From positions 62,001 to 126,000 of IMG/VR virus record IMGVR_UViG_3300029985_000017: DNA of 64,000 nt; one strand, written 5' to 3'. How positions within the stretch are numbered: the first letter of the stretch is position 1; each line of letters opens with the position of its first letter. This document shows, piece after piece, positions 1 to 64,000 of this stretch. The translations under genes were made by a program, and so were the position numbers. The DNA comes from a virus. The notes under the pieces are model-generated. The model searched no databases. It was given only the letters and a program-made list of their open reading frames with translations, and had not been told where the DNA came from.

Positions 1-105
1 TGGGCGAAAGCTAAATTTAAATGTGATACTTTGACGGGCGAATTTATTGTATGTACTTTGAACGAAATAGAATTTATTAGCCCTCCCTCAGGAGAAGCTG
101 CATGA
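1..105 (+). CDS. C-terminal fragment of an unidentified protein
   Basis: An open frame enters from the left edge in frame 1 and ends at TGA 103-105, giving the last 34 residues of a protein (WAKAKFKCDT... ending SPPSGEAA). The next gene starts inside its stop (ATGA), so the two are probably translationally coupled. The fragment is too short to identify. Confidence 0.6.
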   Translation, partial: WAKAKFKCDTLTGEFIVCTLNEIEFISPPSGEAA

Positions 106-371
106 GTACTAAAGGAACCATCGCTCATGGCGAAGATTACCATCTATATCAAGAATGCTTTGAAAGCGGATCTTTGTATTTAGAATTAAGAATGGACGAT
201 ATATACTTTGAAGCTTACCCAAATAGTGTTACAGTTAGGATACCAAACGAAATTCTAAAGGCTATTTTGGACAATTCGGATAAAATTAAACAATCATTTG
301 AATATGATTCAGAATTTGTAGAAACTACAGAGCCTTGGGTTAAAAGCGGCGGTAATGATGAGAATCGGTAG
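102..371 (+). CDS. Hypothetical protein, 89 aa
   Basis: The gene starts at ATG 102, with a good Shine-Dalgarno sequence (AGGAG) about 8 bases upstream and a 4-base ATGA overlap with the preceding gene. The product is small, acidic and soluble, rich in Tyr and Glu, with no signal peptide or membrane segment. I do not recognise the family. It opens the visible run of tightly packed + strand genes that leads into the SbcD/SbcC pair, so an early or middle accessory role is possible but unproven. Confidence 0.65.
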   Translation: MSTKGTIAHGEDYHLYQECFESGSLYLELRMDDIYFEAYPNSVTVRIPNEILKAILDNSDKIKQSFEYDSEFVETTEPWVKSGGNDENR

Positions 372-552
372 ACTTGAATTTGGCATTATTCAAGGAGGCT
401 CAGATTGGAGCATAGATAAAGGTGCTTGTGGATGCCTAATTCTATCACTAGGGCGCTTATATTTTACATGGCTAAGCAAGGACTGCATATGTGGTGCTTG
501 TAAACAATATAAGTGCATTTGTTTAGATGATGAAGAATCGGATTGCCTATGA
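355..552 (+). CDS. Hypothetical cysteine-rich protein, 65 aa
   Basis: A small protein with a C-terminal cluster of cysteines (CICGACKQYKCIC), which could bind a metal ion or form a zinc knuckle. Two successive ATGs (355 and 358) can start it. It overlaps the gene before it by 17 bases and its stop overlaps the ATG of the SbcD-like gene (ATGA at 549-552). No family is recognised, and no clear ribosome binding site is visible, so expression may depend on coupling to the upstream gene. Confidence 0.55.
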   Translation: MMRIGRLEFGIIQGGSDWSIDKGACGCLILSLGRLYFTWLSKDCICGACKQYKCICLDDEESDCL

Positions 553-1520
553 AGACACTATTTTTAGGTGATCCGCACGTAACCGTGACCAATCTCAAAG
601 AATCTGAAAGATTGATGGAATTTGTTATACAGCAAAGATTTCAAGCTGGAAATCTTATTATTTTGGGCGATTTATTTCATAATCATGCCAATGTCCGTGT
701 AGAAGTTCTTGAGTTTTGGAGTCGTTGGTTTGTTAGATTAAGCGATGTATTTAATAACGTATTTGTACTAGTAGGCAACCATGATATGGTTGGAGATTTT
801 AACTCAAAATCTCATTCCTTAAGTGTATTCACTGATCTATACGATAATTTTTATATTATTGACTCTCCAACAACCTTAAATGGCTTCGGTTATATGCCCT
901 ATATACATGATAAAACCGATTTTGTTAGACAAGCCAATGAGCTATGCTCGAAAGGCGCTAAAGTTATCGTTTGTCACGGTGAGTTTGCAGGCGTTAAATA
1001 TGAAAGTGGATTACAGGTTTTAAATGGTACTCAGGCCAGTGGTATTAATGCATCATTGATTATTTCTGGGCACTATCACTCCAGGCAACGTTTTGACAAC
1101 GTTATTTATCCTGGTACTGCCCGTTGGCTTACTGCTGCTGATAAAAATGAGCCCAAGGGTCTTTGGCTTGCCGATTTCGACAATTCATGTAATCTTGTTT
1201 CAGAAGAATTTCTAGACACTTCTAAAGTCTGCACACCTATTTATGCCTATGAATTTAAAGAAGGAGACAACTGTCCGGAGATTCCGGAAGGTTCAAGAGC
1301 TTCAGTTGAACTTATTGGCCCCTCAGAATGGGTTTTAAAGCAAAAAGCTAAGTTTAAAGGAATTGCGTCTATTTCGGCCAAGATTACAGACCGTCAGAAG
1401 GCTTCGAATCGTAAATCTGGTAATAGCCTAGAACATTTTGTTAACAATGTGTTTGAAACCAATAAAAGCATTAAAAAAGAGCGCATGGTTGAATTTATGA
1501 AAGAATTGGGGGTTTTGTAA
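549..1520 (+). CDS. sbcD: SbcD/Mre11-like exonuclease subunit (T4 gp47 type)
   Basis: A 323-residue calcineurin-like metallophosphoesterase of the SbcD/Mre11 type. The metal-binding motifs appear in the expected order: GDPH (residues 7-10), GDLFH (40-44), GNHD (76-79), CHGE (142-145) and GHYH (174-177). In this family the subunit is the Mn-dependent nuclease that works with an SbcC/Rad50 ATPase to process double-strand ends and hairpins in recombination-dependent replication. The partner ATPase gene lies about 2.3 kb downstream, at 3776. The ATG at 549 is preferred over a TTG at 543 because it overlaps the upstream stop as ATGA. The pair is separated by five genes instead of being adjacent as in T4. 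Confidence 0.9.
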   Translation: MKTLFLGDPHVTVTNLKESERLMEFVIQQRFQAGNLIILGDLFHNHANVRVEVLEFWSRWFVRLSDVFNNVFVLVGNHDMVGDFNSKSHSLSVFTDLYDNFYIIDSPTTLNGFGYMPYIHDKTDFVRQANELCSKGAKVIVCHGEFAGVKYESGLQVLNGTQASGINASLIISGHYHSRQRFDNVIYPGTARWLTAADKNEPKGLWLADFDNSCNLVSEEFLDTSKVCTPIYAYEFKEGDNCPEIPEGSRASVELIGPSEWVLKQKAKFKGIASISAKITDRQKASNRKSGNSLEHFVNNVFETNKSIKKERMVEFMKELGVL

Positions 1521-1873
1521 TGACCGCACCTACAAACGAAATTTTAAGGGATATGGCACGTTTAACAGCTTTGTCTGGTCGTATTTCTGAAGTTCAGATC
1601 AAGAATCTACAGATGTTTCCGCTAGTTTTCTTCAATTCCGTGGAACAGGTTAAGGTTGAGTACGATCTTATTCCTATTAAAGCCATGGATGATTCCCCCA
1701 CATTTAGCAACTCGTTGGTTTCTTATTACCTTACTTTGAGTGAATCCGATAATACCGATCTAGATAAACGATTCTCAGCCTTAGAAGCGTCCGTTAGGCA
1801 ACTTTTTTGGTCAGATGTGAAGGTTGAGGTATACTTTAACGATCAAATTAAATATAAGAGTAAAAAACAATGA
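1520..1873 (+). CDS. Hypothetical protein, 117 aa
   Basis: Starts at ATG 1520 in a TAATG junction with the SbcD-like gene and ends in an ATGA junction with the next gene, so it belongs to the same translationally coupled string. The product is soluble and mixed alpha/beta in character, with no recognisable motif, signal peptide or membrane segment. Its position next to an SbcD subunit suggests a DNA-metabolism role, but that is context only. Confidence 0.65.
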   Translation: MTAPTNEILRDMARLTALSGRISEVQIKNLQMFPLVFFNSVEQVKVEYDLIPIKAMDDSPTFSNSLVSYYLTLSESDNTDLDKRFSALEASVRQLFWSDVKVEVYFNDQIKYKSKKQ

Positions 1874-2589
1874 GTACCCGAACACTTCTTACAGATGGAA
1901 CCGAATCTGATATTACCCCAAAAGAACTTCAATCTATTGAAAAGTTCAAAGAAGAAGGCATGCCTGGGCTTCATGCCGTAGTTACGAATCCTGTTACTAT
2001 CACAAAAGCTTTAGATTTATATTTATCGGGAAAAACTTACCACGAAGTAGGTCAAATTCTTACCGTAAAAAAAGATATTGTTCTTTATTTAGCTCAAAAG
2101 TTTGATTGGTACGATACCAAAATGCAACACCTAGAAATTTTAGATGCTAATTTAAAAGAACGCATTTTACATGCTAAACTTGTTAACCAGGATTTTGCAT
2201 TACAGCTCCAACAATTCTTTCTCCAAAAGATTGGTAGAAAAATGAAACGTTTTATGGCTACTGGAGATGACGCCGAAGCAGCCAAGGTTAATGGCGCCGA
2301 TATCGATAGGTACATAAAGGCAGTAGAATTATTGGATAAATTGACCACAGAAAAGAATAATACTAATGGGCGAGGACCAGCCGTAGGTCTAAATTTGGGC
2401 GATGGCGGTGTAGATATTAAGCGTGTAAATGAGAATGAAATTACTATCACTCCACGCAATAAAACTGTTGCTCAAATGCTAAATGAACTAGCTAATGAAA
2501 AACGTAGAGAAGAAAATGAGACAAAAGATCCCTCTTATGATATAAGTAAGAATACGGACGAAAACAAACCTGAAAGGAACGAAGAATGA
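1870..2589 (+). CDS. Probable terminase small subunit-like DNA-binding protein
   Basis: A 239-residue protein with a helix-turn-helix-like region at about residues 45-80 (ITKALDLYLSGKTYHEVGQI, followed by a second helix ending LAQKFDWYDTK). This arrangement, with an aromatic pair after the second helix, is typical of phage small terminase subunits, which bind the packaging site and recruit the large subunit. A long helical middle and a charged, disordered C-terminal tail fit that family's oligomerisation region and tail. No large terminase is in the window, so the assignment rests on this pattern alone. Another DNA-binding role is possible. Both ends overlap neighbours as ATGA. Confidence 0.45.
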   Translation: MSTRTLLTDGTESDITPKELQSIEKFKEEGMPGLHAVVTNPVTITKALDLYLSGKTYHEVGQILTVKKDIVLYLAQKFDWYDTKMQHLEILDANLKERILHAKLVNQDFALQLQQFFLQKIGRKMKRFMATGDDAEAAKVNGADIDRYIKAVELLDKLTTEKNNTNGRGPAVGLNLGDGGVDIKRVNENEITITPRNKTVAQMLNELANEKRREENETKDPSYDISKNTDENKPERNEE

Positions 2590-3431
2590 ATATTTTTAAG
2601 AAAACCGTAGTTGGATTGATGGCTTTTGCCGCTGTTGTGGCTTATCCCCTTGTATCCACTGGAAAGACCGATAGTAAAGCTGATAAAATTACACTCAATA
2701 AGAATAATACCGTTATTCTTAATGGAGAAATTGATGATGCCTCTGCAGCGACCACAATCAAGTCGTTGATGGAGCTTGATAGTGGCACTTTTGGAAAAAA
2801 GAAGCCCATTTATTTGTTTGTGTATAGCCCAGGCGGCAGTATTCAAGCTGGCCTAGAGCTTATTGAGGCTGCAAAAGGACTAGATCGTCAAGTTGATACC
2901 ATTACAATGTTTGCCGCTTCAATGGCATTTCAAACCGTCCAAAACCTAGGGGAGAGGCTCATTCTTAAAAATGGTGTACTCATGTCTCATAGGGCTGCTG
3001 GTGGTTTTGAAGGCAATTTTGGTGGTCAATTTCCTAGCCAAATCGATAGTCGTTATAGCTTTTGGCTCCATAGGCTTCAAGAATTGGACGAAAAGACTGT
3101 TGAACGCACCAACGGAAAACAGACCCTACAGACTTATCAAGATGCTTATAAAAACGAAGCTTGGTGGACCGGTTCTCAATCCCTTCAGTTTGGGTATGCA
3201 GATAGAATCGTAACACTTAAATGCGATGATTCTTTGTCTGGAACCGACGTACACCATGTAAGCTTTATGGGTATTCCAGTTCAGTACGAAACGTCTAAAT
3301 GTCCTTTGATTACGGCTCCAATGAATGTGAAGATCGAAGAACAAGCCAAAAAAATGGTTACCGATGAAAATGCTGAGCAGATCAAGAAAAAGTTTCTTGA
3401 GAGTCGTGATCTAGAAAAGAACGTTCGTTAA
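2586..3431 (+). CDS. Exported ClpP-like serine protease
   Basis: A 281-residue protein with an N-terminal signal peptide (basic MNIFKK, then a hydrophobic stretch to about residue 24) followed by a ClpP/crotonase-fold core. SPGGSIQAGL (81-90) is the ClpP glycine-rich loop. FAASMA places the nucleophile at Ser112, and MSHRAAGG places the catalytic His at 135. ClpP-family proteases are normally cytoplasmic or, in phages, prohead maturation enzymes. A signal peptide instead points to the periplasm or envelope. There is no capsid gene beside it. It overlaps the terminase-like gene by 4 bases and the next gene by 1. The third catalytic residue could not be assigned. Confidence 0.75.
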   Translation: MNIFKKTVVGLMAFAAVVAYPLVSTGKTDSKADKITLNKNNTVILNGEIDDASAATTIKSLMELDSGTFGKKKPIYLFVYSPGGSIQAGLELIEAAKGLDRQVDTITMFAASMAFQTVQNLGERLILKNGVLMSHRAAGGFEGNFGGQFPSQIDSRYSFWLHRLQELDEKTVERTNGKQTLQTYQDAYKNEAWWTGSQSLQFGYADRIVTLKCDDSLSGTDVHHVSFMGIPVQYETSKCPLITAPMNVKIEEQAKKMVTDENAEQIKKKFLESRDLEKNVR

Positions 3432-3679
3432 TGCCTCTGATCTATTATCTCTGTACTTGTAAAAAATCTACTTCTAAATTTTACCGGATGGCCAAGGATG
3501 CGCCGTCCGGGTTTTCTTGCGAATGTGGTTCTGAATTTAAGAGACAGCTTTCTAGCCCTTCCAATGCATCAAAAATTGTAATAGACAATGGGTTTCAAGC
3601 TAAAGCAGTTGAAGTTGACCTTAATATAATCAATTCAAATTTAGAAAACTCCACGAAGGATTTTAGAGAAGAAGATTAA
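3431..3679 (+). CDS. Small zinc-ribbon protein (FmdB-like)
   Basis: An 82-residue protein with two CxC pairs (CTCKK near residue 8 and CECGS near residue 31), the spacing expected of a small zinc ribbon. The pattern resembles the N-terminal ribbon of FmdB-like regulators. The C-terminal half is polar and acidic. It starts at ATG 3431, overlapping the last base of the protease stop. The molecular role is unknown; zinc ribbons of this size often bind nucleic acid or another protein. Confidence 0.55.
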   Translation: MPLIYYLCTCKKSTSKFYRMAKDAPSGFSCECGSEFKRQLSSPSNASKIVIDNGFQAKAVEVDLNIINSNLENSTKDFREED

Positions 3680-3681
3680 CT

Positions 3682-3735
3682 ATGACTTTATTTTTTATAG
3701 TTTTTATTATCGTGGTTTTGTATCTTCTTGATTAA
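3682..3735 (+). CDS. Possible 17-residue membrane micropeptide
   Basis: A short frame encoding MTLFFIVFIIVVLYLLD, almost entirely hydrophobic and long enough to span a membrane once. It begins 2 bases after the preceding stop and ends just before the promoter of the SbcC-like gene. Only a weak purine-rich stretch (AGAAGAAG) precedes it. The composition is striking, but an open frame this short can occur by chance. Confidence 0.3.
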   Translation: MTLFFIVFIIVVLYLLD

Positions 3736-3739
3736 TTTC

Positions 3740-3768
3740 TTGACTTTTTGATTTTTCTAGCTTATTCT
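3740..3768 (+). promoter_or_regulatory. Sigma70-like promoter for the SbcC-like gene
   Basis: TTGACT (3740-3745), a 17-base spacer, then TATTCT (3763-3768). Seven bases separate the -10 box from ATG 3776, so transcription should begin at or next to the start codon. No Shine-Dalgarno sequence is present, which predicts a leaderless message. Confidence 0.7.
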
Positions 3769-3775
3769 ATATTTA

Positions 3776-5956
3776 ATGCTCAAATTAAAAACCTTAAAAT
3801 TTAAGAATATCGGCAGATTTGTTGAAGAACAAACGATTGATTTAGCCAACTTAGGGTCATTGATTCAAGTAGATGCCCAAAATAATCTTACTGGCGGCTC
3901 TAGCGGTTCTGGAAAATCCACTGTTTTCAATGCTTTAGATTGGCTATTAGGATTATCCGACCTTAGTACTGGAGTTCTTCAATCCAGACTTACCAAAGAA
4001 ACCATCTCTGTAACTGGCGAATTTGATTGGGATGGCCACTCTGTTACCATCCATAGGGCAAAAAAGCTATCTGTTACAGTAGACGGCATAGAAACGGTAG
4101 GTTCATCCAAACTAGCCGAAGAAGAATTGGATAAGATCCTAGGACTCCCAAGGCATCTATTTTCTGTTTTACTCCATCGCAGACAGGGTGAAACTGGATT
4201 TTTTCTTAAGATGACCCCCTCTAAAATGAATGAATTTCTGACAGATTGCCTTGGATTATCCACAGTTAACTCTAAAATTGACTTAATTGATGCTAAGATA
4301 AAGATTTATACCATAGATAGGGCTAAGGCTGAATCTGACCTCCAAAGCGCTCAGGCTGCCTTAGAAGCAACCAAATCGGCTATAGCATCCTTGGGAGAGG
4401 AACCTAAGACGGACGTCACTGAGACGAATCTAACGCTTCTTAAAATGGCCTTTGAAGGCGCTGAAAGCGAACTCTATCGCGAAAAAACCGCCCGTACTTT
4501 AGAAAAGGGTCTCTTAGAGCAAAAAAAACCCATTCTAACCGCCATCTCCTTTGATTTTACTCAACTTAATTCTTTAAACGATAGTGTGTCAGAAGTAAAA
4601 GCACAAATAAATGCCGAGTTGGATAAAGAACGGGCAAGACAAACGGAAGTTCGCAATTTAGCAGCGGCCCTTAAACTAGAGGTCAATAACAAAATTTCCA
4701 CCTTGAGACTAGAGCATCAGAAGAAAATTGCTGAAGCCAAGACTTCTATATTCAATTTAAGCGGTATGGTTTCAACTGGTAGGACTGCCAAAGAAAAAGC
4801 CATCCAGCTAGCATCAAGAATCAAAACTTTGAGGGATGGAAGCTGCCACGTCTGCTTGCAGTCTTGGAAAACCGATGAAAATAAGACCGAAGAAGAAAAG
4901 CTTCTCAAAGAACTTGCTGAATGCAAGATAGATATGGACGCATCGGTTTTTGCTGCAAACGAACTAGAAGAAATGAAAGCTGCCCTTATAACACTAAACG
5001 ATCAAGTAAATGCTGAAATAGCTGCATTGAATGACCAACTAGCCTCAGAAACTGCGATTTTAACGGAACAAGCAAAACCACAAGTATATCCAGTACTAAT
5101 AGAGCTTAACACTAAACTTAGAGAAGTTACCAAGCTAAGGTTGGAAGAAAAAGAAAAAGAAGACCTTCACAATAAAGAACAAAATTTAAAGAATCAGGCC
5201 TTGATGCAAGTTTTTTACGAAGAGCAGAAGGCTTTAAATGAAAAACACCAAACTGAGCTTGCCGGTATGGTTAAATATATAGCTGAGGCTAAGGCTAAAT
5301 ATGAACAAGCGGAACAAGCCCTTAAGGCCCACAAAGAGTCCTTGGCACGTTATAGTTCTACTCTAGGGTCTTTGAAAGCTAAAGAAACTGATATCAACCA
5401 AAAAGTAGTCCATATGAACCAAAAGTTGGCTACGATAACTGAAGACTTAGAGTTAGCCGAAGAAGCCAAAAAGTGCCTAAAGTCTTACCTTTCTTGTTCT
5501 TTTGATGGCTCATTGATTTCTATCTCTGAAAGCGCAACTAGGATACTCAGATCGGTTCCTACCATGGCAAATGCGACGATTAGGCTTGAAGGGACTAAGG
5601 AAACAGCAAAGGGCGCTATTAAAGATGAAGTTACTGCTTGTTTGGATAATGATGGAGAATTAGACATTCCTATTAAGAGTCTTTCTGGTGGGGAACGTTC
5701 CGCTGTAGACTTGGCCATAGACTTAGCAGTAATTGAATTAATTGAAGACAGAACTAATAAAGGTATAGATTTATTGTTATTAGATGAGATTTTTAATGGT
5801 TTTGACAGTTTGGGCATAGAACATGCATTAGAAATGCTAAAGACTTTCGGTGCCAACAAAAAACTATTGCTCGTAGAACACGATGGTATCGCTAAGGAAT
5901 ACATTCAAGACAGGATCACCGTTATTCGCGATGGCGAAACAAGTTATTTAAAATAA
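3776..5956 (+). CDS. sbcC: SbcC/Rad50-like ATPase (T4 gp46 type)
   Basis: A 726-residue SMC-like ATPase. It has a Walker A motif (GSSGSGKST, 41-49), a long coiled coil broken by a zinc hook CHVC (357-360), an ABC signature LSGGE (636-640) and a Walker B LLLLDE (666-671). These are the defining parts of SbcC/Rad50, which dimerises through the hook, clamps DNA ends and drives the SbcD/Mre11 nuclease encoded at 549-1520. The coiled-coil arms are short compared with bacterial SbcC (usually about 1,000 residues) and nearer the phage gp46 size. It has its own promoter directly upstream with no ribosome binding site, so it is probably translated from a leaderless mRNA. Confidence 0.93.
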   Translation: MLKLKTLKFKNIGRFVEEQTIDLANLGSLIQVDAQNNLTGGSSGSGKSTVFNALDWLLGLSDLSTGVLQSRLTKETISVTGEFDWDGHSVTIHRAKKLSVTVDGIETVGSSKLAEEELDKILGLPRHLFSVLLHRRQGETGFFLKMTPSKMNEFLTDCLGLSTVNSKIDLIDAKIKIYTIDRAKAESDLQSAQAALEATKSAIASLGEEPKTDVTETNLTLLKMAFEGAESELYREKTARTLEKGLLEQKKPILTAISFDFTQLNSLNDSVSEVKAQINAELDKERARQTEVRNLAAALKLEVNNKISTLRLEHQKKIAEAKTSIFNLSGMVSTGRTAKEKAIQLASRIKTLRDGSCHVCLQSWKTDENKTEEEKLLKELAECKIDMDASVFAANELEEMKAALITLNDQVNAEIAALNDQLASETAILTEQAKPQVYPVLIELNTKLREVTKLRLEEKEKEDLHNKEQNLKNQALMQVFYEEQKALNEKHQTELAGMVKYIAEAKAKYEQAEQALKAHKESLARYSSTLGSLKAKETDINQKVVHMNQKLATITEDLELAEEAKKCLKSYLSCSFDGSLISISESATRILRSVPTMANATIRLEGTKETAKGAIKDEVTACLDNDGELDIPIKSLSGGERSAVDLAIDLAVIELIEDRTNKGIDLLLLDEIFNGFDSLGIEHALEMLKTFGANKKLLLVEHDGIAKEYIQDRITVIRDGETSYLK

Positions 5957-5959
5957 ACC

Positions 5960-5988
5960 TTGACTTTTGAGTAAGTATAGTTTAGTGT
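5960..5988 (+). promoter_or_regulatory. Sigma70-like promoter upstream of the gene at 6006
   Basis: TTGACT (5960-5965), a 17-base spacer and TAGTGT (5983-5988). The expected transcription start near 5995 leaves a leader of about 11 bases that contains a Shine-Dalgarno-like AGAGG before ATG 6006. This promoter therefore differs from the leaderless ones. Confidence 0.6.
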
Positions 5989-6005
5989 ATTAAACAGAGG
6001 CCATA

Positions 6006-6278
6006 ATGACAACCTACTTGTTGGACAAAAAAGATCTTTATATGATTGTCTGTAATGCTAAGAAAAATATGTTAGATTTTAATTTGCCTATTTATGTTAC
6101 TCAAAATCAAGTAGAACAAGGAGAAATACCTTCGTTAGCTATGCTAGAATCTGTATTAATGACTTTAAATTCTAAAGGTTTGTTAAATCGTATAGTTAAA
6201 GTTGACTATACGGATCCGGCCTGTGAGCATGATCCTGAATCGCCTCTTGAAGATGAAGAACCTGTAAAGAAAAAATAA
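6006..6278 (+). CDS. Hypothetical protein, 90 aa
   Basis: First gene after its own promoter, with a Shine-Dalgarno-like AGAGG 8 bases before the ATG. The N-terminal two-thirds look folded and helical (YLLDKKDLYMIV...LAMLESVLMTLNSKGLLNRI). The C-terminal tail is acidic and then basic (DPESPLEDEEPVKKK). No family is recognised. It heads a cluster that continues into the RuvC-like gene. Confidence 0.65.
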   Translation: MTTYLLDKKDLYMIVCNAKKNMLDFNLPIYVTQNQVEQGEIPSLAMLESVLMTLNSKGLLNRIVKVDYTDPACEHDPESPLEDEEPVKKK

Positions 6279-6288
6279 GGAGAATATA

Positions 6289-6591
6289 ATGGGAAGACCT
6301 AAGAAAGAACCACTCTCAGAACTAGAAAAGCTCGCTAAGAAGATTGGCCCCGATTTTAAGGAAGTTCTAGCTGAACTAGAAGCCGCTGATGCAGAAGGAC
6401 TCAACAAACGTATTGCTCAAGCAGCTCAAGCTATTAGCGATACGTCTGCAGAGCTTAAAGCCAATCCAGAATATGAGCAAATTGTAAATGATAAGAAACT
6501 CCTTGAATCAGGACTTAGGGAAGTTAAACAACGACAAAATGCTATTATTAAGGTATGTTTGAGCTTGCGAAAGGATCGCGGGGAAGCTTAA
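6289..6591 (+). CDS. Hypothetical helical protein, 100 aa
   Basis: Starts at ATG 6289 with a strong AGGAG site. The N-terminus GRPKKEP resembles an AT-hook core (GRP flanked by basic residues), which could contact the minor groove of AT-rich DNA. The rest is predicted helical or coiled coil, rich in Ala, Glu and Lys. It ends in a TAATG junction with the RuvC-like gene. A DNA-associated accessory role is a guess from the AT-hook-like start and the neighbour. Confidence 0.6.
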   Translation: MGRPKKEPLSELEKLAKKIGPDFKEVLAELEAADAEGLNKRIAQAAQAISDTSAELKANPEYEQIVNDKKLLESGLREVKQRQNAIIKVCLSLRKDRGEA

Positions 6592-7235
6592 TGGTTTTGG
6601 AACGAGTTCTATCACTTGATCTCAGCACTAAAACAGGATACTGTTTGGGCTTATGCTCCGATAAATCCCTAGTTTTGGAAGCTTATGGTCAAGTAGATAA
6701 AATTCCATGTCCAGAAGAAGAGCCCTATCCAGGGTCGTATGTTACTTGGGCCTATAAGTGTTATGCGGAAGTAGAGAAACTAATAGAACAATTTCAGCCA
6801 GATGCTTTAGTGGTAGAGGAAGTTACCAAATCTAAGAATGCGTTTAGTCAAAAAATATTGGATTACCTACATTTCCTAGTGGCTAAGTTTATTCAGGAAA
6901 CTGGTATTAAAAACATTTATTTACAGACCGGTGATTGGAGAAAAGAAATCGGTTCATACATGAATGATTCTGAAAGAAAGAAGAATAAGGAAGTTAAAGA
7001 TTATAAAAAGGCTTATGAGAAGAAACACGGCAAAAAGACTACCGTGGCATATGATATAACTACGGGTAAGCGTATCGGCATGATTGGTAAAAAACACGTT
7101 ACTATTAGACTTATTAATGATAATTTTAAGGATCAATTAAAAGCCCCATTAAAGCGTAAAGATGAAGATACCGCTGACGGCATTTCACTTGTATGGGCTT
7201 ACGATCTAAGACGCAAGAGAGGAATTTATGGCTAA
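6591..7235 (+). CDS. ruvC: RuvC-like Holliday junction resolvase
   Basis: A 214-residue protein of the RuvC/RNase H fold. Strand 1 carries the first acidic residue (VLSLDLSTKTG, Asp10). The second is in ALVVEEVTKSKN (Glu76 or Glu77). The C-terminal helix carries the last acidic pair (DEDTADGISL, Asp193 and Asp196). RuvC enzymes cut four-way junctions symmetrically, a step needed to debranch recombining phage DNA before packaging. A 40-residue Lys-rich insert lies before the last motif. ATG 6591 is chosen over an upstream start because it forms TAATG with the previous stop and has a GGGGA site. Confidence 0.8.
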   Translation: MVLERVLSLDLSTKTGYCLGLCSDKSLVLEAYGQVDKIPCPEEEPYPGSYVTWAYKCYAEVEKLIEQFQPDALVVEEVTKSKNAFSQKILDYLHFLVAKFIQETGIKNIYLQTGDWRKEIGSYMNDSERKKNKEVKDYKKAYEKKHGKKTTVAYDITTGKRIGMIGKKHVTIRLINDNFKDQLKAPLKRKDEDTADGISLVWAYDLRRKRGIYG

Positions 7236-8178
7236 AAATATTTGGGATGACGAAGAACCTTTTATGGATGGTGCTCCAGCCTTTGAAAATGGTCAATGGA
7301 AAGAGCCAGATACTTACACTCCAGCACCTGACAATATGATTAATGCTGAAAAGATTAAAGAAGCTAGAGCTTTGGCTGCACAACAACCAATCGAAGAAGA
7401 TTACGATCTAGACGAACTTACAGAACAAGTTTCTCAAGACGATGACGATGATGATTTTACTGAAGTTTTGTCAGATGCTCGCCTTAGGTTGGAACAAGGT
7501 AAACTATACGAAATGGTAATGAATCACGGCCTATTTGATGGAGTAGAAGCTGATCCTAGGGCTGCTAAAAGTGTTCAAAAGCAAATTCGTAAGTTTGCCA
7601 AAGAACAAATGGAGATCATGCTTGGTATGCGTCAAGAACAAACTCTTGCAAATAATGCAATAGTTTCATCTCCCTTTAATGACCTAGAAGTTACAATTCT
7701 TAAAAAATTGGCTTCTGCTGCAAGTAAAGGTGCTACTGAATCTGAAGAAGCTCAAGTACAGACTCCAACACCAGTACAAGCTCAACCCCAAAAGAAAAAG
7801 ACTCTAAATTCTATTGGTAATAAGCCCCAAGCAAAGCCTCAACCAAAATCAATTCAAAAGAGGGTTGAACCTATTCAACGTACAGCAAAACCTAAGTTGG
7901 ATCTACCACCAGAATTTGAGCCAGATTATGAACCTTTGTCAAAACCAGTTCATAAAATGACTGCGGCAGAATTGGCAGAAAGAGATCGTCAAGCTGCAGA
8001 AAGACAAAAGGCGCGTACTTCAGCTATGCCAGCCAATAGAGCACCATATCCTGACTATGCAACTCGTGAAATGTTGGCTATGAGCCAAGCTAATCGCGCC
8101 ACTGGTGGAGCGGGTATGTCCGCTTTTAATGGTAAGCTATCACAATTGATTATTAATAATCAAATTAAAAAGAGTTAA
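7228..8178 (+). CDS. Hypothetical low-complexity protein, 316 aa
   Basis: Starts at ATG 7228 (site GAGAGG), overlapping the resolvase stop by 8 bases. The first 70 residues are acidic and disordered (Asp run near residue 71). A helical block follows (about residues 75-170), then a long Gln/Pro/Lys-rich stretch (PTPVQAQPQKKKTLNSI...) and a short conserved-looking C-terminus. No enzyme motif is visible. The composition suggests a structural, scaffolding or DNA-condensing role, but I cannot assign one. Confidence 0.6.
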   Translation: MAKNIWDDEEPFMDGAPAFENGQWKEPDTYTPAPDNMINAEKIKEARALAAQQPIEEDYDLDELTEQVSQDDDDDDFTEVLSDARLRLEQGKLYEMVMNHGLFDGVEADPRAAKSVQKQIRKFAKEQMEIMLGMRQEQTLANNAIVSSPFNDLEVTILKKLASAASKGATESEEAQVQTPTPVQAQPQKKKTLNSIGNKPQAKPQPKSIQKRVEPIQRTAKPKLDLPPEFEPDYEPLSKPVHKMTAAELAERDRQAAERQKARTSAMPANRAPYPDYATREMLAMSQANRATGGAGMSAFNGKLSQLIINNQIKKS

Positions 8179-8226
8179 TAAAAGTTCTCATAACGAGAAG
8201 TAACTGAAACCAAAAGGAGAAATAGA

Positions 8227-8841
8227 ATGTCTGAAACGAATACTGGAAATAAGAAGAGTGCAACTGAACGATTGGAAGATCTAGAAAACCTAACCCAACG
8301 AGTAATCCAAGCTATCCAACCTTTGGAATCATCTCTTAGGGACATCGCAGGTCTTAGGGAAGCTCTCAAGCTTCTCAACAATAAGCTTGATGCTGTAGTT
8401 AAGTCTGTTAATGCTGGCGGACCTATCACTGACGACGGCATCTCGAAGTACATGGTCGAAAATAATGTCAAGGAATTAACTTCAAGGGTAGAAGGTATGG
8501 TTTCTCAGGGCATGCTTGTTGCCACCGATACGGTTAGCAAGGAATCGTTTGTTGTTGTAAACGAAGCCGATGCTTCTGGAACGATTGTCAATCCAAGGAT
8601 GCAATTTTTGCTTTCTGCTTTGGATAACGAAGAAGTTCGTACAAAGCTTGAAGGTGCTAAGACTGGAGACAATATCTTTATTGGGGATAAGGGCGCTTCT
8701 ATTAATATTCTAGAAGCATATACCTTGGCTACTCCTCAAGCTCCTGCTGCTGAACCTTCGGCACCAGAAGCTTCAACAGACGCTTCAGCTCCCGCATCTA
8801 CAGATGCATCAACTGCTGGCTCAACGGAAGCTACTGCTTAA
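8227..8841 (+). CDS. Hypothetical coiled-coil protein with Ala/Ser/Thr tail, 204 aa
   Basis: Strong ribosome binding site (AAGGAG) before ATG 8227. The N-terminal 75 residues form a heptad-like coiled coil (ERLEDLENLTQRVIQAIQPL). A compact middle domain follows. The last 35 residues are a low-complexity Ala/Ser/Thr/Pro tail with repeated STDAS units. Such linker tails are common in virion or secreted proteins, but there is no signal peptide. The family is not recognised. Confidence 0.6.
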   Translation: MSETNTGNKKSATERLEDLENLTQRVIQAIQPLESSLRDIAGLREALKLLNNKLDAVVKSVNAGGPITDDGISKYMVENNVKELTSRVEGMVSQGMLVATDTVSKESFVVVNEADASGTIVNPRMQFLLSALDNEEVRTKLEGAKTGDNIFIGDKGASINILEAYTLATPQAPAAEPSAPEASTDASAPASTDASTAGSTEATA

Positions 8842-8848
8842 TAGATAT

Positions 8849-9310
8849 ATGAAGAAGGCAAAACCTACTCCAGTTTGTAGTTTTAAGAATTGCAAAAAGC
8901 CACTCTATAAAAAGGGTGTCAGTTGGAGTAGGTTTTGCTATTCTCATAGATATAAAGTAAGCACTACCGGATTTCTTGGAAATTTATATAGAAGTATGAG
9001 ACGACGCGTAGAGGGGAGAACTGCTCACAATAGAGGTAATTGGGCAGGTAAGCCTATTCTTCCAAAAGACGTTTTTGTTCAATGGGCTAAGAATCACCCA
9101 GATTTTCTAGCTTCTTATAAAAGATGGTTTTCTAATGGATTCGATCGCAAACTTACCCCTTCTGTAAATAGAATGAATTCTAATAAAGGTTATGTTCTAG
9201 GTAATATGGAATGGATGACCAACTCTCAAAATTCTGGTTTGTCTGGTGAAGTAAGAAAAATGAAAAACAAAAAGGCAATTTACGACCTTTTAGGAGTAAC
9301 GAATGGCTGA
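8849..9310 (+). CDS. Probable HNH-family homing endonuclease
   Basis: A 153-residue protein with N-terminal cysteines (CSFKNC, then CYSHR) and a C-terminal motif LTPSVNRMNSNKGYVLGNME followed by WMTNSQNSG. That pattern (S-x-(D/N)-R-x-(D/N)-x-x-x-G-Y-x-x-x-N-x-x-W-x-x-x-x-x-N) is typical of free-standing phage HNH/homing nucleases. ATG 8849 is chosen because it begins just after the upstream stop (8841). An in-frame start at 8804 would overlap the neighbour by 38 bases. It overlaps the phosphoesterase start by 8 bases, so it looks inserted between two unrelated genes. Confidence 0.65.
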   Translation: MKKAKPTPVCSFKNCKKPLYKKGVSWSRFCYSHRYKVSTTGFLGNLYRSMRRRVEGRTAHNRGNWAGKPILPKDVFVQWAKNHPDFLASYKRWFSNGFDRKLTPSVNRMNSNKGYVLGNMEWMTNSQNSGLSGEVRKMKNKKAIYDLLGVTNG

Positions 9311-10052
9311 AACTAAACTTGAAAAAATTCTACTAATCCCCGATACGCATGTTCCATATCACGACAAAGAAGCTTTTAAGTTGATGCTTAAGGCTGGCAA
9401 AGCTTTTAAACCACAACATGCGATTATCCTTGGGGATTTTGCAGATTTTTACGGAGTGAGCAGCCACAGCAAGGATCCCAACCGCGCTTTGAAACTTAAA
9501 GAAGAAATTGAAGCCACTAAGGAAGCTCTAGATCAAGTTATATCTATCGGCGCCAAAAATAATGTTTTTGTTTCTGGTAATCACGAAGATCGTCTAGAAC
9601 GCTATCTTCGTGATAAAGCTCCAGAGTTGTTTAATTTTATCTCTATCCCAAAAATTCTAGAACTTAAAGAAAAGGGATTTAAGTATACTCCATATAAGCA
9701 AGCCTATAAAATTGGCAAACTCAATGTAACCCACGATACCGGTGTTGCTGGTAGATTTGCACATTATAAAGCTTTGGACACTTTTCAACATAATATTGTG
9801 ATCGGACATACACATCGTGTTGGGTATGCTATCGAAGGTAATGCCCAAGGTGAACGTCATGTTTGTGCCCAATTCGGGTGGTTAGGCGATGTAGCAGAGA
9901 TTGATTATATGAATCAAGTTAAGGCTCGCAAGGAGTGGAGTTTGGGCTTTGGTATTGGATACCTTAACCCAAAAAATGGTACGGTGTATTTGGTTCCAGT
10001 GCCCATTATCAACGGAACTTGTCTTATTGAAGGAAAGCTCTATACACTTTAA
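9303..10052 (+). CDS. Calcineurin-like metallophosphoesterase
   Basis: A 249-residue phosphoesterase with the family motifs in order: IPDTHVPYHD (about residues 12-21), ILGDFADF (about 41-48), SGNHEDR (about 94-100), THDTGVAG (about 143) and GHTHRVG (about 169). This places it in the same superfamily as the SbcD-like protein but as a separate, smaller, single-domain enzyme. Substrate (nucleotide, phosphoprotein or DNA end) cannot be read from the sequence. It has its own AGGAG site. It lies between a homing endonuclease and two coiled-coil proteins. Confidence 0.85.
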   Translation: MAETKLEKILLIPDTHVPYHDKEAFKLMLKAGKAFKPQHAIILGDFADFYGVSSHSKDPNRALKLKEEIEATKEALDQVISIGAKNNVFVSGNHEDRLERYLRDKAPELFNFISIPKILELKEKGFKYTPYKQAYKIGKLNVTHDTGVAGRFAHYKALDTFQHNIVIGHTHRVGYAIEGNAQGERHVCAQFGWLGDVAEIDYMNQVKARKEWSLGFGIGYLNPKNGTVYLVPVPIINGTCLIEGKLYTL

Positions 10053-10060
10053 GGATATTT

Positions 10061-10447
10061 GTGTCTACTAAAAAAGAAGAGCTTGCAAAAATTGACCGCA
10101 ACATAAAAGACGCTGAAATCAGACTTAAGAATTTTACTCTTAATATAGAGACAATTCAGAAAGAGATTGACTTTCTTGAAAATGTTGGGGAACAACTAGA
10201 CGAAAACATAAAATATCTCAAAAAGAACAAGATTATAACTTTAGCAGAAGAATATAAAAAATCTAAAGAAAATCTTAAAAAAACTAAAACTAGACTCGTT
10301 CAGCTTAAAAGTGATAAAATAATCAATGAAAAAGCTTATAAAGAGCTTGATGTATATCTAGAGAAAAATAAGGAGCTATATGATAAGCTTTCAAAACAAG
10401 GTGAAAACAACGTCCTACAGGGAAAGTTTGGTCGAAATCGTGAATAG
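10061..10447 (+). CDS. Hypothetical coiled-coil protein, 128 aa (GTG start)
   Basis: Almost the whole protein is a Lys/Glu-rich coiled coil (SKKELAKIDRNIKDAEIRL-type heptads), without other motifs. The start is a GTG at 10061 preceded by AAGGA, 8 bases after the phosphoesterase stop. The family is unknown; long coiled coils can be dimerisation or scaffold elements. Confidence 0.6.
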   Translation: MSTKKEELAKIDRNIKDAEIRLKNFTLNIETIQKEIDFLENVGEQLDENIKYLKKNKIITLAEEYKKSKENLKKTKTRLVQLKSDKIINEKAYKELDVYLEKNKELYDKLSKQGENNVLQGKFGRNRE

Positions 10448-10670
10448 GGAAGAAGTTAAAAAGAAGATCATGGAGGATCCCGATTTTATTAAATCCCATA
10501 AGTATGGGAACTCACTAAGTAAATTTCTTTCCAATAACAATGGCGATCTTGAAAATGCTACTATAGCTAGATTGTTAATGATTTCTGAAGATGAAGTTGA
10601 AAATATTTATAAAGAAGTTGTTGACTTTATCAAAAATAAGATGCAAGATGGAAAAGATGAAAGTAATTGA
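10440..10670 (+). CDS. Hypothetical protein, about 76 aa
   Basis: A short helical protein (NREEVKKKIMEDPDFIKSHK onward) with a possible small helix-turn-helix near the middle (NATIARLLMISEDEVENIYK). The start is uncertain. GTG 10440 gives an 8-base overlap with the upstream gene. ATG 10380 would give a 68-base overlap, and ATG 10470 a slightly shorter product. I chose 10440 because short overlaps are the rule here. No function can be assigned. Confidence 0.5.
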   Translation: MNREEVKKKIMEDPDFIKSHKYGNSLSKFLSNNNGDLENATIARLLMISEDEVENIYKEVVDFIKNKMQDGKDESN

Positions 10671-11310
10671 AGTCTACAGTGACGGATCTGCCACTACAGC
10701 CGCTAAACCCGGAGGTTACGCTTGGGTAATGGTTGTAGATGGAGTTAAGCACTCTGAAGGCTCAGGACATGTTGTTAGTGCTACCAACAACGATATGGAG
10801 TTGGAATCAGCAATTCAAGGTTTGTCGGCAGTATTAAAGTATATACTTTTATCTACTTCTACATGTGAAGATCCTGAAAAAAGTAAAGAGATTGCCCGAT
10901 GTGAAGTTATTCTAGTATCTGATTCCCAAATAACCTTAGGATGGGCATCTGGAACCTATAGGTTTAAACAAGAATCCAAAATAGAAAAGTATAAGCAATT
11001 AAAAGGTTTAATGGAATCTTTGAACGCTAAAACTCGTTGGGTTAAGGGCCACTCAGGAGATCCCTACAATAGTAGGTGTGATCTTCTTGCTAATAACGCT
11101 AGAAAAGGTCTTATGCAAAAAAGCGTTATTAATCCTGATTCGCTAAAGAATAGTTTAATTGGCACCAAAAAAGAAGGCGTATTTTGCGTTTGGTGGGGAG
11201 ATAAACTTAAAATTATTTGCTTGACAAATAACGCTATTGAGGACTACAATAGAGAGATACACGGTAAACGTGGGTCTGCAATCGAAATAAGACAGGAGAG
11301 AATGAGATGA
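10657..11310 (+). CDS. rnhA: Ribonuclease HI
   Basis: A 217-residue protein whose N-terminal 150 residues carry the full RNase HI active site: YSDGS (Asp9), MELES (Glu48), VSDSQ (Asp89) and GHSGDPYNSRCD (His132 and Asp142). The enzyme cuts RNA in RNA:DNA hybrids and would remove replication primers laid down by the primase encoded at 24002. A C-terminal extension of about 65 residues (FCVWWGDKLKIICL...) is not part of the core and is unassigned. ATG 10657 is preferred because the catalytic strand begins immediately after it; ATG 10648 is also possible. Confidence 0.85.
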   Translation: MKVIEVYSDGSATTAAKPGGYAWVMVVDGVKHSEGSGHVVSATNNDMELESAIQGLSAVLKYILLSTSTCEDPEKSKEIARCEVILVSDSQITLGWASGTYRFKQESKIEKYKQLKGLMESLNAKTRWVKGHSGDPYNSRCDLLANNARKGLMQKSVINPDSLKNSLIGTKKEGVFCVWWGDKLKIICLTNNAIEDYNREIHGKRGSAIEIRQERMR

Positions 11311-11504
11311 GCGGTTATAAACTTAAGGATCCTTTCGGTGAACTTGCTTCGGAATATCAAAAGTCTCCCCGTTTTTTAGATGATAATAAAGAAAAGGCTT
11401 GGAATGATGCTATACTAGACCTCAACAAAAACTTTTTGGTTTGGGGCGAATTTGATCCAGGAGGATCACACATTCATTCCCCAGCCTTTCTTAGGGAAAC
11501 CTAA
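11307..11504 (+). CDS. Hypothetical protein, 65 aa
   Basis: A small soluble protein joined to RNase H by an ATGA overlap and to the exonuclease by a TAATG junction, so it is translated within the replication string. No motif is recognised. Its fixed place between RNase H and the proofreading exonuclease suggests a replication accessory, by context only. Confidence 0.55.
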   Translation: MSGYKLKDPFGELASEYQKSPRFLDDNKEKAWNDAILDLNKNFLVWGEFDPGGSHIHSPAFLRET

Positions 11505-12148
11505 TGGCTAATCCAGCTTACTATGTAGCTTTGGACTGTGAAACAGGAGGGCTCTCAGCAGATACAGCCGATTTGCTTACTTGTTATATATCTGTAGTAG
11601 ATGAGAACTTTAAAGTTCAAGAAGAACTTGATTTGAAGTTAAAGCCAGATGGCGGAAGATTGCCACAAGCTGATGCTGGTGCTCTAAAAGTCAATGGCAT
11701 CAATCTACATGAGCATTTGGCCAATCCAGAAACTATTGCTTACTCTGAAGCTAAACCTAAAATTATAGCTATGTTGCGAAAATTCTTGAAGAAAAATGGA
11801 CGCTACAGCAATTTACGCCCTATGGGTTACAATTTACCCTTTGATATTAAGTTCGTACAAACTTATCTTTTGTCCTTTGAAGAATGGGATTCGATTATTA
11901 ATTATAATCAGATCGACCCTAAAGTGGTAGTGAATTTCCTTAAAGACTGCGGTTGGCTTCCACCCGATCTAGGAACACTAGTAAGTGTAGTCAAGCACTT
12001 TCAGATACCAATGGGCACAGCTCATAATGCTAAGGTCGATACGTTGGCTACCGTAGAAGTTTATAAGAAATTGATAGAACTTATGGCCAGCAAAAAGAAC
12101 TCTGGCGGACAATCAATGGATTTAATTAGTTTGCTTGAGGCAGAATAA
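11504..12148 (+). CDS. dnaQ: DnaQ-like 3'-5' exonuclease (PolIII epsilon type)
   Basis: A 214-residue DEDDh exonuclease. Motif I is ALDCETGG (Asp11, Glu13), motif II is YNLPFDIKF (Asp114) and motif III is HNAKVDT (His174, Asp179). This family removes misincorporated 3' nucleotides. Its stop overlaps the ATG of the PolIII alpha-like polymerase (TAATG at 12147-12150), strongly suggesting that it is the polymerase's proofreading subunit, as epsilon is for bacterial PolIII. Confidence 0.88.
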   Translation: MANPAYYVALDCETGGLSADTADLLTCYISVVDENFKVQEELDLKLKPDGGRLPQADAGALKVNGINLHEHLANPETIAYSEAKPKIIAMLRKFLKKNGRYSNLRPMGYNLPFDIKFVQTYLLSFEEWDSIINYNQIDPKVVVNFLKDCGWLPPDLGTLVSVVKHFQIPMGTAHNAKVDTLATVEVYKKLIELMASKKNSGGQSMDLISLLEAE

Positions 12149-15100
12149 TGTACATTTCGCCACATACTCATACCGAGTCATTTTTAACTAGCAGCACTTT
12201 ATCTAGCTTAATAGATAGAGCTAAAGAACTTGGTAGAACTCATTTTTCATGCACAGACTTAGGCTATCTTCATTCTTCAATGAAAGCCTATACACTGGCC
12301 AAAAAGGCTAAGCTTATACCCATTTTAGGGCTTGAATTCTATTTTAAAGATCCAGTGTGCCCAATCACTTCTGGAACTCCCGCAGACCGCTGTAAATACT
12401 TTTCTGCTACTATTTACGCAGAAAATCAGGAAGCTTATCAAGCCATCTGTAAAATGGTTTCTAGGACTGATTTTTCAACTATTGAAATTAGAGAAGAAAA
12501 GCAAAATCTTTTTACTTGGGCAGATCTAGAATTGCTTTCTAAATACAAAACCAATTTGGTGCTAGGCGGCGTCCATGACATTGTAGGGAAAGCTTATCTA
12601 GCATCAGATGCAAATGTGGGTCTTAAGTTATTTGAAAAACTTAATAACTTGTTTTTTAATAGGCTTTATATTGCTATGATTTGTGAGCCCTGGTCTAAAA
12701 AGTTTGCAAAAGTTGTAGAAGTCAAATATAAGGATTTTACAACGGATTCTTTATTGGACACAGATCTAGTTAGTACGGATAAGGCCAGAAAGATAAAGGC
12801 TAGTGACCTAATTGAGCGTTCTGGACATCTTTTAATCAAATCTAAAGTCTCAAATGGTGTTTTCTTTGAAGTTGATAGGGAGATAGATTCGGTAAAACTC
12901 CATACAGGTTTTTTGCCTCTTTCTTGTGATGTAACTTTAAAGATCAATAAATTTTTAATGTTACTTGGAAAACGTTATAATGTGCCAATTTTGGCTTCAG
13001 ATTACGCCTACTATTCTCACAAAGAGGACAAGATCGTTCAACGGGTTGTTCTAGAGGGTAAAGATAGTATCCATGCTCAACAACACATGAAGACCGAAGA
13101 AGAAGTTCTAAGTTACCTACAAAATACTATGGGCTTATCTTCATCTGAAGCCAATACAGTTATAGACAACAACATTAAATGGGCCGCTCTTTTTGATAAT
13201 TTTGAGCTTAAATACGAGTGGCGCTTAGCCTCTACTGAAGGACAAAATCCATTAAAAAAAGCCATGGAGATCATTAATCGCAATGGTCGTATGAAATGGG
13301 ATAATCCTATATATGTTAATCGCCTTAAAACTGAACTAGAAGTTATTGCAAAAAATGGAGTTAAAGATCTAACCCCTTATTTCTTACCTATTGTTGAGGT
13401 TTTAGATCGCTATAAAAAAGAAGGCCAAATAACCTCGCCTGGTCGTGGTAGCGCTGGTGGAAGTCTATTTTGTTATTTATTGGGTATTACAAATATAGAT
13501 CCTATTCGTTATGGACTTCCATTTAGCCGATTTTTTTCTACGACTCGTATTCAAATGAATAAACTTCCGGATATCGATACAGATTTACCACAGAAAGAAA
13601 CTCTGCTAGGCAAGGATGGACACAGTGGATTCTTATATGAACGTTGGGGTGACTGTGCTGGACATATCTCTACTCGTAATACAGTTAGACTTAGAAGCGC
13701 TATTAAAGACGTTCACCGATACTTAGATGGAACCGTTTCTAGAGAAATCGACAGATTCACATCCGGACTCCCACAACCCCCTCAAGGAATCTCCGATCTT
13801 CATTTTGTATTTGGTTATGAAAATGAAGAAGGAGAGCATATACCCGGTATCTTGGAAACTAATGAAGACCTTCAAAAATACACAAAAGACTATCCTAAAC
13901 ATTGGTCTATTGTAGCCAAGTCTATGGGTATAACGCGTGCTTTTTCTAAGCATGCCTGTGCCATGGTGCTATCTGATGTTCCTATTAGAGAAACTATGCC
14001 CCTAAAAGAAGGCTATATTACTCACTATGAGCATAAAGAAACTGAAGCTGTTGGATTGATTAAATATGATTTCTTAACTATTAATCAATTGCTTGATATT
14101 CAGGTTTGTTTGGAATTAATTAATAAAAAAAATGGGGATAACTTTGAACCTGGCTACTTTACCCATAATGGGGAAAAGATCTATATTTGGGATCTTCCAG
14201 AAGAAGCTGATGTCTATAAGAGCATTTGGGATGGCAATACTGTAACTCTATTTCAAATCAACAGTTCTGGAATGGCTAAACTTACTCAAGAGATTCTTCC
14301 AGATCGCTTAGAGTATCTGGCCTCTATTTTGGCCCTAGAGCGTCCAGGTCCTAAGGATTACATTGACCCTGTAACCGGAAGAAACATGGTCGAAGAGTAT
14401 GTTATGCGGCGTAATGGACAAAGCCAACCCGATATCCCAGAATTGGCTGAGATTCTGCCAGAGTCTTACGGTACCTTAATTTACCAAGAAGATCTAGGTA
14501 AAGTTGCCAAGCAATTAGCTGGATTTAGCGATGAAGAAGCAGAGCTACTTAGAGAGAACATGGCCAAGAAAAAGATGGTTGAATTGACTAAAATTAAGCC
14601 ATCTTTTATTCAAGGTGCTCAAACTAAGGTCTCAAGAGAAGTTGCCGAAAAAATCTGGGAACAAATGGTTACTTTCGGACGTTATGGGTTCTCTATTATC
14701 CATTCCTATGAATATGCTATGATTACTTATGCTTGTATGTTCTTACGCCACAACTATAAACTTGAATGGTGGGCTGCCGTAGTAACCAATGCAGATCAAG
14801 CCGAGATCACGGGTAAGTTTTGGCCTCATGTAAAGGATTTAATTGCTCCTCCTGATATTAATATTAGTACTGATAAAATGGAGGTAGACTATTCTGCTAG
14901 TAAAATCAGATCTAAATTGGGTATTATAACGGGTATAGGCGATAAAACAATTGATCCTATAGTTGAAAATCGCCCTTATAAAGATCTACAAGACTTCGTT
15001 AATAAAGATGTAGCCGGTCCGTCTTTGGCTCATAGATTAATTCATGTGGGTGTTTTAGACTCTTTGTTCAAGCCAAATATGTCTCTTGAAGAAAAACTTA

Positions 15101-15696
15101 AAACCTATGAAGATGCGGTTGAAATTAAAAAGTTTCAAGACAAAAAAGTTATAGCTGAAAAAGAAGGTAAAAAAGTTAGAAATTTACAGCCTAAAGAAGG
15201 CAAGATTCCAGAAAAATACATAGATCTTCCCCCTCTTGTGGATGCTGCAATGAAGAAAAATACTCTTCCTACAATGCCTATCGACCTCTATTCTCTAGGA
15301 GCTAAGTATAGTAAGGTCAGAGATCTTAATTCTACGAAGCCTAAAATGGTAGACGAGATTTGGAATAAGTCAGTTTTCTTAATCGAAGGCAATGCAGTAG
15401 AACGTTTAGATAAGACAGATTTCACTACAGAAGAAAAAGACTTATACGTAGCCGCCACTGGTTACATTATTGAAGCCAAAGAGTTCTCATATTCTAAGGG
15501 AACTAAACGAGCTTTAAAATTGATTGTTGCTTGTGACAATTATATTAGCGAAAAAGTTTTATGGCCTAATTATAAAACCCAAGAGCTTATTTATGATAAA
15601 AATATTAAAAAGGGTTCTATATGCACGTTATTTATGAGAAAAAGGGCTGGAGAAAAAGGCCCTTTAAATCTTACCCAAATGGTTCTTGAAACGTAA
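12148..15696 (+). CDS. dnaE: C-family DNA polymerase (PolIII alpha subunit-like)
   Basis: A 1,182-residue replicative polymerase. It has an N-terminal PHP domain (SPHTHTESF, His6 and His8; LGLEFYF), then the C-family palm. The palm carries TSPGRGSAGGSLFCYLLG, the catalytic triplet PDIDTD (Asp475, Asp477, Asp479) and the third acidic residue in KYDFLTINQLLD (Asp641). Downstream are SKHACAMVLSD, the DEEAELLRENMAKKK helix and a C-terminal OB-like region. Length and domain order match bacterial DnaE. Phages usually carry A- or B-family enzymes, so a full-length C-family copy is unusual. No clamp or clamp loader is in the window. Confidence 0.93.
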   Translation: MYISPHTHTESFLTSSTLSSLIDRAKELGRTHFSCTDLGYLHSSMKAYTLAKKAKLIPILGLEFYFKDPVCPITSGTPADRCKYFSATIYAENQEAYQAICKMVSRTDFSTIEIREEKQNLFTWADLELLSKYKTNLVLGGVHDIVGKAYLASDANVGLKLFEKLNNLFFNRLYIAMICEPWSKKFAKVVEVKYKDFTTDSLLDTDLVSTDKARKIKASDLIERSGHLLIKSKVSNGVFFEVDREIDSVKLHTGFLPLSCDVTLKINKFLMLLGKRYNVPILASDYAYYSHKEDKIVQRVVLEGKDSIHAQQHMKTEEEVLSYLQNTMGLSSSEANTVIDNNIKWAALFDNFELKYEWRLASTEGQNPLKKAMEIINRNGRMKWDNPIYVNRLKTELEVIAKNGVKDLTPYFLPIVEVLDRYKKEGQITSPGRGSAGGSLFCYLLGITNIDPIRYGLPFSRFFSTTRIQMNKLPDIDTDLPQKETLLGKDGHSGFLYERWGDCAGHISTRNTVRLRSAIKDVHRYLDGTVSREIDRFTSGLPQPPQGISDLHFVFGYENEEGEHIPGILETNEDLQKYTKDYPKHWSIVAKSMGITRAFSKHACAMVLSDVPIRETMPLKEGYITHYEHKETEAVGLIKYDFLTINQLLDIQVCLELINKKNGDNFEPGYFTHNGEKIYIWDLPEEADVYKSIWDGNTVTLFQINSSGMAKLTQEILPDRLEYLASILALERPGPKDYIDPVTGRNMVEEYVMRRNGQSQPDIPELAEILPESYGTLIYQEDLGKVAKQLAGFSDEEAELLRENMAKKKMVELTKIKPSFIQGAQTKVSREVAEKIWEQMVTFGRYGFSIIHSYEYAMITYACMFLRHNYKLEWWAAVVTNADQAEITGKFWPHVKDLIAPPDINISTDKMEVDYSASKIRSKLGIITGIGDKTIDPIVENRPYKDLQDFVNKDVAGPSLAHRLIHVGVLDSLFKPNMSLEEKLKTYEDAVEIKKFQDKKVIAEKEGKKVRNLQPKEGKIPEKYIDLPPLVDAAMKKNTLPTMPIDLYSLGAKYSKVRDLNSTKPKMVDEIWNKSVFLIEGNAVERLDKTDFTTEEKDLYVAATGYIIEAKEFSYSKGTKRALKLIVACDNYISEKVLWPNYKTQELIYDKNIKKGSICTLFMRKRAGEKGPLNLTQMVLET

Positions 15697-15704
15697 GAAA
15701 AAGC

Positions 15705-15733
15705 TTGACTTTTTAAAACAGATGTGTCATTAT
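15705..15733 (+). promoter_or_regulatory. Sigma70-like promoter for the subtilisin-like gene
   Basis: TTGACT (15705-15710), a 17-base spacer, then CATTAT (15728-15733). Six bases separate the -10 box from ATG 15740, and no ribosome binding site is present, so the message should be leaderless. This also argues against the longer in-frame start at 15686, which lies upstream of the promoter. Confidence 0.6.
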
Positions 15734-15739
15734 CTACAT

Positions 15740-16444
15740 ATGAAGTTTTTAATCTATTCTTTGCTTCTTCTAACCACTGTCTCTATAGCCAAAGAAAGTA
15801 CAAAACCAATTAAGATAGCTATCGTAGATACGGGAATAAACGTTTTAGATCCGCGTTTTAAAGAGCATGTTTGCGCCACAGGACACAAAGACTTTACAGG
15901 TGAAGGATTGTTAGACACCGTAGGTCATGGAACCTTTGTAGCTGGCTTAATTCAAAAGTATGCAGGTAAAGGTACTTATTGTTTTTTAATATATAAGTAT
16001 TACTCTGAACATAATACTGGAATTCAAAATCTTCAAAATGAGATTAAAGCCTTCCAAGAAGCAGCAAAAAATGGTGCTGCGGTGGTGAATTTCTCAGGTG
16101 GTGGTGCTGAACATAATAAATATGAGTATTTAACCATTAAAAATAATCCCAGGATGCTTTTTGTAGTTGCAGCTGGAAATGAAGGCCAAAATGTAGATCT
16201 TCCTGGAAAAGAATATTACCCAGCTTCATATAAGCTAGAGAACATAATTCCTTTGGGAAGTATTGATAGAAATGGCACCAAAGTTACTAGTTCTAATTGG
16301 GGCAGTAGAATTACAGATTTTGAAATTGGAGACCAAGTGGTATCCACTCTGCCCGATGGAGATACGGGAACGATGTCTGGAACTAGTTTTGCTACAGCAA
16401 TAAGAACTGGTAAAATAGTAAGGGATATGTTATATGCAAGATAA
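15740..16444 (+). CDS. Secreted subtilisin-like serine protease (S8)
   Basis: A 234-residue S8 protease with the full triad: IAIVDTGIN (Asp30), GHGTFVAGL (His63) and MSGTSFATA (Ser216), plus the oxyanion Asn in VVAAGNEG. The start at ATG 15740 reveals a clean signal peptide (MKFLIYSLLLLTTVSIAKES), so the enzyme is exported. There is almost no propeptide between signal and catalytic domain. Subtilases are rare in phage genomes; possible roles are host-envelope remodelling or superinfection defence, neither shown. It overlaps the next gene by 11 bases. Confidence 0.88.
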   Translation: MKFLIYSLLLLTTVSIAKESTKPIKIAIVDTGINVLDPRFKEHVCATGHKDFTGEGLLDTVGHGTFVAGLIQKYAGKGTYCFLIYKYYSEHNTGIQNLQNEIKAFQEAAKNGAAVVNFSGGGAEHNKYEYLTIKNNPRMLFVVAAGNEGQNVDLPGKEYYPASYKLENIIPLGSIDRNGTKVTSSNWGSRITDFEIGDQVVSTLPDGDTGTMSGTSFATAIRTGKIVRDMLYAR

Positions 16445-16676
16445 TCCTTTTGCGAATAAAGTAGTAAAGACCAAAAAACTGGGCAAGAATGCTGTTTTAC
16501 AAGTAAGTGAAAACGAGCATTTTGGTCGTATATATGTTGAGTTTCAGACTGTAGACGGAAGACTTAAAGTACAGAAGACTTTTAGGGATGATTTTCAAGG
16601 TAGAAAAGAATCTAAAGAATTCGAAAAGAAATTTAAAACTTCAACAGATATCAAAAAATACTTTGGATTGGAGTAA
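16434..16676 (+). CDS. Hypothetical protein, 80 aa
   Basis: A small basic protein overlapping the protease gene by 11 bases. The middle looks like an antiparallel beta sheet (NAVLQVSENEHFGRIYVEFQ), followed by a Lys-rich helix (RKESKEFEKKFKTSTDIKKY). Not recognised. The basic surface would allow nucleic-acid contact, but nothing specific supports it. Confidence 0.6.
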   Translation: MQDNPFANKVVKTKKLGKNAVLQVSENEHFGRIYVEFQTVDGRLKVQKTFRDDFQGRKESKEFEKKFKTSTDIKKYFGLE

Positions 16677-16678
16677 GT

Positions 16679-17053
16679 ATGGCTAAACCCAAAAAACCTA
16701 AAACAGTAACCATATACATGGATAAAACCGACTGGGATTATGAAGTGGGCTGCGCTTCTGATGGCAATACTATTTATCCCGATCTTGAAAGTCTGAAGGA
16801 ATTTAATCGCTGCTGGGATGGATGTGGGGTGGTAAAATGCGAGATTACTTTTAAGGAAATAGCTATAGAAGAAGATCGTAAAAAAATGTTTGAGGGGTCT
16901 TCTAATGGATATACAGCAGAAGACTATGAGATCAACCGTGATATAATTAGAATAGAAAGTGCTACTAGAAGATTGGAATGGTTAGAAGGAAAAGTTGCTC
17001 GCGAAAAGCATAGGATTATAGAATTAAAAGCTAATTTAAAGAAGGAGAAATAA
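16679..17053 (+). CDS. Hypothetical protein, 124 aa
   Basis: Two parts can be seen: an N-terminal region with three Cys residues (CASDG, CWDGCG, VKCEI), possibly metal-binding, and a C-terminal helical hairpin rich in Arg and Glu (RLEWLEGKVAREKHRIIELK). It starts 2 bases after the preceding stop and is followed 1 base later by the next gene. The family is unknown. Confidence 0.6.
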   Translation: MAKPKKPKTVTIYMDKTDWDYEVGCASDGNTIYPDLESLKEFNRCWDGCGVVKCEITFKEIAIEEDRKKMFEGSSNGYTAEDYEINRDIIRIESATRRLEWLEGKVAREKHRIIELKANLKKEK

Positions 17054-17054
17054 A

Positions 17055-17831
17055 ATGTCATTACAGAATACTTTGGAAGAAATTAAGAGACTAAAGCCTC
17101 TAGCAGAAGAAGATCTTAGTACTGGACCCATTGAAACATACGTGTCTAGGGAGGGGCGTAAAAGGAATGCTAAAGAACGTTTAAAGGCTCTAAGAGAAGA
17201 GTATATAGACGCTCTTAGGACATCAGCCGTATTTATTATTGTTTCTGGCTCTAATAAAAATGAATTTTTGGACTTGGCTACCAATGAATTTAAATGTTTT
17301 ACAGCTGACCCAGAAGGTTTTTATAAGGACCTAGCCAATCGTTTGCCAAGCGAGCTTTATGCCAATAAAACTTCGGGCGCCAACCTTTTTGACATTATGG
17401 GACGCCATCTAGAAGAAAAGGCGCAAGAAATGCATGTTTTAGGCTATCCTCAATTGATTATGAAGCAACAATATCGAAGGGCTATTAACAATAAAGAAGA
17501 CTTTGTTGAATTGATTAAACAAGCTATTAACGAACAGGTAGGTTCGGAGATCTCCGGCCTTCATATGGTCCGATCATTGGTTGATAGCGCTATCAGCGCA
17601 GAGCATGGACTAAAGCTTACTCCAATCGTTTTGGCTACAGATGATGAAAACTTGGCTTTGGATTTTAATAGCACCTTTAATAGGATTGGTTCCCGTTCAT
17701 TTTTGGTTGCAGCTGGAAAGGGCGCTAAAGCCGTTAAATCTAGGGAAGGAACTTTTGCTCTTAAAGAAGTGACTAAAGAAAGTGTGGAAAATGTCTTGAC
17801 AAATGTAAGAAACTTGTGTAAAACTAGATGA
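17055..17831 (+). CDS. Hypothetical protein, 258 aa
   Basis: Preceded by a strong AAGGAG site. The N-terminal third is helical and charged. The middle and C-terminal part look alpha/beta (AVFIIVSGSNKNEFLDLATN; PIVLATDDENLALDFNSTFN). It directly precedes the ssDNA-binding gene, whose promoter lies inside its last 40 bases. That context suggests DNA replication or recombination, but I do not recognise the fold. Confidence 0.65.
   Translation: MSLQNTLEEIKRLKPLAEEDLSTGPIETYVSREGRKRNAKERLKALREEYIDALRTSAVFIIVSGSNKNEFLDLATNEFKCFTADPEGFYKDLANRLPSELYANKTSGANLFDIMGRHLEEKAQEMHVLGYPQLIMKQQYRRAINNKEDFVELIKQAINEQVGSEISGLHMVRSLVDSAISAEHGLKLTPIVLATDDENLALDFNSTFNRIGSRSFLVAAGKGAKAVKSREGTFALKEVTKESVENVLTNVRNLCKTR
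17796..17824 (+). promoter_or_regulatory. Sigma70-like promoter for the ssDNA-binding gene
   Basis: TTGACA (17796-17801), a 17-base spacer and TAAAAC (17819-17824), inside the end of the previous gene. The predicted start near 17831 leaves a leader of about 48 bases with a purine-rich GAGAG site before ATG 17879. A dedicated promoter suits a protein needed in stoichiometric amounts. Confidence 0.5.
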
Positions 17832-17878
17832 TAGATGAAATTGAAAGAATATCAAAAATAAAGAAAGAGAGAAATAAT

Positions 17879-18919
17879 ATGTCAGTAAAAATTGGTAAAG
17901 CTCGTTTTGGTGGTCAACAACAAATTCAACGTAGGTATTTTAAATTGAAGGATGGAGAACAAGCCTATCGTATTTTGCCTCCTATTAAGGAATTGGCTGA
18001 TTCAGGCCGTTGGTCCATATTTCATAGCGTTCATTATGGCTATAAGTCTACTGATGAAAAGTTTAAGCCTTTTATTAGCCCAGAAGTTAAGAACCGTAAG
18101 ACGGGTATGATTGAAGTACCAGACGCCGCTAAAGAACGTATTCAAAGCCTTAAAGCTAAATTGGACGAAGCCAAGGCATCAGGTAATTCAGCGGCTCTCG
18201 AAAAACTCAATTTTTTGGTTGGTCAAACTGGGCTATACAATCTAGATAACAATCATTATATGAACGTAATTGATGCCCAAGGCAATATCGGTGTCCTTAA
18301 GCTTCGACATAAGGCTAAACTTGCTTTGGAAGCTGAAATTAAAGCTCTAAACGCTGATGGCCATGACCCTTTGAGCGTTGAGGACGGTCGCTTCTTTGTA
18401 TTTACTCGTACTGGTATGGGTCGCGACACTACTTTTGGTGTTAAGGTTTTGAAGGAAAAGATCATTGTCCAGGGCATTGGAAGTGTTGAACGCGATGTTG
18501 TTCATGCACTTGATGACGCTCTTTTGGGACGACTTGAAGCCGAAGGTTCAGATTTGGATAAGATCTTTAGGCGTCCAACTGCTGAGCAAGTACAAAAGAT
18601 CGTAGAAAGTTCAAATTTGATGACCGGCATTACACCATACTTGGATACATTGTTTGGTAAGAATGCTAGTGCCGAACAAACTGCAACAGAAGAAGATGCT
18701 CCAGATGCTGAAGAACCAGCGCCTAAAGCCTCTACGGTAGCTCCTGTAAAGCCCTTGGTTGCTCCAGTTGCTGCGGCTGTGGTTGCTCCAGTTGCTGCGG
18801 CTGTGGTTGCACCTGTAACTCCAAGCGTAGCTCCTGTAAAGCCAAAAACAAGCGCTGCAAGTATCACTGAGATGTCAAATGACGAGTTCCTAGAACGCCT
18901 CAATTCAGGGTCTCTCTAG
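17879..18919 (+). CDS. Single-stranded DNA-binding protein (T4 gp32-like)
   Basis: A 346-residue protein resembling gp32-type ssDNA-binding proteins. It has a basic N-terminus, then an OB-fold region beginning YFKLKDGEQAYRILPP and continuing through WSIFHSVHYGY and HYMNVIDAQGNIGVLKL, with FFVFTRTGMGRDTTFGVKVL towards its end. The gp32 zinc cysteines are absent. The C-terminus has a duplicated Ala/Val/Pro linker (APVAAAVVAPVAAAVVAPV) and an acidic-leaning end (EMSNDEFLERLNSGSL), the usual partner-docking tail. It lies two genes before the RecA-like recombinase. ATG 17879 is chosen over ATG 17828 because it has a site and follows the promoter. Confidence 0.7.
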   Translation: MSVKIGKARFGGQQQIQRRYFKLKDGEQAYRILPPIKELADSGRWSIFHSVHYGYKSTDEKFKPFISPEVKNRKTGMIEVPDAAKERIQSLKAKLDEAKASGNSAALEKLNFLVGQTGLYNLDNNHYMNVIDAQGNIGVLKLRHKAKLALEAEIKALNADGHDPLSVEDGRFFVFTRTGMGRDTTFGVKVLKEKIIVQGIGSVERDVVHALDDALLGRLEAEGSDLDKIFRRPTAEQVQKIVESSNLMTGITPYLDTLFGKNASAEQTATEEDAPDAEEPAPKASTVAPVKPLVAPVAAAVVAPVAAAVVAPVTPSVAPVKPKTSAASITEMSNDEFLERLNSGSL

Positions 18920-18929
18920 TTAAATATAG

Positions 18930-19022
18930 GGTTTCCGAGTAGGCAGGAAGTAAACGATATTTAATCGTCCAGCGGGTAGGGAAACCAGACCCGGTAGCCA
19001 ATGATGATATCGGCCCTTTTTT
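18930..19022 (+). ncRNA. Candidate structured RNA / attenuator after the ssDNA-binding gene
   Basis: Several helices can be drawn. GGTTTCC (18930-18936) pairs with GGAAACC (18980-18986). ACGAT/ATCGT (18954-18958 with 18964-18968) forms a hairpin between them. CGGGT/ACCCG (18973-18977 with 18989-18993) encloses the GGAAACC strand in its loop, so the first helix would form a pseudoknot. A further stem CCGGTA/TATCGG (18991-18996 with 19008-19013, one G-U pair) shares bases with ACCCG and is followed by six T at 19017-19022. Mutually exclusive pairing before a T-run is what an attenuator or riboswitch looks like. No known class is recognised. Confidence 0.45.
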
Positions 19023-19034
19023 ATAGAGGTTAAA

Positions 19035-19253
19035 ATGCTTGGAATTTATTTAGATCTACAAATAGGATTGAAAACTATTAGTTTTGAGATTCACCCATTG
19101 TCTTGGACTTTAAAACCCTATAAAGCTGGTTATACTGACCCTGATTTTGATGTTAATATGGATTATAATATTTTTTATAGTTTTTTGTGTTTTAGTATAA
19201 GATTTAAGAAAAGAATGGATTTGTCACAGTTTTTGATTGACAAATCAAAATAG
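19035..19253 (+). CDS. Hypothetical protein, 72 aa
   Basis: A short protein starting at ATG 19035 with an AGAGG site just after the T-run of the structured RNA. It is rich in aromatic residues (DYNIFYSFLCFSIRF) and could be a small beta protein or a membrane-associated one, though there is no long uninterrupted hydrophobic helix. Not recognised. If the RNA upstream is a switch, this is its most direct target. Confidence 0.5.
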   Translation: MLGIYLDLQIGLKTISFEIHPLSWTLKPYKAGYTDPDFDVNMDYNIFYSFLCFSIRFKKRMDLSQFLIDKSK

Positions 19254-19265
19254 ATGGGTTAGACT
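19237..19265 (+). promoter_or_regulatory. Sigma70-like promoter for the gene at 19272
   Basis: TTGACA (19237-19242), a 17-base spacer and TAGACT (19260-19265). Six bases separate it from ATG 19272, and there is no ribosome binding site, so a leaderless transcript is predicted. This operon would contain the recombinase gene. Confidence 0.65.
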
Positions 19266-19271
19266 CTTAAG

Positions 19272-19805
19272 ATGAGCGACGAACTTCAAAAAGATCAAAC
19301 CATAGTTCTTCCACCCTTTGGAAAATCACCACAACTAAGATTAGAAATGGGAGCTATTAGAGAAGCTGAAATTCGATTGATTGAAGCCAAAACCGTTAAT
19401 CCTTCTACCTATCCCGATCTTAGTCACTGCTATAACGAGTCATATCGCGTGCTTAAGACGCATTTGAGTAATATTGGATACCAGATTAATATGGCAGATA
19501 AAGCCTTAGAAGAGGCTAAGGCAGATATTATTTTAGGCAGCTATGCTGAGTTTTTAAAAGATAAGCCAAAGTCCGCAGGAAATGCGGAGCTTAGGAACGC
19601 TTTTCTCATTAGAGATCCCGCTTACAACGCAGCCTTGGACCGCAAAAATCAACTTTTGGCTATCCAATCAAATTTCGAAGGCAAGATTAAGGTTTTGGAA
19701 AATGTAGTTTCGTTTATGAAACAAAAAATGTATTTGATTAGTCGCTCTGGTTTGAGCAATGAAAATCTATATGTAACCAGTGGAAAAGGAAATAAAAATG
19801 GCTAA
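19272..19805 (+). CDS. Hypothetical helical protein next to the recombinase, 177 aa
   Basis: Mostly alpha-helical, charged and cytoplasmic (REAEIRLIEAKTV; YQINMADKALEEAKADIIL; LDRKNQLLAIQSNFEGKIKV). It is co-transcribed with the RecA-like gene, which starts inside its last codons (ATGGCTAA), and follows the ssDNA-binding gene. In T4-type systems a small helical mediator (UvsY) loads the recombinase onto coated ssDNA. Size, helicity and position are compatible with such a mediator, but I see no sequence hallmark of UvsY. Confidence 0.6.
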   Translation: MSDELQKDQTIVLPPFGKSPQLRLEMGAIREAEIRLIEAKTVNPSTYPDLSHCYNESYRVLKTHLSNIGYQINMADKALEEAKADIILGSYAEFLKDKPKSAGNAELRNAFLIRDPAYNAALDRKNQLLAIQSNFEGKIKVLENVVSFMKQKMYLISRSGLSNENLYVTSGKGNKNG

Positions 19806-20847
19806 TAAATGGCTTTCGGATTTGAAGAAACTAGATTCAGCAGTAGATTTTGATTACGATAGTTATGCACCTGAGAACTGCTTTTACACGCCTTCCCCCT
19901 ATCTTAACTGGCTAACTGGTAATAAGGCCAATGGATTCCCCAAGAATAGTAGTATCCTATTCTTTAGCGAACCAAAATCTGGTAAGAGCTTCCTTTGTCT
20001 TTCTATGATTGCCGAGATGCATAAGCGAGATCCTGAAGGTATTGCAGTTTACGTATCCACAGAGCTTCGTGGTCAACTTCAGGCCATTAACTTTCCTGGA
20101 GTTGATCCAGATCGTGTTTTGATCATAGACTCTAATGACCCTGTAGAGATCTTTGATGAGCTTTTAGATCAAAATCTTAAAGCAAAAGTTCAAGATGGCA
20201 TGCCTTTAAGAATGATTATTTTGGACTCTGTAACCGGTATTTTGGGAGTTAAGAGAAAAGCTGCTGAAAGCATTGAACAACATCTTATTGGCGATTCCGC
20301 GTTGACTATCGGCAATGCAATGCAAAACATTGTACCGTGGTGTAAGAGGAACAAGATCATGCTTATTGGTACAGCTCAAATTCGTGCCAATATTGACTCT
20401 AATCCTTATGCTGAAAAGACCAAAATGCAAGCTAGTTTTGCTGTTAAACATGCTTTTGAATACTTCATTAGCGTTAAACGAGCTAATGCTGCTGACGACA
20501 AAAAAGATCTAGAAGGTAAAACCTTTGAAGATGAGATCAAGGATGCTAGGGGAAACAACTTAATCAACGCCCACAAAGTTTATGCCAAAGTTGAGGGTTC
20601 ATCTATTGGTCCTGCAGGTCGTGCAGGTGTGTTCACCATTTCTTATACCCATGGATTAATCAATCAACACGAAGAGACTTTTTTCTTGGGCACCACTACT
20701 GGTGTTATTAAAAAGGAAGGAACCCGTAATTATTTCTTCGACGATAAGAAATGGTCTTCAAAAGGCGATTGCGCCAATGCTATTAAAGATGATCCAAAAT
20801 TGGCTGCCGCTATTCTGGAGGAAGTCCGTAAGTTAGACGATAAATGA
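19798..20847 (+). CDS. RecA/UvsX-like recombinase
   Basis: A 349-residue RecA-fold ATPase. Walker A is SEPKSGKS (57-64). Walker B is RMIILDSVTG (Asp143). An L1/L2-type region follows (IGDSALTIGNAMQNIVPWCK; LIGTAQIRANIDSNP), with a C-terminal extension. Its length and N-terminal region fit phage UvsX-type strand-exchange proteins. It would form filaments on ssDNA coated by the protein encoded at 17879 and act with SbcCD and RuvC in recombination-dependent replication. ATG 19798 (site GGAAA) is preferred to the longer upstream start; it overlaps the previous stop by 8 bases. Confidence 0.88.
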   Translation: MANKWLSDLKKLDSAVDFDYDSYAPENCFYTPSPYLNWLTGNKANGFPKNSSILFFSEPKSGKSFLCLSMIAEMHKRDPEGIAVYVSTELRGQLQAINFPGVDPDRVLIIDSNDPVEIFDELLDQNLKAKVQDGMPLRMIILDSVTGILGVKRKAAESIEQHLIGDSALTIGNAMQNIVPWCKRNKIMLIGTAQIRANIDSNPYAEKTKMQASFAVKHAFEYFISVKRANAADDKKDLEGKTFEDEIKDARGNNLINAHKVYAKVEGSSIGPAGRAGVFTISYTHGLINQHEETFFLGTTTGVIKKEGTRNYFFDDKKWSSKGDCANAIKDDPKLAAAILEEVRKLDDK

Positions 20848-20870
20848 TATAAAACACCAAGGACATAAAA

Positions 20871-21857
20871 ATGCCAAAAGTTGAAAGACCTGCAGCGGGC
20901 GTTAAAAGAATCAATTGCAAAGAAGAATTTGAAAGTTGCTATTTAAGGCACCAATATATTCGTAGGGCCAAATACAATCCTACTAGGGAAGAAATGGAAC
21001 CCTATAACTTTATTATAGAAAAGTTTGCCAGAAACACGTTCTATACGTATAAAAATCTATTTTTATTGGTAGGTCTTGATTTAGATGATGTTACCAATGC
21101 TGCTCAGGTTCATCTAATCAGTTATCTTGGTTTATTCGCATTGGAACGTAATCCCAAAAAATTGTCTGATTTCAAGAAACTGTTTAAAAACCGTAATTCC
21201 ATTAGATGTTCTAAAGAAGACCTGCTAAACAAGAATAAGGCTAACTTTACTTGTTTCATTAAACAACGCCTTGAAGACATGGTTAGGGTATGTCGTCAAA
21301 AGGCTAAAAATATTAAGGGATTGCGCCCAGAAGAGTTTATTGTATTTAAAGGTACAAAACAACCTCCCAAAGATATTGAGGACTTGCTAGAAAACCACGA
21401 AAAATATGAGTACCATCCAGTAGATGCTTCGGTTTTTAAAACTATTAAAAGGCGTATGAAAGATAAGCAGGAAGGGCCTGTATACCTTTGCAATGAACTA
21501 TGGTACGTTTGTGTTCCTATCAGAAAAAAAATGCTTAGTCTTACCGATTTTGCTTGCAAAAATTATGACCCATATGATAATCTACATAACATGAATCCAG
21601 AAGAGATTTATGAAGTCACTCAAGAATCTAGCTGGGAAGCTAAATGGTTAGAATTTAGTGTGTTAGAAGATGAAGATAAAGTTAAGATTGTAGAAGATTT
21701 TATTAAAGAAAACAATAAAAATCCTAAGTTTAAAGAAGAATTAAGAATCGCACGAAAATTTCTTGGCACAGAGTTTAAAGAAGGCAATCCTAAGAAAGTT
21801 ATAAATACTGTTAAACAGTCTGAATTGAGCATTAAAAATGGATCATCCAACATTTGA
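20871..21857 (+). CDS. Putative sigma-factor-like transcription protein
   Basis: A 328-residue protein whose N-terminal third resembles sigma70 region 2. It has a helix (FIIEKFARNTFYTY), then LVGLDLDDVTNAAQVHLISY in place of the GLDLEDLIQEG core, and NKANFTCFIKQRLEDMVRVC like the 2.3-2.4 promoter-melting helix. No convincing region 4 helix-turn-helix is visible. T4 gp55, a late sigma lacking a normal region 4, is a precedent for reading only a -10 element. Such elements occur before the tail genes here. The resemblance is by eye, so a different helical DNA-binding protein is possible. It has a good AAGGA site. Confidence 0.45.
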   Translation: MPKVERPAAGVKRINCKEEFESCYLRHQYIRRAKYNPTREEMEPYNFIIEKFARNTFYTYKNLFLLVGLDLDDVTNAAQVHLISYLGLFALERNPKKLSDFKKLFKNRNSIRCSKEDLLNKNKANFTCFIKQRLEDMVRVCRQKAKNIKGLRPEEFIVFKGTKQPPKDIEDLLENHEKYEYHPVDASVFKTIKRRMKDKQEGPVYLCNELWYVCVPIRKKMLSLTDFACKNYDPYDNLHNMNPEEIYEVTQESSWEAKWLEFSVLEDEDKVKIVEDFIKENNKNPKFKEELRIARKFLGTEFKEGNPKKVINTVKQSELSIKNGSSNI

Positions 21858-22446
21858 AGAGATCGTAAGGGCTTGGGCCTTAGATTATGATGACCGCGTA
21901 CCCTCTGAAGGAAGGGAACGTAGGGAGGCCTTTATAGTTTTGTTAGGCAATCTAGCAGACCATGGCTTCCTTAAAGAAAGTGTTGATAGTTCCAAAAAAG
22001 AAAAGATTGTTCGCTCTTGTGTAAACCCTAATCATAGGGACAAAAAGAAACTTAAAAGTTGGATTTCAATGGTTGTAAACGACCTTGAAGCCGCGATGCT
22101 GGTTTACTATGGAACTGTCAAGATTCGTAGAGATGTTTTAACCCAAGAAATGTCTAATAAACTTGATGGGATGGCTAAAAAAGCTGAAGAAACTAGAGCT
22201 TTGAGGACACCAGATAGTGAAGAAGATTCTGAAGAAGATAATGTAGAGGAGCCTTTTAATTTAGATGGCATCCCTTTGGATATAAGTTCTAGCGCGATTC
22301 CTTTAGACTTTTCGGAAAAGCCTAAGACTAAAAGTGACCCTAAAGTAGTAGAGATGACTGATGAAGAGTTTGACGAGATAGACGGACCCGAACCAATTTG
22401 GGATACGGAACTCATGGAGAAGCTTGGGGTTAAATTAGATGAGTAA
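21838..22446 (+). CDS. Hypothetical protein, 202 aa, preceding the helicase
   Basis: The N-terminal 120 residues look folded and helical. The rest is strongly acidic and disordered (EEDSEEDNVEEP; VEMTDEEFDEIDGPEPIWD). It overlaps the sigma-like gene by 20 bases and the helicase by 8. An acidic-tailed protein immediately before a DnaB-like helicase could be a loader or adaptor, but no AAA+ motif or other hallmark is present. Confidence 0.6.
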   Translation: MDHPTFEEIVRAWALDYDDRVPSEGRERREAFIVLLGNLADHGFLKESVDSSKKEKIVRSCVNPNHRDKKKLKSWISMVVNDLEAAMLVYYGTVKIRRDVLTQEMSNKLDGMAKKAEETRALRTPDSEEDSEEDNVEEPFNLDGIPLDISSSAIPLDFSEKPKTKSDPKVVEMTDEEFDEIDGPEPIWDTELMEKLGVKLDE

Positions 22447-23593
22447 CCCAAAACCTATCTCTGAGGCTTTAGAAAAATTCAATGCTTCTTTAGAAAAAGA
22501 CAAAGAATTGGATAAAAAGAAAGAAAGTCTTAGAGAAAAGAAACTCATAGTAGATGATCACAAATATACTAATGAACTTGAAAAAATCAGACAAAATGAA
22601 TTGGATCTAAAAAGAATTACCGATTCTAATGTTGGTATTTTAGACGAAGAAAAGATTCTCAAGATCCAAGAAGAAAATAGAAACTACCTTAATAACCTAA
22701 ACGATTCTTTGGTTTTTCTAGATCCAAAGCTAACTAAACTAATTAGTGCATGGCCAGGAAATCTTATCTTGGTTGGTTCCTGCACCAATGGCGGGAAAAG
22801 TACATTAACCGCCAATTTGATGCTCAAGACTATTGGACAAAAGAGAGCAAGTGATGGAAAGAATAGAACGGTACTTGTAATCTCAAATGAAGAGTCACCT
22901 TATAGTGTTTATAATAGGTTGACTTGCTTAGTTAGAGGTTATAATTTTAATGATATTGATAATTTTACCCAAGAGCAAAAGGATGAATTAGTAGAATACG
23001 TCGGTAGATGGGCCAGACTTGGCATCACTGTCATAGAAGATGACGGACACGGACTAACCACTAGTTTAGAGGGTATCCAATCTATTTTTCAGAATTTATT
23101 CAAGACAAAGACCTGGTATGATATGGTGATTTTGGATTATATTCAAAAGGTTACCAATAGTAAGAGGGCAAATCTATCTGATTGGCAAGTAATGCTTAAA
23201 ACCATGGAGTGTTTGGATATTTACAAAAATACTTATCCAGCACCAATCGTTGTAACCTCGCAATTAAAAACCCAAACAAAAGACGGTGATAACAATGATA
23301 TGGACTTTAAAGAAAGACTGTGCGGACGAAAAGATATACTTAATCCGTGCACAGTTGGTATTGAACTAATACCAGATAGAGAACTTTCTCGTTCTAGATT
23401 CGTTCTTAGAAAAAGTCGTTATAGAGGCGAAAAAGTAGGGAGATTCCATGATATGGGATTTGAAAATGGTAAGTTCGTGCCTTATAGCGATGAATTTAAA
23501 GCTAAAGTAGCAAAAAAGAAAGAAGATAGAGAGTATAAAGATAGCCTTGGTAAGCACGGAATAGAAAACAAAGAAACAAAGGAGCAAGTATGA
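22439..23593 (+). CDS. DnaB-like replicative helicase
   Basis: A 384-residue RecA-fold helicase. Walker A is GSCTNGGKST (113-122). A strand with a conserved Glu follows (VLVISNEESPYSVYNRL), then Walker B DMVILDYIQKV, a sensor-like VVTSQLKTQ, and the arginine-rich end SRSRFVLRKSRYRGEKVGRF typical of DnaB/gp41 enzymes. The N-terminal 100 residues are a charged coiled coil in place of the usual DnaG-binding domain, matching the presence of a non-DnaG primase two genes downstream. It would unwind DNA 5'-3' at the fork for the PolIII-like polymerase. Confidence 0.85.
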   Translation: MSNPKPISEALEKFNASLEKDKELDKKKESLREKKLIVDDHKYTNELEKIRQNELDLKRITDSNVGILDEEKILKIQEENRNYLNNLNDSLVFLDPKLTKLISAWPGNLILVGSCTNGGKSTLTANLMLKTIGQKRASDGKNRTVLVISNEESPYSVYNRLTCLVRGYNFNDIDNFTQEQKDELVEYVGRWARLGITVIEDDGHGLTTSLEGIQSIFQNLFKTKTWYDMVILDYIQKVTNSKRANLSDWQVMLKTMECLDIYKNTYPAPIVVTSQLKTQTKDGDNNDMDFKERLCGRKDILNPCTVGIELIPDRELSRSRFVLRKSRYRGEKVGRFHDMGFENGKFVPYSDEFKAKVAKKKEDREYKDSLGKHGIENKETKEQV

Positions 23594-23964
23594 CACATGA
23601 ACAAATCCAAGAATTGAATAATTTGAGTATGGCAGTTTTTCGTAGCAAGAGCAAATGGCGTAAGATGGTAGAACAAGGGGTAGCAGAACTTGTGGTGGAA
23701 GATACGACCAGGTTGACATCGGATGGTACTGAAACTACCGTCAAGACTGCTAAAATGCATGTTGGAGCTAAAGGTGGAGAAGTACCCCAATATACTTTGC
23801 AACGGTATACGCCTGAATCTGTTAAGGAATTTATGCTTAAAGTTATATATGAGCGCCAACTATATTTTGATGCCATTAGAAAAGTTAAGGAAAAAGAAGA
23901 AGAAGATCTTAAAAAAGAACTACAAAAACAAGCTGTTGAAGAAGCCTCGGGAACATCAGTTTAA
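23590..23964 (+). CDS. Hypothetical protein, 124 aa, between helicase and primase
   Basis: Starts in an ATGA overlap with the helicase (site GGAG). The middle is beta-rich and the C-terminal third is a Lys/Glu coiled coil (RKVKEKEEEDLKKELQKQAV). It ends just before the primase promoter. Not recognised; a helicase-associated role is suggested only by coupling. Confidence 0.6.
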   Translation: MTHEQIQELNNLSMAVFRSKSKWRKMVEQGVAELVVEDTTRLTSDGTETTVKTAKMHVGAKGGEVPQYTLQRYTPESVKEFMLKVIYERQLYFDAIRKVKEKEEEDLKKELQKQAVEEASGTSV

Positions 23965-23966
23965 AC

Positions 23967-23995
23967 TTGACTTTTATAAATCCTCGGGATAAGAT
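23967..23995 (+). promoter_or_regulatory. Sigma70-like promoter for the primase gene
   Basis: TTGACT (23967-23972), a 17-base spacer and TAAGAT (23990-23995). The -10 box directly touches the first possible ATG (23996), but the second in-frame ATG (24002) lies 6 bases after it, at the expected transcription start. This favours 24002 as the start codon and a leaderless message. Confidence 0.7.
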
Positions 23996-24001
23996 ATGGG
24001 T

Positions 24002-24871
24002 ATGGAAGATTTAAAAACTTTCTTAAGCCTAATGTTTGATCCCGAGGACACAGTAATAGTCTCAGATTCAAAATTTTCAATGCATGCAGTACCATTGCCC
24101 ATGGTTTTTTCTGGGGAAGTAACCTTAGTACCTTCCAGTCAGAACATGCAAATTAAAAAGGTTAAATCAGATCAGTTGATCTTTGCTGCCCTAAATCCTA
24201 CTAAAGGTTTTAGAAAAGATAGTAATTGTTATAAACTAAGAAATTTCTTGGTTGAAATGGATAATTACGAAAGAAACGCTCAAATTCAATATATCAAAGA
24301 GACAGGTTTACCATATTCTGGTATGGTCTGGAGCGGTTCAAAATCAGTTCATACTTTAGTATCATTAGAAGAAGATACACTAAGCGAAAAAGAATACCGC
24401 ATACTATATAAATGGATGCTTAATATCGTAGCCCTATCAGACCAAGCTTTGGGCAATCCCTCTAGGAGCATAAGGTTACCTGGAGCTATTAGAGCTGAAA
24501 CCGGTAATATACAGGAGCTTATAGAGCTTAAAACCAGGATTAAATTAGAAGACTTCATGGTTTGGCTTAATCGCTATCCAGATTTAAGACCAAAAGTAAA
24601 GGAACATAAAAAACACTTGACAAATGGTTTTGACTATGAGAAGCTAAGTCTATGGGCCACAGCTCAATTTAAGAATGGAATAGATTTTACTAACGGTAGA
24701 AATAGGGCTTTTTTTAATCTTTCTTGTGATTTGTATAGTAGCGGCCTTACAGAGGATGAAGCGGTAGAAGTTTTGAACCAATATTTTATAGAAGAGCATG
24801 ATTTTAGAGAAAAAGAATTTTTAAAGACTATATCTCAAGCATATAGTTTTATGGCAAATAAAGGCAAATGA
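24002..24871 (+). CDS. Archaeo-eukaryotic-type primase (AEP/PrimPol-like)
   Basis: A 289-residue protein with the AEP motif pattern. Motif I is LVEMDN (Glu85, Asp87). Motif II is SGSKSVHTLVSL (His117). Motif III is the LSDQA acidic residue (Asp147), followed by NPSRSIRLPGAIR (152-164), a run seen in RepA/PrimPol-like primases. The last 90 residues are helical, like a PriCT domain. Such enzymes make RNA or DNA primers, and would pair with the DnaB-like helicase at 22439. The start is placed at ATG 24002 rather than 23996 from the promoter position. It overlaps the next gene by 4 bases. Confidence 0.7.
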   Translation: MEDLKTFLSLMFDPEDTVIVSDSKFSMHAVPLPMVFSGEVTLVPSSQNMQIKKVKSDQLIFAALNPTKGFRKDSNCYKLRNFLVEMDNYERNAQIQYIKETGLPYSGMVWSGSKSVHTLVSLEEDTLSEKEYRILYKWMLNIVALSDQALGNPSRSIRLPGAIRAETGNIQELIELKTRIKLEDFMVWLNRYPDLRPKVKEHKKHLTNGFDYEKLSLWATAQFKNGIDFTNGRNRAFFNLSCDLYSSGLTEDEAVEVLNQYFIEEHDFREKEFLKTISQAYSFMANKGK

Positions 24872-25368
24872 TGAAACGTGATGATGAAATCAACAGATTA
24901 ATCAAATATGCCCAAGGGCTTAACACTATGGTTAAGTTCAAGCAAGTTAAAGGTCCTAATTTAGATGCTGCCGAGTGGAATATAGATGGATCGGAAATAA
25001 CCGTATACACAAAGCCTAAAACTGCAAAAATAGATATCGTGCTTTGTTTAATTCATGAGCTAGGGCATCAACTAGAACACATTCATGGTAATAATAGAGA
25101 ATTAGATGAAAAACTAGATGAAGCTTTGGAACCAGAAGAAGCCAATAAAAAACATCGTAAAAATCTATATAATTGGGAACTAAAAGGATCGACTTGGTGG
25201 GAAACCATATATAAAGAAACTGATTGCCAATTTAATATAAATAGGCTTTATAAAGAAAAAGAATACGATCTATGGCAATATGTTGTTTATTGCGAAAAGG
25301 GTAAATTTCCAACACATAGCGAAAAAAAGAAAAAACGTAAAGAGCTTAAAAGTAAATACAAAGTATGA
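24868..25368 (+). CDS. HExxH metallopeptidase-like protein
   Basis: A 166-residue cytoplasmic protein with a zinc-peptidase motif LCLIHELGHQLEHIHG (HELGH at 63-67), like small ImmA/IrrE- or SprT-type peptidases. The third zinc ligand is not obvious; a downstream Glu or His could serve. There is no signal peptide. ImmA/IrrE-like proteins cleave repressors, but there is no repressor gene beside it, so the target is unknown. Coupled to the primase and to the CYTH gene by 4-base overlaps. Confidence 0.6.
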   Translation: MMKRDDEINRLIKYAQGLNTMVKFKQVKGPNLDAAEWNIDGSEITVYTKPKTAKIDIVLCLIHELGHQLEHIHGNNRELDEKLDEALEPEEANKKHRKNLYNWELKGSTWWETIYKETDCQFNINRLYKEKEYDLWQYVVYCEKGKFPTHSEKKKKRKELKSKYKV

Positions 25369-25952
25369 GCGAATATCTTGAAGTAGAATGCAAATATAAT
25401 GCGGACGGAATAGATCGCATGGTTTTCAAGGACCTAGCCAAAAGTTTGGGTCCTAAACGCTTTATGTATGTAGAATCTACTGATATTTATTATGTTAAAG
25501 GCGAAGATGAATTTTTAAGATACAGGATGCCATCTGAAAATAAATTAAATGGAGACGAAGAAAATAGATCTGAACTTACTTTTAAGAAGAAGCATAAAGA
25601 AGGTAATAATTGGGTTAGAACCGAAGTTAATCTTAGGATTGATTTAAATAAACCAGAGTTAGTTAATGCCTTTTGCGAAGGTTTGGGTTATACAAAGAAT
25701 TTTTCTATTTGTAAAAGTTGTGATATATATTTTTGGGATGACGCTGATATAGTATTTTATAGCGTTAAAGGCGAAGATGGCAAATATGCCCACTATCTTG
25801 AAATTGAAGCCAATGAAGATATTGGGATGACCTCAGAACAAGCGTGGGAAGTTATCTTGAAATATGAAAAACTTTTAGCTCCACTAGGAATTACTCCACA
25901 AAAACGTAAAAAGCTATCCTTATTTGAAATGTATAAAAAGGACATCAAATAA
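25365..25952 (+). CDS. CYTH-domain (triphosphate tunnel) protein
   Basis: A 195-residue protein with the CYTH hallmark ExExK at its start (LEVECK: Glu6, Glu8, Lys10). Matching strands follow: TDIYYVKGEDEFLRYRM, a basic strand RSELTFKKK, WVRTEVNLRI and the acidic strand YAHYLEIEANED. This is the eight-stranded tunnel that binds triphosphates. Known members are class IV adenylate cyclases, thiamine triphosphatases, inorganic triphosphatases and RNA triphosphatases. The substrate here is not readable. It sits two genes before an aminotransferase. Confidence 0.75.
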   Translation: MSEYLEVECKYNADGIDRMVFKDLAKSLGPKRFMYVESTDIYYVKGEDEFLRYRMPSENKLNGDEENRSELTFKKKHKEGNNWVRTEVNLRIDLNKPELVNAFCEGLGYTKNFSICKSCDIYFWDDADIVFYSVKGEDGKYAHYLEIEANEDIGMTSEQAWEVILKYEKLLAPLGITPQKRKKLSLFEMYKKDIK

Positions 25953-26215
25953 TGTCAGATATAGAAGATAAGCATCAAAAAATAGCTGCTAGAGTAAAGA
26001 ACCTAGCTAGAAGCCACGACGCACACTTGACGCCCATGGGAGATGTTTTATGCAATTTATTCTCCTTTGTTCTAATGGATTTGTATAGTTTTGCTGAAAC
26101 GTTGCCGGAATCCCATAAAACTAACCTGTTAGAGTTAATTAAGAGTAAAGAAGATTTTCCAAGAAATATTATTGAACTCGGAAACAAAGTTAAGAAAAAA
26201 GATAAGGGTGTTTAA
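25952..26215 (+). CDS. Hypothetical protein, 87 aa
   Basis: A small helical protein coupled on both sides (TAATG junctions). A central hydrophobic stretch (DVLCNLFSFVLMDLYSFAET) contains charged residues and is more likely a buried helix than a membrane anchor. Not recognised. Part of the short cassette holding the CYTH and aminotransferase genes. Confidence 0.55.
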   Translation: MSDIEDKHQKIAARVKNLARSHDAHLTPMGDVLCNLFSFVLMDLYSFAETLPESHKTNLLELIKSKEDFPRNIIELGNKVKKKDKGV

Positions 26216-27195
26216 TGAAGCAAGAATTTTTATTGGGGTGGGGTGATCCCATTTGCGTTAGACAAGCTCTTGTAGAAACACTAGACAAGGAAAGCTTTTC
26301 GTTTGCTAAAATTAAACTAGATAAAATGGGATATCCAGATCATTATGGCGCTCCTAGCCTAATTGAGCGGCTAAAAGATTTGGAATTAAGGCAATCTGGA
26401 CATAGACCAAAGCACCTATTTATTACTTGTGGAGCTACTGGCGCATTAAATGCAGCCTTGCACGCTTTAAAAACCATTCATACCGATTGGGTCGTGACCA
26501 ATAAGAGATACTTTCCTATATACCCAACTATTGTTGGGTTAACCGATATGGTCATGATTGACCGAGCAAAAAAAGAAGAACTTTGTAATAAAAGTAACGG
26601 ATGTAAGGAACACAACTTTATAATTTTAACTGATAGTCCAAGTAATCCAGAGGGTATAGTCTATCCCTTTCATAATGTAGATATCTGGGATATGGCATAT
26701 GCATCAAGTACCTATAGTAGGGGTGGCCATGTGCCAGCAAAATATGGGATCGCCTGTGGGAGTCTTTCCAAAACCCTAGGATTGGCTGGACTCAGATTGG
26801 GATGGGTCAGTACTGACGAAGACCTATTGGCAGACAGTTTGGGCAATTATGTAACAGCCACATATGTAGGGTTATCTTCGGCTTCTATGGCCATAGCCGA
26901 ACAAGTTATTTCAGAATTAGATTTCTATCTGTTTGAATCCAAATCTCGAAGTTATCTAGACGACAACAGGGAAGAAATTCAAAAACTTTTGACAAAATTT
27001 GGACAGGGTTTTGTTCCTGTTAATGGTATGTTCGCTATATTAGAATTGGGTAAATTAGAAAGAAAAGCTTTAGAGAAAGCCAATATCAAATGGCAGTCAG
27101 GATCTTCATGGGGAGAAACCGATGATTGGGCCAGATTAAGTTTAGGCCAGACCAGGGAGATCACTAGGGCGGCAGTTAAAGCGGTCTTAAAATGA
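26215..27195 (+). CDS. PLP-dependent aminotransferase, class I/II fold
   Basis: A 326-residue fold-type I PLP enzyme. Visible are the cofactor loop TCGATGALNAALHAL, the substrate-site SPSNPEG (Asn144), the PLP-binding DMAY (Asp159, Tyr162), the Schiff-base lysine SLSKTLGLAGLRLGW (Lys186) and a C-terminal ARLSLGQT supplying the carboxylate-binding Arg. All catalytic residues are present, so it is probably active. At 326 residues it is shorter than the usual 380-420. Aminotransferases are rare in phages. It could supply an amino compound for metabolism or nucleotide/cell-wall modification, but the substrate is unknown. Confidence 0.82.
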   Translation: MKQEFLLGWGDPICVRQALVETLDKESFSFAKIKLDKMGYPDHYGAPSLIERLKDLELRQSGHRPKHLFITCGATGALNAALHALKTIHTDWVVTNKRYFPIYPTIVGLTDMVMIDRAKKEELCNKSNGCKEHNFIILTDSPSNPEGIVYPFHNVDIWDMAYASSTYSRGGHVPAKYGIACGSLSKTLGLAGLRLGWVSTDEDLLADSLGNYVTATYVGLSSASMAIAEQVISELDFYLFESKSRSYLDDNREEIQKLLTKFGQGFVPVNGMFAILELGKLERKALEKANIKWQSGSSWGETDDWARLSLGQTREITRAAVKAVLK

Positions 27196-27287
27196 TTGAC
27201 GATTTTATTGTAACAGTAGTTTACTTCATCGCTTTAAACGGTCTTGGATTTGCTTTCTTGGTATACATAAAAGAGATATTTCTATGA
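27192..27287 (+). CDS. Small membrane protein, 31 aa
   Basis: A short gene joined by ATGA overlaps to the aminotransferase upstream and the coiled-coil gene downstream. The peptide is MIDDFIVTVVYFIALNGLGF followed by AFLVYIKEIFL: an acidic N-terminus, one transmembrane helix and a basic/acidic end. The double overlap makes it more believable than its length alone. Role unknown; single-helix peptides next to accessory genes can be anti-holin-like or membrane anchors. Confidence 0.5.
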   Translation: MIDDFIVTVVYFIALNGLGFAFLVYIKEIFL

Positions 27288-27514
27288 TTACTCCTGAACA
27301 GCTAATCAGAGATTTGCAAAAAGAAAATGAACGACTTAAAGAAGAGCTTAATCAAACTCAATCGGATTTAGAAGACTTCGAGTCTATGGCCAAAGTTTGG
27401 ATGCAGTCTTATAACGAAGAAGTTCCAAAACTTAAAAAGCGAATTATGGAATTAGAACAAGTTGTAGAAGAGCTAGACAACGAACTAAAAGAAAAAAGAT
27501 CCGAACCAAATTAA
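27284..27514 (+). CDS. Coiled-coil protein, 76 aa
   Basis: The last + strand gene of the left half. The whole product is a Glu/Leu/Lys coiled coil (LIRDLQKENERLKEELNQTQ; RIMELEQVVEELDNELKEKR). Its stop lies inside the loop of the bidirectional terminator. There is no other motif and no assigned function. Confidence 0.6.
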   Translation: MITPEQLIRDLQKENERLKEELNQTQSDLEDFESMAKVWMQSYNEEVPKLKKRIMELEQVVEELDNELKEKRSEPN

Positions 27515-27527
27515 TGATTCGGATCTT
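27496..27527. terminator. Bidirectional terminator between convergent units
   Basis: A perfect 10-bp stem AAGATCCGAA (27496-27505) / TTCGGATCTT (27518-27527) with a 12-base loop. Read on the - strand, it is followed by six T, a classic intrinsic terminator for the adhesin transcript. Read on the + strand, the downstream tract (AATTGTTTTAAT) is T-rich but weaker. It separates the + strand replication half from the - strand fibre genes. Confidence 0.85.
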
Positions 27528-27550
27528 AATTGTTTTAATCAAATATTAAT

Positions 27551-29716
27551 CTATGAAGCTACATAGTAAATATTGACATAGGTATATATAGGTGTAGTGC
27601 CGCCATTGAAAACTGCGGCATTTGCCGGACGTAAATCGACGTAGTCTCCAGAATTTAGAGAAATAAGCAAGTTTCCAGATACGTTGTAATCTTCTGCGCC
27701 CGCGTTACCATACACACCACCGATGCTGAAAGTTTGAGTTCCATTTTTGTATAGATTAAACGAGCCACCCGCATTAGTGGTATCCCAAGAGGCATTAAAT
27801 CCCACAAAATAGACACCGGTACTTGGAGCAGTAAATTTCCATGATGTTCCAGTAGTAACCGCATTAGCAGTATCAATTAATTTAGTATCGAAATTCATCT
27901 GAGCATTTGAGCCAGGCGTTAAAGTAGATGGAGAAACGTAGTAAGATGCTACAATAGGTGCGCTAAGTCCCGTTCCGCCATTCGCTACAGCCACAACACC
28001 GGTTACGTTTGTTGCGGTCCCAACCGCACCGTTATTGTAATAGGTCGTAATAATGATAGCGCCTGAACCACCGGCACCACCGTTGCCACCACCAGTACCA
28101 TTAATTCCTGCAGTTCCACCAGCTCCAACAGCATAGCTATAGGTAGACGCAGGGCCTATAATGGTTGCGTAGACATAACCGCCAGCTGCGCCACCATATC
28201 CTGGAAAAGCATTGCTCGCGTTTTCCGAGCCGCCGCCACCACCACCCGAACCAGTATTTGCTACGGCACTACTGCCAGTTGCACCATATCCGCCGCCGCC
28301 AGCACCACCAAAAGGTGATGAGCCGCCGACTCCTCCGTACCCATTTTGATTGGCGTTACCGGAGGCTCCGCTGCCCGTAGAGCCCGTGAGTGCGATACCG
28401 GTAGGGCCTGAGCCTAGAGATGCAGTGCCTCCTGAAGCTGGGCTTGTGGATGAACCAGTAGAGGGTCCACCACCGCCACCATTAGCAACTAATAGTGAAG
28501 TTCCGAAAGTTGTGTTACCACCAGCACCACCAGCACTACCATATCCGGATGTTAACCCGCCGCCGCCGCCTCCACCACCGCCACCGACCATCTGTACGGT
28601 AATATAGCTTGCGTTTGCAGGAGTAGTAAATGTTCCACTGCCTGAAGTAAGGGTCGTAATAGTTGGAGTATATGCCCCACCATTACCGGCAGCTGCACCT
28701 TGACCGTTGTAATAGTATTCTGTAACGATGATAGCACCTGAACCACCAGCGCCCCCGGCAAGTCCTGACGTGCCTGCAGAACCTGCAGTTCCTGCAGCCC
28801 CTACAGCATAAGCATAAGTAGCCAAAGGATTTGTAATAATGGCTTTTACGTAACCGCTAGCTCCACCACCAGCACCACTGGTAGCTGAAGTTATTGATCC
28901 TAAACCACCACCACCACCGCCTGCGCCTGTATTTGAAGCAGCTGCGTATCCAGGTTCAGAATTAGATCCGCCGCCGCCAGCGCCACCAAATGGATTGCTT
29001 CCGCCGCCACCACCTAGTACATATGGGCTACTTGCAGCGCCAGTATATGCCCCGCCATTACCAGTTCCTCCAGTGAGAGCTATTCCTGTTGGTCCCGATC
29101 CGAGAGAAGCGGTGCCGCCAGCTCCACCAGCAGTTTGAAGTCCAGGAGCCCCAGTTGCCCCATTACCACCATTAGCAACTAATAGTGAAGTACCAAATGT
29201 AGAGTTTCCGCCGTTTCCGCCAGCACTACCGCCATTAACTCCGGAGCCACCGCCGCCGCCACCGCCGCCAACCATTTCAACTTGAATAAATGCGACGTTT
29301 GCAGGAGCAGTATAAGTTCCAGAACCAGAAAGGAATTTTTGAACGGTAGGGCCAGGAGCGCCTGTACCAGTTCCAGCAGCTGATAGAACTGCCCACGTAC
29401 CAGCAGAAGTTCCGTTTGTTTGAAGGACTACAGTAATAGAAGTAAGGGAGGCAAGGTTAGCATAGTTATGGCCAGATGCGTCGGTAAAAGCTGCGCCACC
29501 ATTGAATTCTAGTGCGATAATGCCGGTAGATTGATTAAAAATTTCAAATTGTTGCCCAATAACCATTGTAGTGGCGTTAGGTAAAACCACCGTCTGGGTA
29601 GTAGAGCCAGTAAAGATCTGGATAGTCTTACTAGTATTTATTAATGTTGTGGTTGTTGCTGCAGTTGCAGTAACCGCCACTTGAGAAATTTGCATGCCAA
29701 ATTGAAAGCAACCCAT
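27551..29716 (-). CDS. Glycine-rich tail adhesin with C1q/TNF-like C-terminus
   Basis: A 721-residue virion protein in four parts. The N-terminal module (about 10-130) contains TQTVVLPNATTMVIGQQF and also occurs in the fibre at 31540. Two tandem glycine-rich domains follow (about 135-345 and 355-565), each starting with a GSGTYTAPAN/GSGTFTTPAN strand and a run of 7-9 Gly. They resemble the polyglycine receptor-binding domains of T-even-like gp38 adhesins. The C-terminal 135 residues (WKFTAPSTGVYFVGFNASWD) look like a C1q/TNF jelly roll, a trimerising binding head. It has an AAAGGGG site and ends at the terminator. Likely role: receptor recognition at the fibre tip. Confidence 0.75.
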   Translation of the reverse strand: MGCFQFGMQISQVAVTATAATTTTLINTSKTIQIFTGSTTQTVVLPNATTMVIGQQFEIFNQSTGIIALEFNGGAAFTDASGHNYANLASLTSITVVLQTNGTSAGTWAVLSAAGTGTGAPGPTVQKFLSGSGTYTAPANVAFIQVEMVGGGGGGGGSGVNGGSAGGNGGNSTFGTSLLVANGGNGATGAPGLQTAGGAGGTASLGSGPTGIALTGGTGNGGAYTGAASSPYVLGGGGGSNPFGGAGGGGSNSEPGYAAASNTGAGGGGGGLGSITSATSGAGGGASGYVKAIITNPLATYAYAVGAAGTAGSAGTSGLAGGAGGSGAIIVTEYYYNGQGAAAGNGGAYTPTITTLTSGSGTFTTPANASYITVQMVGGGGGGGGGGLTSGYGSAGGAGGNTTFGTSLLVANGGGGGPSTGSSTSPASGGTASLGSGPTGIALTGSTGSGASGNANQNGYGGVGGSSPFGGAGGGGYGATGSSAVANTGSGGGGGGSENASNAFPGYGGAAGGYVYATIIGPASTYSYAVGAGGTAGINGTGGGNGGAGGSGAIIITTYYNNGAVGTATNVTGVVAVANGGTGLSAPIVASYYVSPSTLTPGSNAQMNFDTKLIDTANAVTTGTSWKFTAPSTGVYFVGFNASWDTTNAGGSFNLYKNGTQTFSIGGVYGNAGAEDYNVSGNLLISLNSGDYVDLRPANAAVFNGGTTPIYTYVNIYYVAS

Positions 29717-29729
29717 AAAACCCCTTTAA

Positions 29730-30437
29730 TTACAGATACTTAAATCTGAAACCCTTCATTTGTTTATATATACCGCTAGCAACCTGAGCAACTCCAGATT
29801 TGCTAATAGAAAGCTCTTTAGCTGCGTGTACTGCAGAATCATAGATTATGCCATTATCAAGACAAATAACTTTTTTACTTGCATTATTGTTATTTAAGCC
29901 CTTACCTTTTTTAGATTCAGATATTTTCTTGCAAGTTTCTTGAGAAAAAGTTTTGCCTCTATTGAAAGAAGGTTTACCAAATCTATGGTTCTTTTCTCCT
30001 ATTTGGGCTTCAGACATCTTTTTTCTAGTTTCTTCAGAACGTTTGATACCCTTATTGGCCAATATTCCCATTTCCCTACATTTTTCTGGCATGGGTTTAC
30101 CTTTTTTGGCATCTGACATTTTCTTCTTAGAAAATTCATTGAGAACGCTATTATGCCCACCTGTCATCATATTGTAGCCATTTGGCCATAGACTGTTAAG
30201 TTCTCTAATATATTGCTCTTCTTTTTTGTTAAGTTCTTCTATAGAAGAAGCAGAATCAATCACAGCAAATTCAAAATTCTCAAATCCATATTTATTTATG
30301 GCATTATACAATGGCAAATTACGTGTTCTTTTAGAGGCACAATACTTATGTTCCTTAATACGTTCAGAAAAACCTCTTATGGTTTGGCCCACGTATTCCT
30401 TTCCATTAATAATGTTAGTTGCCTTATAAATAACCAT
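29730..30437 (-). CDS. GIY-YIG homing endonuclease (Seg-like)
   Basis: A 235-residue free-standing homing endonuclease. The N-terminal GIY-YIG nuclease reads MVIYKATNIINGKEYVGQTI (the YIG element is YVG), with the Arg helix FSERIKEHK and the acidic residue in LNKKEEQYIREL. NUMOD-type DNA-binding repeats follow (KKMSDAKKGKP; RKKMSEAQIGEKN), ending in a NUMOD1-like helix-turn-helix (AVHAAKELSISKSGVAQVAS). These genes spread by cutting an uninvaded allele. It sits between the adhesin and a fibre gene, with a late-type promoter motif immediately upstream. Confidence 0.9.
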   Translation of the reverse strand: MVIYKATNIINGKEYVGQTIRGFSERIKEHKYCASKRTRNLPLYNAINKYGFENFEFAVIDSASSIEELNKKEEQYIRELNSLWPNGYNMMTGGHNSVLNEFSKKKMSDAKKGKPMPEKCREMGILANKGIKRSEETRKKMSEAQIGEKNHRFGKPSFNRGKTFSQETCKKISESKKGKGLNNNNASKKVICLDNGIIYDSAVHAAKELSISKSGVAQVASGIYKQMKGFRFKYL

Positions 30438-30447
30438 TCTTACTTAA

Positions 30448-30457
30448 CCTATATCAT
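30448..30457 (-). promoter_or_regulatory. Late-type -10 motif before the GIY-YIG gene
   Basis: Reads ATGATATAGG on the - strand, matching the RTGATATAR motif found before the tail genes. Ten bases lie between it and ATG 30437. No TTGACA-like box is visible 17 bases upstream. Confidence 0.4.
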
Positions 30458-30462
30458 AAAGA

Positions 30463-31524
30463 TTACTGGTATGCCGCCACAGACCAGGCTAATCTATAAT
30501 TACTTGTTTCTAAAGGCATATTCCATGTAGCGGTAAATGTGCCATTTGTTTTTGCGGTTATAGAAATTGGTTGAAACATAGGTAAGCTATCAACTGTATT
30601 GACTAACTCTGCCAAAACTACATATAAACTGCTAGAAAATGCGATAGGAAAGGTAACCGTAGCAGAAGTATCTCCCATATTAAGAAGACTTTCTCCAACC
30701 ATTTCACCAGAAACACCGGGTCCAATCATGTAATCGAGCGAATAATTAGAAGAATCAAGAGGCATATTCCAAGTAAGGGTGCAACCAGTAGTCGTTTTAT
30801 TTGTAATAGTAATAGGTTGAAATTCTGGATCTGGATCAATAGTATTGACTAATTGCCCTAATATCACATAGTTAGCACTACTTTGTGGCGTAGGAAATGT
30901 TACTGTAACGCTGGTAGTGCCAATAGTAAGGGCTACTTCTTGTGCTACCCCTCCACCAGATCCGCCGCCACCACCTGAGCCTTCGAATTGATAAATATTT
31001 TGCTGAGTAATATTTTGGATAACTCCACCAATATTTTGCAAGGTAACATATCCAAAAGGCTGAGTTGCTGCATGTGGCTGTGGTACTAAGGCATTGGCTA
31101 AAACCGCATTAGGGGTTCCTACAGTGACATTTAGGTCATTAGACTCATCTATGGCTAATAGTACCTGTACGTAGTCTCCTGAAGGCAATGTGAGAGGGAA
31201 AGACCCACCTGTAGAGGTAGTTATATTGCCTCCAGAGGTAGAAGGGAAGGTTACGGTCCCACCAGAAAATATAGGAAGAGCCGTTCCAAGAAAAGAGGTT
31301 GATTTATTGCGACCAGATACAGAATTAGGTACTACACTAGGTCCGATATCGATTGTAAGAGATGGAGTTGAAGTAGCATCAATTTGAAAAGGAGGGGTAA
31401 GATCTGAGTTAATAGAGGCCATTAATACGTCAAGAGTTTGAGAACCTACCCAAGGGAATAGCTCTTGTAGAATTGCGCGATTAACTACCTGCCTATCGTC
31501 TAATGGTCTATAATCAATACTCAT
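30463..31524 (-). CDS. Tail fibre protein with two lectin-like repeats
   Basis: A 353-residue virion protein. The N-terminal 190 residues end in a Gly/Ser hinge (GSGGGGGSGGG). Two tandem copies of an 80-residue beta module follow: VTVTFPTPQSSANYVILGQL ... TLTWNMPLDSSNYSLDY, then TVTFPIAFSSSLYVVLAELV ... TATWNMPLETSNYRLAW. A third copy forms the C-terminus of the adjacent 1,408-residue fibre. The pattern (strand, F-x-x-x-F/S, Y-x-V, W-x-x-P, ending in W) resembles H-type-lectin/gp53-like fibre heads that bind receptors. A late-type motif sits right before its ATG. Confidence 0.6.
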   Translation of the reverse strand: MSIDYRPLDDRQVVNRAILQELFPWVGSQTLDVLMASINSDLTPPFQIDATSTPSLTIDIGPSVVPNSVSGRNKSTSFLGTALPIFSGGTVTFPSTSGGNITTSTGGSFPLTLPSGDYVQVLLAIDESNDLNVTVGTPNAVLANALVPQPHAATQPFGYVTLQNIGGVIQNITQQNIYQFEGSGGGGGSGGGVAQEVALTIGTTSVTVTFPTPQSSANYVILGQLVNTIDPDPEFQPITITNKTTTGCTLTWNMPLDSSNYSLDYMIGPGVSGEMVGESLLNMGDTSATVTFPIAFSSSLYVVLAELVNTVDSLPMFQPISITAKTNGTFTATWNMPLETSNYRLAWSVAAYQ

Positions 31525-31530
31525 ATATCT

Positions 31531-31540
31531 CTTATATCAT
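31531..31540 (-). promoter_or_regulatory. Late-type -10 motif before the fibre gene at 31524
   Basis: ATGATATAAG on the - strand. TATAAG ends 6 bases before ATG 31524, so transcription would start at or next to the start codon. No -35 box is seen. It lies just inside and after the end of the 1,408-residue fibre gene. Confidence 0.55.
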
Positions 31541-34500
31541 TAGTTATTAGTGATTGCATGCCACATAATTGCATAATTAGCAGTTGCTGTTGGGAAATTC
31601 CATGTAAACGTAGCGCCAGTTGTAGATTGCGCGGTAATCACAATAGGCTGAAATTCTGGATTGGTGTCCGTAGTATTAAACATAGTTCCGGTAAGTGCAT
31701 AGCTAGTATTAGCAAAAGCAGTGCTATATGTAATAGAAATGCTAGTAGCAGCAGAACCAATGGTTACTTTTCCGGCATAATAAATCAATGAAGATCCGCC
31801 AGCAGCCTGCCAAGTAGGTAACGCGCTAGCGCCATTAGAGGTGAGAACTTGGCCTGAAGTACCTACACCAGAAACTTGCTGCAATGCGCCAGTAGAGGTA
31901 GTTCCGCCAGTCAAAACTGCATAGGCTGTTGTAGAAGAAAGTCCGGTACCGCCATCATCAACAGGCAATGCGCCTTGAACAACTGAATATGCGTAATCCC
32001 AAGCGGCTGCCGTAGTTAAACTTGTAGATATAACGGTTACCAATAACTGTGTATTGGCTTCCATGGCTTTAATGGTATTTGCACCTGACGATTGTACGGT
32101 TACTGTTCCAGTGGATCTATTCTGAATAAGGAATTGTTGACCCAATACTAGAGTACTGGTAACAGGAAGTACAACAGTTTGTGTACTGGTACCAGTAAAA
32201 TATTGTTCATATGTGGATCCAACTACTAGAGTTGTGGTTCCGGCTGCAGTTACAGTCGTTGTGTATCCCTCAATATGATTATTTGCTGATAGATTTTTAT
32301 TAGCATCCCATCCAGCCCAAGCCGAGGCAGCTGGGATAGTTACTACAGTAGCGCTACCAGTACCACCACCAGCCACTGGAAGAATTTGGAAACTAGGATC
32401 GCTACTTAATCCATTACTAACTAGAGGATAGCTAACAGTACCTGGACCAACTTCAGCGATACTTCCGCCTTCACCCACTAATACCGCATGGGCGGTAAGA
32501 GTATTCGATCCCGTACCACCGTTACCAACTGGGAGAATACCAGTAATAGCGGCGTTTTGAGCAAGATTTACTTGTCCGTACCCAGGAGTGGTAGCGCCCA
32601 TTACTAGAACTTGGTACTGAGATCCGGCAGCTAGCGTAGAAGGAGCAGTTCCGGCACCACCACCAATAATTAGTTGGCTGGCAGTAAGTAGAGCGCTGCT
32701 AGATAGTGCTGAAGTAGAGCTAAAATATGGAATACCACCGCTAGTTCCGGTAGTGGTTAGTCCAAGAGTCCCAGAAGAAGTAACTGGAGAACCAGTAACA
32801 CCAAAAATGCTGGTTGCTGGAACGCTAAGAGCTACAGAAGTCACTGTTCCGCTAGTAGCAGGTGCTGCCCATACTGGTACGCCTCCTGAAACTGTTAGTA
32901 CATTGCCAGTAGAGCCAATAGCCAATCTAGAAGCAACGCCAGTTGCGGATTCATAGATTGTATCGCCAGTAGTGGTCATTGGATTTAGAGCATTAAATGC
33001 AGAAGAAGCATTATTTTGGCCAGTACCGCCATGAGCAATGGCTATAGCTGTTCCAGCCCATGCACCAGAGGTAATAGAACCTACGGTAGTGAGGCTAGAA
33101 GCAGTCGTAAGACCAGAAAGAGTAGTTAGGGTGCTATTGGTCGTGGCTGTCAAAGAAGCAGATGCTGATCCTGGACCAGAGGCCGTTACGTCTCCGGTTA
33201 GGGCAGTAATATAGTTGCCAGATGCTTGCTTGCCGTTAAAAGTATTCCAATCCGTTGAACTCAAATAGCCATTAGTGGAGGTATTTGCTTGAGAAATACT
33301 TACCGTACTTCCAGTCAAAGAAAGTGGTGAATTAAATGTATATGCGGTAGGACCAGCAAATTCTGTAAATGTTGCTGATGGAACGGCTGCATTGGCTACA
33401 AATGAACTATCTTTATATATAGTGCCATTGGTAATTAACCATGCATCGCCAATAGCATTTGGCAATCCATTCGATGTTAGTGTATAAGAACTTCCAATAC
33501 CGCTTGCAACATACTCTCCATTTTGTGAGGCTGTCGTCTGATTACCAAGAATTACTAAATCGCCATTCTGTACAGAGTATCCATCGACAGTTAGAGTCGC
33601 TCCACCAGTTAAAGCAACATTGCTGGCAGCATATGCTTGAGCAGGACCCTTCCAGGTCAAGCCATTGATGGCGGCATCAACATATCCTTTTGTAGCGGCA
33701 TCGGTACTTAAAGTTGGTGTTGCCAATGCATTAATTTGATTTGATCCCATGTTGATGGCGCCAGACATGGTGCCACCAGCTAATGGAAGATAAATGGATG
33801 ACAAACTTGGAATATCAGCTGAAACCAAGCTTCTAAAGGTAGGTTGTGCAGCAGAACCAGTAGTTGGGCCAGCAAATACTTTATTCGCAGACTGTGTTTC
33901 AAGAGAAAATGTAAGAGTTCCACTGCTAGTTACAGGTGACCCAGAAATACTATAAATTGGAGTAGAACTTCCATCTGATAGCGCAACAGAAGTTACGCCA
34001 GTAGCAGGTGCGGTAGCCCAAGCTGGTTCGCCACCCACAACCTCTAGTACTTGACCGGTGCTACCGATAGCAAGTCTTACGTTGTGTGTGCCATTATAAT
34101 AGAGCATGTCTCCAGCAGTTGTTAAAGGAGATAGATTATCAAAAGCTCCTTGAGCAGTAGTAGCACCGGTACCGCTATGAGCAACACCAATGGTTCCGCC
34201 CTGCCAAATACCGCTGGTAATAGTCCCAATGCTAGACAAGCTAGAGGCGGTAGTCAGAGCAGATAGGGTAGTGAGTGTGGCATTGCTAGTAGCTGTAATG
34301 TTCGCAGCTGTGCCAGTAGTATTTTGATTAAGGGTAGGTACATCGCCAGCCTGAATAGCGCTAAGTGTAGCGTTTGTCCCATCAGAGCGGAGGTATTCAC
34401 CTGCGGATTGCGTGCCTGTTAGAGCGTTTATAGCAGCTTGTTGTGTAGTTTGACCAGTGCCACCATTGGCGATAGCAACAGTTCCAGTAACATTTGCTGC

Positions 34501-35766
34501 ATTTCCAGAAATATTGCCTGAAACTTGTGAACCAGGCAGAGATAAAGATGACAACGTAGTCAACGTAGAGTTGCTAGTAGCCGTAATGTTAGCAGCTGTT
34601 CCCGTAGTATTTTGGTTCCAAGTAGGAACAGTGCCGCTAAGTTGCGAGTATGGAAGAGAAAGTGATGACAGTGTAGTTAAAGTAGAGTTGGTAGTAGCAG
34701 TAATATTGGCAGCGGTGCCAGTGATACTTCCAGAAGGAATTACATAATCTGTGCCTGCACTGGCAGCGCTAATGGCAGTTCCATTACCCTTAAGAAGACC
34801 AGTGATTGAAGTGGTTAGGGTAATCGCTGGAGTAGTGGTAGCAGTTGCAACCGTACCAGCAAAACCATTGGCAGAAACTACGGAAACTGAAGTTACAGTT
34901 CCGCTACCAGCACCGGCAACCTGCCAAGTAGGCAAAGCACTAGCACCATTGGACGTGAGAACATACCCTGCAGTTCCAAGACCTGAAATTTGTTGCATTT
35001 CGCCAGTAGAAGTAGTTCCACCAGCCATTAAAGCGTAAGGGGTTAAAGTGCTAAGACCAGTACCACCGTCAATAACCCCAAGTGGGACAGGTCCGCCGCC
35101 GCTAGAAGCGCCGCCAACGCCCATCATTTGGCCGTCAACCCAAATTTGGGTCGTGCTCATCACAATACCAATTTTCATGTCGGCTTCACTACCACCAGTA
35201 GGAGCAGTCGTACTGAAAGCGCCACCAGAAGTTAGCCATACTGGATTACCAATTTGACCCGTACTAAAAGGGGTATCAGAAGATCCTAGTGTATAACCAC
35301 CGAAAGAATAAACGGTAATGTTTTGTCCCGCAAGCACGGTAACAGGAGAAAGAGCGATACCAATTCCCCAGAATTCATCATAGGAAACAGTACTATAGTC
35401 TGCTTTGTAAATTTCATCCGTACTTTCGCTAAGAGCATTCATGCCCCAACGAACAATAAAGGAAGTGTTTGCGGCGAAATTTTCGCCAGCAGTAAAAACA
35501 TTGGAAATAGCAGGACAGGAATTAACAGTAGACCAAGCTAAATTGCCCGATCCATCATTTTGTAGAAAGGATAGTGCTCCACCTTGAGTAGAAGGAAAGT
35601 AGATAGAGTATGGAGTTGTAGTGGCTGCAGTATGAAGAGTAATACTTCCAGCTGCAGAACCATCAATTTGTAAGGCAGATACGCCTAGGGTATTACCACT
35701 TACTGAAAAATCTATTGTTCTGGGGACGCCTTCAATAAGACTTAGAATTTTTGTGTAAACAGACAT
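31540..35766 (-). CDS. Long tail fibre protein, 1,408 aa
   Basis: A large repetitive virion protein. The N-terminus (YTKILSLIEGVPRTIDFS) matches that of the 980-residue fibre at 35853 and is probably the shared attachment part. Next is a module (VFTAGENFAANTSFIVRWGM ... IWVDGQMMGVG) whose homologue is at the C-terminus of the 980-residue protein. Then come many fibre repeats: VAIANGGTGQTT-type, TAANITATSNSTLTTLSSLS-type, STDAATKGYVDAAINGL and YLSSTDWNTFNGKQ. Near the end are a TQTVVLP module shared with the adhesin and one lectin-like repeat shared with the 353-residue fibre. It has its own late motif and a GGAG site. Confidence 0.75.
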   Translation of the reverse strand: MSVYTKILSLIEGVPRTIDFSVSGNTLGVSALQIDGSAAGSITLHTAATTTPYSIYFPSTQGGALSFLQNDGSGNLAWSTVNSCPAISNVFTAGENFAANTSFIVRWGMNALSESTDEIYKADYSTVSYDEFWGIGIALSPVTVLAGQNITVYSFGGYTLGSSDTPFSTGQIGNPVWLTSGGAFSTTAPTGGSEADMKIGIVMSTTQIWVDGQMMGVGGASSGGGPVPLGVIDGGTGLSTLTPYALMAGGTTSTGEMQQISGLGTAGYVLTSNGASALPTWQVAGAGSGTVTSVSVVSANGFAGTVATATTTPAITLTTSITGLLKGNGTAISAASAGTDYVIPSGSITGTAANITATTNSTLTTLSSLSLPYSQLSGTVPTWNQNTTGTAANITATSNSTLTTLSSLSLPGSQVSGNISGNAANVTGTVAIANGGTGQTTQQAAINALTGTQSAGEYLRSDGTNATLSAIQAGDVPTLNQNTTGTAANITATSNATLTTLSALTTASSLSSIGTITSGIWQGGTIGVAHSGTGATTAQGAFDNLSPLTTAGDMLYYNGTHNVRLAIGSTGQVLEVVGGEPAWATAPATGVTSVALSDGSSTPIYSISGSPVTSSGTLTFSLETQSANKVFAGPTTGSAAQPTFRSLVSADIPSLSSIYLPLAGGTMSGAINMGSNQINALATPTLSTDAATKGYVDAAINGLTWKGPAQAYAASNVALTGGATLTVDGYSVQNGDLVILGNQTTASQNGEYVASGIGSSYTLTSNGLPNAIGDAWLITNGTIYKDSSFVANAAVPSATFTEFAGPTAYTFNSPLSLTGSTVSISQANTSTNGYLSSTDWNTFNGKQASGNYITALTGDVTASGPGSASASLTATTNSTLTTLSGLTTASSLTTVGSITSGAWAGTAIAIAHGGTGQNNASSAFNALNPMTTTGDTIYESATGVASRLAIGSTGNVLTVSGGVPVWAAPATSGTVTSVALSVPATSIFGVTGSPVTSSGTLGLTTTGTSGGIPYFSSTSALSSSALLTASQLIIGGGAGTAPSTLAAGSQYQVLVMGATTPGYGQVNLAQNAAITGILPVGNGGTGSNTLTAHAVLVGEGGSIAEVGPGTVSYPLVSNGLSSDPSFQILPVAGGGTGSATVVTIPAASAWAGWDANKNLSANNHIEGYTTTVTAAGTTTLVVGSTYEQYFTGTSTQTVVLPVTSTLVLGQQFLIQNRSTGTVTVQSSGANTIKAMEANTQLLVTVISTSLTTAAAWDYAYSVVQGALPVDDGGTGLSSTTAYAVLTGGTTSTGALQQVSGVGTSGQVLTSNGASALPTWQAAGGSSLIYYAGKVTIGSAATSISITYSTAFANTSYALTGTMFNTTDTNPEFQPIVITAQSTTGATFTWNFPTATANYAIMWHAITNN

Positions 35767-35784
35767 TTTTCACTCCACAGATAG

Positions 35785-35794
35785 ATTATATCAT
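35785..35794 (-). promoter_or_regulatory. Late-type promoter for the 1,408-residue fibre
   Basis: ATGATATAAT on the - strand, containing a perfect TATAAT -10 (35790-35785) with no recognisable -35 box. It leaves a short leader with a GGAG site before ATG 35766. It follows directly after the terminator hairpin of the previous fibre gene. Confidence 0.65.
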
Positions 35795-35812
35795 AAGTCT
35801 AATAATAGAATG

Positions 35813-35837
35813 GGGCCGCACCAAATTGATGCGGCCC
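35813..35837 (-). terminator. Terminator hairpin between the two long fibre genes
   Basis: A perfect GC-rich 8-bp stem GGGCCGCA (35813-35820) / TGCGGCCC (35830-35837) with a 9-base loop, just after the stop of the 980-residue fibre gene. The following - strand sequence is only moderately T-rich (CATTCTATTATT), so it may attenuate rather than stop transcription completely. Confidence 0.7.
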
Positions 35838-35852
35838 TCAACTATTTAATTA

Positions 35853-38795
35853 TTAAGCAACGCCCATCATTTGGCCGTTGATGAAGATGCTAGAAGTAGA
35901 CTCAATCATGCCAACTTTGAAGTTAGCATAACCGGAGGTAGAAGGAACGGTTGCGCTGAAATCACCAGCAGCCGTTAACCACGCTGGCTTCCCAACATCC
36001 CCGGAACTGAAGGCTGCATCTCCAGATCCAAGAGTATAGGATCCGAGAGACTGTACAGCAATCGGGCTACCAGCAGAAACGCCAGCGGCAGAGAACGCAA
36101 TGCCAATAACCCAGAATAGGTCATGGACAGACGTATCTTGATCTGCAGCAATTACGCGGCCTGCAACATAACCGGCATCAGAAGGAATCATCATTCTAAC
36201 TGCATAACTGGTGTTAGCAGCAAAGGTCTGACCAGCCGTGAACATCTGGATGTTCGCAGGAGCGCTTGCGATATAAGCAGGAGTCCCAGCACCGCCCAAG
36301 ATGGTTACTTGGTCAAATGCACCAGTCGCCAATTGAGTGGCTGATACGCCAGCTGCTTTGACTTCAAGTTGATTACTACCATTGATATCGATCGTAGAGC
36401 CATCGACTTGAACAGCAATTTTCGTACCACTACCACCGGTAACAGCACCGGTCGTAGAGAACGAAGTGGAGACGATCTTGTTTTCGTCTACCGAGTTAGA
36501 TGCCATCTTGCTGAGAGTGACCTTAGCAGCACCAATCGTAGTAGCGCCAGTATTATCGATCGTAACATCGCCAGACATCGCAACAGCAGTTGCAACGTTT
36601 GAAGCATTACCAACGAAGATATCAGCTGAAGCCAACGTAGAAGTTAACTTGCTATTGAAGGTTGACCAATCAGTTGACGATAAATAACCGTTATGGGTAG
36701 CATCGGCTTTCTGTTGAGCAATTGATGTTCCAGATCCAATAACTGCACCAGTTCCACCAGTAACCGTGATGCCGTCAGTGCCAGCATCGGTTAAGTTACC
36801 AAAAGAAAGGGCGTTTTGTTTGTTATTGAACGTAGTCCAGTCAGTAGAGCTTAAGGCGCCATTCTGAGAAGAACTTGCGAGTTGTAGGCTAAGGGCTTGG
36901 CCAGATAGGCTTAAACCATTAGCAGTTCCAATGGTTACATCGCCAGTGTTAGTTCCACTCGAACTCCCAGAGAAGTTTGAAGCAGAAATCGAACCAGAGA
37001 AGTTGGCTGCAGCAGCAGTGATCGTACCAGTGAAGGTAGGCGAAGCGCTGAATACAACGTTTCCAGTACCGGTCGTTCCACTAACAGTCGTTCCTTGGAT
37101 CTTAGCAACCGTAGTAGCTTCAGATTGTGATCCAGAAGCAGCTGAAGTTGTAACATCACCAGTTAACTGATTGATTGCATTGACAGTAACAGCACCAGTT
37201 GCACCATTAACAGAAACAACGCCATCAGCAAGAGGAGAACGCTGCCATGCTGTGCCATTATAGATGGCAAAGTCGCCAGCATAGAACTGTTCGCCGGTAA
37301 CTGCACCATTGCCAGCAACAGCAATGCCGTCTGCAGAAGCTCTGTATACATCACCATTAAGAGGCGTTGGATCAAGAGCAGTTAGGGTATTAACGGCATC
37401 TGTCGGATTCCATGCGCCTTTATAGGTCATCAATGCGCTAGGCAATTGACTATATGGAACCTTACCAGAAGAATCTAGGGAGGCAACGCCATTATTTTGG
37501 CCAAGCATCCCGGTATTAAGAGCGGAACCAGTATAGGTACCATCACTCAAACCAGTGATGTTATTGGACCCCATAGCGATATTGCCGGACATCGTTCCAC
37601 CAGCAAGTGGTAGATAGAGACCGTCATTACCAGCCAATTTCTCAATAGCTGAAAGGATGCTGTCCGCAGAGGTGACAGTACCAGGAGCAGCGGAGAAGCC
37701 GGTCAATACTTTAGCAATAACCGCAGCATTGCTTAGAGTAATAGCTCCAGATGCAACGATCGATGCTTCACCAGACATTGCAACGTCAGCTGCAAGATTG
37801 GAAGCATTACCAACCAAGATGTGGTTCTGAGTTAACGCAATTGAACTAGGCGTAATCGAAGGAGTCGCCCAAACTGGCAGCCCACCAGATACGGTCAATA
37901 CTTGACCAGTCGTACCAACAGCAAGGTTAGAATAGGTATTTGATGCGCTTGCATAGATCAAACCACCAGTAGAGGAGGCTGGAGCAAGAGCATTAAATGC
38001 AGCAGCTGCGGTCGTTTGACCAGTACCACCATGAGCGATGGCAACTGTAGTGCCATTCCAAGTACCTGACGTGATCGTACCAACACTAGACAAGCTAGAG
38101 GCGGTAGTCAGAGCAGATAGGGTGGCCAACGTTGCATTGCTTGTAGCAACTAAGCTAGTAGCAAGGCTACCGGCGCTAGTTGTAACATCGCCGGTAAGAG
38201 CCGGGAATTGCGAGGCTTGGAGAGTTCCAGTCAACTGAGTGGCTGGTAAACTCAAAGATGACAACGTAGTCAACGTAGAGTTGCTAGTAGCCGTAATGTT
38301 AGCAGCGGTTCCGCTGGTATTCGACGTAATGGTCGAAGGAAGATCAGCAGCAACCATTGCTCTAAAGGTAGGAGCTGCGGCAGATCCTGAACCTGGGCCA
38401 GCAAAGATGCTATTAGCCGCTTGGGTCTGGAATACAGCCGTCAAATTACCCGAAGAGGTAATTGGGGAGACCGTAACATTGAATACGCTAGAAGGAAGGG
38501 TTAAGCCAACGCTGGTAACTGAACCAGATGAAGGATTAGTCCAACTTAATACGCCAGTTCCGTCATTGGTAAGAACATAGCCGGAAGAAGCAGCCTGAGC
38601 AGGTGGTAAAGTTAAGGTATAAGTGCTCGTAGTGGCTGACGCATTTAAAATGACGTAACCAGACGTTGCACCATTAATTTCTAAATTCCCCGATAGGTCC
38701 AACCCGCCATTAAGGAGTAGGGTATTGGAAGCGCTGGAGAAATCAACGGTTCTAGGTACGCCGTTGATTAAACTTAATAGTTTTGAATAATTCAT
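35853..38795 (-). CDS. Long tail fibre protein, 980 aa, paralogue of the 1,408-residue fibre
   Basis: The N-terminus YSKLLSLINGVPRTVDFS is homologous to that of the neighbouring longer fibre. The body has the same repeat families (AHGGTGQTTAAAAFNALAP, TSNATLATLSALTTASSLSS, YLSSTDWSTFNSKL, YLPLAGGTMSGNIAMGSNNI). The C-terminal 130 residues (AGQTFAANTSYAVRMMIPSD to SIFINGQMMGVA) match a module near the N-terminus of the longer fibre. The two genes share near-identical nucleotide stretches, which suggests duplication followed by recombination. Likely a trimeric fibre subunit; a site AAGGA precedes ATG 38795. Confidence 0.75.
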   Translation of the reverse strand: MNYSKLLSLINGVPRTVDFSSASNTLLLNGGLDLSGNLEINGATSGYVILNASATTSTYTLTLPPAQAASSGYVLTNDGTGVLSWTNPSSGSVTSVGLTLPSSVFNVTVSPITSSGNLTAVFQTQAANSIFAGPGSGSAAAPTFRAMVAADLPSTITSNTSGTAANITATSNSTLTTLSSLSLPATQLTGTLQASQFPALTGDVTTSAGSLATSLVATSNATLATLSALTTASSLSSVGTITSGTWNGTTVAIAHGGTGQTTAAAAFNALAPASSTGGLIYASASNTYSNLAVGTTGQVLTVSGGLPVWATPSITPSSIALTQNHILVGNASNLAADVAMSGEASIVASGAITLSNAAVIAKVLTGFSAAPGTVTSADSILSAIEKLAGNDGLYLPLAGGTMSGNIAMGSNNITGLSDGTYTGSALNTGMLGQNNGVASLDSSGKVPYSQLPSALMTYKGAWNPTDAVNTLTALDPTPLNGDVYRASADGIAVAGNGAVTGEQFYAGDFAIYNGTAWQRSPLADGVVSVNGATGAVTVNAINQLTGDVTTSAASGSQSEATTVAKIQGTTVSGTTGTGNVVFSASPTFTGTITAAAANFSGSISASNFSGSSSGTNTGDVTIGTANGLSLSGQALSLQLASSSQNGALSSTDWTTFNNKQNALSFGNLTDAGTDGITVTGGTGAVIGSGTSIAQQKADATHNGYLSSTDWSTFNSKLTSTLASADIFVGNASNVATAVAMSGDVTIDNTGATTIGAAKVTLSKMASNSVDENKIVSTSFSTTGAVTGGSGTKIAVQVDGSTIDINGSNQLEVKAAGVSATQLATGAFDQVTILGGAGTPAYIASAPANIQMFTAGQTFAANTSYAVRMMIPSDAGYVAGRVIAADQDTSVHDLFWVIGIAFSAAGVSAGSPIAVQSLGSYTLGSGDAAFSSGDVGKPAWLTAAGDFSATVPSTSGYANFKVGMIESTSSIFINGQMMGVA

Positions 38796-38835
38796 ATTAT
38801 TTCCTTTTTACGTTTTTGATACGTCGGTTATTAAT

Positions 38836-38852
38836 TATCGGCCAATCCGATA
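38836..38852. repeat. Short inverted repeat in a fibre intergenic region
   Basis: TATCGG (38836-38841) and CCGATA (38847-38852) with a 5-base loop. A direct repeat GATACGT lies on both sides (38818-38824 and 38849-38855). No T-run follows on either strand, so it is a weak terminator at best. It could be an operator or a processing site. It lies in the 139-base gap between two fibre genes that otherwise holds no gene. Confidence 0.4.
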
Positions 38853-38900
38853 CGTTAATTTTGTCCTTAGTTTATTTAAATTAAAGATTGTTTTTCTCTA

Positions 38901-38913
38901 TTGTTATATCTTG
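38901..38913 (-). promoter_or_regulatory. Weak late-type motif upstream of the 980-residue fibre
   Basis: The - strand reads AGATATAAC, a poorer match to RTGATATAR, more than 100 bases before ATG 38795. It is listed because it is the only such match in this gap. Confidence 0.25.
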
Positions 38914-38934
38914 TAAATACCTGAAATTAAAAGA

Positions 38935-39396
38935 TTATAATATTCCGAAGTTCTGTGTGAATATCTGTAGATCTTGATTTAATGGATTATTTTCCCCTTT
39001 AACGATCACTCCACAAAAAACCATACTGTCTCCGGAGGTAAAAGGGGCTACAGGATTCCCATTAATATCCACGGGTTTAATGTTCTGTAAGGAACCACCA
39101 ACACTCATATAGATTGCATCTCCAATGGAAAAAGAGTACCCGCTCAAATTTTCTAGCCTACCGGTAGAAATTATAGGTCCTAGAGTGGCTGTGGGTATTC
39201 TAACATTAGCATAGCCTACAAAAGCTTGAACCGATGCCTGAGAGGTAACGTCGGTTAAACCTATGGATCCATCATTTTGGGTAGAGCAAGGGGCACCTTG
39301 AGGAATAGCTAAACCAGTGTTATTATAATAATTAGTTATAAGGGATACGCTTGATCCCGTAGACTGCCTTCCTGTAAAAATTGGGTTATAGCTCAT
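38935..39396 (-). CDS. Fibre-associated virion protein, 153 aa
   Basis: A beta-rich protein (NYYNNTGLAIPQGAPCSTQN; GRLENLSGYSFSIGDAIYMS; SGDSMVFCGVIVKGEN). The pattern of repeated glycine turns and short strands is like small fibre-attachment or decoration proteins. It lies between two fibre genes, 12 bases after the 1,050-residue one, with a GGAG site. It could be a fibre connector or a capsid-type decoration protein; context favours the former. Confidence 0.55.
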   Translation of the reverse strand: MSYNPIFTGRQSTGSSVSLITNYYNNTGLAIPQGAPCSTQNDGSIGLTDVTSQASVQAFVGYANVRIPTATLGPIISTGRLENLSGYSFSIGDAIYMSVGGSLQNIKPVDINGNPVAPFTSGDSMVFCGVIVKGENNPLNQDLQIFTQNFGIL

Positions 39397-39408
39397 TTTT
39401 TGACTCCA

Positions 39409-42400
39409 TTAGAATATAAACCAGGAGGAACCGTTTGAGACTAAAGAAAACGATTCATATTGAACATTGGTAGTAAGAGTATTAAAACCATCAATTAAAT
39501 CGGATCCAGCGCCCATAATAATCATGCTATTGGTGGTGGAATCTGTTTTCTTAAAATAAAACACTCTACTATTAGAACTTACAGCCGTTGGCAAGGTAAA
39601 AACGATATTGCCAGCAGTACAGTCTGCCAACAAGAACCCATCTGTGCCTAATACAGTGTAGGAACTAGTTTTAGTAGAAATATTGATTGGGCCATTTAGA
39701 GCATCTGCGCCAGTAGCTCCAGTTGGGCCTGCTGGACCGGTTGGACCTGGAGGGCCTTCTCCGCCACCACCGCCACCGCCGCCGCCGCCGCCAAATCTGA
39801 GTTCTAGTTCATCGCCAACGACTAAGCCGCCGCCTGGCAATGTTAGAATTTCAATTTGATTAGAAGGAGTTCCAGCAACTCCAACTTCAGAATATGCGCC
39901 ACTCTCAACGTCTAAAAACTGGCCATTTAAAAATACTTGTAGAGTTCCTTTGCCTACCGTATAATAAGAAACAACATCGCTTTCTCTAGAATTAAGAGGT
40001 AAGGTAATAATCGTACTATTAGCAACTGGACCATTTAAAGAAGAAGGAGGGGTAGCTCCAGAAGCAACAATTTCTATAGTTTCATCATAAGTTGGTGAAT
40101 CTAAACTGGCTTCTAGATTACCAAGAGATAAATCCAGCTTTTTGATGGCTAAAGTTAAATTATCTCCATCGTTAACTATGAAGTTACCTTGGCCAGTTCC
40201 TGCTTGGGTAGTTGCAAATGTAAATGGAGTGGTACCATTTGATATACCATTTGAAACACCGGACGAATTATTTGTTATTGTAACTACATCTCCGGTAGCA
40301 CTAGCAGCAAAATCGGCAAAAGGAAGATTATTATTCAAAGCAGCGGCTAACTTAGTAGCTACTTGAGCTGCTGTATCGCTAGTTAAAACATCTACTTCTA
40401 TAGCATCGTTAGTATTTGCAACTAAAGGCAATGAACCAGAACCATTTACTTTAAACCAAACTACATAATTTCGTGCATCTGCAGAAGAACTGGCCAAGAA
40501 ATAATGTGAGGGAGTTATTGTAGAACCGGCTGTGGTAGTGGTGGTACTAATTTGTGGCAATACTGCTTGACTAGTACCTTGATAGATATTATATGTAGAA
40601 ACGTATTCTGGAGTAGTGGAAGAATCAGTTGGGCTACCGATATAAGATAAGACGTTTTGAATTTGAGGTCCTGAAACATTTTCAGAAACACCATAAGACA
40701 AATCTAATCCAAGCCAACGAACATACACTCTTGGGAGTGATCCACCATCATCGTTTCTTGCTAGCAACCACGAGGTATTTGGATTGATGGGTACAGCACC
40801 ACGAGCTACAATATGAATTTGTCTTGCACTTGCTCCTACGCCCGGTAAGGTATATTCACCAAATGAATATTGGGAAGGGGCGCCGCCAGCACCGGTAGAA
40901 GTGCCGCTAAATGCACCGGTTAATGTTACTTGAGACGTAGAATTAACTGTCTGAATTTCATAATATCCAGCGTGAGTCCCACTTGATAGTTTAATCCAGT
41001 CGCCAGCTTCAAGTCCCGTAGTCCAAGTAACGCTGCCAACTGAAGAAACAATAGCGCTACTATTAGTCCAAATAAGATCTGGGGTAATAGCAGCATCACG
41101 AGTCAAAGTAATATAAGCTACTTGACCATCTGAAAGAGTTACCGAACTACCCGTTGGATTAGCCGCGATTTGATAATCAATATTTGAGCCAATCACTTTA
41201 AAATTTAATACATTAGACCAATTAATTTGACCTGGTTGGGTGGCAACCGGATTAATAAATGAAACCGTAGTGCTGCTAGAGACAGGAGAAAAAGCTATTG
41301 TAGAATCACCGGTACCACTAGATAGTGCGAGTGTTCCAGAAGATAGAGGGGCTCCAGTTCCTATAGCTAAAAGAGTTGCTCCAGTAACAATAGTGTTTTG
41401 AACCGTGAAATTAAATCCGTTATTGGTATAAATTGCACCTGCTGTAGCATTTGCTGACGAGACAGTAAAAGTATAGTACGTATTATCTTGAGACTCATTG
41501 CTCATCGTAACCGTAGAACCAGTAACTGACAAGACAGTAGTTCCACCAGTAAAGGCTTCGCCGCTAATATATTGACCGCTTGCAATTCCTACGGTAGAAG
41601 CCAATGAAGTAATTTGATTGCTACCTAATGTAACATTACCAGTAGTCGTTAAAATAGGAGTAGTGTCTGGAATAACACCATGACTGATGTTGCCGTTACT
41701 AGTGAGGATGGTGTTGACTGCGTCTTCTCTTAGTTGAGCGATGGAGCCGCTAGGACCTACGCCGATAGCAGAATACCAATAAGGACCACCGCCAATATAA
41801 AGCAATTCGGTCTCTACAGCATCAATCCAATCCTTAAGATCGGTAATAGCCTTATCACCACCGTAGAACGGGTTTGAAGAGTTAGTAAAAGTGGTGGGAG
41901 GATTCTCGGTCGTGCCCTCTGACCACGGGTACACATAATATGGATTAGGACTTGATCCACCGGTACCCAAACGAAACAACAGCGGCCTAGAATCGGTAAT
42001 AGAAACTACATTGTTTCCAGAATCGGTTAGAACTACTGCTAGATGCAATATATTTGAAGCCCAAGTTGTGGAGCTAATAACGAATTCATAATTCATTACG
42101 ATTGAAGCTGGAGCAATGGTGGAGTCTTCTTGATTCGTAGAAGGATCCCAAAGTTCGCGTTGAACGTCTGTGGTAGGATCTTGAAATCTGTAATAATCTA
42201 TACCGACATAGTTATTGGTTCCTGGTACGAAAGCACCAGAAACGTTAGAGACCGTGGCAGCATTCAGGGTCACATTAGGGGTTCCAGCAGGAACCAGGTA
42301 AATAGTACCCGATTGGGAAGCCGTGGTATGCATTAAGGCGCCATTAGACACTATAACCTGGAGATTAGAAGCGGCGCCACCAATTGGATTGGAGGCCATG

Positions 42401-42561
42401 TTGAGGGTGAATCCGTTAATAATATACGGATTGCCCGCACCAGTAACAAAGGCCTCAAAAGATGCATCAAAATCAGCACTTACAGCAGATTCTATCGCCC
42501 TCATATCGGGCGTATCTACTCTCATTTGGGAGAGCCAATTAACTCGGCGTTGGATGGACAT
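39409..42561 (-). CDS. Large tail fibre/baseplate-attached protein with collagen-like hinge
   Basis: A 1,050-residue virion protein. The N-terminus (MSIQRRVNWLSQMRVDTPDM) and following 230 residues look like a baseplate-attachment domain. At about residues 365-430 is a module (FTVSSANATAGAIYTNNGFN ... SGTGDSTIAFS) that also occurs in the giant baseplate-J protein at 46875. Near the C-terminus there is a run of 10 Gly, a collagen-like Gly-X-Y stretch (GPPGPTGPAGPTGATGAD), then a short beta head. Collagen repeats make flexible trimeric rods in phage fibres. The gene has a late motif and an AGAGGG site. Confidence 0.7.
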   Translation of the reverse strand: MSIQRRVNWLSQMRVDTPDMRAIESAVSADFDASFEAFVTGAGNPYIINGFTLNMASNPIGGAASNLQVIVSNGALMHTTASQSGTIYLVPAGTPNVTLNAATVSNVSGAFVPGTNNYVGIDYYRFQDPTTDVQRELWDPSTNQEDSTIAPASIVMNYEFVISSTTWASNILHLAVVLTDSGNNVVSITDSRPLLFRLGTGGSSPNPYYVYPWSEGTTENPPTTFTNSSNPFYGGDKAITDLKDWIDAVETELLYIGGGPYWYSAIGVGPSGSIAQLREDAVNTILTSNGNISHGVIPDTTPILTTTGNVTLGSNQITSLASTVGIASGQYISGEAFTGGTTVLSVTGSTVTMSNESQDNTYYTFTVSSANATAGAIYTNNGFNFTVQNTIVTGATLLAIGTGAPLSSGTLALSSGTGDSTIAFSPVSSSTTVSFINPVATQPGQINWSNVLNFKVIGSNIDYQIAANPTGSSVTLSDGQVAYITLTRDAAITPDLIWTNSSAIVSSVGSVTWTTGLEAGDWIKLSSGTHAGYYEIQTVNSTSQVTLTGAFSGTSTGAGGAPSQYSFGEYTLPGVGASARQIHIVARGAVPINPNTSWLLARNDDGGSLPRVYVRWLGLDLSYGVSENVSGPQIQNVLSYIGSPTDSSTTPEYVSTYNIYQGTSQAVLPQISTTTTTAGSTITPSHYFLASSSADARNYVVWFKVNGSGSLPLVANTNDAIEVDVLTSDTAAQVATKLAAALNNNLPFADFAASATGDVVTITNNSSGVSNGISNGTTPFTFATTQAGTGQGNFIVNDGDNLTLAIKKLDLSLGNLEASLDSPTYDETIEIVASGATPPSSLNGPVANSTIITLPLNSRESDVVSYYTVGKGTLQVFLNGQFLDVESGAYSEVGVAGTPSNQIEILTLPGGGLVVGDELELRFGGGGGGGGGGGEGPPGPTGPAGPTGATGADALNGPINISTKTSSYTVLGTDGFLLADCTAGNIVFTLPTAVSSNSRVFYFKKTDSTTNSMIIMGAGSDLIDGFNTLTTNVQYESFSLVSNGSSWFIF

Positions 42562-42607
42562 GTACTACCCTCTGGAATGGACCTTAAAGTAAAGATTCCT
42601 ACCTTTT

Positions 42608-42617
42608 CTTATATCAT
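42608..42617 (-). promoter_or_regulatory. Late-type promoter for the fibre operon start
   Basis: ATGATATAAG on the - strand, about 50 bases before ATG 42561, leaving a leader with an AGAGGG site. It lies back to back with the + strand promoter at 42641-42670, so this 115-base gap is a divergent control region. Confidence 0.6.
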
Positions 42618-42640
42618 TTAACCCTATTTATCTTAATAAC

Positions 42641-42670
42641 TTGACACGGAATCTTTACCTATGATAGTAT
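42641..42670 (+). promoter_or_regulatory. Sigma70-like promoter for the + strand island gene at 42677
   Basis: TTGACA (42641-42646), an 18-base spacer and TAGTAT (42665-42670), with 6 bases before ATG 42677 and no strong ribosome binding site. A leaderless message is predicted. Confidence 0.65.
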
Positions 42671-42676
42671 ATAGGC

Positions 42677-43081
42677 ATGAGGGACATCATTTTGGGTAAG
42701 TCTAGAACGAATCGTCATGGTTTGACCAAAGAACAAGAGCTTGTTAAAGAAAATCAAGGACTTAAACGCGAAAATAGTAGGCTCCGGAAGCTTTTAGCTA
42801 GGGCAGATCTAAATCGTTATGAAAATGTTAAGGAAGCTGTAGAAGATCATGAACGAAATCTTGGACTTCCTACCACTCAGGATCTATTGGAATCATTGAA
42901 GAAAGAGTGGAAATGCCGAGAATGTACTGAAGGCTATCTAGAAATCATCGTTTATACGAAAATAGGAGATCCTTGGTACTTTAGAAAATGCTCAGATTTT
43001 GGTTGCAAAAATCGTACCAAGAGCCAAAAATATGACTCCAAATCCGTTCGTGGGATCATTAAGAAATCAACTGAAGAATAA
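42677..43081 (+). CDS. Coiled-coil and zinc-ribbon protein, 134 aa
   Basis: The N-terminal half is a basic helix and coiled coil (KEQELVKENQGLKRENSRLR). The C-terminal half has four cysteines in two pairs (WKCRECTEGYLEI and FRKCSDFGCKNR), a probable zinc ribbon. Ribbon plus leucine-type coiled coil suggests a nucleic-acid-binding regulator, but no family is recognised. It is the first gene of a + strand island inside the - strand tail region. Confidence 0.6.
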   Translation: MRDIILGKSRTNRHGLTKEQELVKENQGLKRENSRLRKLLARADLNRYENVKEAVEDHERNLGLPTTQDLLESLKKEWKCRECTEGYLEIIVYTKIGDPWYFRKCSDFGCKNRTKSQKYDSKSVRGIIKKSTEE

Positions 43082-43086
43082 ATAGC

Positions 43087-43115
43087 TTGACTTTTCGAAT
43101 ATTCCTTGTTAGACT
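43087..43115 (+). promoter_or_regulatory. Sigma70-like promoter for the transglycosylase gene
   Basis: TTGACT (43087-43092), a 17-base spacer and TAGACT (43110-43115). The predicted start near 43122 gives a leader of about 13 bases containing AGGAGA before ATG 43136, so this one is not leaderless. Confidence 0.7.
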
Positions 43116-43135
43116 GATAGCAGGAGAATATAAGA

Positions 43136-43582
43136 ATGACTTATTTATCTATTATAACTTCTGCCGCAAAAGCAGCTAAAGTCAGTGCTGTCCTTCTCTA
43201 TGCTATTTGTGCCCACGAAAGTCGTGATTTCACCTTAGACTATGCGCTGTATGACAATGGATCTCCAAGCTACGGCGTGTGTCAAGTTAAGGAAAATACA
43301 GCTAGGATGCTAGGATTCAAGGGCGATGCGATTGAATTGAGAAATGCCGTGGTGTCTACAAAATATGCCGCTCTTTATCTTAAGTATGAACAAGATAGGT
43401 ATGGAGAAAATGATTGGGTTGTTTTGACCGCTAGCTATAATGCGGGTAGCTATATTGAATCCGCAAAAAAGCCCGGTTTTCCAAAGAACTTAAAGTACGT
43501 TAAGCTAGTTCAAGCTAAGTTGCCAGATGAATACAAAGACCGTCTAAATGGAACAAACAAAGGGGGAGTCCCATGGAAGTAA
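43136..43582 (+). CDS. Lytic transglycosylase (SLT/goose-lysozyme fold), probable endolysin
   Basis: A 148-residue single-domain protein. It has the catalytic Glu in AICAHESRDF (Glu28), the SLT motif SPSYGVCQVKENTARMLGF and the end motif LTASYNAGSY. These enzymes cut peptidoglycan between MurNAc and GlcNAc. There is no signal peptide or cell-wall-binding domain, so it would need a holin or another release route; no clear holin is next to it. It overlaps the following gene by 10 bases. It is the best endolysin candidate in the window. Confidence 0.85.
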   Translation: MTYLSIITSAAKAAKVSAVLLYAICAHESRDFTLDYALYDNGSPSYGVCQVKENTARMLGFKGDAIELRNAVVSTKYAALYLKYEQDRYGENDWVVLTASYNAGSYIESAKKPGFPKNLKYVKLVQAKLPDEYKDRLNGTNKGGVPWK

Positions 43583-43887
43583 TTAAATTGACCAAAAAAA
43601 TGCTTAAGATGCATCCTGCTGATCTACTGATTAAGTTAGGTGCTGCTGATTTGAAGAAAAAAGTTGCATATCCACAACATGTCTATTTTTCAAGGGAAGA
43701 CTATAAAGAATTAGGAAATAATCTAAAAGCTTATGCTAAAAAAACAGCTCCATACACTTCCTCTAGGATAGTAAATTATTCTGTAGGCATGGACCTTCTC
43801 AACTTTGGTCCTAATGAAACACTTAAGGATGCCGTTCGTCCTGGTTGGGCATTGGTGGATAAAAAGGGAATTGCTAAGGAACAATAA
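43573..43887 (+). CDS. Hypothetical protein, 104 aa
   Basis: A basic protein beginning MEVIKLTKKMLKMHPADLLI, with a strong GGGGGAG site inside the end of the transglycosylase gene. There is no membrane segment, so it is not an obvious holin. Co-transcribed with the endolysin and the phosphoesterase. Not recognised. Confidence 0.6.
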   Translation: MEVIKLTKKMLKMHPADLLIKLGAADLKKKVAYPQHVYFSREDYKELGNNLKAYAKKTAPYTSSRIVNYSVGMDLLNFGPNETLKDAVRPGWALVDKKGIAKEQ

Positions 43888-44511
43888 ATGGAACGCAAAG
43901 GCATCTTTTTTTGGTCAGATTTACATATTGGTCACGCCAATGTTTTGAAATTTGATAATAGGCCATTTAAAGATTTGGATCATATGCATGAGGTTCTAAT
44001 AAATAACTATAATTCCACCGTAAAAGATGGGGTGTGTTATTTTTTAGGAGATATTGGACTTGGTAAATCAGATATAGTCCAAAAAGTCATTTCTAGAATG
44101 ATTGGAGTTAAAATCTGTATTCTTGGAAATCATGATAAGGGTGTTGAAGCCATGTATAAGGCTGGATTTGACGCTGTACTTTATGGAGCAACTATGCAAA
44201 TTGCTGGGGAACGTGTAACGCTTTCTCATTGCCCCTTGTTAGGCGTTTATCGTGAGCAATGCGAAGGTATGAATGGAACTAAGACAGGCGAAAATTGGCA
44301 TGGTGAGAGTCGTGAAAAAACAAAAATTTATACCATTAAAGATGAGGGCCAGTACCACCTTCATGGTCACATTCACAGTCCCAATGGTGGAAAAAGTCAA
44401 AAGATATCGGGAAGACAATACGATGTGGGAGTTGCGGCCAATGGGTATAAGCCTATTAGTATTTCGGTAATAGAGAGTTGGATTGCGAAAACAAAGGAAG
44501 AAAAGAAGTAA
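43888..44511 (+). CDS. Calcineurin-like metallophosphoesterase, YfcE/MJ0936-like
   Basis: A 207-residue phosphoesterase with ordered motifs: WSDLHIGHANVL (about 9-20), FLGDIGLG (about 53-60), LGNHDKG (about 76-82), LSHCPL (about 112-117) and HGHIHSPNGG (about 154-163). This is the third member of the superfamily in the window and is closest in style to small YfcE-type phosphodiesterases. The substrate is unknown. It starts one base after the previous stop. Its stop directly abuts the stop of the convergent tube-like gene, with no terminator between. Confidence 0.85.
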   Translation: MERKGIFFWSDLHIGHANVLKFDNRPFKDLDHMHEVLINNYNSTVKDGVCYFLGDIGLGKSDIVQKVISRMIGVKICILGNHDKGVEAMYKAGFDAVLYGATMQIAGERVTLSHCPLLGVYREQCEGMNGTKTGENWHGESREKTKIYTIKDEGQYHLHGHIHSPNGGKSQKISGRQYDVGVAANGYKPISISVIESWIAKTKEEKK

Positions 44512-44940
44512 TCAGCTACGATCTAGAGCCCACAAAGGTACCATACCCTTAAAACTAAAATTAAGTTTGTAGGTTCCTTTAGTTGGAATAGAATGAGATT
44601 CACTTGTAACCTTTGCTTGTGGAATAAAAATAATATCTTCAGATGTTGAGCGATCAGTTACACGTAATGATACATAAGGATTCGCTGATTGATCGGTAAA
44701 CAATGGTCTAAGATTTTTAGCTTGCAAGCCGCCCGAATTCTTAAGACGGAACCCATTTACCTGGCCTGAAATAGTAACTTTATTTCCTGCAATTTCTTGT
44801 GGATATGGAGAATCAATACCATAAATCTCTTCTTCTCCGTAATCAACGGTAAATGAGATATCTGCAACTTCCTTATACTGTTGATTATTCCAGAAAATTT
44901 CTATTTGAGCACCTGTGATGGTTACTGGGATTGAAGACAT
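44512..44940 (-). CDS. Tail tube-like protein
   Basis: A 142-residue beta-rich protein (VTITGAQIEIFWNNQQYKEV; VDYGEEEIYGIDSPYPQEIA; KGTYKLNFSFKGMVPLWALD). The early G-x-q-x-x-v strand, the exxgiDs turn and a strand-rich end are the usual shape of tail tube monomers and of tube-initiator proteins in baseplates. Its position at the end of the baseplate operon makes an initiator or tube role likely. ATG 44940 is chosen because GGGAGG lies just upstream; a longer frame start at 44961 lacks that. Confidence 0.6.
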   Translation of the reverse strand: MSSIPVTITGAQIEIFWNNQQYKEVADISFTVDYGEEEIYGIDSPYPQEIAGNKVTISGQVNGFRLKNSGGLQAKNLRPLFTDQSANPYVSLRVTDRSTSEDIIFIPQAKVTSESHSIPTKGTYKLNFSFKGMVPLWALDRS

Positions 44941-44941
44941 T

Positions 44942-46870
44942 TTATGTACCTCCCAGATCATTTACTGGATATTGGACTGATGTTGGGTTTGGACCATAGA
45001 CATATTTTATTTCTGAGTGAGAAGTTCCTGCGCCCCCCAAACCAATGTCGTTGGGATAAAGTATAACAAAATTAATTGTAATCCCAGCTGCTATTACTTG
45101 ATTAATCAAATCTTGGCAGTAAATACGGCCACCAACCACATCGGTTATTACGAAATCATAATCGCTACCATTAGTATTCACTACTACTGGTGCTTTGTTT
45201 AACACAACCCTAATCGATTGTCCTACAGGATGATCAAATTGTAAATTGTTTACTGGACTTAACAAAATCGTCGTACTAGACGGAACTGCAATAACATTAG
45301 CAATCTCCTGTGTAGATCCCCCATAATCGAAGACTACATATCCGGTGCCATTAGGAAATCCAGTGCTATCTACTACAAATACTACATCACCCGTAGTAGC
45401 GTTAACATCTTGCGTAAGAGTCGTAGCAACCCCACCAACCGTAAAAGGTTGTGTGGTATCAAACATATTTGGGCCAGGCTGATTAGGTTCTAATGATATA
45501 TTATAGCCCTGTGGGCCGCTACCTATGATATTAGCTGATCCTGTATAAGAAATGGTCAAAGTATTAGCTAAACTATTATTATAAATAGAAACGATATTAT
45601 CACTATTCACAATAGCGGTCAAATTGTTCGGAAGGGCATTTATAGCAGCAACCATATTTGTAACGGTTTCAAGAATAGTTCCACCAATTACAAAGTTAGC
45701 TCCTGCAACTAAAGTAATTCCAGAAGTAAGGCTAAAGGAATCGCCATTATTGGGTTGTGCGTTAAAAGTAAACGCCCCAAGTGGCGGATCATGTAAGTGG
45801 GCTGAACCCTCCCTACCCCTAGAAACGACTTGGGTGGTGGCAGGCATATAGATCTGAACAACATTGGTAGTAGTTTGATAAAGTGCGGCGTAGTACCCTT
45901 TAGATGCTATGGTTTGTTTATCTGGATAGAAAAATAGTACTGATGTATCCGTACCTTGTGTTACAACGCCTGTAGTTCCAATTGGATTATAAATCTGAAA
46001 ATAAGAACTTCCTGCTAATCCGCCTACAGCTGCTGTAATGGTATAAGTCCCTATATTAGCTGAAGAAGCAAATCCACCGCCATAAATATTTACATAATCT
46101 CCAACGGTAAGCTTTCCTAAATTAGGGTTTGCGCCACCAGACCATGTAAATCTAATCTGTCCATCCGATTGGGTTGTTAAAGTCCATTGAGTAGAAGAAT
46201 TCCCTCCGGCATTAACAGTAGAAGGGAATAAAAGAATATTCTGAGCACTACCACCTAAAACTGTTACCGAAGATCTTGGCCCAATGGTGCTGCTAACAAG
46301 TTCAACGTAATTACCAAGACCATTATTTTTAATGGTTGCTAATCCAGAAAGTCCTTGGCTATTTAAATAAGCTACAATTACATCTGCAACTTCTATCGCC
46401 TTAGCATTGGTTATATCGGTAAAATTGGCTGCTTGAAATGGAATAGTTACAGGTGCGCCACCGTCAAAGCTAACTATTAATGTGTCTCCACTTTGTAAGT
46501 TATATGGTTCTACAACAGTAGAAGAGTCTGTAGCTTTACAGTATTCATCTCCAAAAATTGCATCAAGTAGATTGTTAATTAGATCTCTTACCTGCTTACG
46601 ATTTTTTATTTGAAGTCCAATTTCTCTAAAAGAAGAATCAGAGATACCAATTTGAGGGGGGCGTGTAACTCCATATTGAGAAAGTAACAGATCGAGATAT
46701 TGGGCTGATGCTGTAGTAATAAAAAGCTGAGCATTTACTTGCTGCACAGAATTAACAAGATATGACGATCCCGTTGCTAAGGCATTTAAGACTGCATCAA
46801 CATTTTTGCCTTTAAGTGCGGGATTAAGATAGGATCTTAAACGTTTATATTCTGTTATATTATTTGCCAT
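44942..46870 (-). CDS. Baseplate/tail structural protein, 642 aa
   Basis: The N-terminal 110 residues (ITEYKRLRSYLNPALKGKNV; SAQYLDLLLSQYGVTRPPQI; RKQVRDLINNLLDAIFG) look like the alpha-helical start of a baseplate wedge or J-like protein. The body has Ig-like or beta-sandwich segments of the same style as the giant neighbour (SGDTLIVSFDGGAPVTIPFQ). It lies 4 bases after the baseplate-J gene and has no clear ribosome binding site, so it is probably coupled to it. Likely a baseplate wedge component; exact homologue not identified. Confidence 0.6.
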   Translation of the reverse strand: MANNITEYKRLRSYLNPALKGKNVDAVLNALATGSSYLVNSVQQVNAQLFITTASAQYLDLLLSQYGVTRPPQIGISDSSFREIGLQIKNRKQVRDLINNLLDAIFGDEYCKATDSSTVVEPYNLQSGDTLIVSFDGGAPVTIPFQAANFTDITNAKAIEVADVIVAYLNSQGLSGLATIKNNGLGNYVELVSSTIGPRSSVTVLGGSAQNILLFPSTVNAGGNSSTQWTLTTQSDGQIRFTWSGGANPNLGKLTVGDYVNIYGGGFASSANIGTYTITAAVGGLAGSSYFQIYNPIGTTGVVTQGTDTSVLFFYPDKQTIASKGYYAALYQTTTNVVQIYMPATTQVVSRGREGSAHLHDPPLGAFTFNAQPNNGDSFSLTSGITLVAGANFVIGGTILETVTNMVAAINALPNNLTAIVNSDNIVSIYNNSLANTLTISYTGSANIIGSGPQGYNISLEPNQPGPNMFDTTQPFTVGGVATTLTQDVNATTGDVVFVVDSTGFPNGTGYVVFDYGGSTQEIANVIAVPSSTTILLSPVNNLQFDHPVGQSIRVVLNKAPVVVNTNGSDYDFVITDVVGGRIYCQDLINQVIAAGITINFVILYPNDIGLGGAGTSHSEIKYVYGPNPTSVQYPVNDLGGT

Positions 46871-46874
46871 ATAA

Positions 46875-49800
46875 TTAGCTTATCAAAGATACAGAAATAT
46901 TAGAAGGTTGTAAAACATATGTCTGCTCATTAGGCTGAACAGCAATCAAATCATGTGTAGGACTATAGAGAGGAGAACTAATTGCGACAGAAACTACTCC
47001 AGCTACAGTAGTACAGACTGCAACAATACTAGAAATTGCTATACTTTTTCCAACTGGATTTGAGTTTACCAGAGCTGCTACATTAGATTGTATTTGTTGT
47101 GCTACAGAACTAAAGGGTGCTCCCGTTTGCAAACGAACATCAATGGCTAAGGTAACAACCAGTGGCAAAGGTACGTCAACAAAAATATCGCTACCTGCTG
47201 CGGCTACGCCAGGAAATGTCAAAGGATCTGTTGGATCTCCATAAATAATTCTGTTGGCTTCTTGGATCAAACCGGTATTATATTTGTATCCATCAAGTCC
47301 TTCGTTAATTGTCGTTGGGAAGTTTAATTTATTAAGTGCAGTAACTTCTACTCCTGCTGCCTGATTAATCTTTTCATACTGTTGATAAGTATCAAAAAGA
47401 ATTTCATTTAAGTTAGTAGTTCCTGGTTGTGGTCCAACCAAATAAACATGCTTATAGCCCGTATACGCCACACCTTCGTCTACATAAATGGAAGACAATA
47501 ATCCGTTCAAATTAAATGAAGGGGTGCTATAAGCAGAGAAAGTAATGGTAGCATCGCCTATACCGCTGGTCAAGGTTAAAGTTCCAGAAGACAATGGATT
47601 GCCATTGCCGGTAGTAGACAGCGTAGTTCCGCCCGAAATGGTGCTGCTCACAGTAAAAAGTTGACCGTTATTTGTATAGGTAGCTCCGGTAGTGGCATTA
47701 GCAGCAGTAACAGTAAAGATATAAACCGTGCTTAAAACGCCATTAATTACGATTTGATTTTGATTAGGAACTTGGGTAATAGTATAGCTACCCGCATTTG
47801 CAGCTCCAAAAGCCGTACTTGAAAGTACCAAAACATCCCCTGGAATCGTAGCTTCATATTCATAGAAAGTTAATGAACTAGAAGTTAAAGTCTTTTCTTC
47901 TTCTATGTAATCTGTATTTTTAATCCAAAAGCTATCGTTAAAGGTCCTAATAACTCTATAAGTTCCTTGATTTGGAGCGGAGAAAGGAGCGCCAATAATA
48001 ACCGAATCACCTTCTTGCACACCTGTACTAGCTAAAAAGGTTGACCCAGCAGTAACAGCAAAGCTAGCTACTGTGGTAGCGTTAACATTGGTGACCTGTA
48101 GGGTGGTGGCAGTGCTGCCAGTTACCATGAACGTGCCGCTATTGGCTGGCGATCCAGTAACCATGATAGTCACTAAATTACCAATCGGTACCCCACTAAA
48201 ATTGGTGGTTCCACTTAAAACGGTATAAATAGAGTCATTTGTTTCAGAAACCAGTCCAATGCTTACCGTATCTCCTGTAGTACTTGCAAAATTAATGCTT
48301 TGTGTTAGATACTGAGGACTAGAAGTGCTATTTACATAACTAAAACAAACTAGTTCACCTTGCGCTTCTACTCTAAAAGTAAGACTACTTAGACCACTAA
48401 TAGCTCTGGGGGTGCCAAAATATCTTTGGGTAGAAAGTCCATTTGACAAAGTTACCGTACTTAAACCGGCTGAAGGGGAATTGGGAGTAAATACTACGTT
48501 AGTGTTATCACCTAATTCAGTCTGTTTTTGTTGTACGTTTGCAGCCTGCAAATAAAACCACTGTCCGCTTATTACATTGGATGAAGCAATAGTAGAAGCT
48601 GAAATAGCCGCATACTGATTATTAATGTTCAAAGCAGAATCAATTACAGGGAACGAATATCCATTTGCTGCTCCGCCTACAACTTCTATGTATCCTGCAG
48701 AACCGTATGTTTCCGAAGAAATTTCAAGTTCAGAATCCCTATTAGCAGTGTTAATAACACTAGCAGTAGACAATCCAGTTACAGCTTGGGTATTAATAAA
48801 CTTATTTACTTGATCAATCGTAGTAGGACTAAAAATGAGAGGTTCGCCGTTATTAAAAGAGTACCCTACATCTGAAGGCAATGCCAAAGGATTTTTAAGA
48901 ACAAATTGTGGAGAACCTGAAATATTGCTTGACAATAACCAGTTAACGCCATCTACAAGTTGCGTATTGGTGCTAGCAGTAATTATACCTGTGCCAGGTG
49001 TTCCACCTGAACCATCATTAACTACCGTAGCAGAGATGTAAGAAGATAGATTTGCATTAACATAAGCTGCTACCGTCGTTGCCGTAGTCGCTGGTGGAAT
49101 CGTGATAGTAAGATTAACCGTGTTACCAACAGTAACTGAGTAATTCAAAGCACTTGCACTAGGAGAATAAACATAACTAATTATAGTTTGCTGTCCACTT
49201 GATCCCCACACCACAGAGCGGTAAAGAATAGAGCTTTGTGAAGTAGTGCTACTCAAAGTTTTCTTAGCTTGCATCAATACTTTATAGTTATTAAAGCTAA
49301 AAGTAGAACCAAAGGACGTTACAAAACTACCAGTTGGAGCTAGATCGGTATCATATGCATTAAAATCGTTAGAATTAACTCCATAAGTGGCGTTAGTTAA
49401 AGCATGCCTATAAAGAGGTACTTGAAAGGTATTATTAACTGGATTATTGTCAATAATAGCAACCAAAGTATCTTTAGCGCCAAAAGAAAGTGGGCTTGAG
49501 GTAAAGAATCTATCATTGGTCCTAAGTCTTCTAACATCAGGATCTTGTGTAATTCCCACTACAGTTGCCGCAACAGTAGTTTCTTGTACCACTTCATTTG
49601 CGGGCTGTTCGTCATCAATTCCACCATAAGGATTAATAAAGGTAATGATCTCGTCGGGTTCTCTTCCGACAAGACTAATGGTAGAATTAAAACTGGACAC
49701 AAAAGTATCTGGTGGAAATGCATGGGTTCCAGAAGAAATAGTGCTATGGAAAAATGATGGCAGATAAGCACTAGCAGTATCTTGATGGGCTAAAATAGGA

Positions 49801-52361
49801 TAACTACTTTGATTTGTTTGTCCAGCTGTAAAATTCAACAGCTGTCCAACTTCATCAAAAGTAATGACTGTTATAGCACCACTAGTATTAATGGTATTGG
49901 TTTTAATGGCTAAGTATTCTTCTATAACAACTGAAAAAGTAAGAGAATCTGTTTGAGCTTGTAGATAAATAGAAATGGCATCTAGAGTTTGTATGCCAGT
50001 AGGGACGTTAAATTTTTGAGGAGCATCAGCCATTCTAGCAACTATAAAACTCGCTTCTTTAATTACAACATCAGATTGTGGTGCAACAGCTGCGGCTTCT
50101 GCTGGAGTAACCAAAATATTTAGGGTATCTTTAGTTGTAGTGGTGGTAGTAATTGAATGAACTCTGCCCTCAAGTCTATTGGTAGCATTAAGTTCTGGAG
50201 ACCATATAATTACATAGTCGCCTGGCAAAATATTAGAAAAGGCTGAAACAGTGTTACATGCATAACTAACTAAGCTACCAGAAACGCTAACGGTTATAAA
50301 GCTACCAGGAGTCGCACCAGTAGGAATAATAGCTACCGGTTCATCAATGGCTAACCAAACATATCCTTCTGATGGAAAATTGATAGATCCACCGCTAATC
50401 GCAGTACTAGTAATGGTTCCTTTTGTATTTTGAGTTCCGGCAGTTAGAGTGTCTCCGGCAACTAAAGGTACAGCAAGTTCAAATTGTGCAGTATTGCGAT
50501 CTAGAGTGTAATCTGAGGTGAGGCCCTTAGAAGACAAACCTTCAGCTGATGTAAACATTCCTTTAGTTACTAAGGTAGATGATGAGCTTATTACTACTTG
50601 AGCACGAGTTTCTGCTCCTAAATTACTTGTAAGTTCTATCTGTGAACCTGAAATAGTGGCCGTTATGCCTGTAATTTTGTTATTAAATACTTCTACCCAA
50701 GATTGTAGGGAGTTTGTAGGACTTACAGTAGAATATAGGCCTGTAGCTAGAAAATCAGAATTTAGAATGGTATAAGTAATCGAATTCGTTCCATCAACTG
50801 AAATGATTAGTGTATCGCCATTAGCAATACTGCTTGACCAATTGGCTTGTTGTGCTGAAAAAACAGAAGCTGTATCTCCATCTTCGCTTAGCAATTTACC
50901 GTCTTTGTAAAGTCTTAGGGTTTCATTAAGTGTAGTAGGGAATCCTAAATAATTATTGGCGTCTGTTAATGATGGAGAAGATGGCGTAGTTACTTGAATA
51001 GATTCATGAGTTTCTGCAATAGCGTTAAGTACCACATAGGTTCCGCCTCCAGAGGTTGAGGCTTGAAAATTTACTAAAGTGTCGGCATTAATACTTGCGC
51101 AAATTTCATAAGCTGTAGCTGCGCCTGGAGCTTGGAAATCAGAGTTTAGAAAAGCATGCTGGGTAGTAACACCGCCAACTGTAACGGCTAGTACATATCC
51201 ACCCTGAATTGCGAATGGAGATGCGTTTGTTGATTGAACAAAAGCTTTAGAAATTGGAGCTTGAGTGCCTCCAGTTGCCAATTGAAAGTACTGCTCTCCA
51301 CCAATAGCAGAATCTACGATATGCTCAATAGCAACTCCTGAAGTTTTAGCTTCATATGGAGTGGATCCACCGGTAGAAATGTAAATAGTTGATGTGCCGT
51401 TTAAATTATTAACTAAAATGTCAGAAGAAATAGTGGCAGCTTCATCAGTTGCTGTAGCTCCAATCAAAGAGTTTTCTAACGCTGTAGCCGTACCCAATCC
51501 AATAGAAGAGAGTTGGTTTTGAATTTGTGTTCTTAATTGATCGTCAGTAGTAGGATCTGTTCCTCCGCTAGTAGGCGAAGGATTTGTAACTGTAGCATTG
51601 GGAAAGGGGGAGCTAGCAAATTGTGTAATAGCTCCAATGGGTATATTGCTAGCTGAGCCTGGCAAAAGAGCTGTAATAGGCACATTAGTTACAGTATTAG
51701 CACCGTCTAAAAGAACTCCTTGCTGGGTTACCACGTATTGATTGTTAGGGGTTATTCCATTTGATGGGGAAAGTACGATTGTGTTTACAGGAACAATTCT
51801 ATTTCCGCCTTGACTAAGGATAATAGACTCATTGATATTATGAAATTTAGTAGTAGCAGAAGTTAAATTGAACTGATAATAATTTCCAATTGAAACTATA
51901 GAGGAATATCCAATTGGACCCTCACTATTATTGGTGCCCCTACCAAGATATATGTTTCCTGTAGCAGGAAATCCTATGTTAGAGCTAGCGTAAACTATAA
52001 TAGAACCTGCATTAGTTGCATTTTGGCCGGGATAAACGGAGGTAGAAACAACTTGGAAAGAGGTATCGGTTACAGTTATAGAACCAGTACTAACAGCTGA
52101 TTCTACAGGCGTAATCCCAAATTCTGCAGCGATTGCCTGCAAACTTGAGCCACTAGCGTATTGTAAACTTGAATTTAATAGTGTAGTAAATACATCCCCT
52201 GAAGCGCGGGCAATTGCTAAAGCTACAACTTGAAAAAAACTTAAATTGGCAGAGCCCACAAATGGTGAAGAAATTCCAGTACTTGTGGCATAACTGGATA
52301 GCATGTCCGAAGTAATCTGGGAATAACTCTCTGGTTGCGGAACTGTTGGTAGTGTAGCCAT
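46875..52361 (-). CDS. Giant baseplate J-like protein, 1,828 aa
   Basis: The N-terminal 300 residues carry the baseplate J/gp47 pattern: LSFFQVVALAIARASGDVFT (40-59), SGSSLQAIAAEFGI (70-83) and the hallmark TSGGTDPTTDDQLRTQI (264-280). The C-terminus has the usual end domain of that family (ATLAID-like VVTLAIDVRLQTGAPFS, VNSNPVGKSIAISSIVAV). Between them lie more than 1,000 residues of repeated beta-sandwich modules. One (FTVTAANATTGATYTNNGQL) also occurs in the fibre at 39409. Typical J proteins are 300-500 residues. It would form the baseplate wedge ring; the insertions may decorate it outward. Confidence 0.8.
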   Translation of the reverse strand: MATLPTVPQPESYSQITSDMLSSYATSTGISSPFVGSANLSFFQVVALAIARASGDVFTTLLNSSLQYASGSSLQAIAAEFGITPVESAVSTGSITVTDTSFQVVSTSVYPGQNATNAGSIIVYASSNIGFPATGNIYLGRGTNNSEGPIGYSSIVSIGNYYQFNLTSATTKFHNINESIILSQGGNRIVPVNTIVLSPSNGITPNNQYVVTQQGVLLDGANTVTNVPITALLPGSASNIPIGAITQFASSPFPNATVTNPSPTSGGTDPTTDDQLRTQIQNQLSSIGLGTATALENSLIGATATDEAATISSDILVNNLNGTSTIYISTGGSTPYEAKTSGVAIEHIVDSAIGGEQYFQLATGGTQAPISKAFVQSTNASPFAIQGGYVLAVTVGGVTTQHAFLNSDFQAPGAATAYEICASINADTLVNFQASTSGGGTYVVLNAIAETHESIQVTTPSSPSLTDANNYLGFPTTLNETLRLYKDGKLLSEDGDTASVFSAQQANWSSSIANGDTLIISVDGTNSITYTILNSDFLATGLYSTVSPTNSLQSWVEVFNNKITGITATISGSQIELTSNLGAETRAQVVISSSSTLVTKGMFTSAEGLSSKGLTSDYTLDRNTAQFELAVPLVAGDTLTAGTQNTKGTITSTAISGGSINFPSEGYVWLAIDEPVAIIPTGATPGSFITVSVSGSLVSYACNTVSAFSNILPGDYVIIWSPELNATNRLEGRVHSITTTTTTKDTLNILVTPAEAAAVAPQSDVVIKEASFIVARMADAPQKFNVPTGIQTLDAISIYLQAQTDSLTFSVVIEEYLAIKTNTINTSGAITVITFDEVGQLLNFTAGQTNQSSYPILAHQDTASAYLPSFFHSTISSGTHAFPPDTFVSSFNSTISLVGREPDEIITFINPYGGIDDEQPANEVVQETTVAATVVGITQDPDVRRLRTNDRFFTSSPLSFGAKDTLVAIIDNNPVNNTFQVPLYRHALTNATYGVNSNDFNAYDTDLAPTGSFVTSFGSTFSFNNYKVLMQAKKTLSSTTSQSSILYRSVVWGSSGQQTIISYVYSPSASALNYSVTVGNTVNLTITIPPATTATTVAAYVNANLSSYISATVVNDGSGGTPGTGIITASTNTQLVDGVNWLLSSNISGSPQFVLKNPLALPSDVGYSFNNGEPLIFSPTTIDQVNKFINTQAVTGLSTASVINTANRDSELEISSETYGSAGYIEVVGGAANGYSFPVIDSALNINNQYAAISASTIASSNVISGQWFYLQAANVQQKQTELGDNTNVVFTPNSPSAGLSTVTLSNGLSTQRYFGTPRAISGLSSLTFRVEAQGELVCFSYVNSTSSPQYLTQSINFASTTGDTVSIGLVSETNDSIYTVLSGTTNFSGVPIGNLVTIMVTGSPANSGTFMVTGSTATTLQVTNVNATTVASFAVTAGSTFLASTGVQEGDSVIIGAPFSAPNQGTYRVIRTFNDSFWIKNTDYIEEEKTLTSSSLTFYEYEATIPGDVLVLSSTAFGAANAGSYTITQVPNQNQIVINGVLSTVYIFTVTAANATTGATYTNNGQLFTVSSTISGGTTLSTTGNGNPLSSGTLTLTSGIGDATITFSAYSTPSFNLNGLLSSIYVDEGVAYTGYKHVYLVGPQPGTTNLNEILFDTYQQYEKINQAAGVEVTALNKLNFPTTINEGLDGYKYNTGLIQEANRIIYGDPTDPLTFPGVAAAGSDIFVDVPLPLVVTLAIDVRLQTGAPFSSVAQQIQSNVAALVNSNPVGKSIAISSIVAVCTTVAGVVSVAISSPLYSPTHDLIAVQPNEQTYVLQPSNISVSLIS

Positions 52362-52380
52362 TTTATTTTATACCTTTATA

Positions 52381-52392
52381 CTTTTATATCAC
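52381..52392 (-). promoter_or_regulatory. Late-type promoter for the baseplate-J gene
   Basis: GTGATATAAAAG on the - strand, then a short leader with AAAGG before ATG 52361. No -35-like box is visible. It fits the RTGATATAR motif. Confidence 0.6.
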
Positions 52393-52402
52393 AACTCTAT
52401 AT

Positions 52403-55054
52403 TTATGCTGCTAACTCAAAATTAACAGGGAAAACTCCGGTTTGGCCTGCAATTTGCACGCCCACGCTAATGGTTAAAGTCGGCGGAGTTGCAGCAATTT
52501 GCAAACCTGTAACACCATCAAATCTAGGGTCAGCCTGAATTTGCATATTGATTTGTTTAGCTAAATCTTGTATATTAAGATCGGCGACACTGGTTCCAGG
52601 AATAACTCCTAGACCATATTGTGGCTCCAACATAAAACTATTAATCGTAGTAGTAAATAAAATTCTAAGAGCCTGTACAATATTGGTCATTCCATAGGAC
52701 AATAAAAAATTACCGTATTGGTCTATAATAATATCACCATTATCATCTAATAGCCAATCTACGCCTGAAATATCTGCCAAAGGATCTCCGCTTAAGCTAA
52801 CTAAAGGAGGTAATGGAATATTAACTTGTCCTTGTAATTGAGCTACTGGTAAATCGCTTGGAATATAAATTTTTTGCATTGCATTTACTGTATTAGGAAG
52901 ATAGGCCTGTATATATGCTTTGTTCGCTGTAGTAAAATTGCCAAGATTTGGTTCGCCATCTAAAGTGATAAGATACCCACCATTATTTGGCAATGGAGTA
53001 ATATTAGTAATACTTCTTGATTGTTGGATTTGTCCTGCAGCCATAAAAGTAACGGTTTGGCCTAAATATAAATCCACATTACTTGTAACAACGGCCTGTC
53101 TACCAATTGCATTGGTCACTAACGGCAATTGGAAGCCCAGGTAATCTAAGTATGGTTCTTCAAGGCTATTCAAAGTGGCTATTTCTAACCAACGATTAGG
53201 ATCTCCTAAGTAACGGGCTGCGATACCTTCTATGGTAGTATTAAAAGGTACGGGCACTATAATTTTACTAGTAGGAACATCGAATGGTATTCCTGATTGG
53301 GTGGCCAATCCAGCCACATAATCTAAAGAACTTTGAATGTTGAGGTCGGTAATTTGCGTGGTGGCAGTTAAAATGTTTACAGATTGAATAAACTCATATA
53401 AAGTATCTAAAATCAAAAATTGAGGTATACTCATTGGCTGATTGCGTACTGGAGGGGGTGTTAAATTGTAAAGTTCATTGTATAGCGGGGCTCCTGCACC
53501 AAAATATCCTTCTAGTTGGACCGCTAGAGATAAAATTGAGTTCGCATTATTTTTAAGTTGTTGTACAGTCAAAGTAGTATTGTTGAGAATGTTGTTCAGC
53601 TTATTTTGTTGAGCAGTATTTAAAACTAACTGACTTGTAGGGACTTGGTCCATTAAATCTACGAAGGCGTTAGGGTTATTAAAAATATTTGCAGCAGGAT
53701 TGGTCTGTTGCGCATTAGCTACACTATTACCCAGTTGGCCATTAGATGCGGCGGTTTGACTAATACCATTTCTAGCAGTTTGCGCCGCAGCTATAGCCGC
53801 GACAGCTGCAACTCCAGCAGTGGTTGTAACAGCGGTAGCTATAGCATTAGAATTTATAGAGGCATAATTTTGTATTGCAGAACTAAAATCTTTTTGAATA
53901 GACGCGGGAAGATCCGAAGCTGCGGTCCCAACTCCCATTAGGTCTTTAACGAATAAAGCTGTTTGACTAAGAACATTAAAGACGCCATTTACATCTGAAG
54001 TAACCGCACCAATTACGGCGATTGCAGAGCTACAAGTTAAGCGCGCTTCTGTTATACCATTCAAAATTCTTTGCAGAATTCCTGGCGTGATTTTATAAAC
54101 ATTTGCTGGAACAACTTTGCTGGATTCGCTTAGAGTAATCCTCCTCCAAGCCTTAAATTGCAACTGATACATTATTTCCATCGGCTTTTGTGCCGATTGC
54201 TGCCAAACATACTGCATTGGAGTTACGACATAGGAGGTATTTTGTTTTGGAATATCAAAAACTAAACGCCATCCGGCATTATCGGGATTTTTCTTAGCTT
54301 CAGCATACTGCTCAATAAACTGCTGAAGATACAAAGCCTGATAGTAGCCAGTACTAGTTGGACCAAAAGTAGCGCCAGCGCTAGTTGGACCAATAGTATT
54401 GGGCTTTTGATTTGGATTATTAGTTGTAAAAGTATTAACAGTGGTGGCTACCTGATTGATTAGACCCGTAATAGCCGTTAAAGTGCCCCCAAATACTGAT
54501 TGTAAGATGGAGGGGCTTCCTGGAGGCTTTGAGACGCTCTCTCTATAAGGCCAAACACCCATAGATCCTGAGGCGTTAATTAATTTAAACTTAATCCCAT
54601 TATGTTCTTCTAAAACACCCCTTAAAGTAGCCGAAGTATTAATAGCATATTGATCAGTAATACTAAGCTGTTGAGGTGTAATGGGAAGATTAAATTCCCA
54701 TTTAGTCGTCGTAAGAGCATTGAAAGTTAAAGTGGGCGTACCCTGTTGAACGCCCGTCACAGTGCCTTTATAATCTCCAAAACCGCTTACAATACTGTTA
54801 TTATTGGTCACATCTATTACAACTAATCTGTAAGGAAACAGCTGGTTCCAGCGAGAAGCGTCTAAAGCTATAGGAGGATAAAAGGCACTTAGATAGTTCG
54901 CTCCCGCTTGTGGATCCCAAGGAGTGACTAAAGGTGTATTGGCGATCGAAGCATTGCCCGAATTAAGTCCAAAGGCTGCCGCAGCTGCATTACTAAGGCC
55001 GCTGATAGCACTTCCAATGCCTAAATTACCGGTACCGTTAGAAAATACATCCAT
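52403..55054 (-). CDS. Baseplate protein: LysM-like domain fused to gp25-like wedge domain
   Basis: An 883-residue protein. The N-terminal 360 residues contain LVVIDVTNN and WEFNLPITPQQLSITDQYAI, as in tail/baseplate proteins that bind the tube. The middle is helical. A LysM-like stretch is at about residues 600-650 (PFNTTIEGIAARYLGDPNRW). The last 120 residues match gp25/lysozyme-like wedge proteins (MTNIVQALRILFTTTINSFM; EPQYGLGVIPGTS). In most phages LysM-type and gp25 proteins are separate genes, so this looks like a fusion. Confidence 0.75.
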   Translation of the reverse strand: MDVFSNGTGNLGIGSAISGLSNAAAAAFGLNSGNASIANTPLVTPWDPQAGANYLSAFYPPIALDASRWNQLFPYRLVVIDVTNNNSIVSGFGDYKGTVTGVQQGTPTLTFNALTTTKWEFNLPITPQQLSITDQYAINTSATLRGVLEEHNGIKFKLINASGSMGVWPYRESVSKPPGSPSILQSVFGGTLTAITGLINQVATTVNTFTTNNPNQKPNTIGPTSAGATFGPTSTGYYQALYLQQFIEQYAEAKKNPDNAGWRLVFDIPKQNTSYVVTPMQYVWQQSAQKPMEIMYQLQFKAWRRITLSESSKVVPANVYKITPGILQRILNGITEARLTCSSAIAVIGAVTSDVNGVFNVLSQTALFVKDLMGVGTAASDLPASIQKDFSSAIQNYASINSNAIATAVTTTAGVAAVAAIAAAQTARNGISQTAASNGQLGNSVANAQQTNPAANIFNNPNAFVDLMDQVPTSQLVLNTAQQNKLNNILNNTTLTVQQLKNNANSILSLAVQLEGYFGAGAPLYNELYNLTPPPVRNQPMSIPQFLILDTLYEFIQSVNILTATTQITDLNIQSSLDYVAGLATQSGIPFDVPTSKIIVPVPFNTTIEGIAARYLGDPNRWLEIATLNSLEEPYLDYLGFQLPLVTNAIGRQAVVTSNVDLYLGQTVTFMAAGQIQQSRSITNITPLPNNGGYLITLDGEPNLGNFTTANKAYIQAYLPNTVNAMQKIYIPSDLPVAQLQGQVNIPLPPLVSLSGDPLADISGVDWLLDDNGDIIIDQYGNFLLSYGMTNIVQALRILFTTTINSFMLEPQYGLGVIPGTSVADLNIQDLAKQINMQIQADPRFDGVTGLQIAATPPTLTISVGVQIAGQTGVFPVNFELAA

Positions 55055-55093
55055 TGAGTTAAAGATTACAGTTACAAGTATATCTTATTTATA

Positions 55094-55121
55094 AAGATAA
55101 GTCCCTGATTTTATTAGTCAA
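55094..55121 (-). promoter_or_regulatory. Possible sigma70-like promoter upstream of the LysM+gp25 gene
   Basis: On the - strand TTGACT (55121-55116), a 16-base spacer and TATCTT (55099-55094), about 40 bases before ATG 55054. A partial late-type motif (AAGATATAC) lies just downstream. The spacer is one base short, so confidence is low. Confidence 0.35.
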
Positions 55122-55136
55122 TATAGATATCTATGA

Positions 55137-55964
55137 TTATCTTACTTCTATTCCTAGTTCTTTTAACTTATTTCTATCCCAAAGCTCGGAGTTTGGGTGT
55201 ATAGATTTAAACCAATCCCATTTAATTTGTGCATCTGGGCGCATCAAACCCTTTATTTCTACCCATAAATTACAGTCCGGAAGAAATAGGTCTGGTCTGT
55301 AGCTAGTTGACTTCCCAGTAGGATTACATATAACGTCAGTGGGTATTTCAAAAGTTTTTGGTTGCCACTCAAAATTAATTTTATGGAAATTTAGATAATC
55401 TACAGTTTTCGCCTCATAAGATCCTTGACAAACGAGTTCTTCATTTGTTTTCCAGTGGAACTTAACTGTTGATTTATTGGATGATTTAGCCACTTTTAAA
55501 GAAATGCCTGTGTTTTTGTTGGGGTTACAGAAACCGTATCTTTCTATGCAAGTTTCCCTTATTTTCTCTTTAACTTCTTCGCTTTGAAAAGGATTTTCTA
55601 CTCCCCGCTTATTCAGACATGTTTTTTTCTTTTTTTCTTTTATAAGTTCATTTTGACCTGGATAATCTACCCCATAATTTTTATTTGAAGTTATTTTTTT
55701 CTTATTCTTGATTTCTGAAGATTGAGAAACGTTTTCGACACCATACACCTTTAATGTAGTTTGTTTTCTCTTTAAAATAGCTCTAGTAGGATGGCTGCCA
55801 CCCTTCAACACACTTTTCACGACAGCTTCCCAGCTTCCAAAAATATTGTCCATAAAAATAGCAGATCTACGACTAGAAATATAACTTTCTTTCATTATTG
55901 TTACGGTATCGCCATGAACTAATTTTAGTCTAGTTTCTACCTGTTTTATTGTAAGCTTTCTCAT
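55137..55964 (-). CDS. Probable homing endonuclease with PD-(D/E)XK-type nuclease end
   Basis: A 275-residue protein. The N-terminal half holds repeated units of the form K-x-Y-G-V-(E/D)-x-P/V-x-Q-S/N (VYGVENVSQSSEIKNKKK; NYGVDYPGQNELIKEKKK; RGVENPFQSEEVKEKIRE; RYGFCNPNKN), as in DNA-binding arrays of phage homing nucleases. The C-terminal part has a nuclease-like core YRPDLFLPDCNLWVEIKG (Asp, then E-x-K). Its promoter, an isolated sigma70-like one, and its location between baseplate and lipoprotein genes fit a mobile, self-contained gene. Exact subfamily is uncertain. Confidence 0.7.
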   Translation of the reverse strand: MRKLTIKQVETRLKLVHGDTVTIMKESYISSRRSAIFMDNIFGSWEAVVKSVLKGGSHPTRAILKRKQTTLKVYGVENVSQSSEIKNKKKITSNKNYGVDYPGQNELIKEKKKKTCLNKRGVENPFQSEEVKEKIRETCIERYGFCNPNKNTGISLKVAKSSNKSTVKFHWKTNEELVCQGSYEAKTVDYLNFHKINFEWQPKTFEIPTDVICNPTGKSTSYRPDLFLPDCNLWVEIKGLMRPDAQIKWDWFKSIHPNSELWDRNKLKELGIEVR

Positions 55965-55971
55965 AATCTAT

Positions 55972-55999
55972 AGTTTACACAAATGGATAGATTTGTCAA
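55972..55999 (-). promoter_or_regulatory. Sigma70-like promoter for the homing endonuclease
   Basis: On the - strand TTGACA (55999-55994), a 16-base spacer and TAAACT (55977-55972). Seven bases precede ATG 55964 and there is no ribosome binding site, so the message is predicted to be leaderless. Confidence 0.6.
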
Positions 56000-56046
56000 T
56001 AAAAATGTTTCCTACTCTATATTTTATAAATAGCGATTTTATAGTT

Positions 56047-56056
56047 ATGATATAAA
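56047..56056 (+). promoter_or_regulatory. Late-type -10 motif on the + strand
   Basis: ATGATATAAA on the + strand, continuing to TATAAATA, the same string as the T4 late-promoter consensus. It ends 7 bases before ATG 56064 and no -35 box is obvious. This is the only clear + strand copy of the motif found before a gene. Confidence 0.55.
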
Positions 56057-56063
56057 TAAGGGT

Positions 56064-56627
56064 ATGAGAACAAAAACTAAGACTTTACTACTTGTTTTTA
56101 TTGGACTTTTCTTTTGTGCTAAGATAATGTCTTGCTCTTCAGTTCATATAAAGCCCGCTCCTGAGTATAAAGGGGTCGATCCTAAACTTCAATCACTAGT
56201 AGATGAATATAAAGAATTAGCAAAATTTCAAAATATAACTTTCAAACATGAAGTGACTATGGGTTTTACGGATATAAATAACAATAATATCATAGGTTTA
56301 TGTACTTATGGTAGAGGGTGGAGAGAAATTGATATAGACGCTAATTACTATAACAATGCTACCTCTATATCTAAATTAGTCTTGATGTTCCATGAGTTGA
56401 GCCACTGCTATTGTGGGCGAGATCATGACTATGGTAATGGAATAAAATACAAAGATGCTAGCGAAATGCAAAAAGTAATAACTATCTTTGATACGGACAT
56501 GGATGGTTTCTATCCTGATTACTGTCCTTTAAGCTTGCTTTATCCCATAGTTGTAAGTAATATATGTCTAATGAGGCACTACGGGGACTATATTGTAGAA
56601 ATGTTTAATCGTTGCAATCCATATTAA
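56064..56627 (+). CDS. Predicted lipoprotein zinc metalloprotease
   Basis: A 187-residue protein. The basic start and hydrophobic stretch (LLLVFIGLFFCAK) end in a lipobox-like IMSC, predicting lipid attachment at Cys24. The catalytic motif MFHELSHCYCGRDHD (HExxH at 110-114, third-ligand candidate Asp120 or His121) marks a metallopeptidase of the extended HExxHxxxxx(D/H) type. It would sit in the host envelope. A late-type motif stands before it. It interrupts the - strand tail region and could act in superinfection exclusion or lysis, though neither is shown. Confidence 0.7.
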   Translation: MRTKTKTLLLVFIGLFFCAKIMSCSSVHIKPAPEYKGVDPKLQSLVDEYKELAKFQNITFKHEVTMGFTDINNNNIIGLCTYGRGWREIDIDANYYNNATSISKLVLMFHELSHCYCGRDHDYGNGIKYKDASEMQKVITIFDTDMDGFYPDYCPLSLLYPIVVSNICLMRHYGDYIVEMFNRCNPY

Positions 56628-56628
56628 T

Positions 56629-56991
56629 ATGCTAACTTCAGAACAAGCTAAAAATATTATCTATGTCTATAGTTTCCTAATGGAAACTGAAACAAATGGT
56701 TGGGATAGATTGGACAATCATTTAGAAATGCTAGAATGGTTAGATGATTTGCAATTGTATAGAGAAGCCGAAGTACTCTATAGTTACCATAGAAATAAGA
56801 CTATGGGCTGTGGGAAAACTCATAAGCCTGGTGTTGGGTGCACCGTAAAATTTATTATGGAAGCAGTAGATTCTATTATACAACTTTACGAAGAAACAGA
56901 TAATCTACATCCAAAAAATAAGTATATACTTTCATACTATATAGCTTTATGTAAAGAAGGCCATATATGCGAAATGGAAGAACGTCACTGA
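56629..56991 (+). CDS. Hypothetical protein, 120 aa
   Basis: A helical acidic protein with five cysteines (MGCGKTHKPGVGCTVKF; ALCKEGHICEMEE). It follows the lipoprotein gene by one base with no ribosome binding site and so is likely co-expressed. There is no signal peptide. Its end overlaps the convergent - strand gene by 7 bases. Not recognised. Confidence 0.6.
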   Translation: MLTSEQAKNIIYVYSFLMETETNGWDRLDNHLEMLEWLDDLQLYREAEVLYSYHRNKTMGCGKTHKPGVGCTVKFIMEAVDSIIQLYEETDNLHPKNKYILSYYIALCKEGHICEMEERH

Positions 56992-57236
56992 ACTCTAAAT
57001 GGCAATATTTTAAGATTAGTTAAACATTTCATAGCTATATCTCTTTGCTTACTAGTTCCATTTTTTAGGGTATGAGATATATTATCTAAAAGAGTACTAT
57101 AATATTTTTCTGCTTGTGATGCCGTAAAAGTATAAGTTCCATTTTTAATATACATATCATTAGCAATTAAAATATTATAGGAATTGGATTCCATTTTTTT
57201 AATTTCTTTTTCTGTAAGACTTTTTCTTTTGCTCAT
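56985..57236 (-). CDS. Hypothetical protein, 83 aa
   Basis: Small Lys/Asn-rich protein (SKRKSLTEKEIKKMESNSYN; FTASQAEKYYSTLLDNISHT). ATG 57236 is used because it follows the upstream stop (57241) by a few bases; the longer frame start at 57263 would overlap that gene. Last gene of the tape-measure/hub/spike transcript before the + strand island. Not recognised. Confidence 0.55.
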   Translation of the reverse strand: MSKRKSLTEKEIKKMESNSYNILIANDMYIKNGTYTFTASQAEKYYSTLLDNISHTLKNGTSKQRDIAMKCLTNLKILPFRVQ

Positions 57237-57240
57237 AAAA

Positions 57241-57501
57241 TTATGATATGGTTCCCGTACCAACCCCAGTACCAGCGCTTGGACTTCCAGCCGATGCCGT
57301 TACAGGGATAATTACAACATCCGTAGTATTAACCACGGTATTGGCTACCAAAAAAGGAATTATGGCGTTGGCTATGCCTTGAGATAGGGCATCTATATAT
57401 TCTGGCGTGCCTATTAGACCACCAAATTTGGCCTCAACTGCAGCTGTAATGGCTGAGGTTAAAGATGCTGTTAAAACTGATTCTTGTCCCGTGATTGGCA
57501 T
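57241..57501 (-). CDS. Small virion-associated protein, 86 aa
   Basis: Strong AGGAG site before ATG 57501. Helical N-terminal part (VLTASLTSAITAAVEAKFGG; EYIDALSQGIANAIIPFLVA) and a Gly/Ser/Thr-rich end. Located just after the spike gene, now separated from it by an inserted HNH gene. Similar small Ala-rich proteins occur beside baseplate spikes, but the role is not known. Confidence 0.5.
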   Translation of the reverse strand: MPITGQESVLTASLTSAITAAVEAKFGGLIGTPEYIDALSQGIANAIIPFLVANTVVNTTDVVIIPVTASAGSPSAGTGVGTGTIS

Positions 57502-58307
57502 AGCTTATCTCCTTTTTTTATATTTTCTGAGCCCCATAAAGGTTGTAAATTAGTGTAGTGACAAGCCTTTAAAAATTGATCCCTATCTGTTAAATCAAAA
57601 CTTGACAATGGAATAATATGGTCTATATGCCACTTACCATCACCTCTTCCCCAATTCCCCCACGTCATCTGGGGTTGAAAAAGAGATTCTAGATGTAATT
57701 TTAATTCTTCTATGGAACAACCCAAATCGGAAACTGCAGAACCGCCTTTTTGTCCATTTTTAATGGCTTGATTTAGCCTTGTTCTAAGATTTCCTGATAG
57801 TTTATGGTTTAAATCTGTTTCTCTAAGAAGTTTTTCGTACTCACGTCTTTCTTTTCTATGTGTTCTCTGATAGGCTCTTTTCTGTTCATTCAATTCTTCT
57901 CTATGTTTTTCTTGATATACTCTATCGTATTCTGCTTTCTCATCTTTACGATTATCAGAATAAATCTTACGTTTGATCGCTATTTCTTCTTTATTTTCTT
58001 CGCGATATATTTTATCGTATTCAGCTTTTTGCTCTTTGGTAGCATCTCTATAAATCTTTGATTTTACTGAAATGACTTCTTTATTTTCTTCGTAATAATC
58101 TTTTTTATCTTTAGTTAATTTTTCTTTATTGTTTTCTCGCCATTCGCGCTGTCTAATGCGTATCTTTTCCTTGTTTTTTAAAACATATTCTTTTATGCAG
58201 TCTTTGCACTGACTACTCAGGCCGCTTTTGGCTCTCTTGTCTTTATCAAATTGAGTTGAGTCTTTTTCAATTTTGCATTTAGAGCATGGTTTCATAATTG
58301 TGACCAT
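57471..58307 (-). CDS. HNH homing endonuclease with N-terminal zinc finger
   Basis: A 278-residue protein. The N-terminal four-cysteine finger has CSKCK (Cys8, Cys11) and CKDC (Cys34, Cys37). A long Lys/Glu linker follows with repeated units (KIYREENKEEIAIKRKIYSD). The HNH core is KWHIDHIIPLSSFDL ... TNLQPLWGSENIKKGDK. The repeat linker is probably a charged helix. It overlaps the following small gene by 31 bases and lacks a strong ribosome binding site, as expected for an inserted mobile gene. It lies between the spike and the next virion gene. Confidence 0.88.
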   Translation of the reverse strand: MVTIMKPCSKCKIEKDSTQFDKDKRAKSGLSSQCKDCIKEYVLKNKEKIRIRQREWRENNKEKLTKDKKDYYEENKEVISVKSKIYRDATKEQKAEYDKIYREENKEEIAIKRKIYSDNRKDEKAEYDRVYQEKHREELNEQKRAYQRTHRKERREYEKLLRETDLNHKLSGNLRTRLNQAIKNGQKGGSAVSDLGCSIEELKLHLESLFQPQMTWGNWGRGDGKWHIDHIIPLSSFDLTDRDQFLKACHYTNLQPLWGSENIKKGDKLCQSRDKNQF

Positions 58308-58310
58308 AAA

Positions 58311-59270
58311 TTATTTTGTGAACACTAGGGTGCTTAAAGACGAGTCCATTGGTTCCAAAGGGGGGCTAGTGGGTAGTCCCAAATTCCCGTAATGTACGTG
58401 ATTATCAAAAATTAAAGCAAAATCGTTGCCTCTAATAACAGATTGCACAGCATCAACACCCAACTTAATGGTGCTCCCATCTACAGTAGTAGTTCCCTGT
58501 GCAATTATGTTTGCAGTTCCTTGGGTATTTATATTTGTGTCGCCTTGCGTAGTAATATTGGTATTACCCTGAATATTTACAGTCCAATTACCGCTAGTAG
58601 CCATGTTTATTTCTTTAGCGGTATTATCTATCTTAACTGTAGCGGTATTATTGGTTACACTAAATGTTCCATCAGTTCCTATAGCTAAAATAGTTGTTCC
58701 ATTTGAAGAATCTATTACATCGCCATTATTGTCTGTGGCGCTATTCCAAGTAAGGGAGGTAGATCCGTCAGCCAAAATATTTACTGCAACTCCATTATAC
58801 TCTCCAAAAAGCATTGGGGCTGTGGAAGTAAGGTTGGTGGGGCGATCTGGATGGTTAAGACCTCCAAGAATAACACCTTTCCCCATTGTGGAATCTATAC
58901 ACAATACTAATACGGTTGCTCCATTTTGTCCTTTAGTTAAGGGAAGAGCCTGATTTTCAGTTTGAGTTTGAACCCTAAAATTCTTTTCAAAATAATCTGC
59001 AATAGAACCCAATCCATCTACAGAGAGACAGTTTTTATAGGTTATTGGAGCCATACCTCTATTCATATCCTGTTCTATAACATCCACATCGTATTCTGTG
59101 GATAATTTACTTATATTGCCTGGATCATTTACGGAATAAATCTGTGTAACAATACCAAACCTTAGGGCCGTATTAGAATAAGTCTTATTTAGCCCACGAT
59201 TAAAGTCTGATGGGTCACATGAAAGCAGACCATGGGGCATTACCGTTCCATTATCTAAGAAATTATTCAT
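58311..59270 (-). CDS. Baseplate central spike (gpV/gp5-like)
   Basis: A 319-residue protein. The N-terminal OB-like region (RFGIVTQIYSVNDPGNISKL ... VLVLCIDSTMGKGVILGGLN) is followed by a triple beta-helix of near-repeats NWTVNIQGNTNITTQGDTNI / NTQGTANIIAQGTTTVDG. The C-terminal HVHYGNLGLPTSPP recalls the end of gpV-type spikes, where His residues bind a metal at the tip. It would puncture the outer membrane on contraction. It overlaps the hub gene by 4 bases. Confidence 0.8.
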   Translation of the reverse strand: MNNFLDNGTVMPHGLLSCDPSDFNRGLNKTYSNTALRFGIVTQIYSVNDPGNISKLSTEYDVDVIEQDMNRGMAPITYKNCLSVDGLGSIADYFEKNFRVQTQTENQALPLTKGQNGATVLVLCIDSTMGKGVILGGLNHPDRPTNLTSTAPMLFGEYNGVAVNILADGSTSLTWNSATDNNGDVIDSSNGTTILAIGTDGTFSVTNNTATVKIDNTAKEINMATSGNWTVNIQGNTNITTQGDTNINTQGTANIIAQGTTTVDGSTIKLGVDAVQSVIRGNDFALIFDNHVHYGNLGLPTSPPLEPMDSSLSTLVFTK

Positions 59271-61228
59271 AAGTTCCCACTATTGTTAGTGTTTGTAGGA
59301 TTAGGTTGATTTGGGAATATACCGGTTTGTTTTGGTTGTGGCATCATAGTATTTGGTTGAGTAAGAGGATTGTTGGTATCATCAATACTAGGGGTACGAT
59401 AAGGTACATTCTGACTTTCCGAAACGCCAGGCAAGATTTGGTCTATCTTATAGTCCCAAGCTCTTTCTGCGTAAGCATTTGTGTAGTCCATTTCTGGATA
59501 TATAACACCGTACTGAGAGCTGCTGCGAACAGAAAGTCCATTAGAAACACTTATAATAGTTCTAAAACTTTTAACACCATTACTTGGGCTTATAGAACAT
59601 TGATGAACTATTTGTTCTATATGATAAACAACGCCTTCAAATTCAAAATTGTCGCCAATGGCGATTGGATCAGGTATTCCAGCACATACGAAGGTGCCAT
59701 TGAGCTTTAGGTGCCCTCCAATTAAAGCGTCGGCATGGATCCTAGCCCAAATAGGGCTGTTAAAGGCCGTTCTAGATACAGCGCCGTAAATGTCGAACAT
59801 GCTGGAACTTACAGCAGGTCTAAGTCCGCTTCTTTGAATGTCATTTGCGTCATATTGATAATTATGATTAGCACTTTCTAAGGTATAATCCGATCCAAGT
59901 GCCCCTCCCTGAAGAAGTCTAGCAAAAACTTGAACATAATTGATTCTTAAGGCTTCGTCTCTACCAATATCCTGTGAAATTACCAAGGCGGGTGAAACTT
60001 TCCATCTTGGCAAGTTCATAAATTTAGTTGTAGAAACACCACTTACTGCAGTTCCATTATTTGCTTCAAAATCTTCATTCGTAAATGGTATTTGTCTTAA
60101 AACTACAGTGGGAATAATAGTACCATCATCTGGATCTGCTCTAAAACAAGTAAAAAATTCATTTAAAGGTTTATTTACATATTGATTTAAAATATCCCAG
60201 GCTTTTACCTGATTCCAATATTCAGGGGATAAAATAGCTCTACCGGCAACAGGAATGGGCGTGTAATAAAATCCATCTGAAGACAAACCATCAGACATGG
60301 TTGGATTTAACCCTACTTTGGGACTTACATTAGAACTGGTATTATTGTATTGTTGAAGTCCAAACCAATAATTATATAAATCTGCTGCAGTTGTAACTAC
60401 ACCTGGGTCATAACCGAGTAATTGTCCAACGATTCCGGGCATAAAAAATTGATCGTTAGGTGTCTGAAAGGCTTGCCCAGTAATATTATTACCGGCTGCT
60501 CTAGGCGAACTTGAACCAATAAAAGTGGTTATTAAAGTTTTGATTAAATCTTGAAGACTTTGGTTTTTATTAGCACTAACAAGTTGCTGCCATTTAGTAT
60601 TAATTTGGGATGCAAAAATTAAAGCTCCACCACTATTCTGCAAGGCAACTGATGGATCAAAATAAAGCATGTTATTGAATTCAGTAAAAGCATATCCTGT
60701 AATTTTAAATATAACGCCTTTTTTACCAGTCTCTTGATCTATTACGGCTACAGTTCTTCTAACTGACTGTACCTTAAAAAGACCTTTAAACCCATCATTA
60801 AAGTTATTTATGGCTCCTACTTTACCACCGGTCACTCTAGAATAAAGCGTATCTACTTGAGAATCCCAATTAAGCATATTAACTAATACGAAATCTCCGG
60901 GAGCTATTGCAGTAAGATAATTAACATCGGTTTGAACTAAAGTCGCTTCCATGCTAGGGGTAAAGGAATTTTTATTGCTGCTAACAGAAACACTTATACA
61001 ATCATTGATTACTACTAGAGGATCTAGCGTGGCTTTTAATGCAGCTAAGGCTCCTGCGTTTTTAGCAGGGTTATCATTTATTGTTTCATCAATCCTATAA
61101 GTATCTCTATATTTCCACCTTACAAAAGTAAGCATCCAAGATGGACTAGTAATATTAACGAAATGGTTCTCATTTTGTCCAGATCCCTTTGGGTTTATAT
61201 AATAAGTATAAGCTTTAGAATCCGACAT
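59267..61228 (-). CDS. Baseplate hub protein (gp27/gpD-like)
   Basis: A 653-residue protein between tape measure and spike. It has beta-barrel-like segments with the hub pattern (PLVVINDCISVSVSSNKNSF; MEATLVQTDVNYLTAIAPGD; VLVNMLNWDSQVDTLYSRVT; KGLFKVQSVRRTVAVIDQET) and a second barrel later (AIGDNFEFEGVVYHIEQIVH). The Pro/Asn-rich C-terminus is disordered. In contractile tails the hub trimer joins tube to spike. The gene order tape measure, hub, spike supports the call. Both gene junctions overlap. Confidence 0.75.
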   Translation of the reverse strand: MSDSKAYTYYINPKGSGQNENHFVNITSPSWMLTFVRWKYRDTYRIDETINDNPAKNAGALAALKATLDPLVVINDCISVSVSSNKNSFTPSMEATLVQTDVNYLTAIAPGDFVLVNMLNWDSQVDTLYSRVTGGKVGAINNFNDGFKGLFKVQSVRRTVAVIDQETGKKGVIFKITGYAFTEFNNMLYFDPSVALQNSGGALIFASQINTKWQQLVSANKNQSLQDLIKTLITTFIGSSSPRAAGNNITGQAFQTPNDQFFMPGIVGQLLGYDPGVVTTAADLYNYWFGLQQYNNTSSNVSPKVGLNPTMSDGLSSDGFYYTPIPVAGRAILSPEYWNQVKAWDILNQYVNKPLNEFFTCFRADPDDGTIIPTVVLRQIPFTNEDFEANNGTAVSGVSTTKFMNLPRWKVSPALVISQDIGRDEALRINYVQVFARLLQGGALGSDYTLESANHNYQYDANDIQRSGLRPAVSSSMFDIYGAVSRTAFNSPIWARIHADALIGGHLKLNGTFVCAGIPDPIAIGDNFEFEGVVYHIEQIVHQCSISPSNGVKSFRTIISVSNGLSVRSSSQYGVIYPEMDYTNAYAERAWDYKIDQILPGVSESQNVPYRTPSIDDTNNPLTQPNTMMPQPKQTGIFPNQPNPTNTNNSGNL

Positions 61229-63477
61229 TATTGGGCAATACCCGCTTGCTGCTGTTTATTCTGTGCATTCTTTTTAGCCGCATCCAGGGCATCTTTAGCT
61301 CTCCAGGCATCGTCCAGGTTACTAGATCCGGGATTTCTAGTCATTGCATCGTATTTTGCTTGTGCGGTATTTACGTCGCCCTGAGCTTTTTGCAGTCCAG
61401 GCATATCTGCATGCAACATCTTTGCCGCTTCTAAGGCATCCTTAGCAAACTGATTAATGCTATCGCTTAGGGTTGAAAGTGAATTTTGGGCATTTAGAGA
61501 AGATGCTTGAATCATTTTGTCACCAGCCAAACCGGTTTGGCCTTCCATTTTCTTTTCATTCTGGCCAAACAATTCCTTTATTTTGGCATCTCTTTCAGAA
61601 CCTTCCGGCATATTTAATATTTGAGCATAAGACTTTGTTTCAGCAGCACCCATACCAGGATTTAAAGTACCTATCATGCCCCTTACATCATAGCCAGTGC
61701 CACTACGACCACCCATAGCAGTCTTCATATTATCTATTGAGCGCCCTCTCAATTTTTTAGCCAATTCTGGGCCACTTAATCCTATTTTCTTTGCAGAATT
61801 TATAAAACCCTCATCGGTTTCATCAATTTCATTGGGTTTTAATTTTAACAATGCTTGAAGTTCTGCCGGATCCTTTATTTGGGATAAATCTTTATCCTGC
61901 ATAGCAGAAGAAATATTGATTCCGCCTAAATATCCAGAGGTTTCGGTTGCATTAGACTGAAAAGCTTCAAAAGCTGATTTTCCAGCTTCAATATTTCTAG
62001 TAGTAGGAGCACCGCCAATAGCCGCTTTCATTAGATCTGCGATATTAGAGGCTGATTCTGTAGAAGTAGAACCCCCTTTAAAAATTTGTTCCGTGACACC
62101 CTGGAGAAATTTTCTGTTTTCTTCAGCATATTTAGAGTTATCAAAACCACGAGAAAAGATGTCAATTAAAGTTTTTCTGCTGGTTTCAGGAATGCTTTGT
62201 GTACCGCTGATCTGCCCTAAAAGTTGGTTTGCATTTGTTAATCCAAGGCCCCTTTCGGCCTTAAGGGCCATACTGGATTGTCCTGCCATAGCGGTAGATC
62301 CACCGGCACCTAAGATGCCTTGGGATGCTCCTACAACTTGTTGGTCGGTAAAATTACCGCCCATTTGACCCTGTAGATATCCTCCTTTAGAAAAATAATG
62401 GAGATCATTCATTCCCAAGGTCCTTTGCATTCCTATATCTCTTTGGGAAGTATCTCTGAGTCTATCAATAGAGGCCTTTCTAAGGGGATCCATTTCATGA
62501 GCACTGTCTAACATTGTTGAAAAATCTTGAGTATATTGTTGTGCTTGATAGGCTCCGTATTTTCCTCTGTCTAGTACACCATGGCTAGTGGCTAATGCCC
62601 CAACACCTGCAGCACCTACTACTCCCAATCCAGCGGCCATAGAAAGGCCTCCAGTAGGTATGGCTAAAAGTGCTCCAGCAGCAACAGCAGCCCCTGCACC
62701 TATTTTAACCCAATCAGAAACTTCGCCTTCTTTTTTTGCTTTAGTTGCAGCATCAGCCGCTTTTTTTCTATCGCCACCAAACATGCTTTGATAGGTATAT
62801 TCACCACTACGACTTTCGGAAAACTGTCTCCCAGTTAAACCGGCAACAGCAGATCCTTGCATGCTAGCGATTTCAATAGGTCTTCTAGCCATATACTCTA
62901 CAGCTTGGGCTACAACGCCTGCAATGGCTCCTGCACTAGTAGCAGTCATACCGGCCTTTTCCATGCCGCTCATGCCTCCCCAGGCTTGCTGGAGGCCACC
63001 CATACCACCCATCTTAAACTCTCTTTCCATGGTTTGGAGGAGTTCCTTATAGGTCCTAGTTCTTTTTTCGGTAGCTACCGTGAGCATACCTTCATTCTTA
63101 AGTTTCTTATCGCTCCATTCACCTATGACCTTTTCGGTATCTTTTATATCCTTACCGGCCTTAAGTTGAGCTTCTTTAAACTTGTTTAAGCGTTCTTCAT
63201 TCTTAAGAATTTTTTCTTGATTTTTAATTAAATCTGCGACGTAAGTCTTTTGTTCAGTTTCGGTCTTCTTTCTCTCTCTTACAACTTTTTCGTAATCAGG
63301 AGAACCGGGCAAGCCGCCATAGCCCATAGATTTAAGTCTTTGATCTAATTGCATTTGCATTTGACCTTGACCTGGCGCTTGATTAAGCTGTTTAAGCTTG
63401 TCCATAGCCGCTTTGATGCCTTGCTGAAAATTCCTATCATCAAAATCTAAACTTATCTTGAGCTTTTTTTCAGACAT
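61228..63477 (-). CDS. Tape-measure protein
   Basis: A 749-residue protein with a coiled-coil start (LDFDDRNFQQGIKAAMDKLK), hydrophobic glycine/alanine-rich segments (AGMTATSAGAIAGVVAQAVE; VKIGAGAAVAAGALLAIPTG; AAGLGVVGAAGVGALATSHG) and a long Gln/Ala/Lys helical C-terminus. This composition is typical of tape measures, which set tail length and later pass through the host membrane. Length predicts a fairly short tail if the usual 0.15 nm per residue rule applies. Its transcript has an unusual structured leader. Confidence 0.75.
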   Translation of the reverse strand: MSEKKLKISLDFDDRNFQQGIKAAMDKLKQLNQAPGQGQMQMQLDQRLKSMGYGGLPGSPDYEKVVRERKKTETEQKTYVADLIKNQEKILKNEERLNKFKEAQLKAGKDIKDTEKVIGEWSDKKLKNEGMLTVATEKRTRTYKELLQTMEREFKMGGMGGLQQAWGGMSGMEKAGMTATSAGAIAGVVAQAVEYMARRPIEIASMQGSAVAGLTGRQFSESRSGEYTYQSMFGGDRKKAADAATKAKKEGEVSDWVKIGAGAAVAAGALLAIPTGGLSMAAGLGVVGAAGVGALATSHGVLDRGKYGAYQAQQYTQDFSTMLDSAHEMDPLRKASIDRLRDTSQRDIGMQRTLGMNDLHYFSKGGYLQGQMGGNFTDQQVVGASQGILGAGGSTAMAGQSSMALKAERGLGLTNANQLLGQISGTQSIPETSRKTLIDIFSRGFDNSKYAEENRKFLQGVTEQIFKGGSTSTESASNIADLMKAAIGGAPTTRNIEAGKSAFEAFQSNATETSGYLGGINISSAMQDKDLSQIKDPAELQALLKLKPNEIDETDEGFINSAKKIGLSGPELAKKLRGRSIDNMKTAMGGRSGTGYDVRGMIGTLNPGMGAAETKSYAQILNMPEGSERDAKIKELFGQNEKKMEGQTGLAGDKMIQASSLNAQNSLSTLSDSINQFAKDALEAAKMLHADMPGLQKAQGDVNTAQAKYDAMTRNPGSSNLDDAWRAKDALDAAKKNAQNKQQQAGIAQ

Positions 63478-63498
63478 TACAATACCTTATGAATTTGA

Positions 63499-63510
63499 GC
63501 GTTTAAACGC
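63499..63510. repeat. 12-base perfect palindrome
   Basis: GCGTTTAAACGC, a perfect palindrome 22 bases before the tape-measure start codon. It could bind a dimeric regulator. It lies in the leader between the hairpin and the ribosome binding region. Confidence 0.5.
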
Positions 63511-63514
63511 AAAA

Positions 63515-63569
63515 AAGCGTATAGATTAAAGATTCCAGTTTTTGCTGGATATCTAGAACCTATACGCTT
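63515..63569 (-). promoter_or_regulatory. 5'-terminal hairpin in the tape-measure leader
   Basis: On the - strand AAGCGTATAG (63569-63560) pairs perfectly with CTATACGCTT (63524-63515). Inside, AGAT/ATCT and CCAG/CTGG make two further short stems with a CAAAAA loop. A T-run follows, so it could be an intrinsic terminator, or, being at the likely transcript 5' end, an mRNA-stabilising structure. Confidence 0.65.
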
Positions 63570-63570
63570 C

Positions 63571-63579
63571 CTATATCAT
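63571..63579 (-). promoter_or_regulatory. Late-type promoter for the tape-measure operon
   Basis: ATGATATAG on the - strand, immediately before the hairpin, so transcription would start at its left arm. It matches the RTGATATAR motif; no -35 box is seen. Confidence 0.6.
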
Positions 63580-63610
63580 AGGATATGAATATCTTAGATA
63601 AAACGAGGAC

Positions 63611-63814
63611 TTAGCGCAAACGATTGCGTTCCCTCAATTGAATGAGTTGAGTTTCCAAGTTCTTGAAACTAGTACGAAAGTCATCCAAAGTCTTATTGGT
63701 CTGTTCAATATGGGCATTTAATTTAACCACAAGATCATCAAAAATTCTAGGAGCTGATGCATGAGTAGTTACATAGCCAATAACTGGGGGATCCACTTTC
63801 TTCTTCTTAGCCAT
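63611..63814 (-). CDS. Small coiled-coil protein, 67 aa
   Basis: Starts at ATG 63814 inside the stop of the upstream regulator (ATGGCTAA, 8-base overlap); a longer frame start at 63826 is less likely. Basic N-terminus (MAKKKKVDPP) and a helical C-terminus (IEQTNKTLDDFRTSFKNLET). Role unknown. It is not an obvious tail assembly chaperone. Confidence 0.55.
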   Translation of the reverse strand: MAKKKKVDPPVIGYVTTHASAPRIFDDLVVKLNAHIEQTNKTLDDFRTSFKNLETQLIQLRERNRLR

Positions 63815-64000
63815 TCTGTTCACCATCTTTTTCGTTTTTTATGGATTCAATATTAACACTATAGGCCTTTTCGATTTTCTTATAGACGGTAAGATTACAA
63901 ACACCTAAAATCTTAGCAGCTTTAGATTTATTCCCTTTAGTCATTTTAAGAACTTTAAATAGATAAAGTCTTTCCACTTCTTCTAGAGTGGGCCAATTTG
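63807..64000 (-). CDS. Fis-type helix-turn-helix regulator, C-terminal part
   Basis: The gene runs off the right edge; 63 codons plus the stop are present. The residues LEEVERLYLFKVLKMTKGNK, then SKAAKILGVCNLTVYKKIEK match the HTH_8/Fis domain found at the end of NtrC-type activators and in Fis. A 20-residue basic/acidic tail follows. It is translationally coupled to the gene at 63814. Fis-type domains bind DNA as dimers, so it may regulate the late operon or be the end of a larger activator. Confidence 0.7.
   Translation of the reverse strand, partial: NWPTLEEVERLYLFKVLKMTKGNKSKAAKILGVCNLTVYKKIEKAYSVNIESIKNEKDGEQNG

Follow-up and report, generated by a model that had tools for sequence, protein, structure and literature searches.

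Promoters spaced for predicted leaderless mRNAs in a family of uncultured phages

Several genes of an uncultured phage are preceded by promoters whose -10 box ends only six or seven bases ahead of the start codon, and these promoters are very probably set for leaderless mRNA made by a sigma70-type RNA polymerase. Transcription from the A of the start codon and direct initiation by ribosomes are predicted from the spacing, the absence of a Shine-Dalgarno (SD) sequence and the ATG bias. The leaderless mRNAs proposed in an earlier, sequence-only reading of this DNA are thus supported by a distance peak at 6/7, by SD absence, by the ATG bias and by recurrence in eight related phages.

Promoters close to the start codon

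The window, i.e., the whole stretch of 64 kb analyzed here, covers positions 62001-126000 of a viral record (G000) that is 163,229 bases long; positions refer to the window unless the record is named. The sequence-only reading had listed six TTGACT or TTGACA promoters with a spacer of 16-18 bases and 6-7 bases to the ATG. All six are present, as established by direct reading of the sequence, and no SD lies between the -10 box and the ATG at any of them:

3740..3778, + strand: SbcC-like gene 3776-5956, TTGACT-N17-TATTCT-N7-ATG
15705..15742, + strand: subtilase gene 15740-16444, TTGACT-N17-CATTAT-N6-ATG
19237..19274, + strand: 177-aa gene 19272-19805, TTGACA-N17-TAGACT-N6-ATG
23967..24004, + strand: primase-like gene 24002-24871, TTGACT-N17-TAAGAT-N6-ATG
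42641..42679, + strand: 134-aa gene 42677-43081 of unknown product, TTGACA-N18-TAGTAT-N6-ATG
55962..55999, - strand: DUF7487/homing-endonuclease-type gene 55137-55964, TTGACA-N16-TAAACT-N7-ATG

Two further genes of the window, absent from that list, have the same geometry but belong to another promoter form, the extended -10 box (T)ATGATATA (TGATATA type), which ends 6-8 bases ahead of the ATG:

56047..56066, + strand: extended -10 TGATATAAA-N7-ATG, gene 56064-56627, divergent from the 55964 gene
31522..31539, - strand: extended -10 TGATATAAG-N6-ATG, tail-fibre-like gene 30463-31524

The window also holds a seventh formal match to the TTGACW form and two internal contrasts in which the promoter stands farther from an SD-led start:

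10621..10659, + strand: RNase H start 10657, TTGACT-N17-CAAGAT-N7-ATG, probably a chance match
5960..6008, + strand: TTGACT-N17-TAGTGT, followed by 17 bases with an SD (GAGG) to ATG 6006
43087..43138, + strand: TTGACT-N17-TAGACT, followed by 20 bases with AGGAG to ATG 43136

The RNase H start codon at 10657 is correct by orthology; the promoter match is probably due to chance because most of the orthologous RNase H genes overlap the preceding gene and have no recognizable promoter. Elsewhere in the phage SD sites are common, as had been claimed: 55% of the called starts carry an SD core of at least 4 nt, with genes called by codon usage and starts by a simple caller.

Profile matches bore out the gene identities named earlier. 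The SbcC-like gene matches phrog_77 (1.7e-48), the gene at 15740 is a subtilase-type protease gene (PF00082, 2.3e-21), whose product has a hydrophobic signal-like stretch at its N-terminus, and the primase-like gene matches the DNA primase family phrog_2597 (1.1e-14). The gene at 19272 lies directly upstream of a UvsX-like recombinase (19780-20847; phrog_97, 1.7e-32), and gene 55137-55964 matches PF24308 (2.4e-25). The subtilase with its signal-like N-terminus sits directly behind the DnaE gene and occupies the same place in most relatives. The phage has two DUF7487/homing-endonuclease-type genes (window 55137-55964, - strand; record 56121-57239, - strand), both with leaderless-type promoters. 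The half of the window that holds the replication genes also contains a class I/II aminotransferase-like gene (26215-27195).

Outside the window, further TTGACW-type sites were found on the - strand at record positions 23595, 57239, 145640 and 155822, together with a weaker one at 128456. The 573-aa product of the gene at record 23595 (- strand) matches endonuclease VII-like and Mom-like DNA-modification proteins. The extended -10 form precedes five more genes of the record:

Record 45638: terminase
Record 48517: portal
Record 60680: sigma-like gene
Record 26655: extended -10 form
Record 10240, - strand: extended -10 form

Taking both forms together, leaderless-type starts account for 20/220 called genes of G000 (about 9%, deduplicated). 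The sigma-like gene (record 60680-61735; window position -1320) is homologous to a putative sigma factor of Myxococcus phage Mx1 (31% identity), and its match to phrog_351 is weak; it is preceded by TGATATAAT-N6-ATG, and a TGATATA box lies upstream of most of its orthologues.

Distance to the start codon in shuffled sequence, relatives and control phages

A whole-genome count of such boxes with their distance to ATG, compared with shuffled sequence, had been proposed as a check, and it gave a clear excess. We counted the pattern TTGACW-N16-18-YANNNT-N6-7-ATG against 200 dinucleotide-preserving shuffles: the window has 7 matches, compared to a shuffle mean of 0.375 (maximum 2), and the whole record has 14, compared to 0.76 (maximum 4). 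By -10-to-ATG distance, the matches in the window number 4 at six bases and 3 at seven, with 0-2 at each other distance up to 25.

The search was then widened to a set of nine genomes, comprising G000 and eight relatives at 50-57% identity taken from the ten IMG/VR loci returned by a search with the DnaE-type polymerase; they represent an uncultured phage family of ~165 kb, in which the relatives are partly related to each other. Among 144 strict TTGACW-N16-18-TANNNT boxes in the nine genomes, the first ATG falls at distance 6 in 20 and at distance 7 in 6, i.e., 26 boxes at 6-7 where shuffles of the same genomes give 2.0, at about 1 box per distance. A second cluster of 26 boxes lies at distance 16-20, and few boxes fall at 0-5 or 8-15.

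These counts make it exceedingly improbable that the promoters are chance matches in AT-rich DNA, an explanation that is refuted for the set and not for individual sites, the match at 10657 being one that looks like chance. It could draw on a generic sigma70 scan without spacing constraint, which gave no excess in the first 20 kb (50 compared to 53.8 in shuffles); the signal lies in the strong -35 box combined with the exact distance to the ATG, and the generic scan was dropped as too loose a test. Two other counts were also set aside. When the distance of extended -10 boxes was taken to any ATG, no more than 37 compared to 20 fell at 6-7, so that a tighter motif at called starts was needed. 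Counting TAnnnT by position across the full set of called starts diluted the signal, since this set includes SD-led genes, coupled genes and starts that are uncertain.

When the strict boxes of the family were assigned to called genes, 23 starts lay at distance 5-8 and 22 at 14-22. An SD is present at 20/22 of the more distant starts, while at none of the 23 close ones does an SD follow the -10 box. An SD-like word occurs in 4/23 of the latter, always within the -35/-10 region, and would thus lie upstream of any transcript; the contrast between the two groups is significant with these four words counted (Fisher's exact P=7e-7) and without them (7e-11). At distance 6 the start codon is ATG in 23 cases, GTG in 2 and TTG or CTG in none, in a family tally that, like that of the tighter extended -10 motif, counts some sites twice. 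This bias agrees with the preference for AUG in leaderless initiation described in a review (PMC9031893). Furthermore, a T stands at position -1 in 37/59 leaderless-type genes compared to 224/598 SD genes, an excess that fits the pyrimidine(-1)-A(+1) expectation for transcription start sites.

The same code was run on T4, K, lambda, SPO1, Felix O1, SPbeta and Mx1. None of the 84 start-assigned promoters of these controls is at distance 5-8, compared to 23/58 in the family (P=5e-11) and 9/22 in G000 alone (P=1.5e-7). With both promoter forms included and sites deduplicated, leaderless-type genes number 59/1,389 in the family and 1/1,269 in the controls. The strict pattern gives no start-assigned site in lambda. 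The cI mRNA of lambda is leaderless and starts at the AUG, and it is missed since its promoter has no TTGACW box, so the pattern counts are lower bounds. Mx1 is the nearest named relative (DnaE 33%, MCP 52%, portal 43%, TerL 31% and RecA 38% identity) and, unlike this family, has its 23 start-assigned TTGACW promoters all at 14-45 bases from the ATG and none at 5-8, so that the trait is not general among Mx1-like phages.

The short distance might also reflect genome compaction pushing promoters near genes, without any meaning for translation. Gaps are indeed small at several sites (e.g., 31 bases before 23996), and at 19272 the promoter reaches into the end of the preceding gene. Compaction, however, predicts distances spread over 0-12, whereas the observed distances cluster at 6-7 and are scarce at 0-5 and 8-13, and it leaves the empty 5-8 interval of all seven control phages unaccounted for; we consider it very unlikely.

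Conservation of the layout in orthologues

The subtilase gene gives the broadest case of conservation. Six of its seven orthologues (35-47% identity) retain TTGACW, a spacer of 16-17 and 6-7 bases to the ATG, although the surrounding letters differ, and the orthologous proteins begin at the promoter-proximal Met, equivalent to 15740, with signal-like sequences. This conservation suggests that the leaderless mode has been selected and not merely tolerated.

The other five sites are less conserved. The layout of the SbcC promoter is kept in 1/8 orthologues (G003), and that of the primase and 19272 promoters in none. The orthologue of 42677 in G003 has TTGATT-N17-TATAGT-N7-ATG, with a weaker -35, and the remaining ones use TTG with an SD; for the 55964 gene no orthologue was found among the eight relatives. 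Since most of the six are not conserved, a given site could be of recent origin or lack activity. The sequence-only reading had proposed that leaderless translation would affect core functions. Evolutionarily this claim is weak, as only the subtilase retains the layout broadly among the six.

For the extended -10 form, the box at 56064 is common to the orthologues in G001, G003 and G004, and it is kept in two orthologues at record 26655 and in two at the portal gene. The sigma-like gene and TerL are of leaderless type in some relatives and leadered or coupled in others. Across all genes, co-occurrence of the layout in orthologues amounts to 42 deduplicated pairs compared to a mean of 6.0 and a maximum of 16 in 2,000 permutations; 21 of the 42 come from the subtilase gene alone, and the relatives are not fully independent.

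Orthologues of the SbcC, 19272 and primase genes mostly stand directly behind upstream genes, with stop/start overlap or an SD and without a promoter. This arrangement would be expected if the promoters were real but secondary and translation proceeded mainly from longer upstream transcripts, through coupling or SD-independent scanning on AT-rich, unstructured RNA. Such an explanation leaves the exact 6-7 distance, the ATG bias and the conserved subtilase layout unexplained, and it fits poorly with the subtilase promoter itself, which lies behind the DnaE stop (15696), with the start codon 43 bases past that stop and no SD. We regard it as improbable, less so than compaction, and favor promoters set for leaderless mRNA.

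Proposed mechanism and known leaderless systems

At sigma70 promoters transcription starts seven positions after the -10 box, so that a -10-to-ATG distance of 6 places +1 on the A of the ATG. We propose that a sigma70-type RNA polymerase, acting at TTGACW/TAnnnT or TGATATA promoters, would make the A of the ATG the first base of the mRNA, and that ribosomes would begin translation right at this 5'-terminal AUG, as they do with lambda cI; the true +1 could differ from that A by a few bases in either direction. At other genes these phages place the same promoter 10-14 bases farther from the start codon and add an SD, so that one promoter type would give two modes of translation initiation, set by its distance to the ATG. 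It is conceivable, albeit rather unlikely, that this distance acts as an evolutionary and physiological switch, with orthologues moving between states (sigma-like, portal, TerL) and the leaderless set favored when infection alters the 70S ribosome or the initiation factor pool.

The proposal predicts the start codon at 15740 over that at 15686, and at 24002 over 23996, an alternative in-frame ATG of the primase-like gene immediately after the -10 box. It would also provide a matched set of leaderless and SD-led genes for studying what leads ribosomes to one mode or the other, in a phage group whose mixture of both under one promoter type was recognized from sequence alone.

As with cI of lambda, and with cI and cro of PY54, whose leaderless mRNAs had their 5' ends mapped by RACE (PMC4488713), these are phage genes with mRNA from the AUG, here predicted. 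Those are single regulatory genes of temperate phages, whereas the genes in the present family include replication, nuclease, protease, portal, terminase and sigma-like genes. Phage phiYS40 of Thermus thermophilus has many leaderless mRNAs, and most of its middle and late transcripts are without leader (PMC3594737). There leaderlessness is reported on experimental grounds and holds generally for middle and late genes; here it is predicted, is mixed with SD-led genes and concerns a different lineage. For comparison with the phiYS40 strategy, in which leaderless genes dominate whole temporal classes, G000 has 20/220 leaderless-type genes by sequence and an SD core at 55% of its starts. An IF3-like gene was sought in these phages and not found.

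Among cellular genes, leaderless genes of Deinococcus have a -10 motif 6-7 bp upstream of the ORF and no SD (PMC12340547), and a survey of 953 genomes describes TA-led leaderless genes in bacteria (PMC3160421). The phage genes share with these Deinococcus-Thermus and TA-led genes the TAnnnT 6-7 bp upstream of the ORF and the lack of an SD; moreover, AUG is preferred and the arrangement is commoner than in shuffles, as in -10-adjacent genes. They differ in that the cellular genes make up as much as a third of a genome, compared to about 9% of one phage's genes, and in that the phage sites often have a near-consensus TTGACW -35. As far as the papers found show, the kind of mRNA is known, while the lineage, the mixed use of leaderless and SD-led genes and the conserved subtilase case are new; a literature search for leaderless genes in myxobacterial phages returned nothing relevant.

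A search for the host with the capsid protein matched only two MAG contigs, both co-binned phage contigs, and no host was assigned. The MAG containing L118 has 6 matches at distance 6, compared to 6 over six other distances, a hint only, as its order is without a clear trend.

Other features of the record may be mentioned. A region of ~5 kb (record 154471-159532) has low coding density and many TTGAC copies near 156.6-156.9 kb. The 8-base motif AATCTTWA has 16 of its 46 copies in the intergenic 8% of the G000 record, for example upstream of the - strand genes at window 42561, 55054 and 63477, and it occurs in G001, G002 and G004 as well. It often stands 4-6 or 19-21 bases ahead of a start codon, in several cases that of a large structural-type gene, and is possibly a late promoter element.
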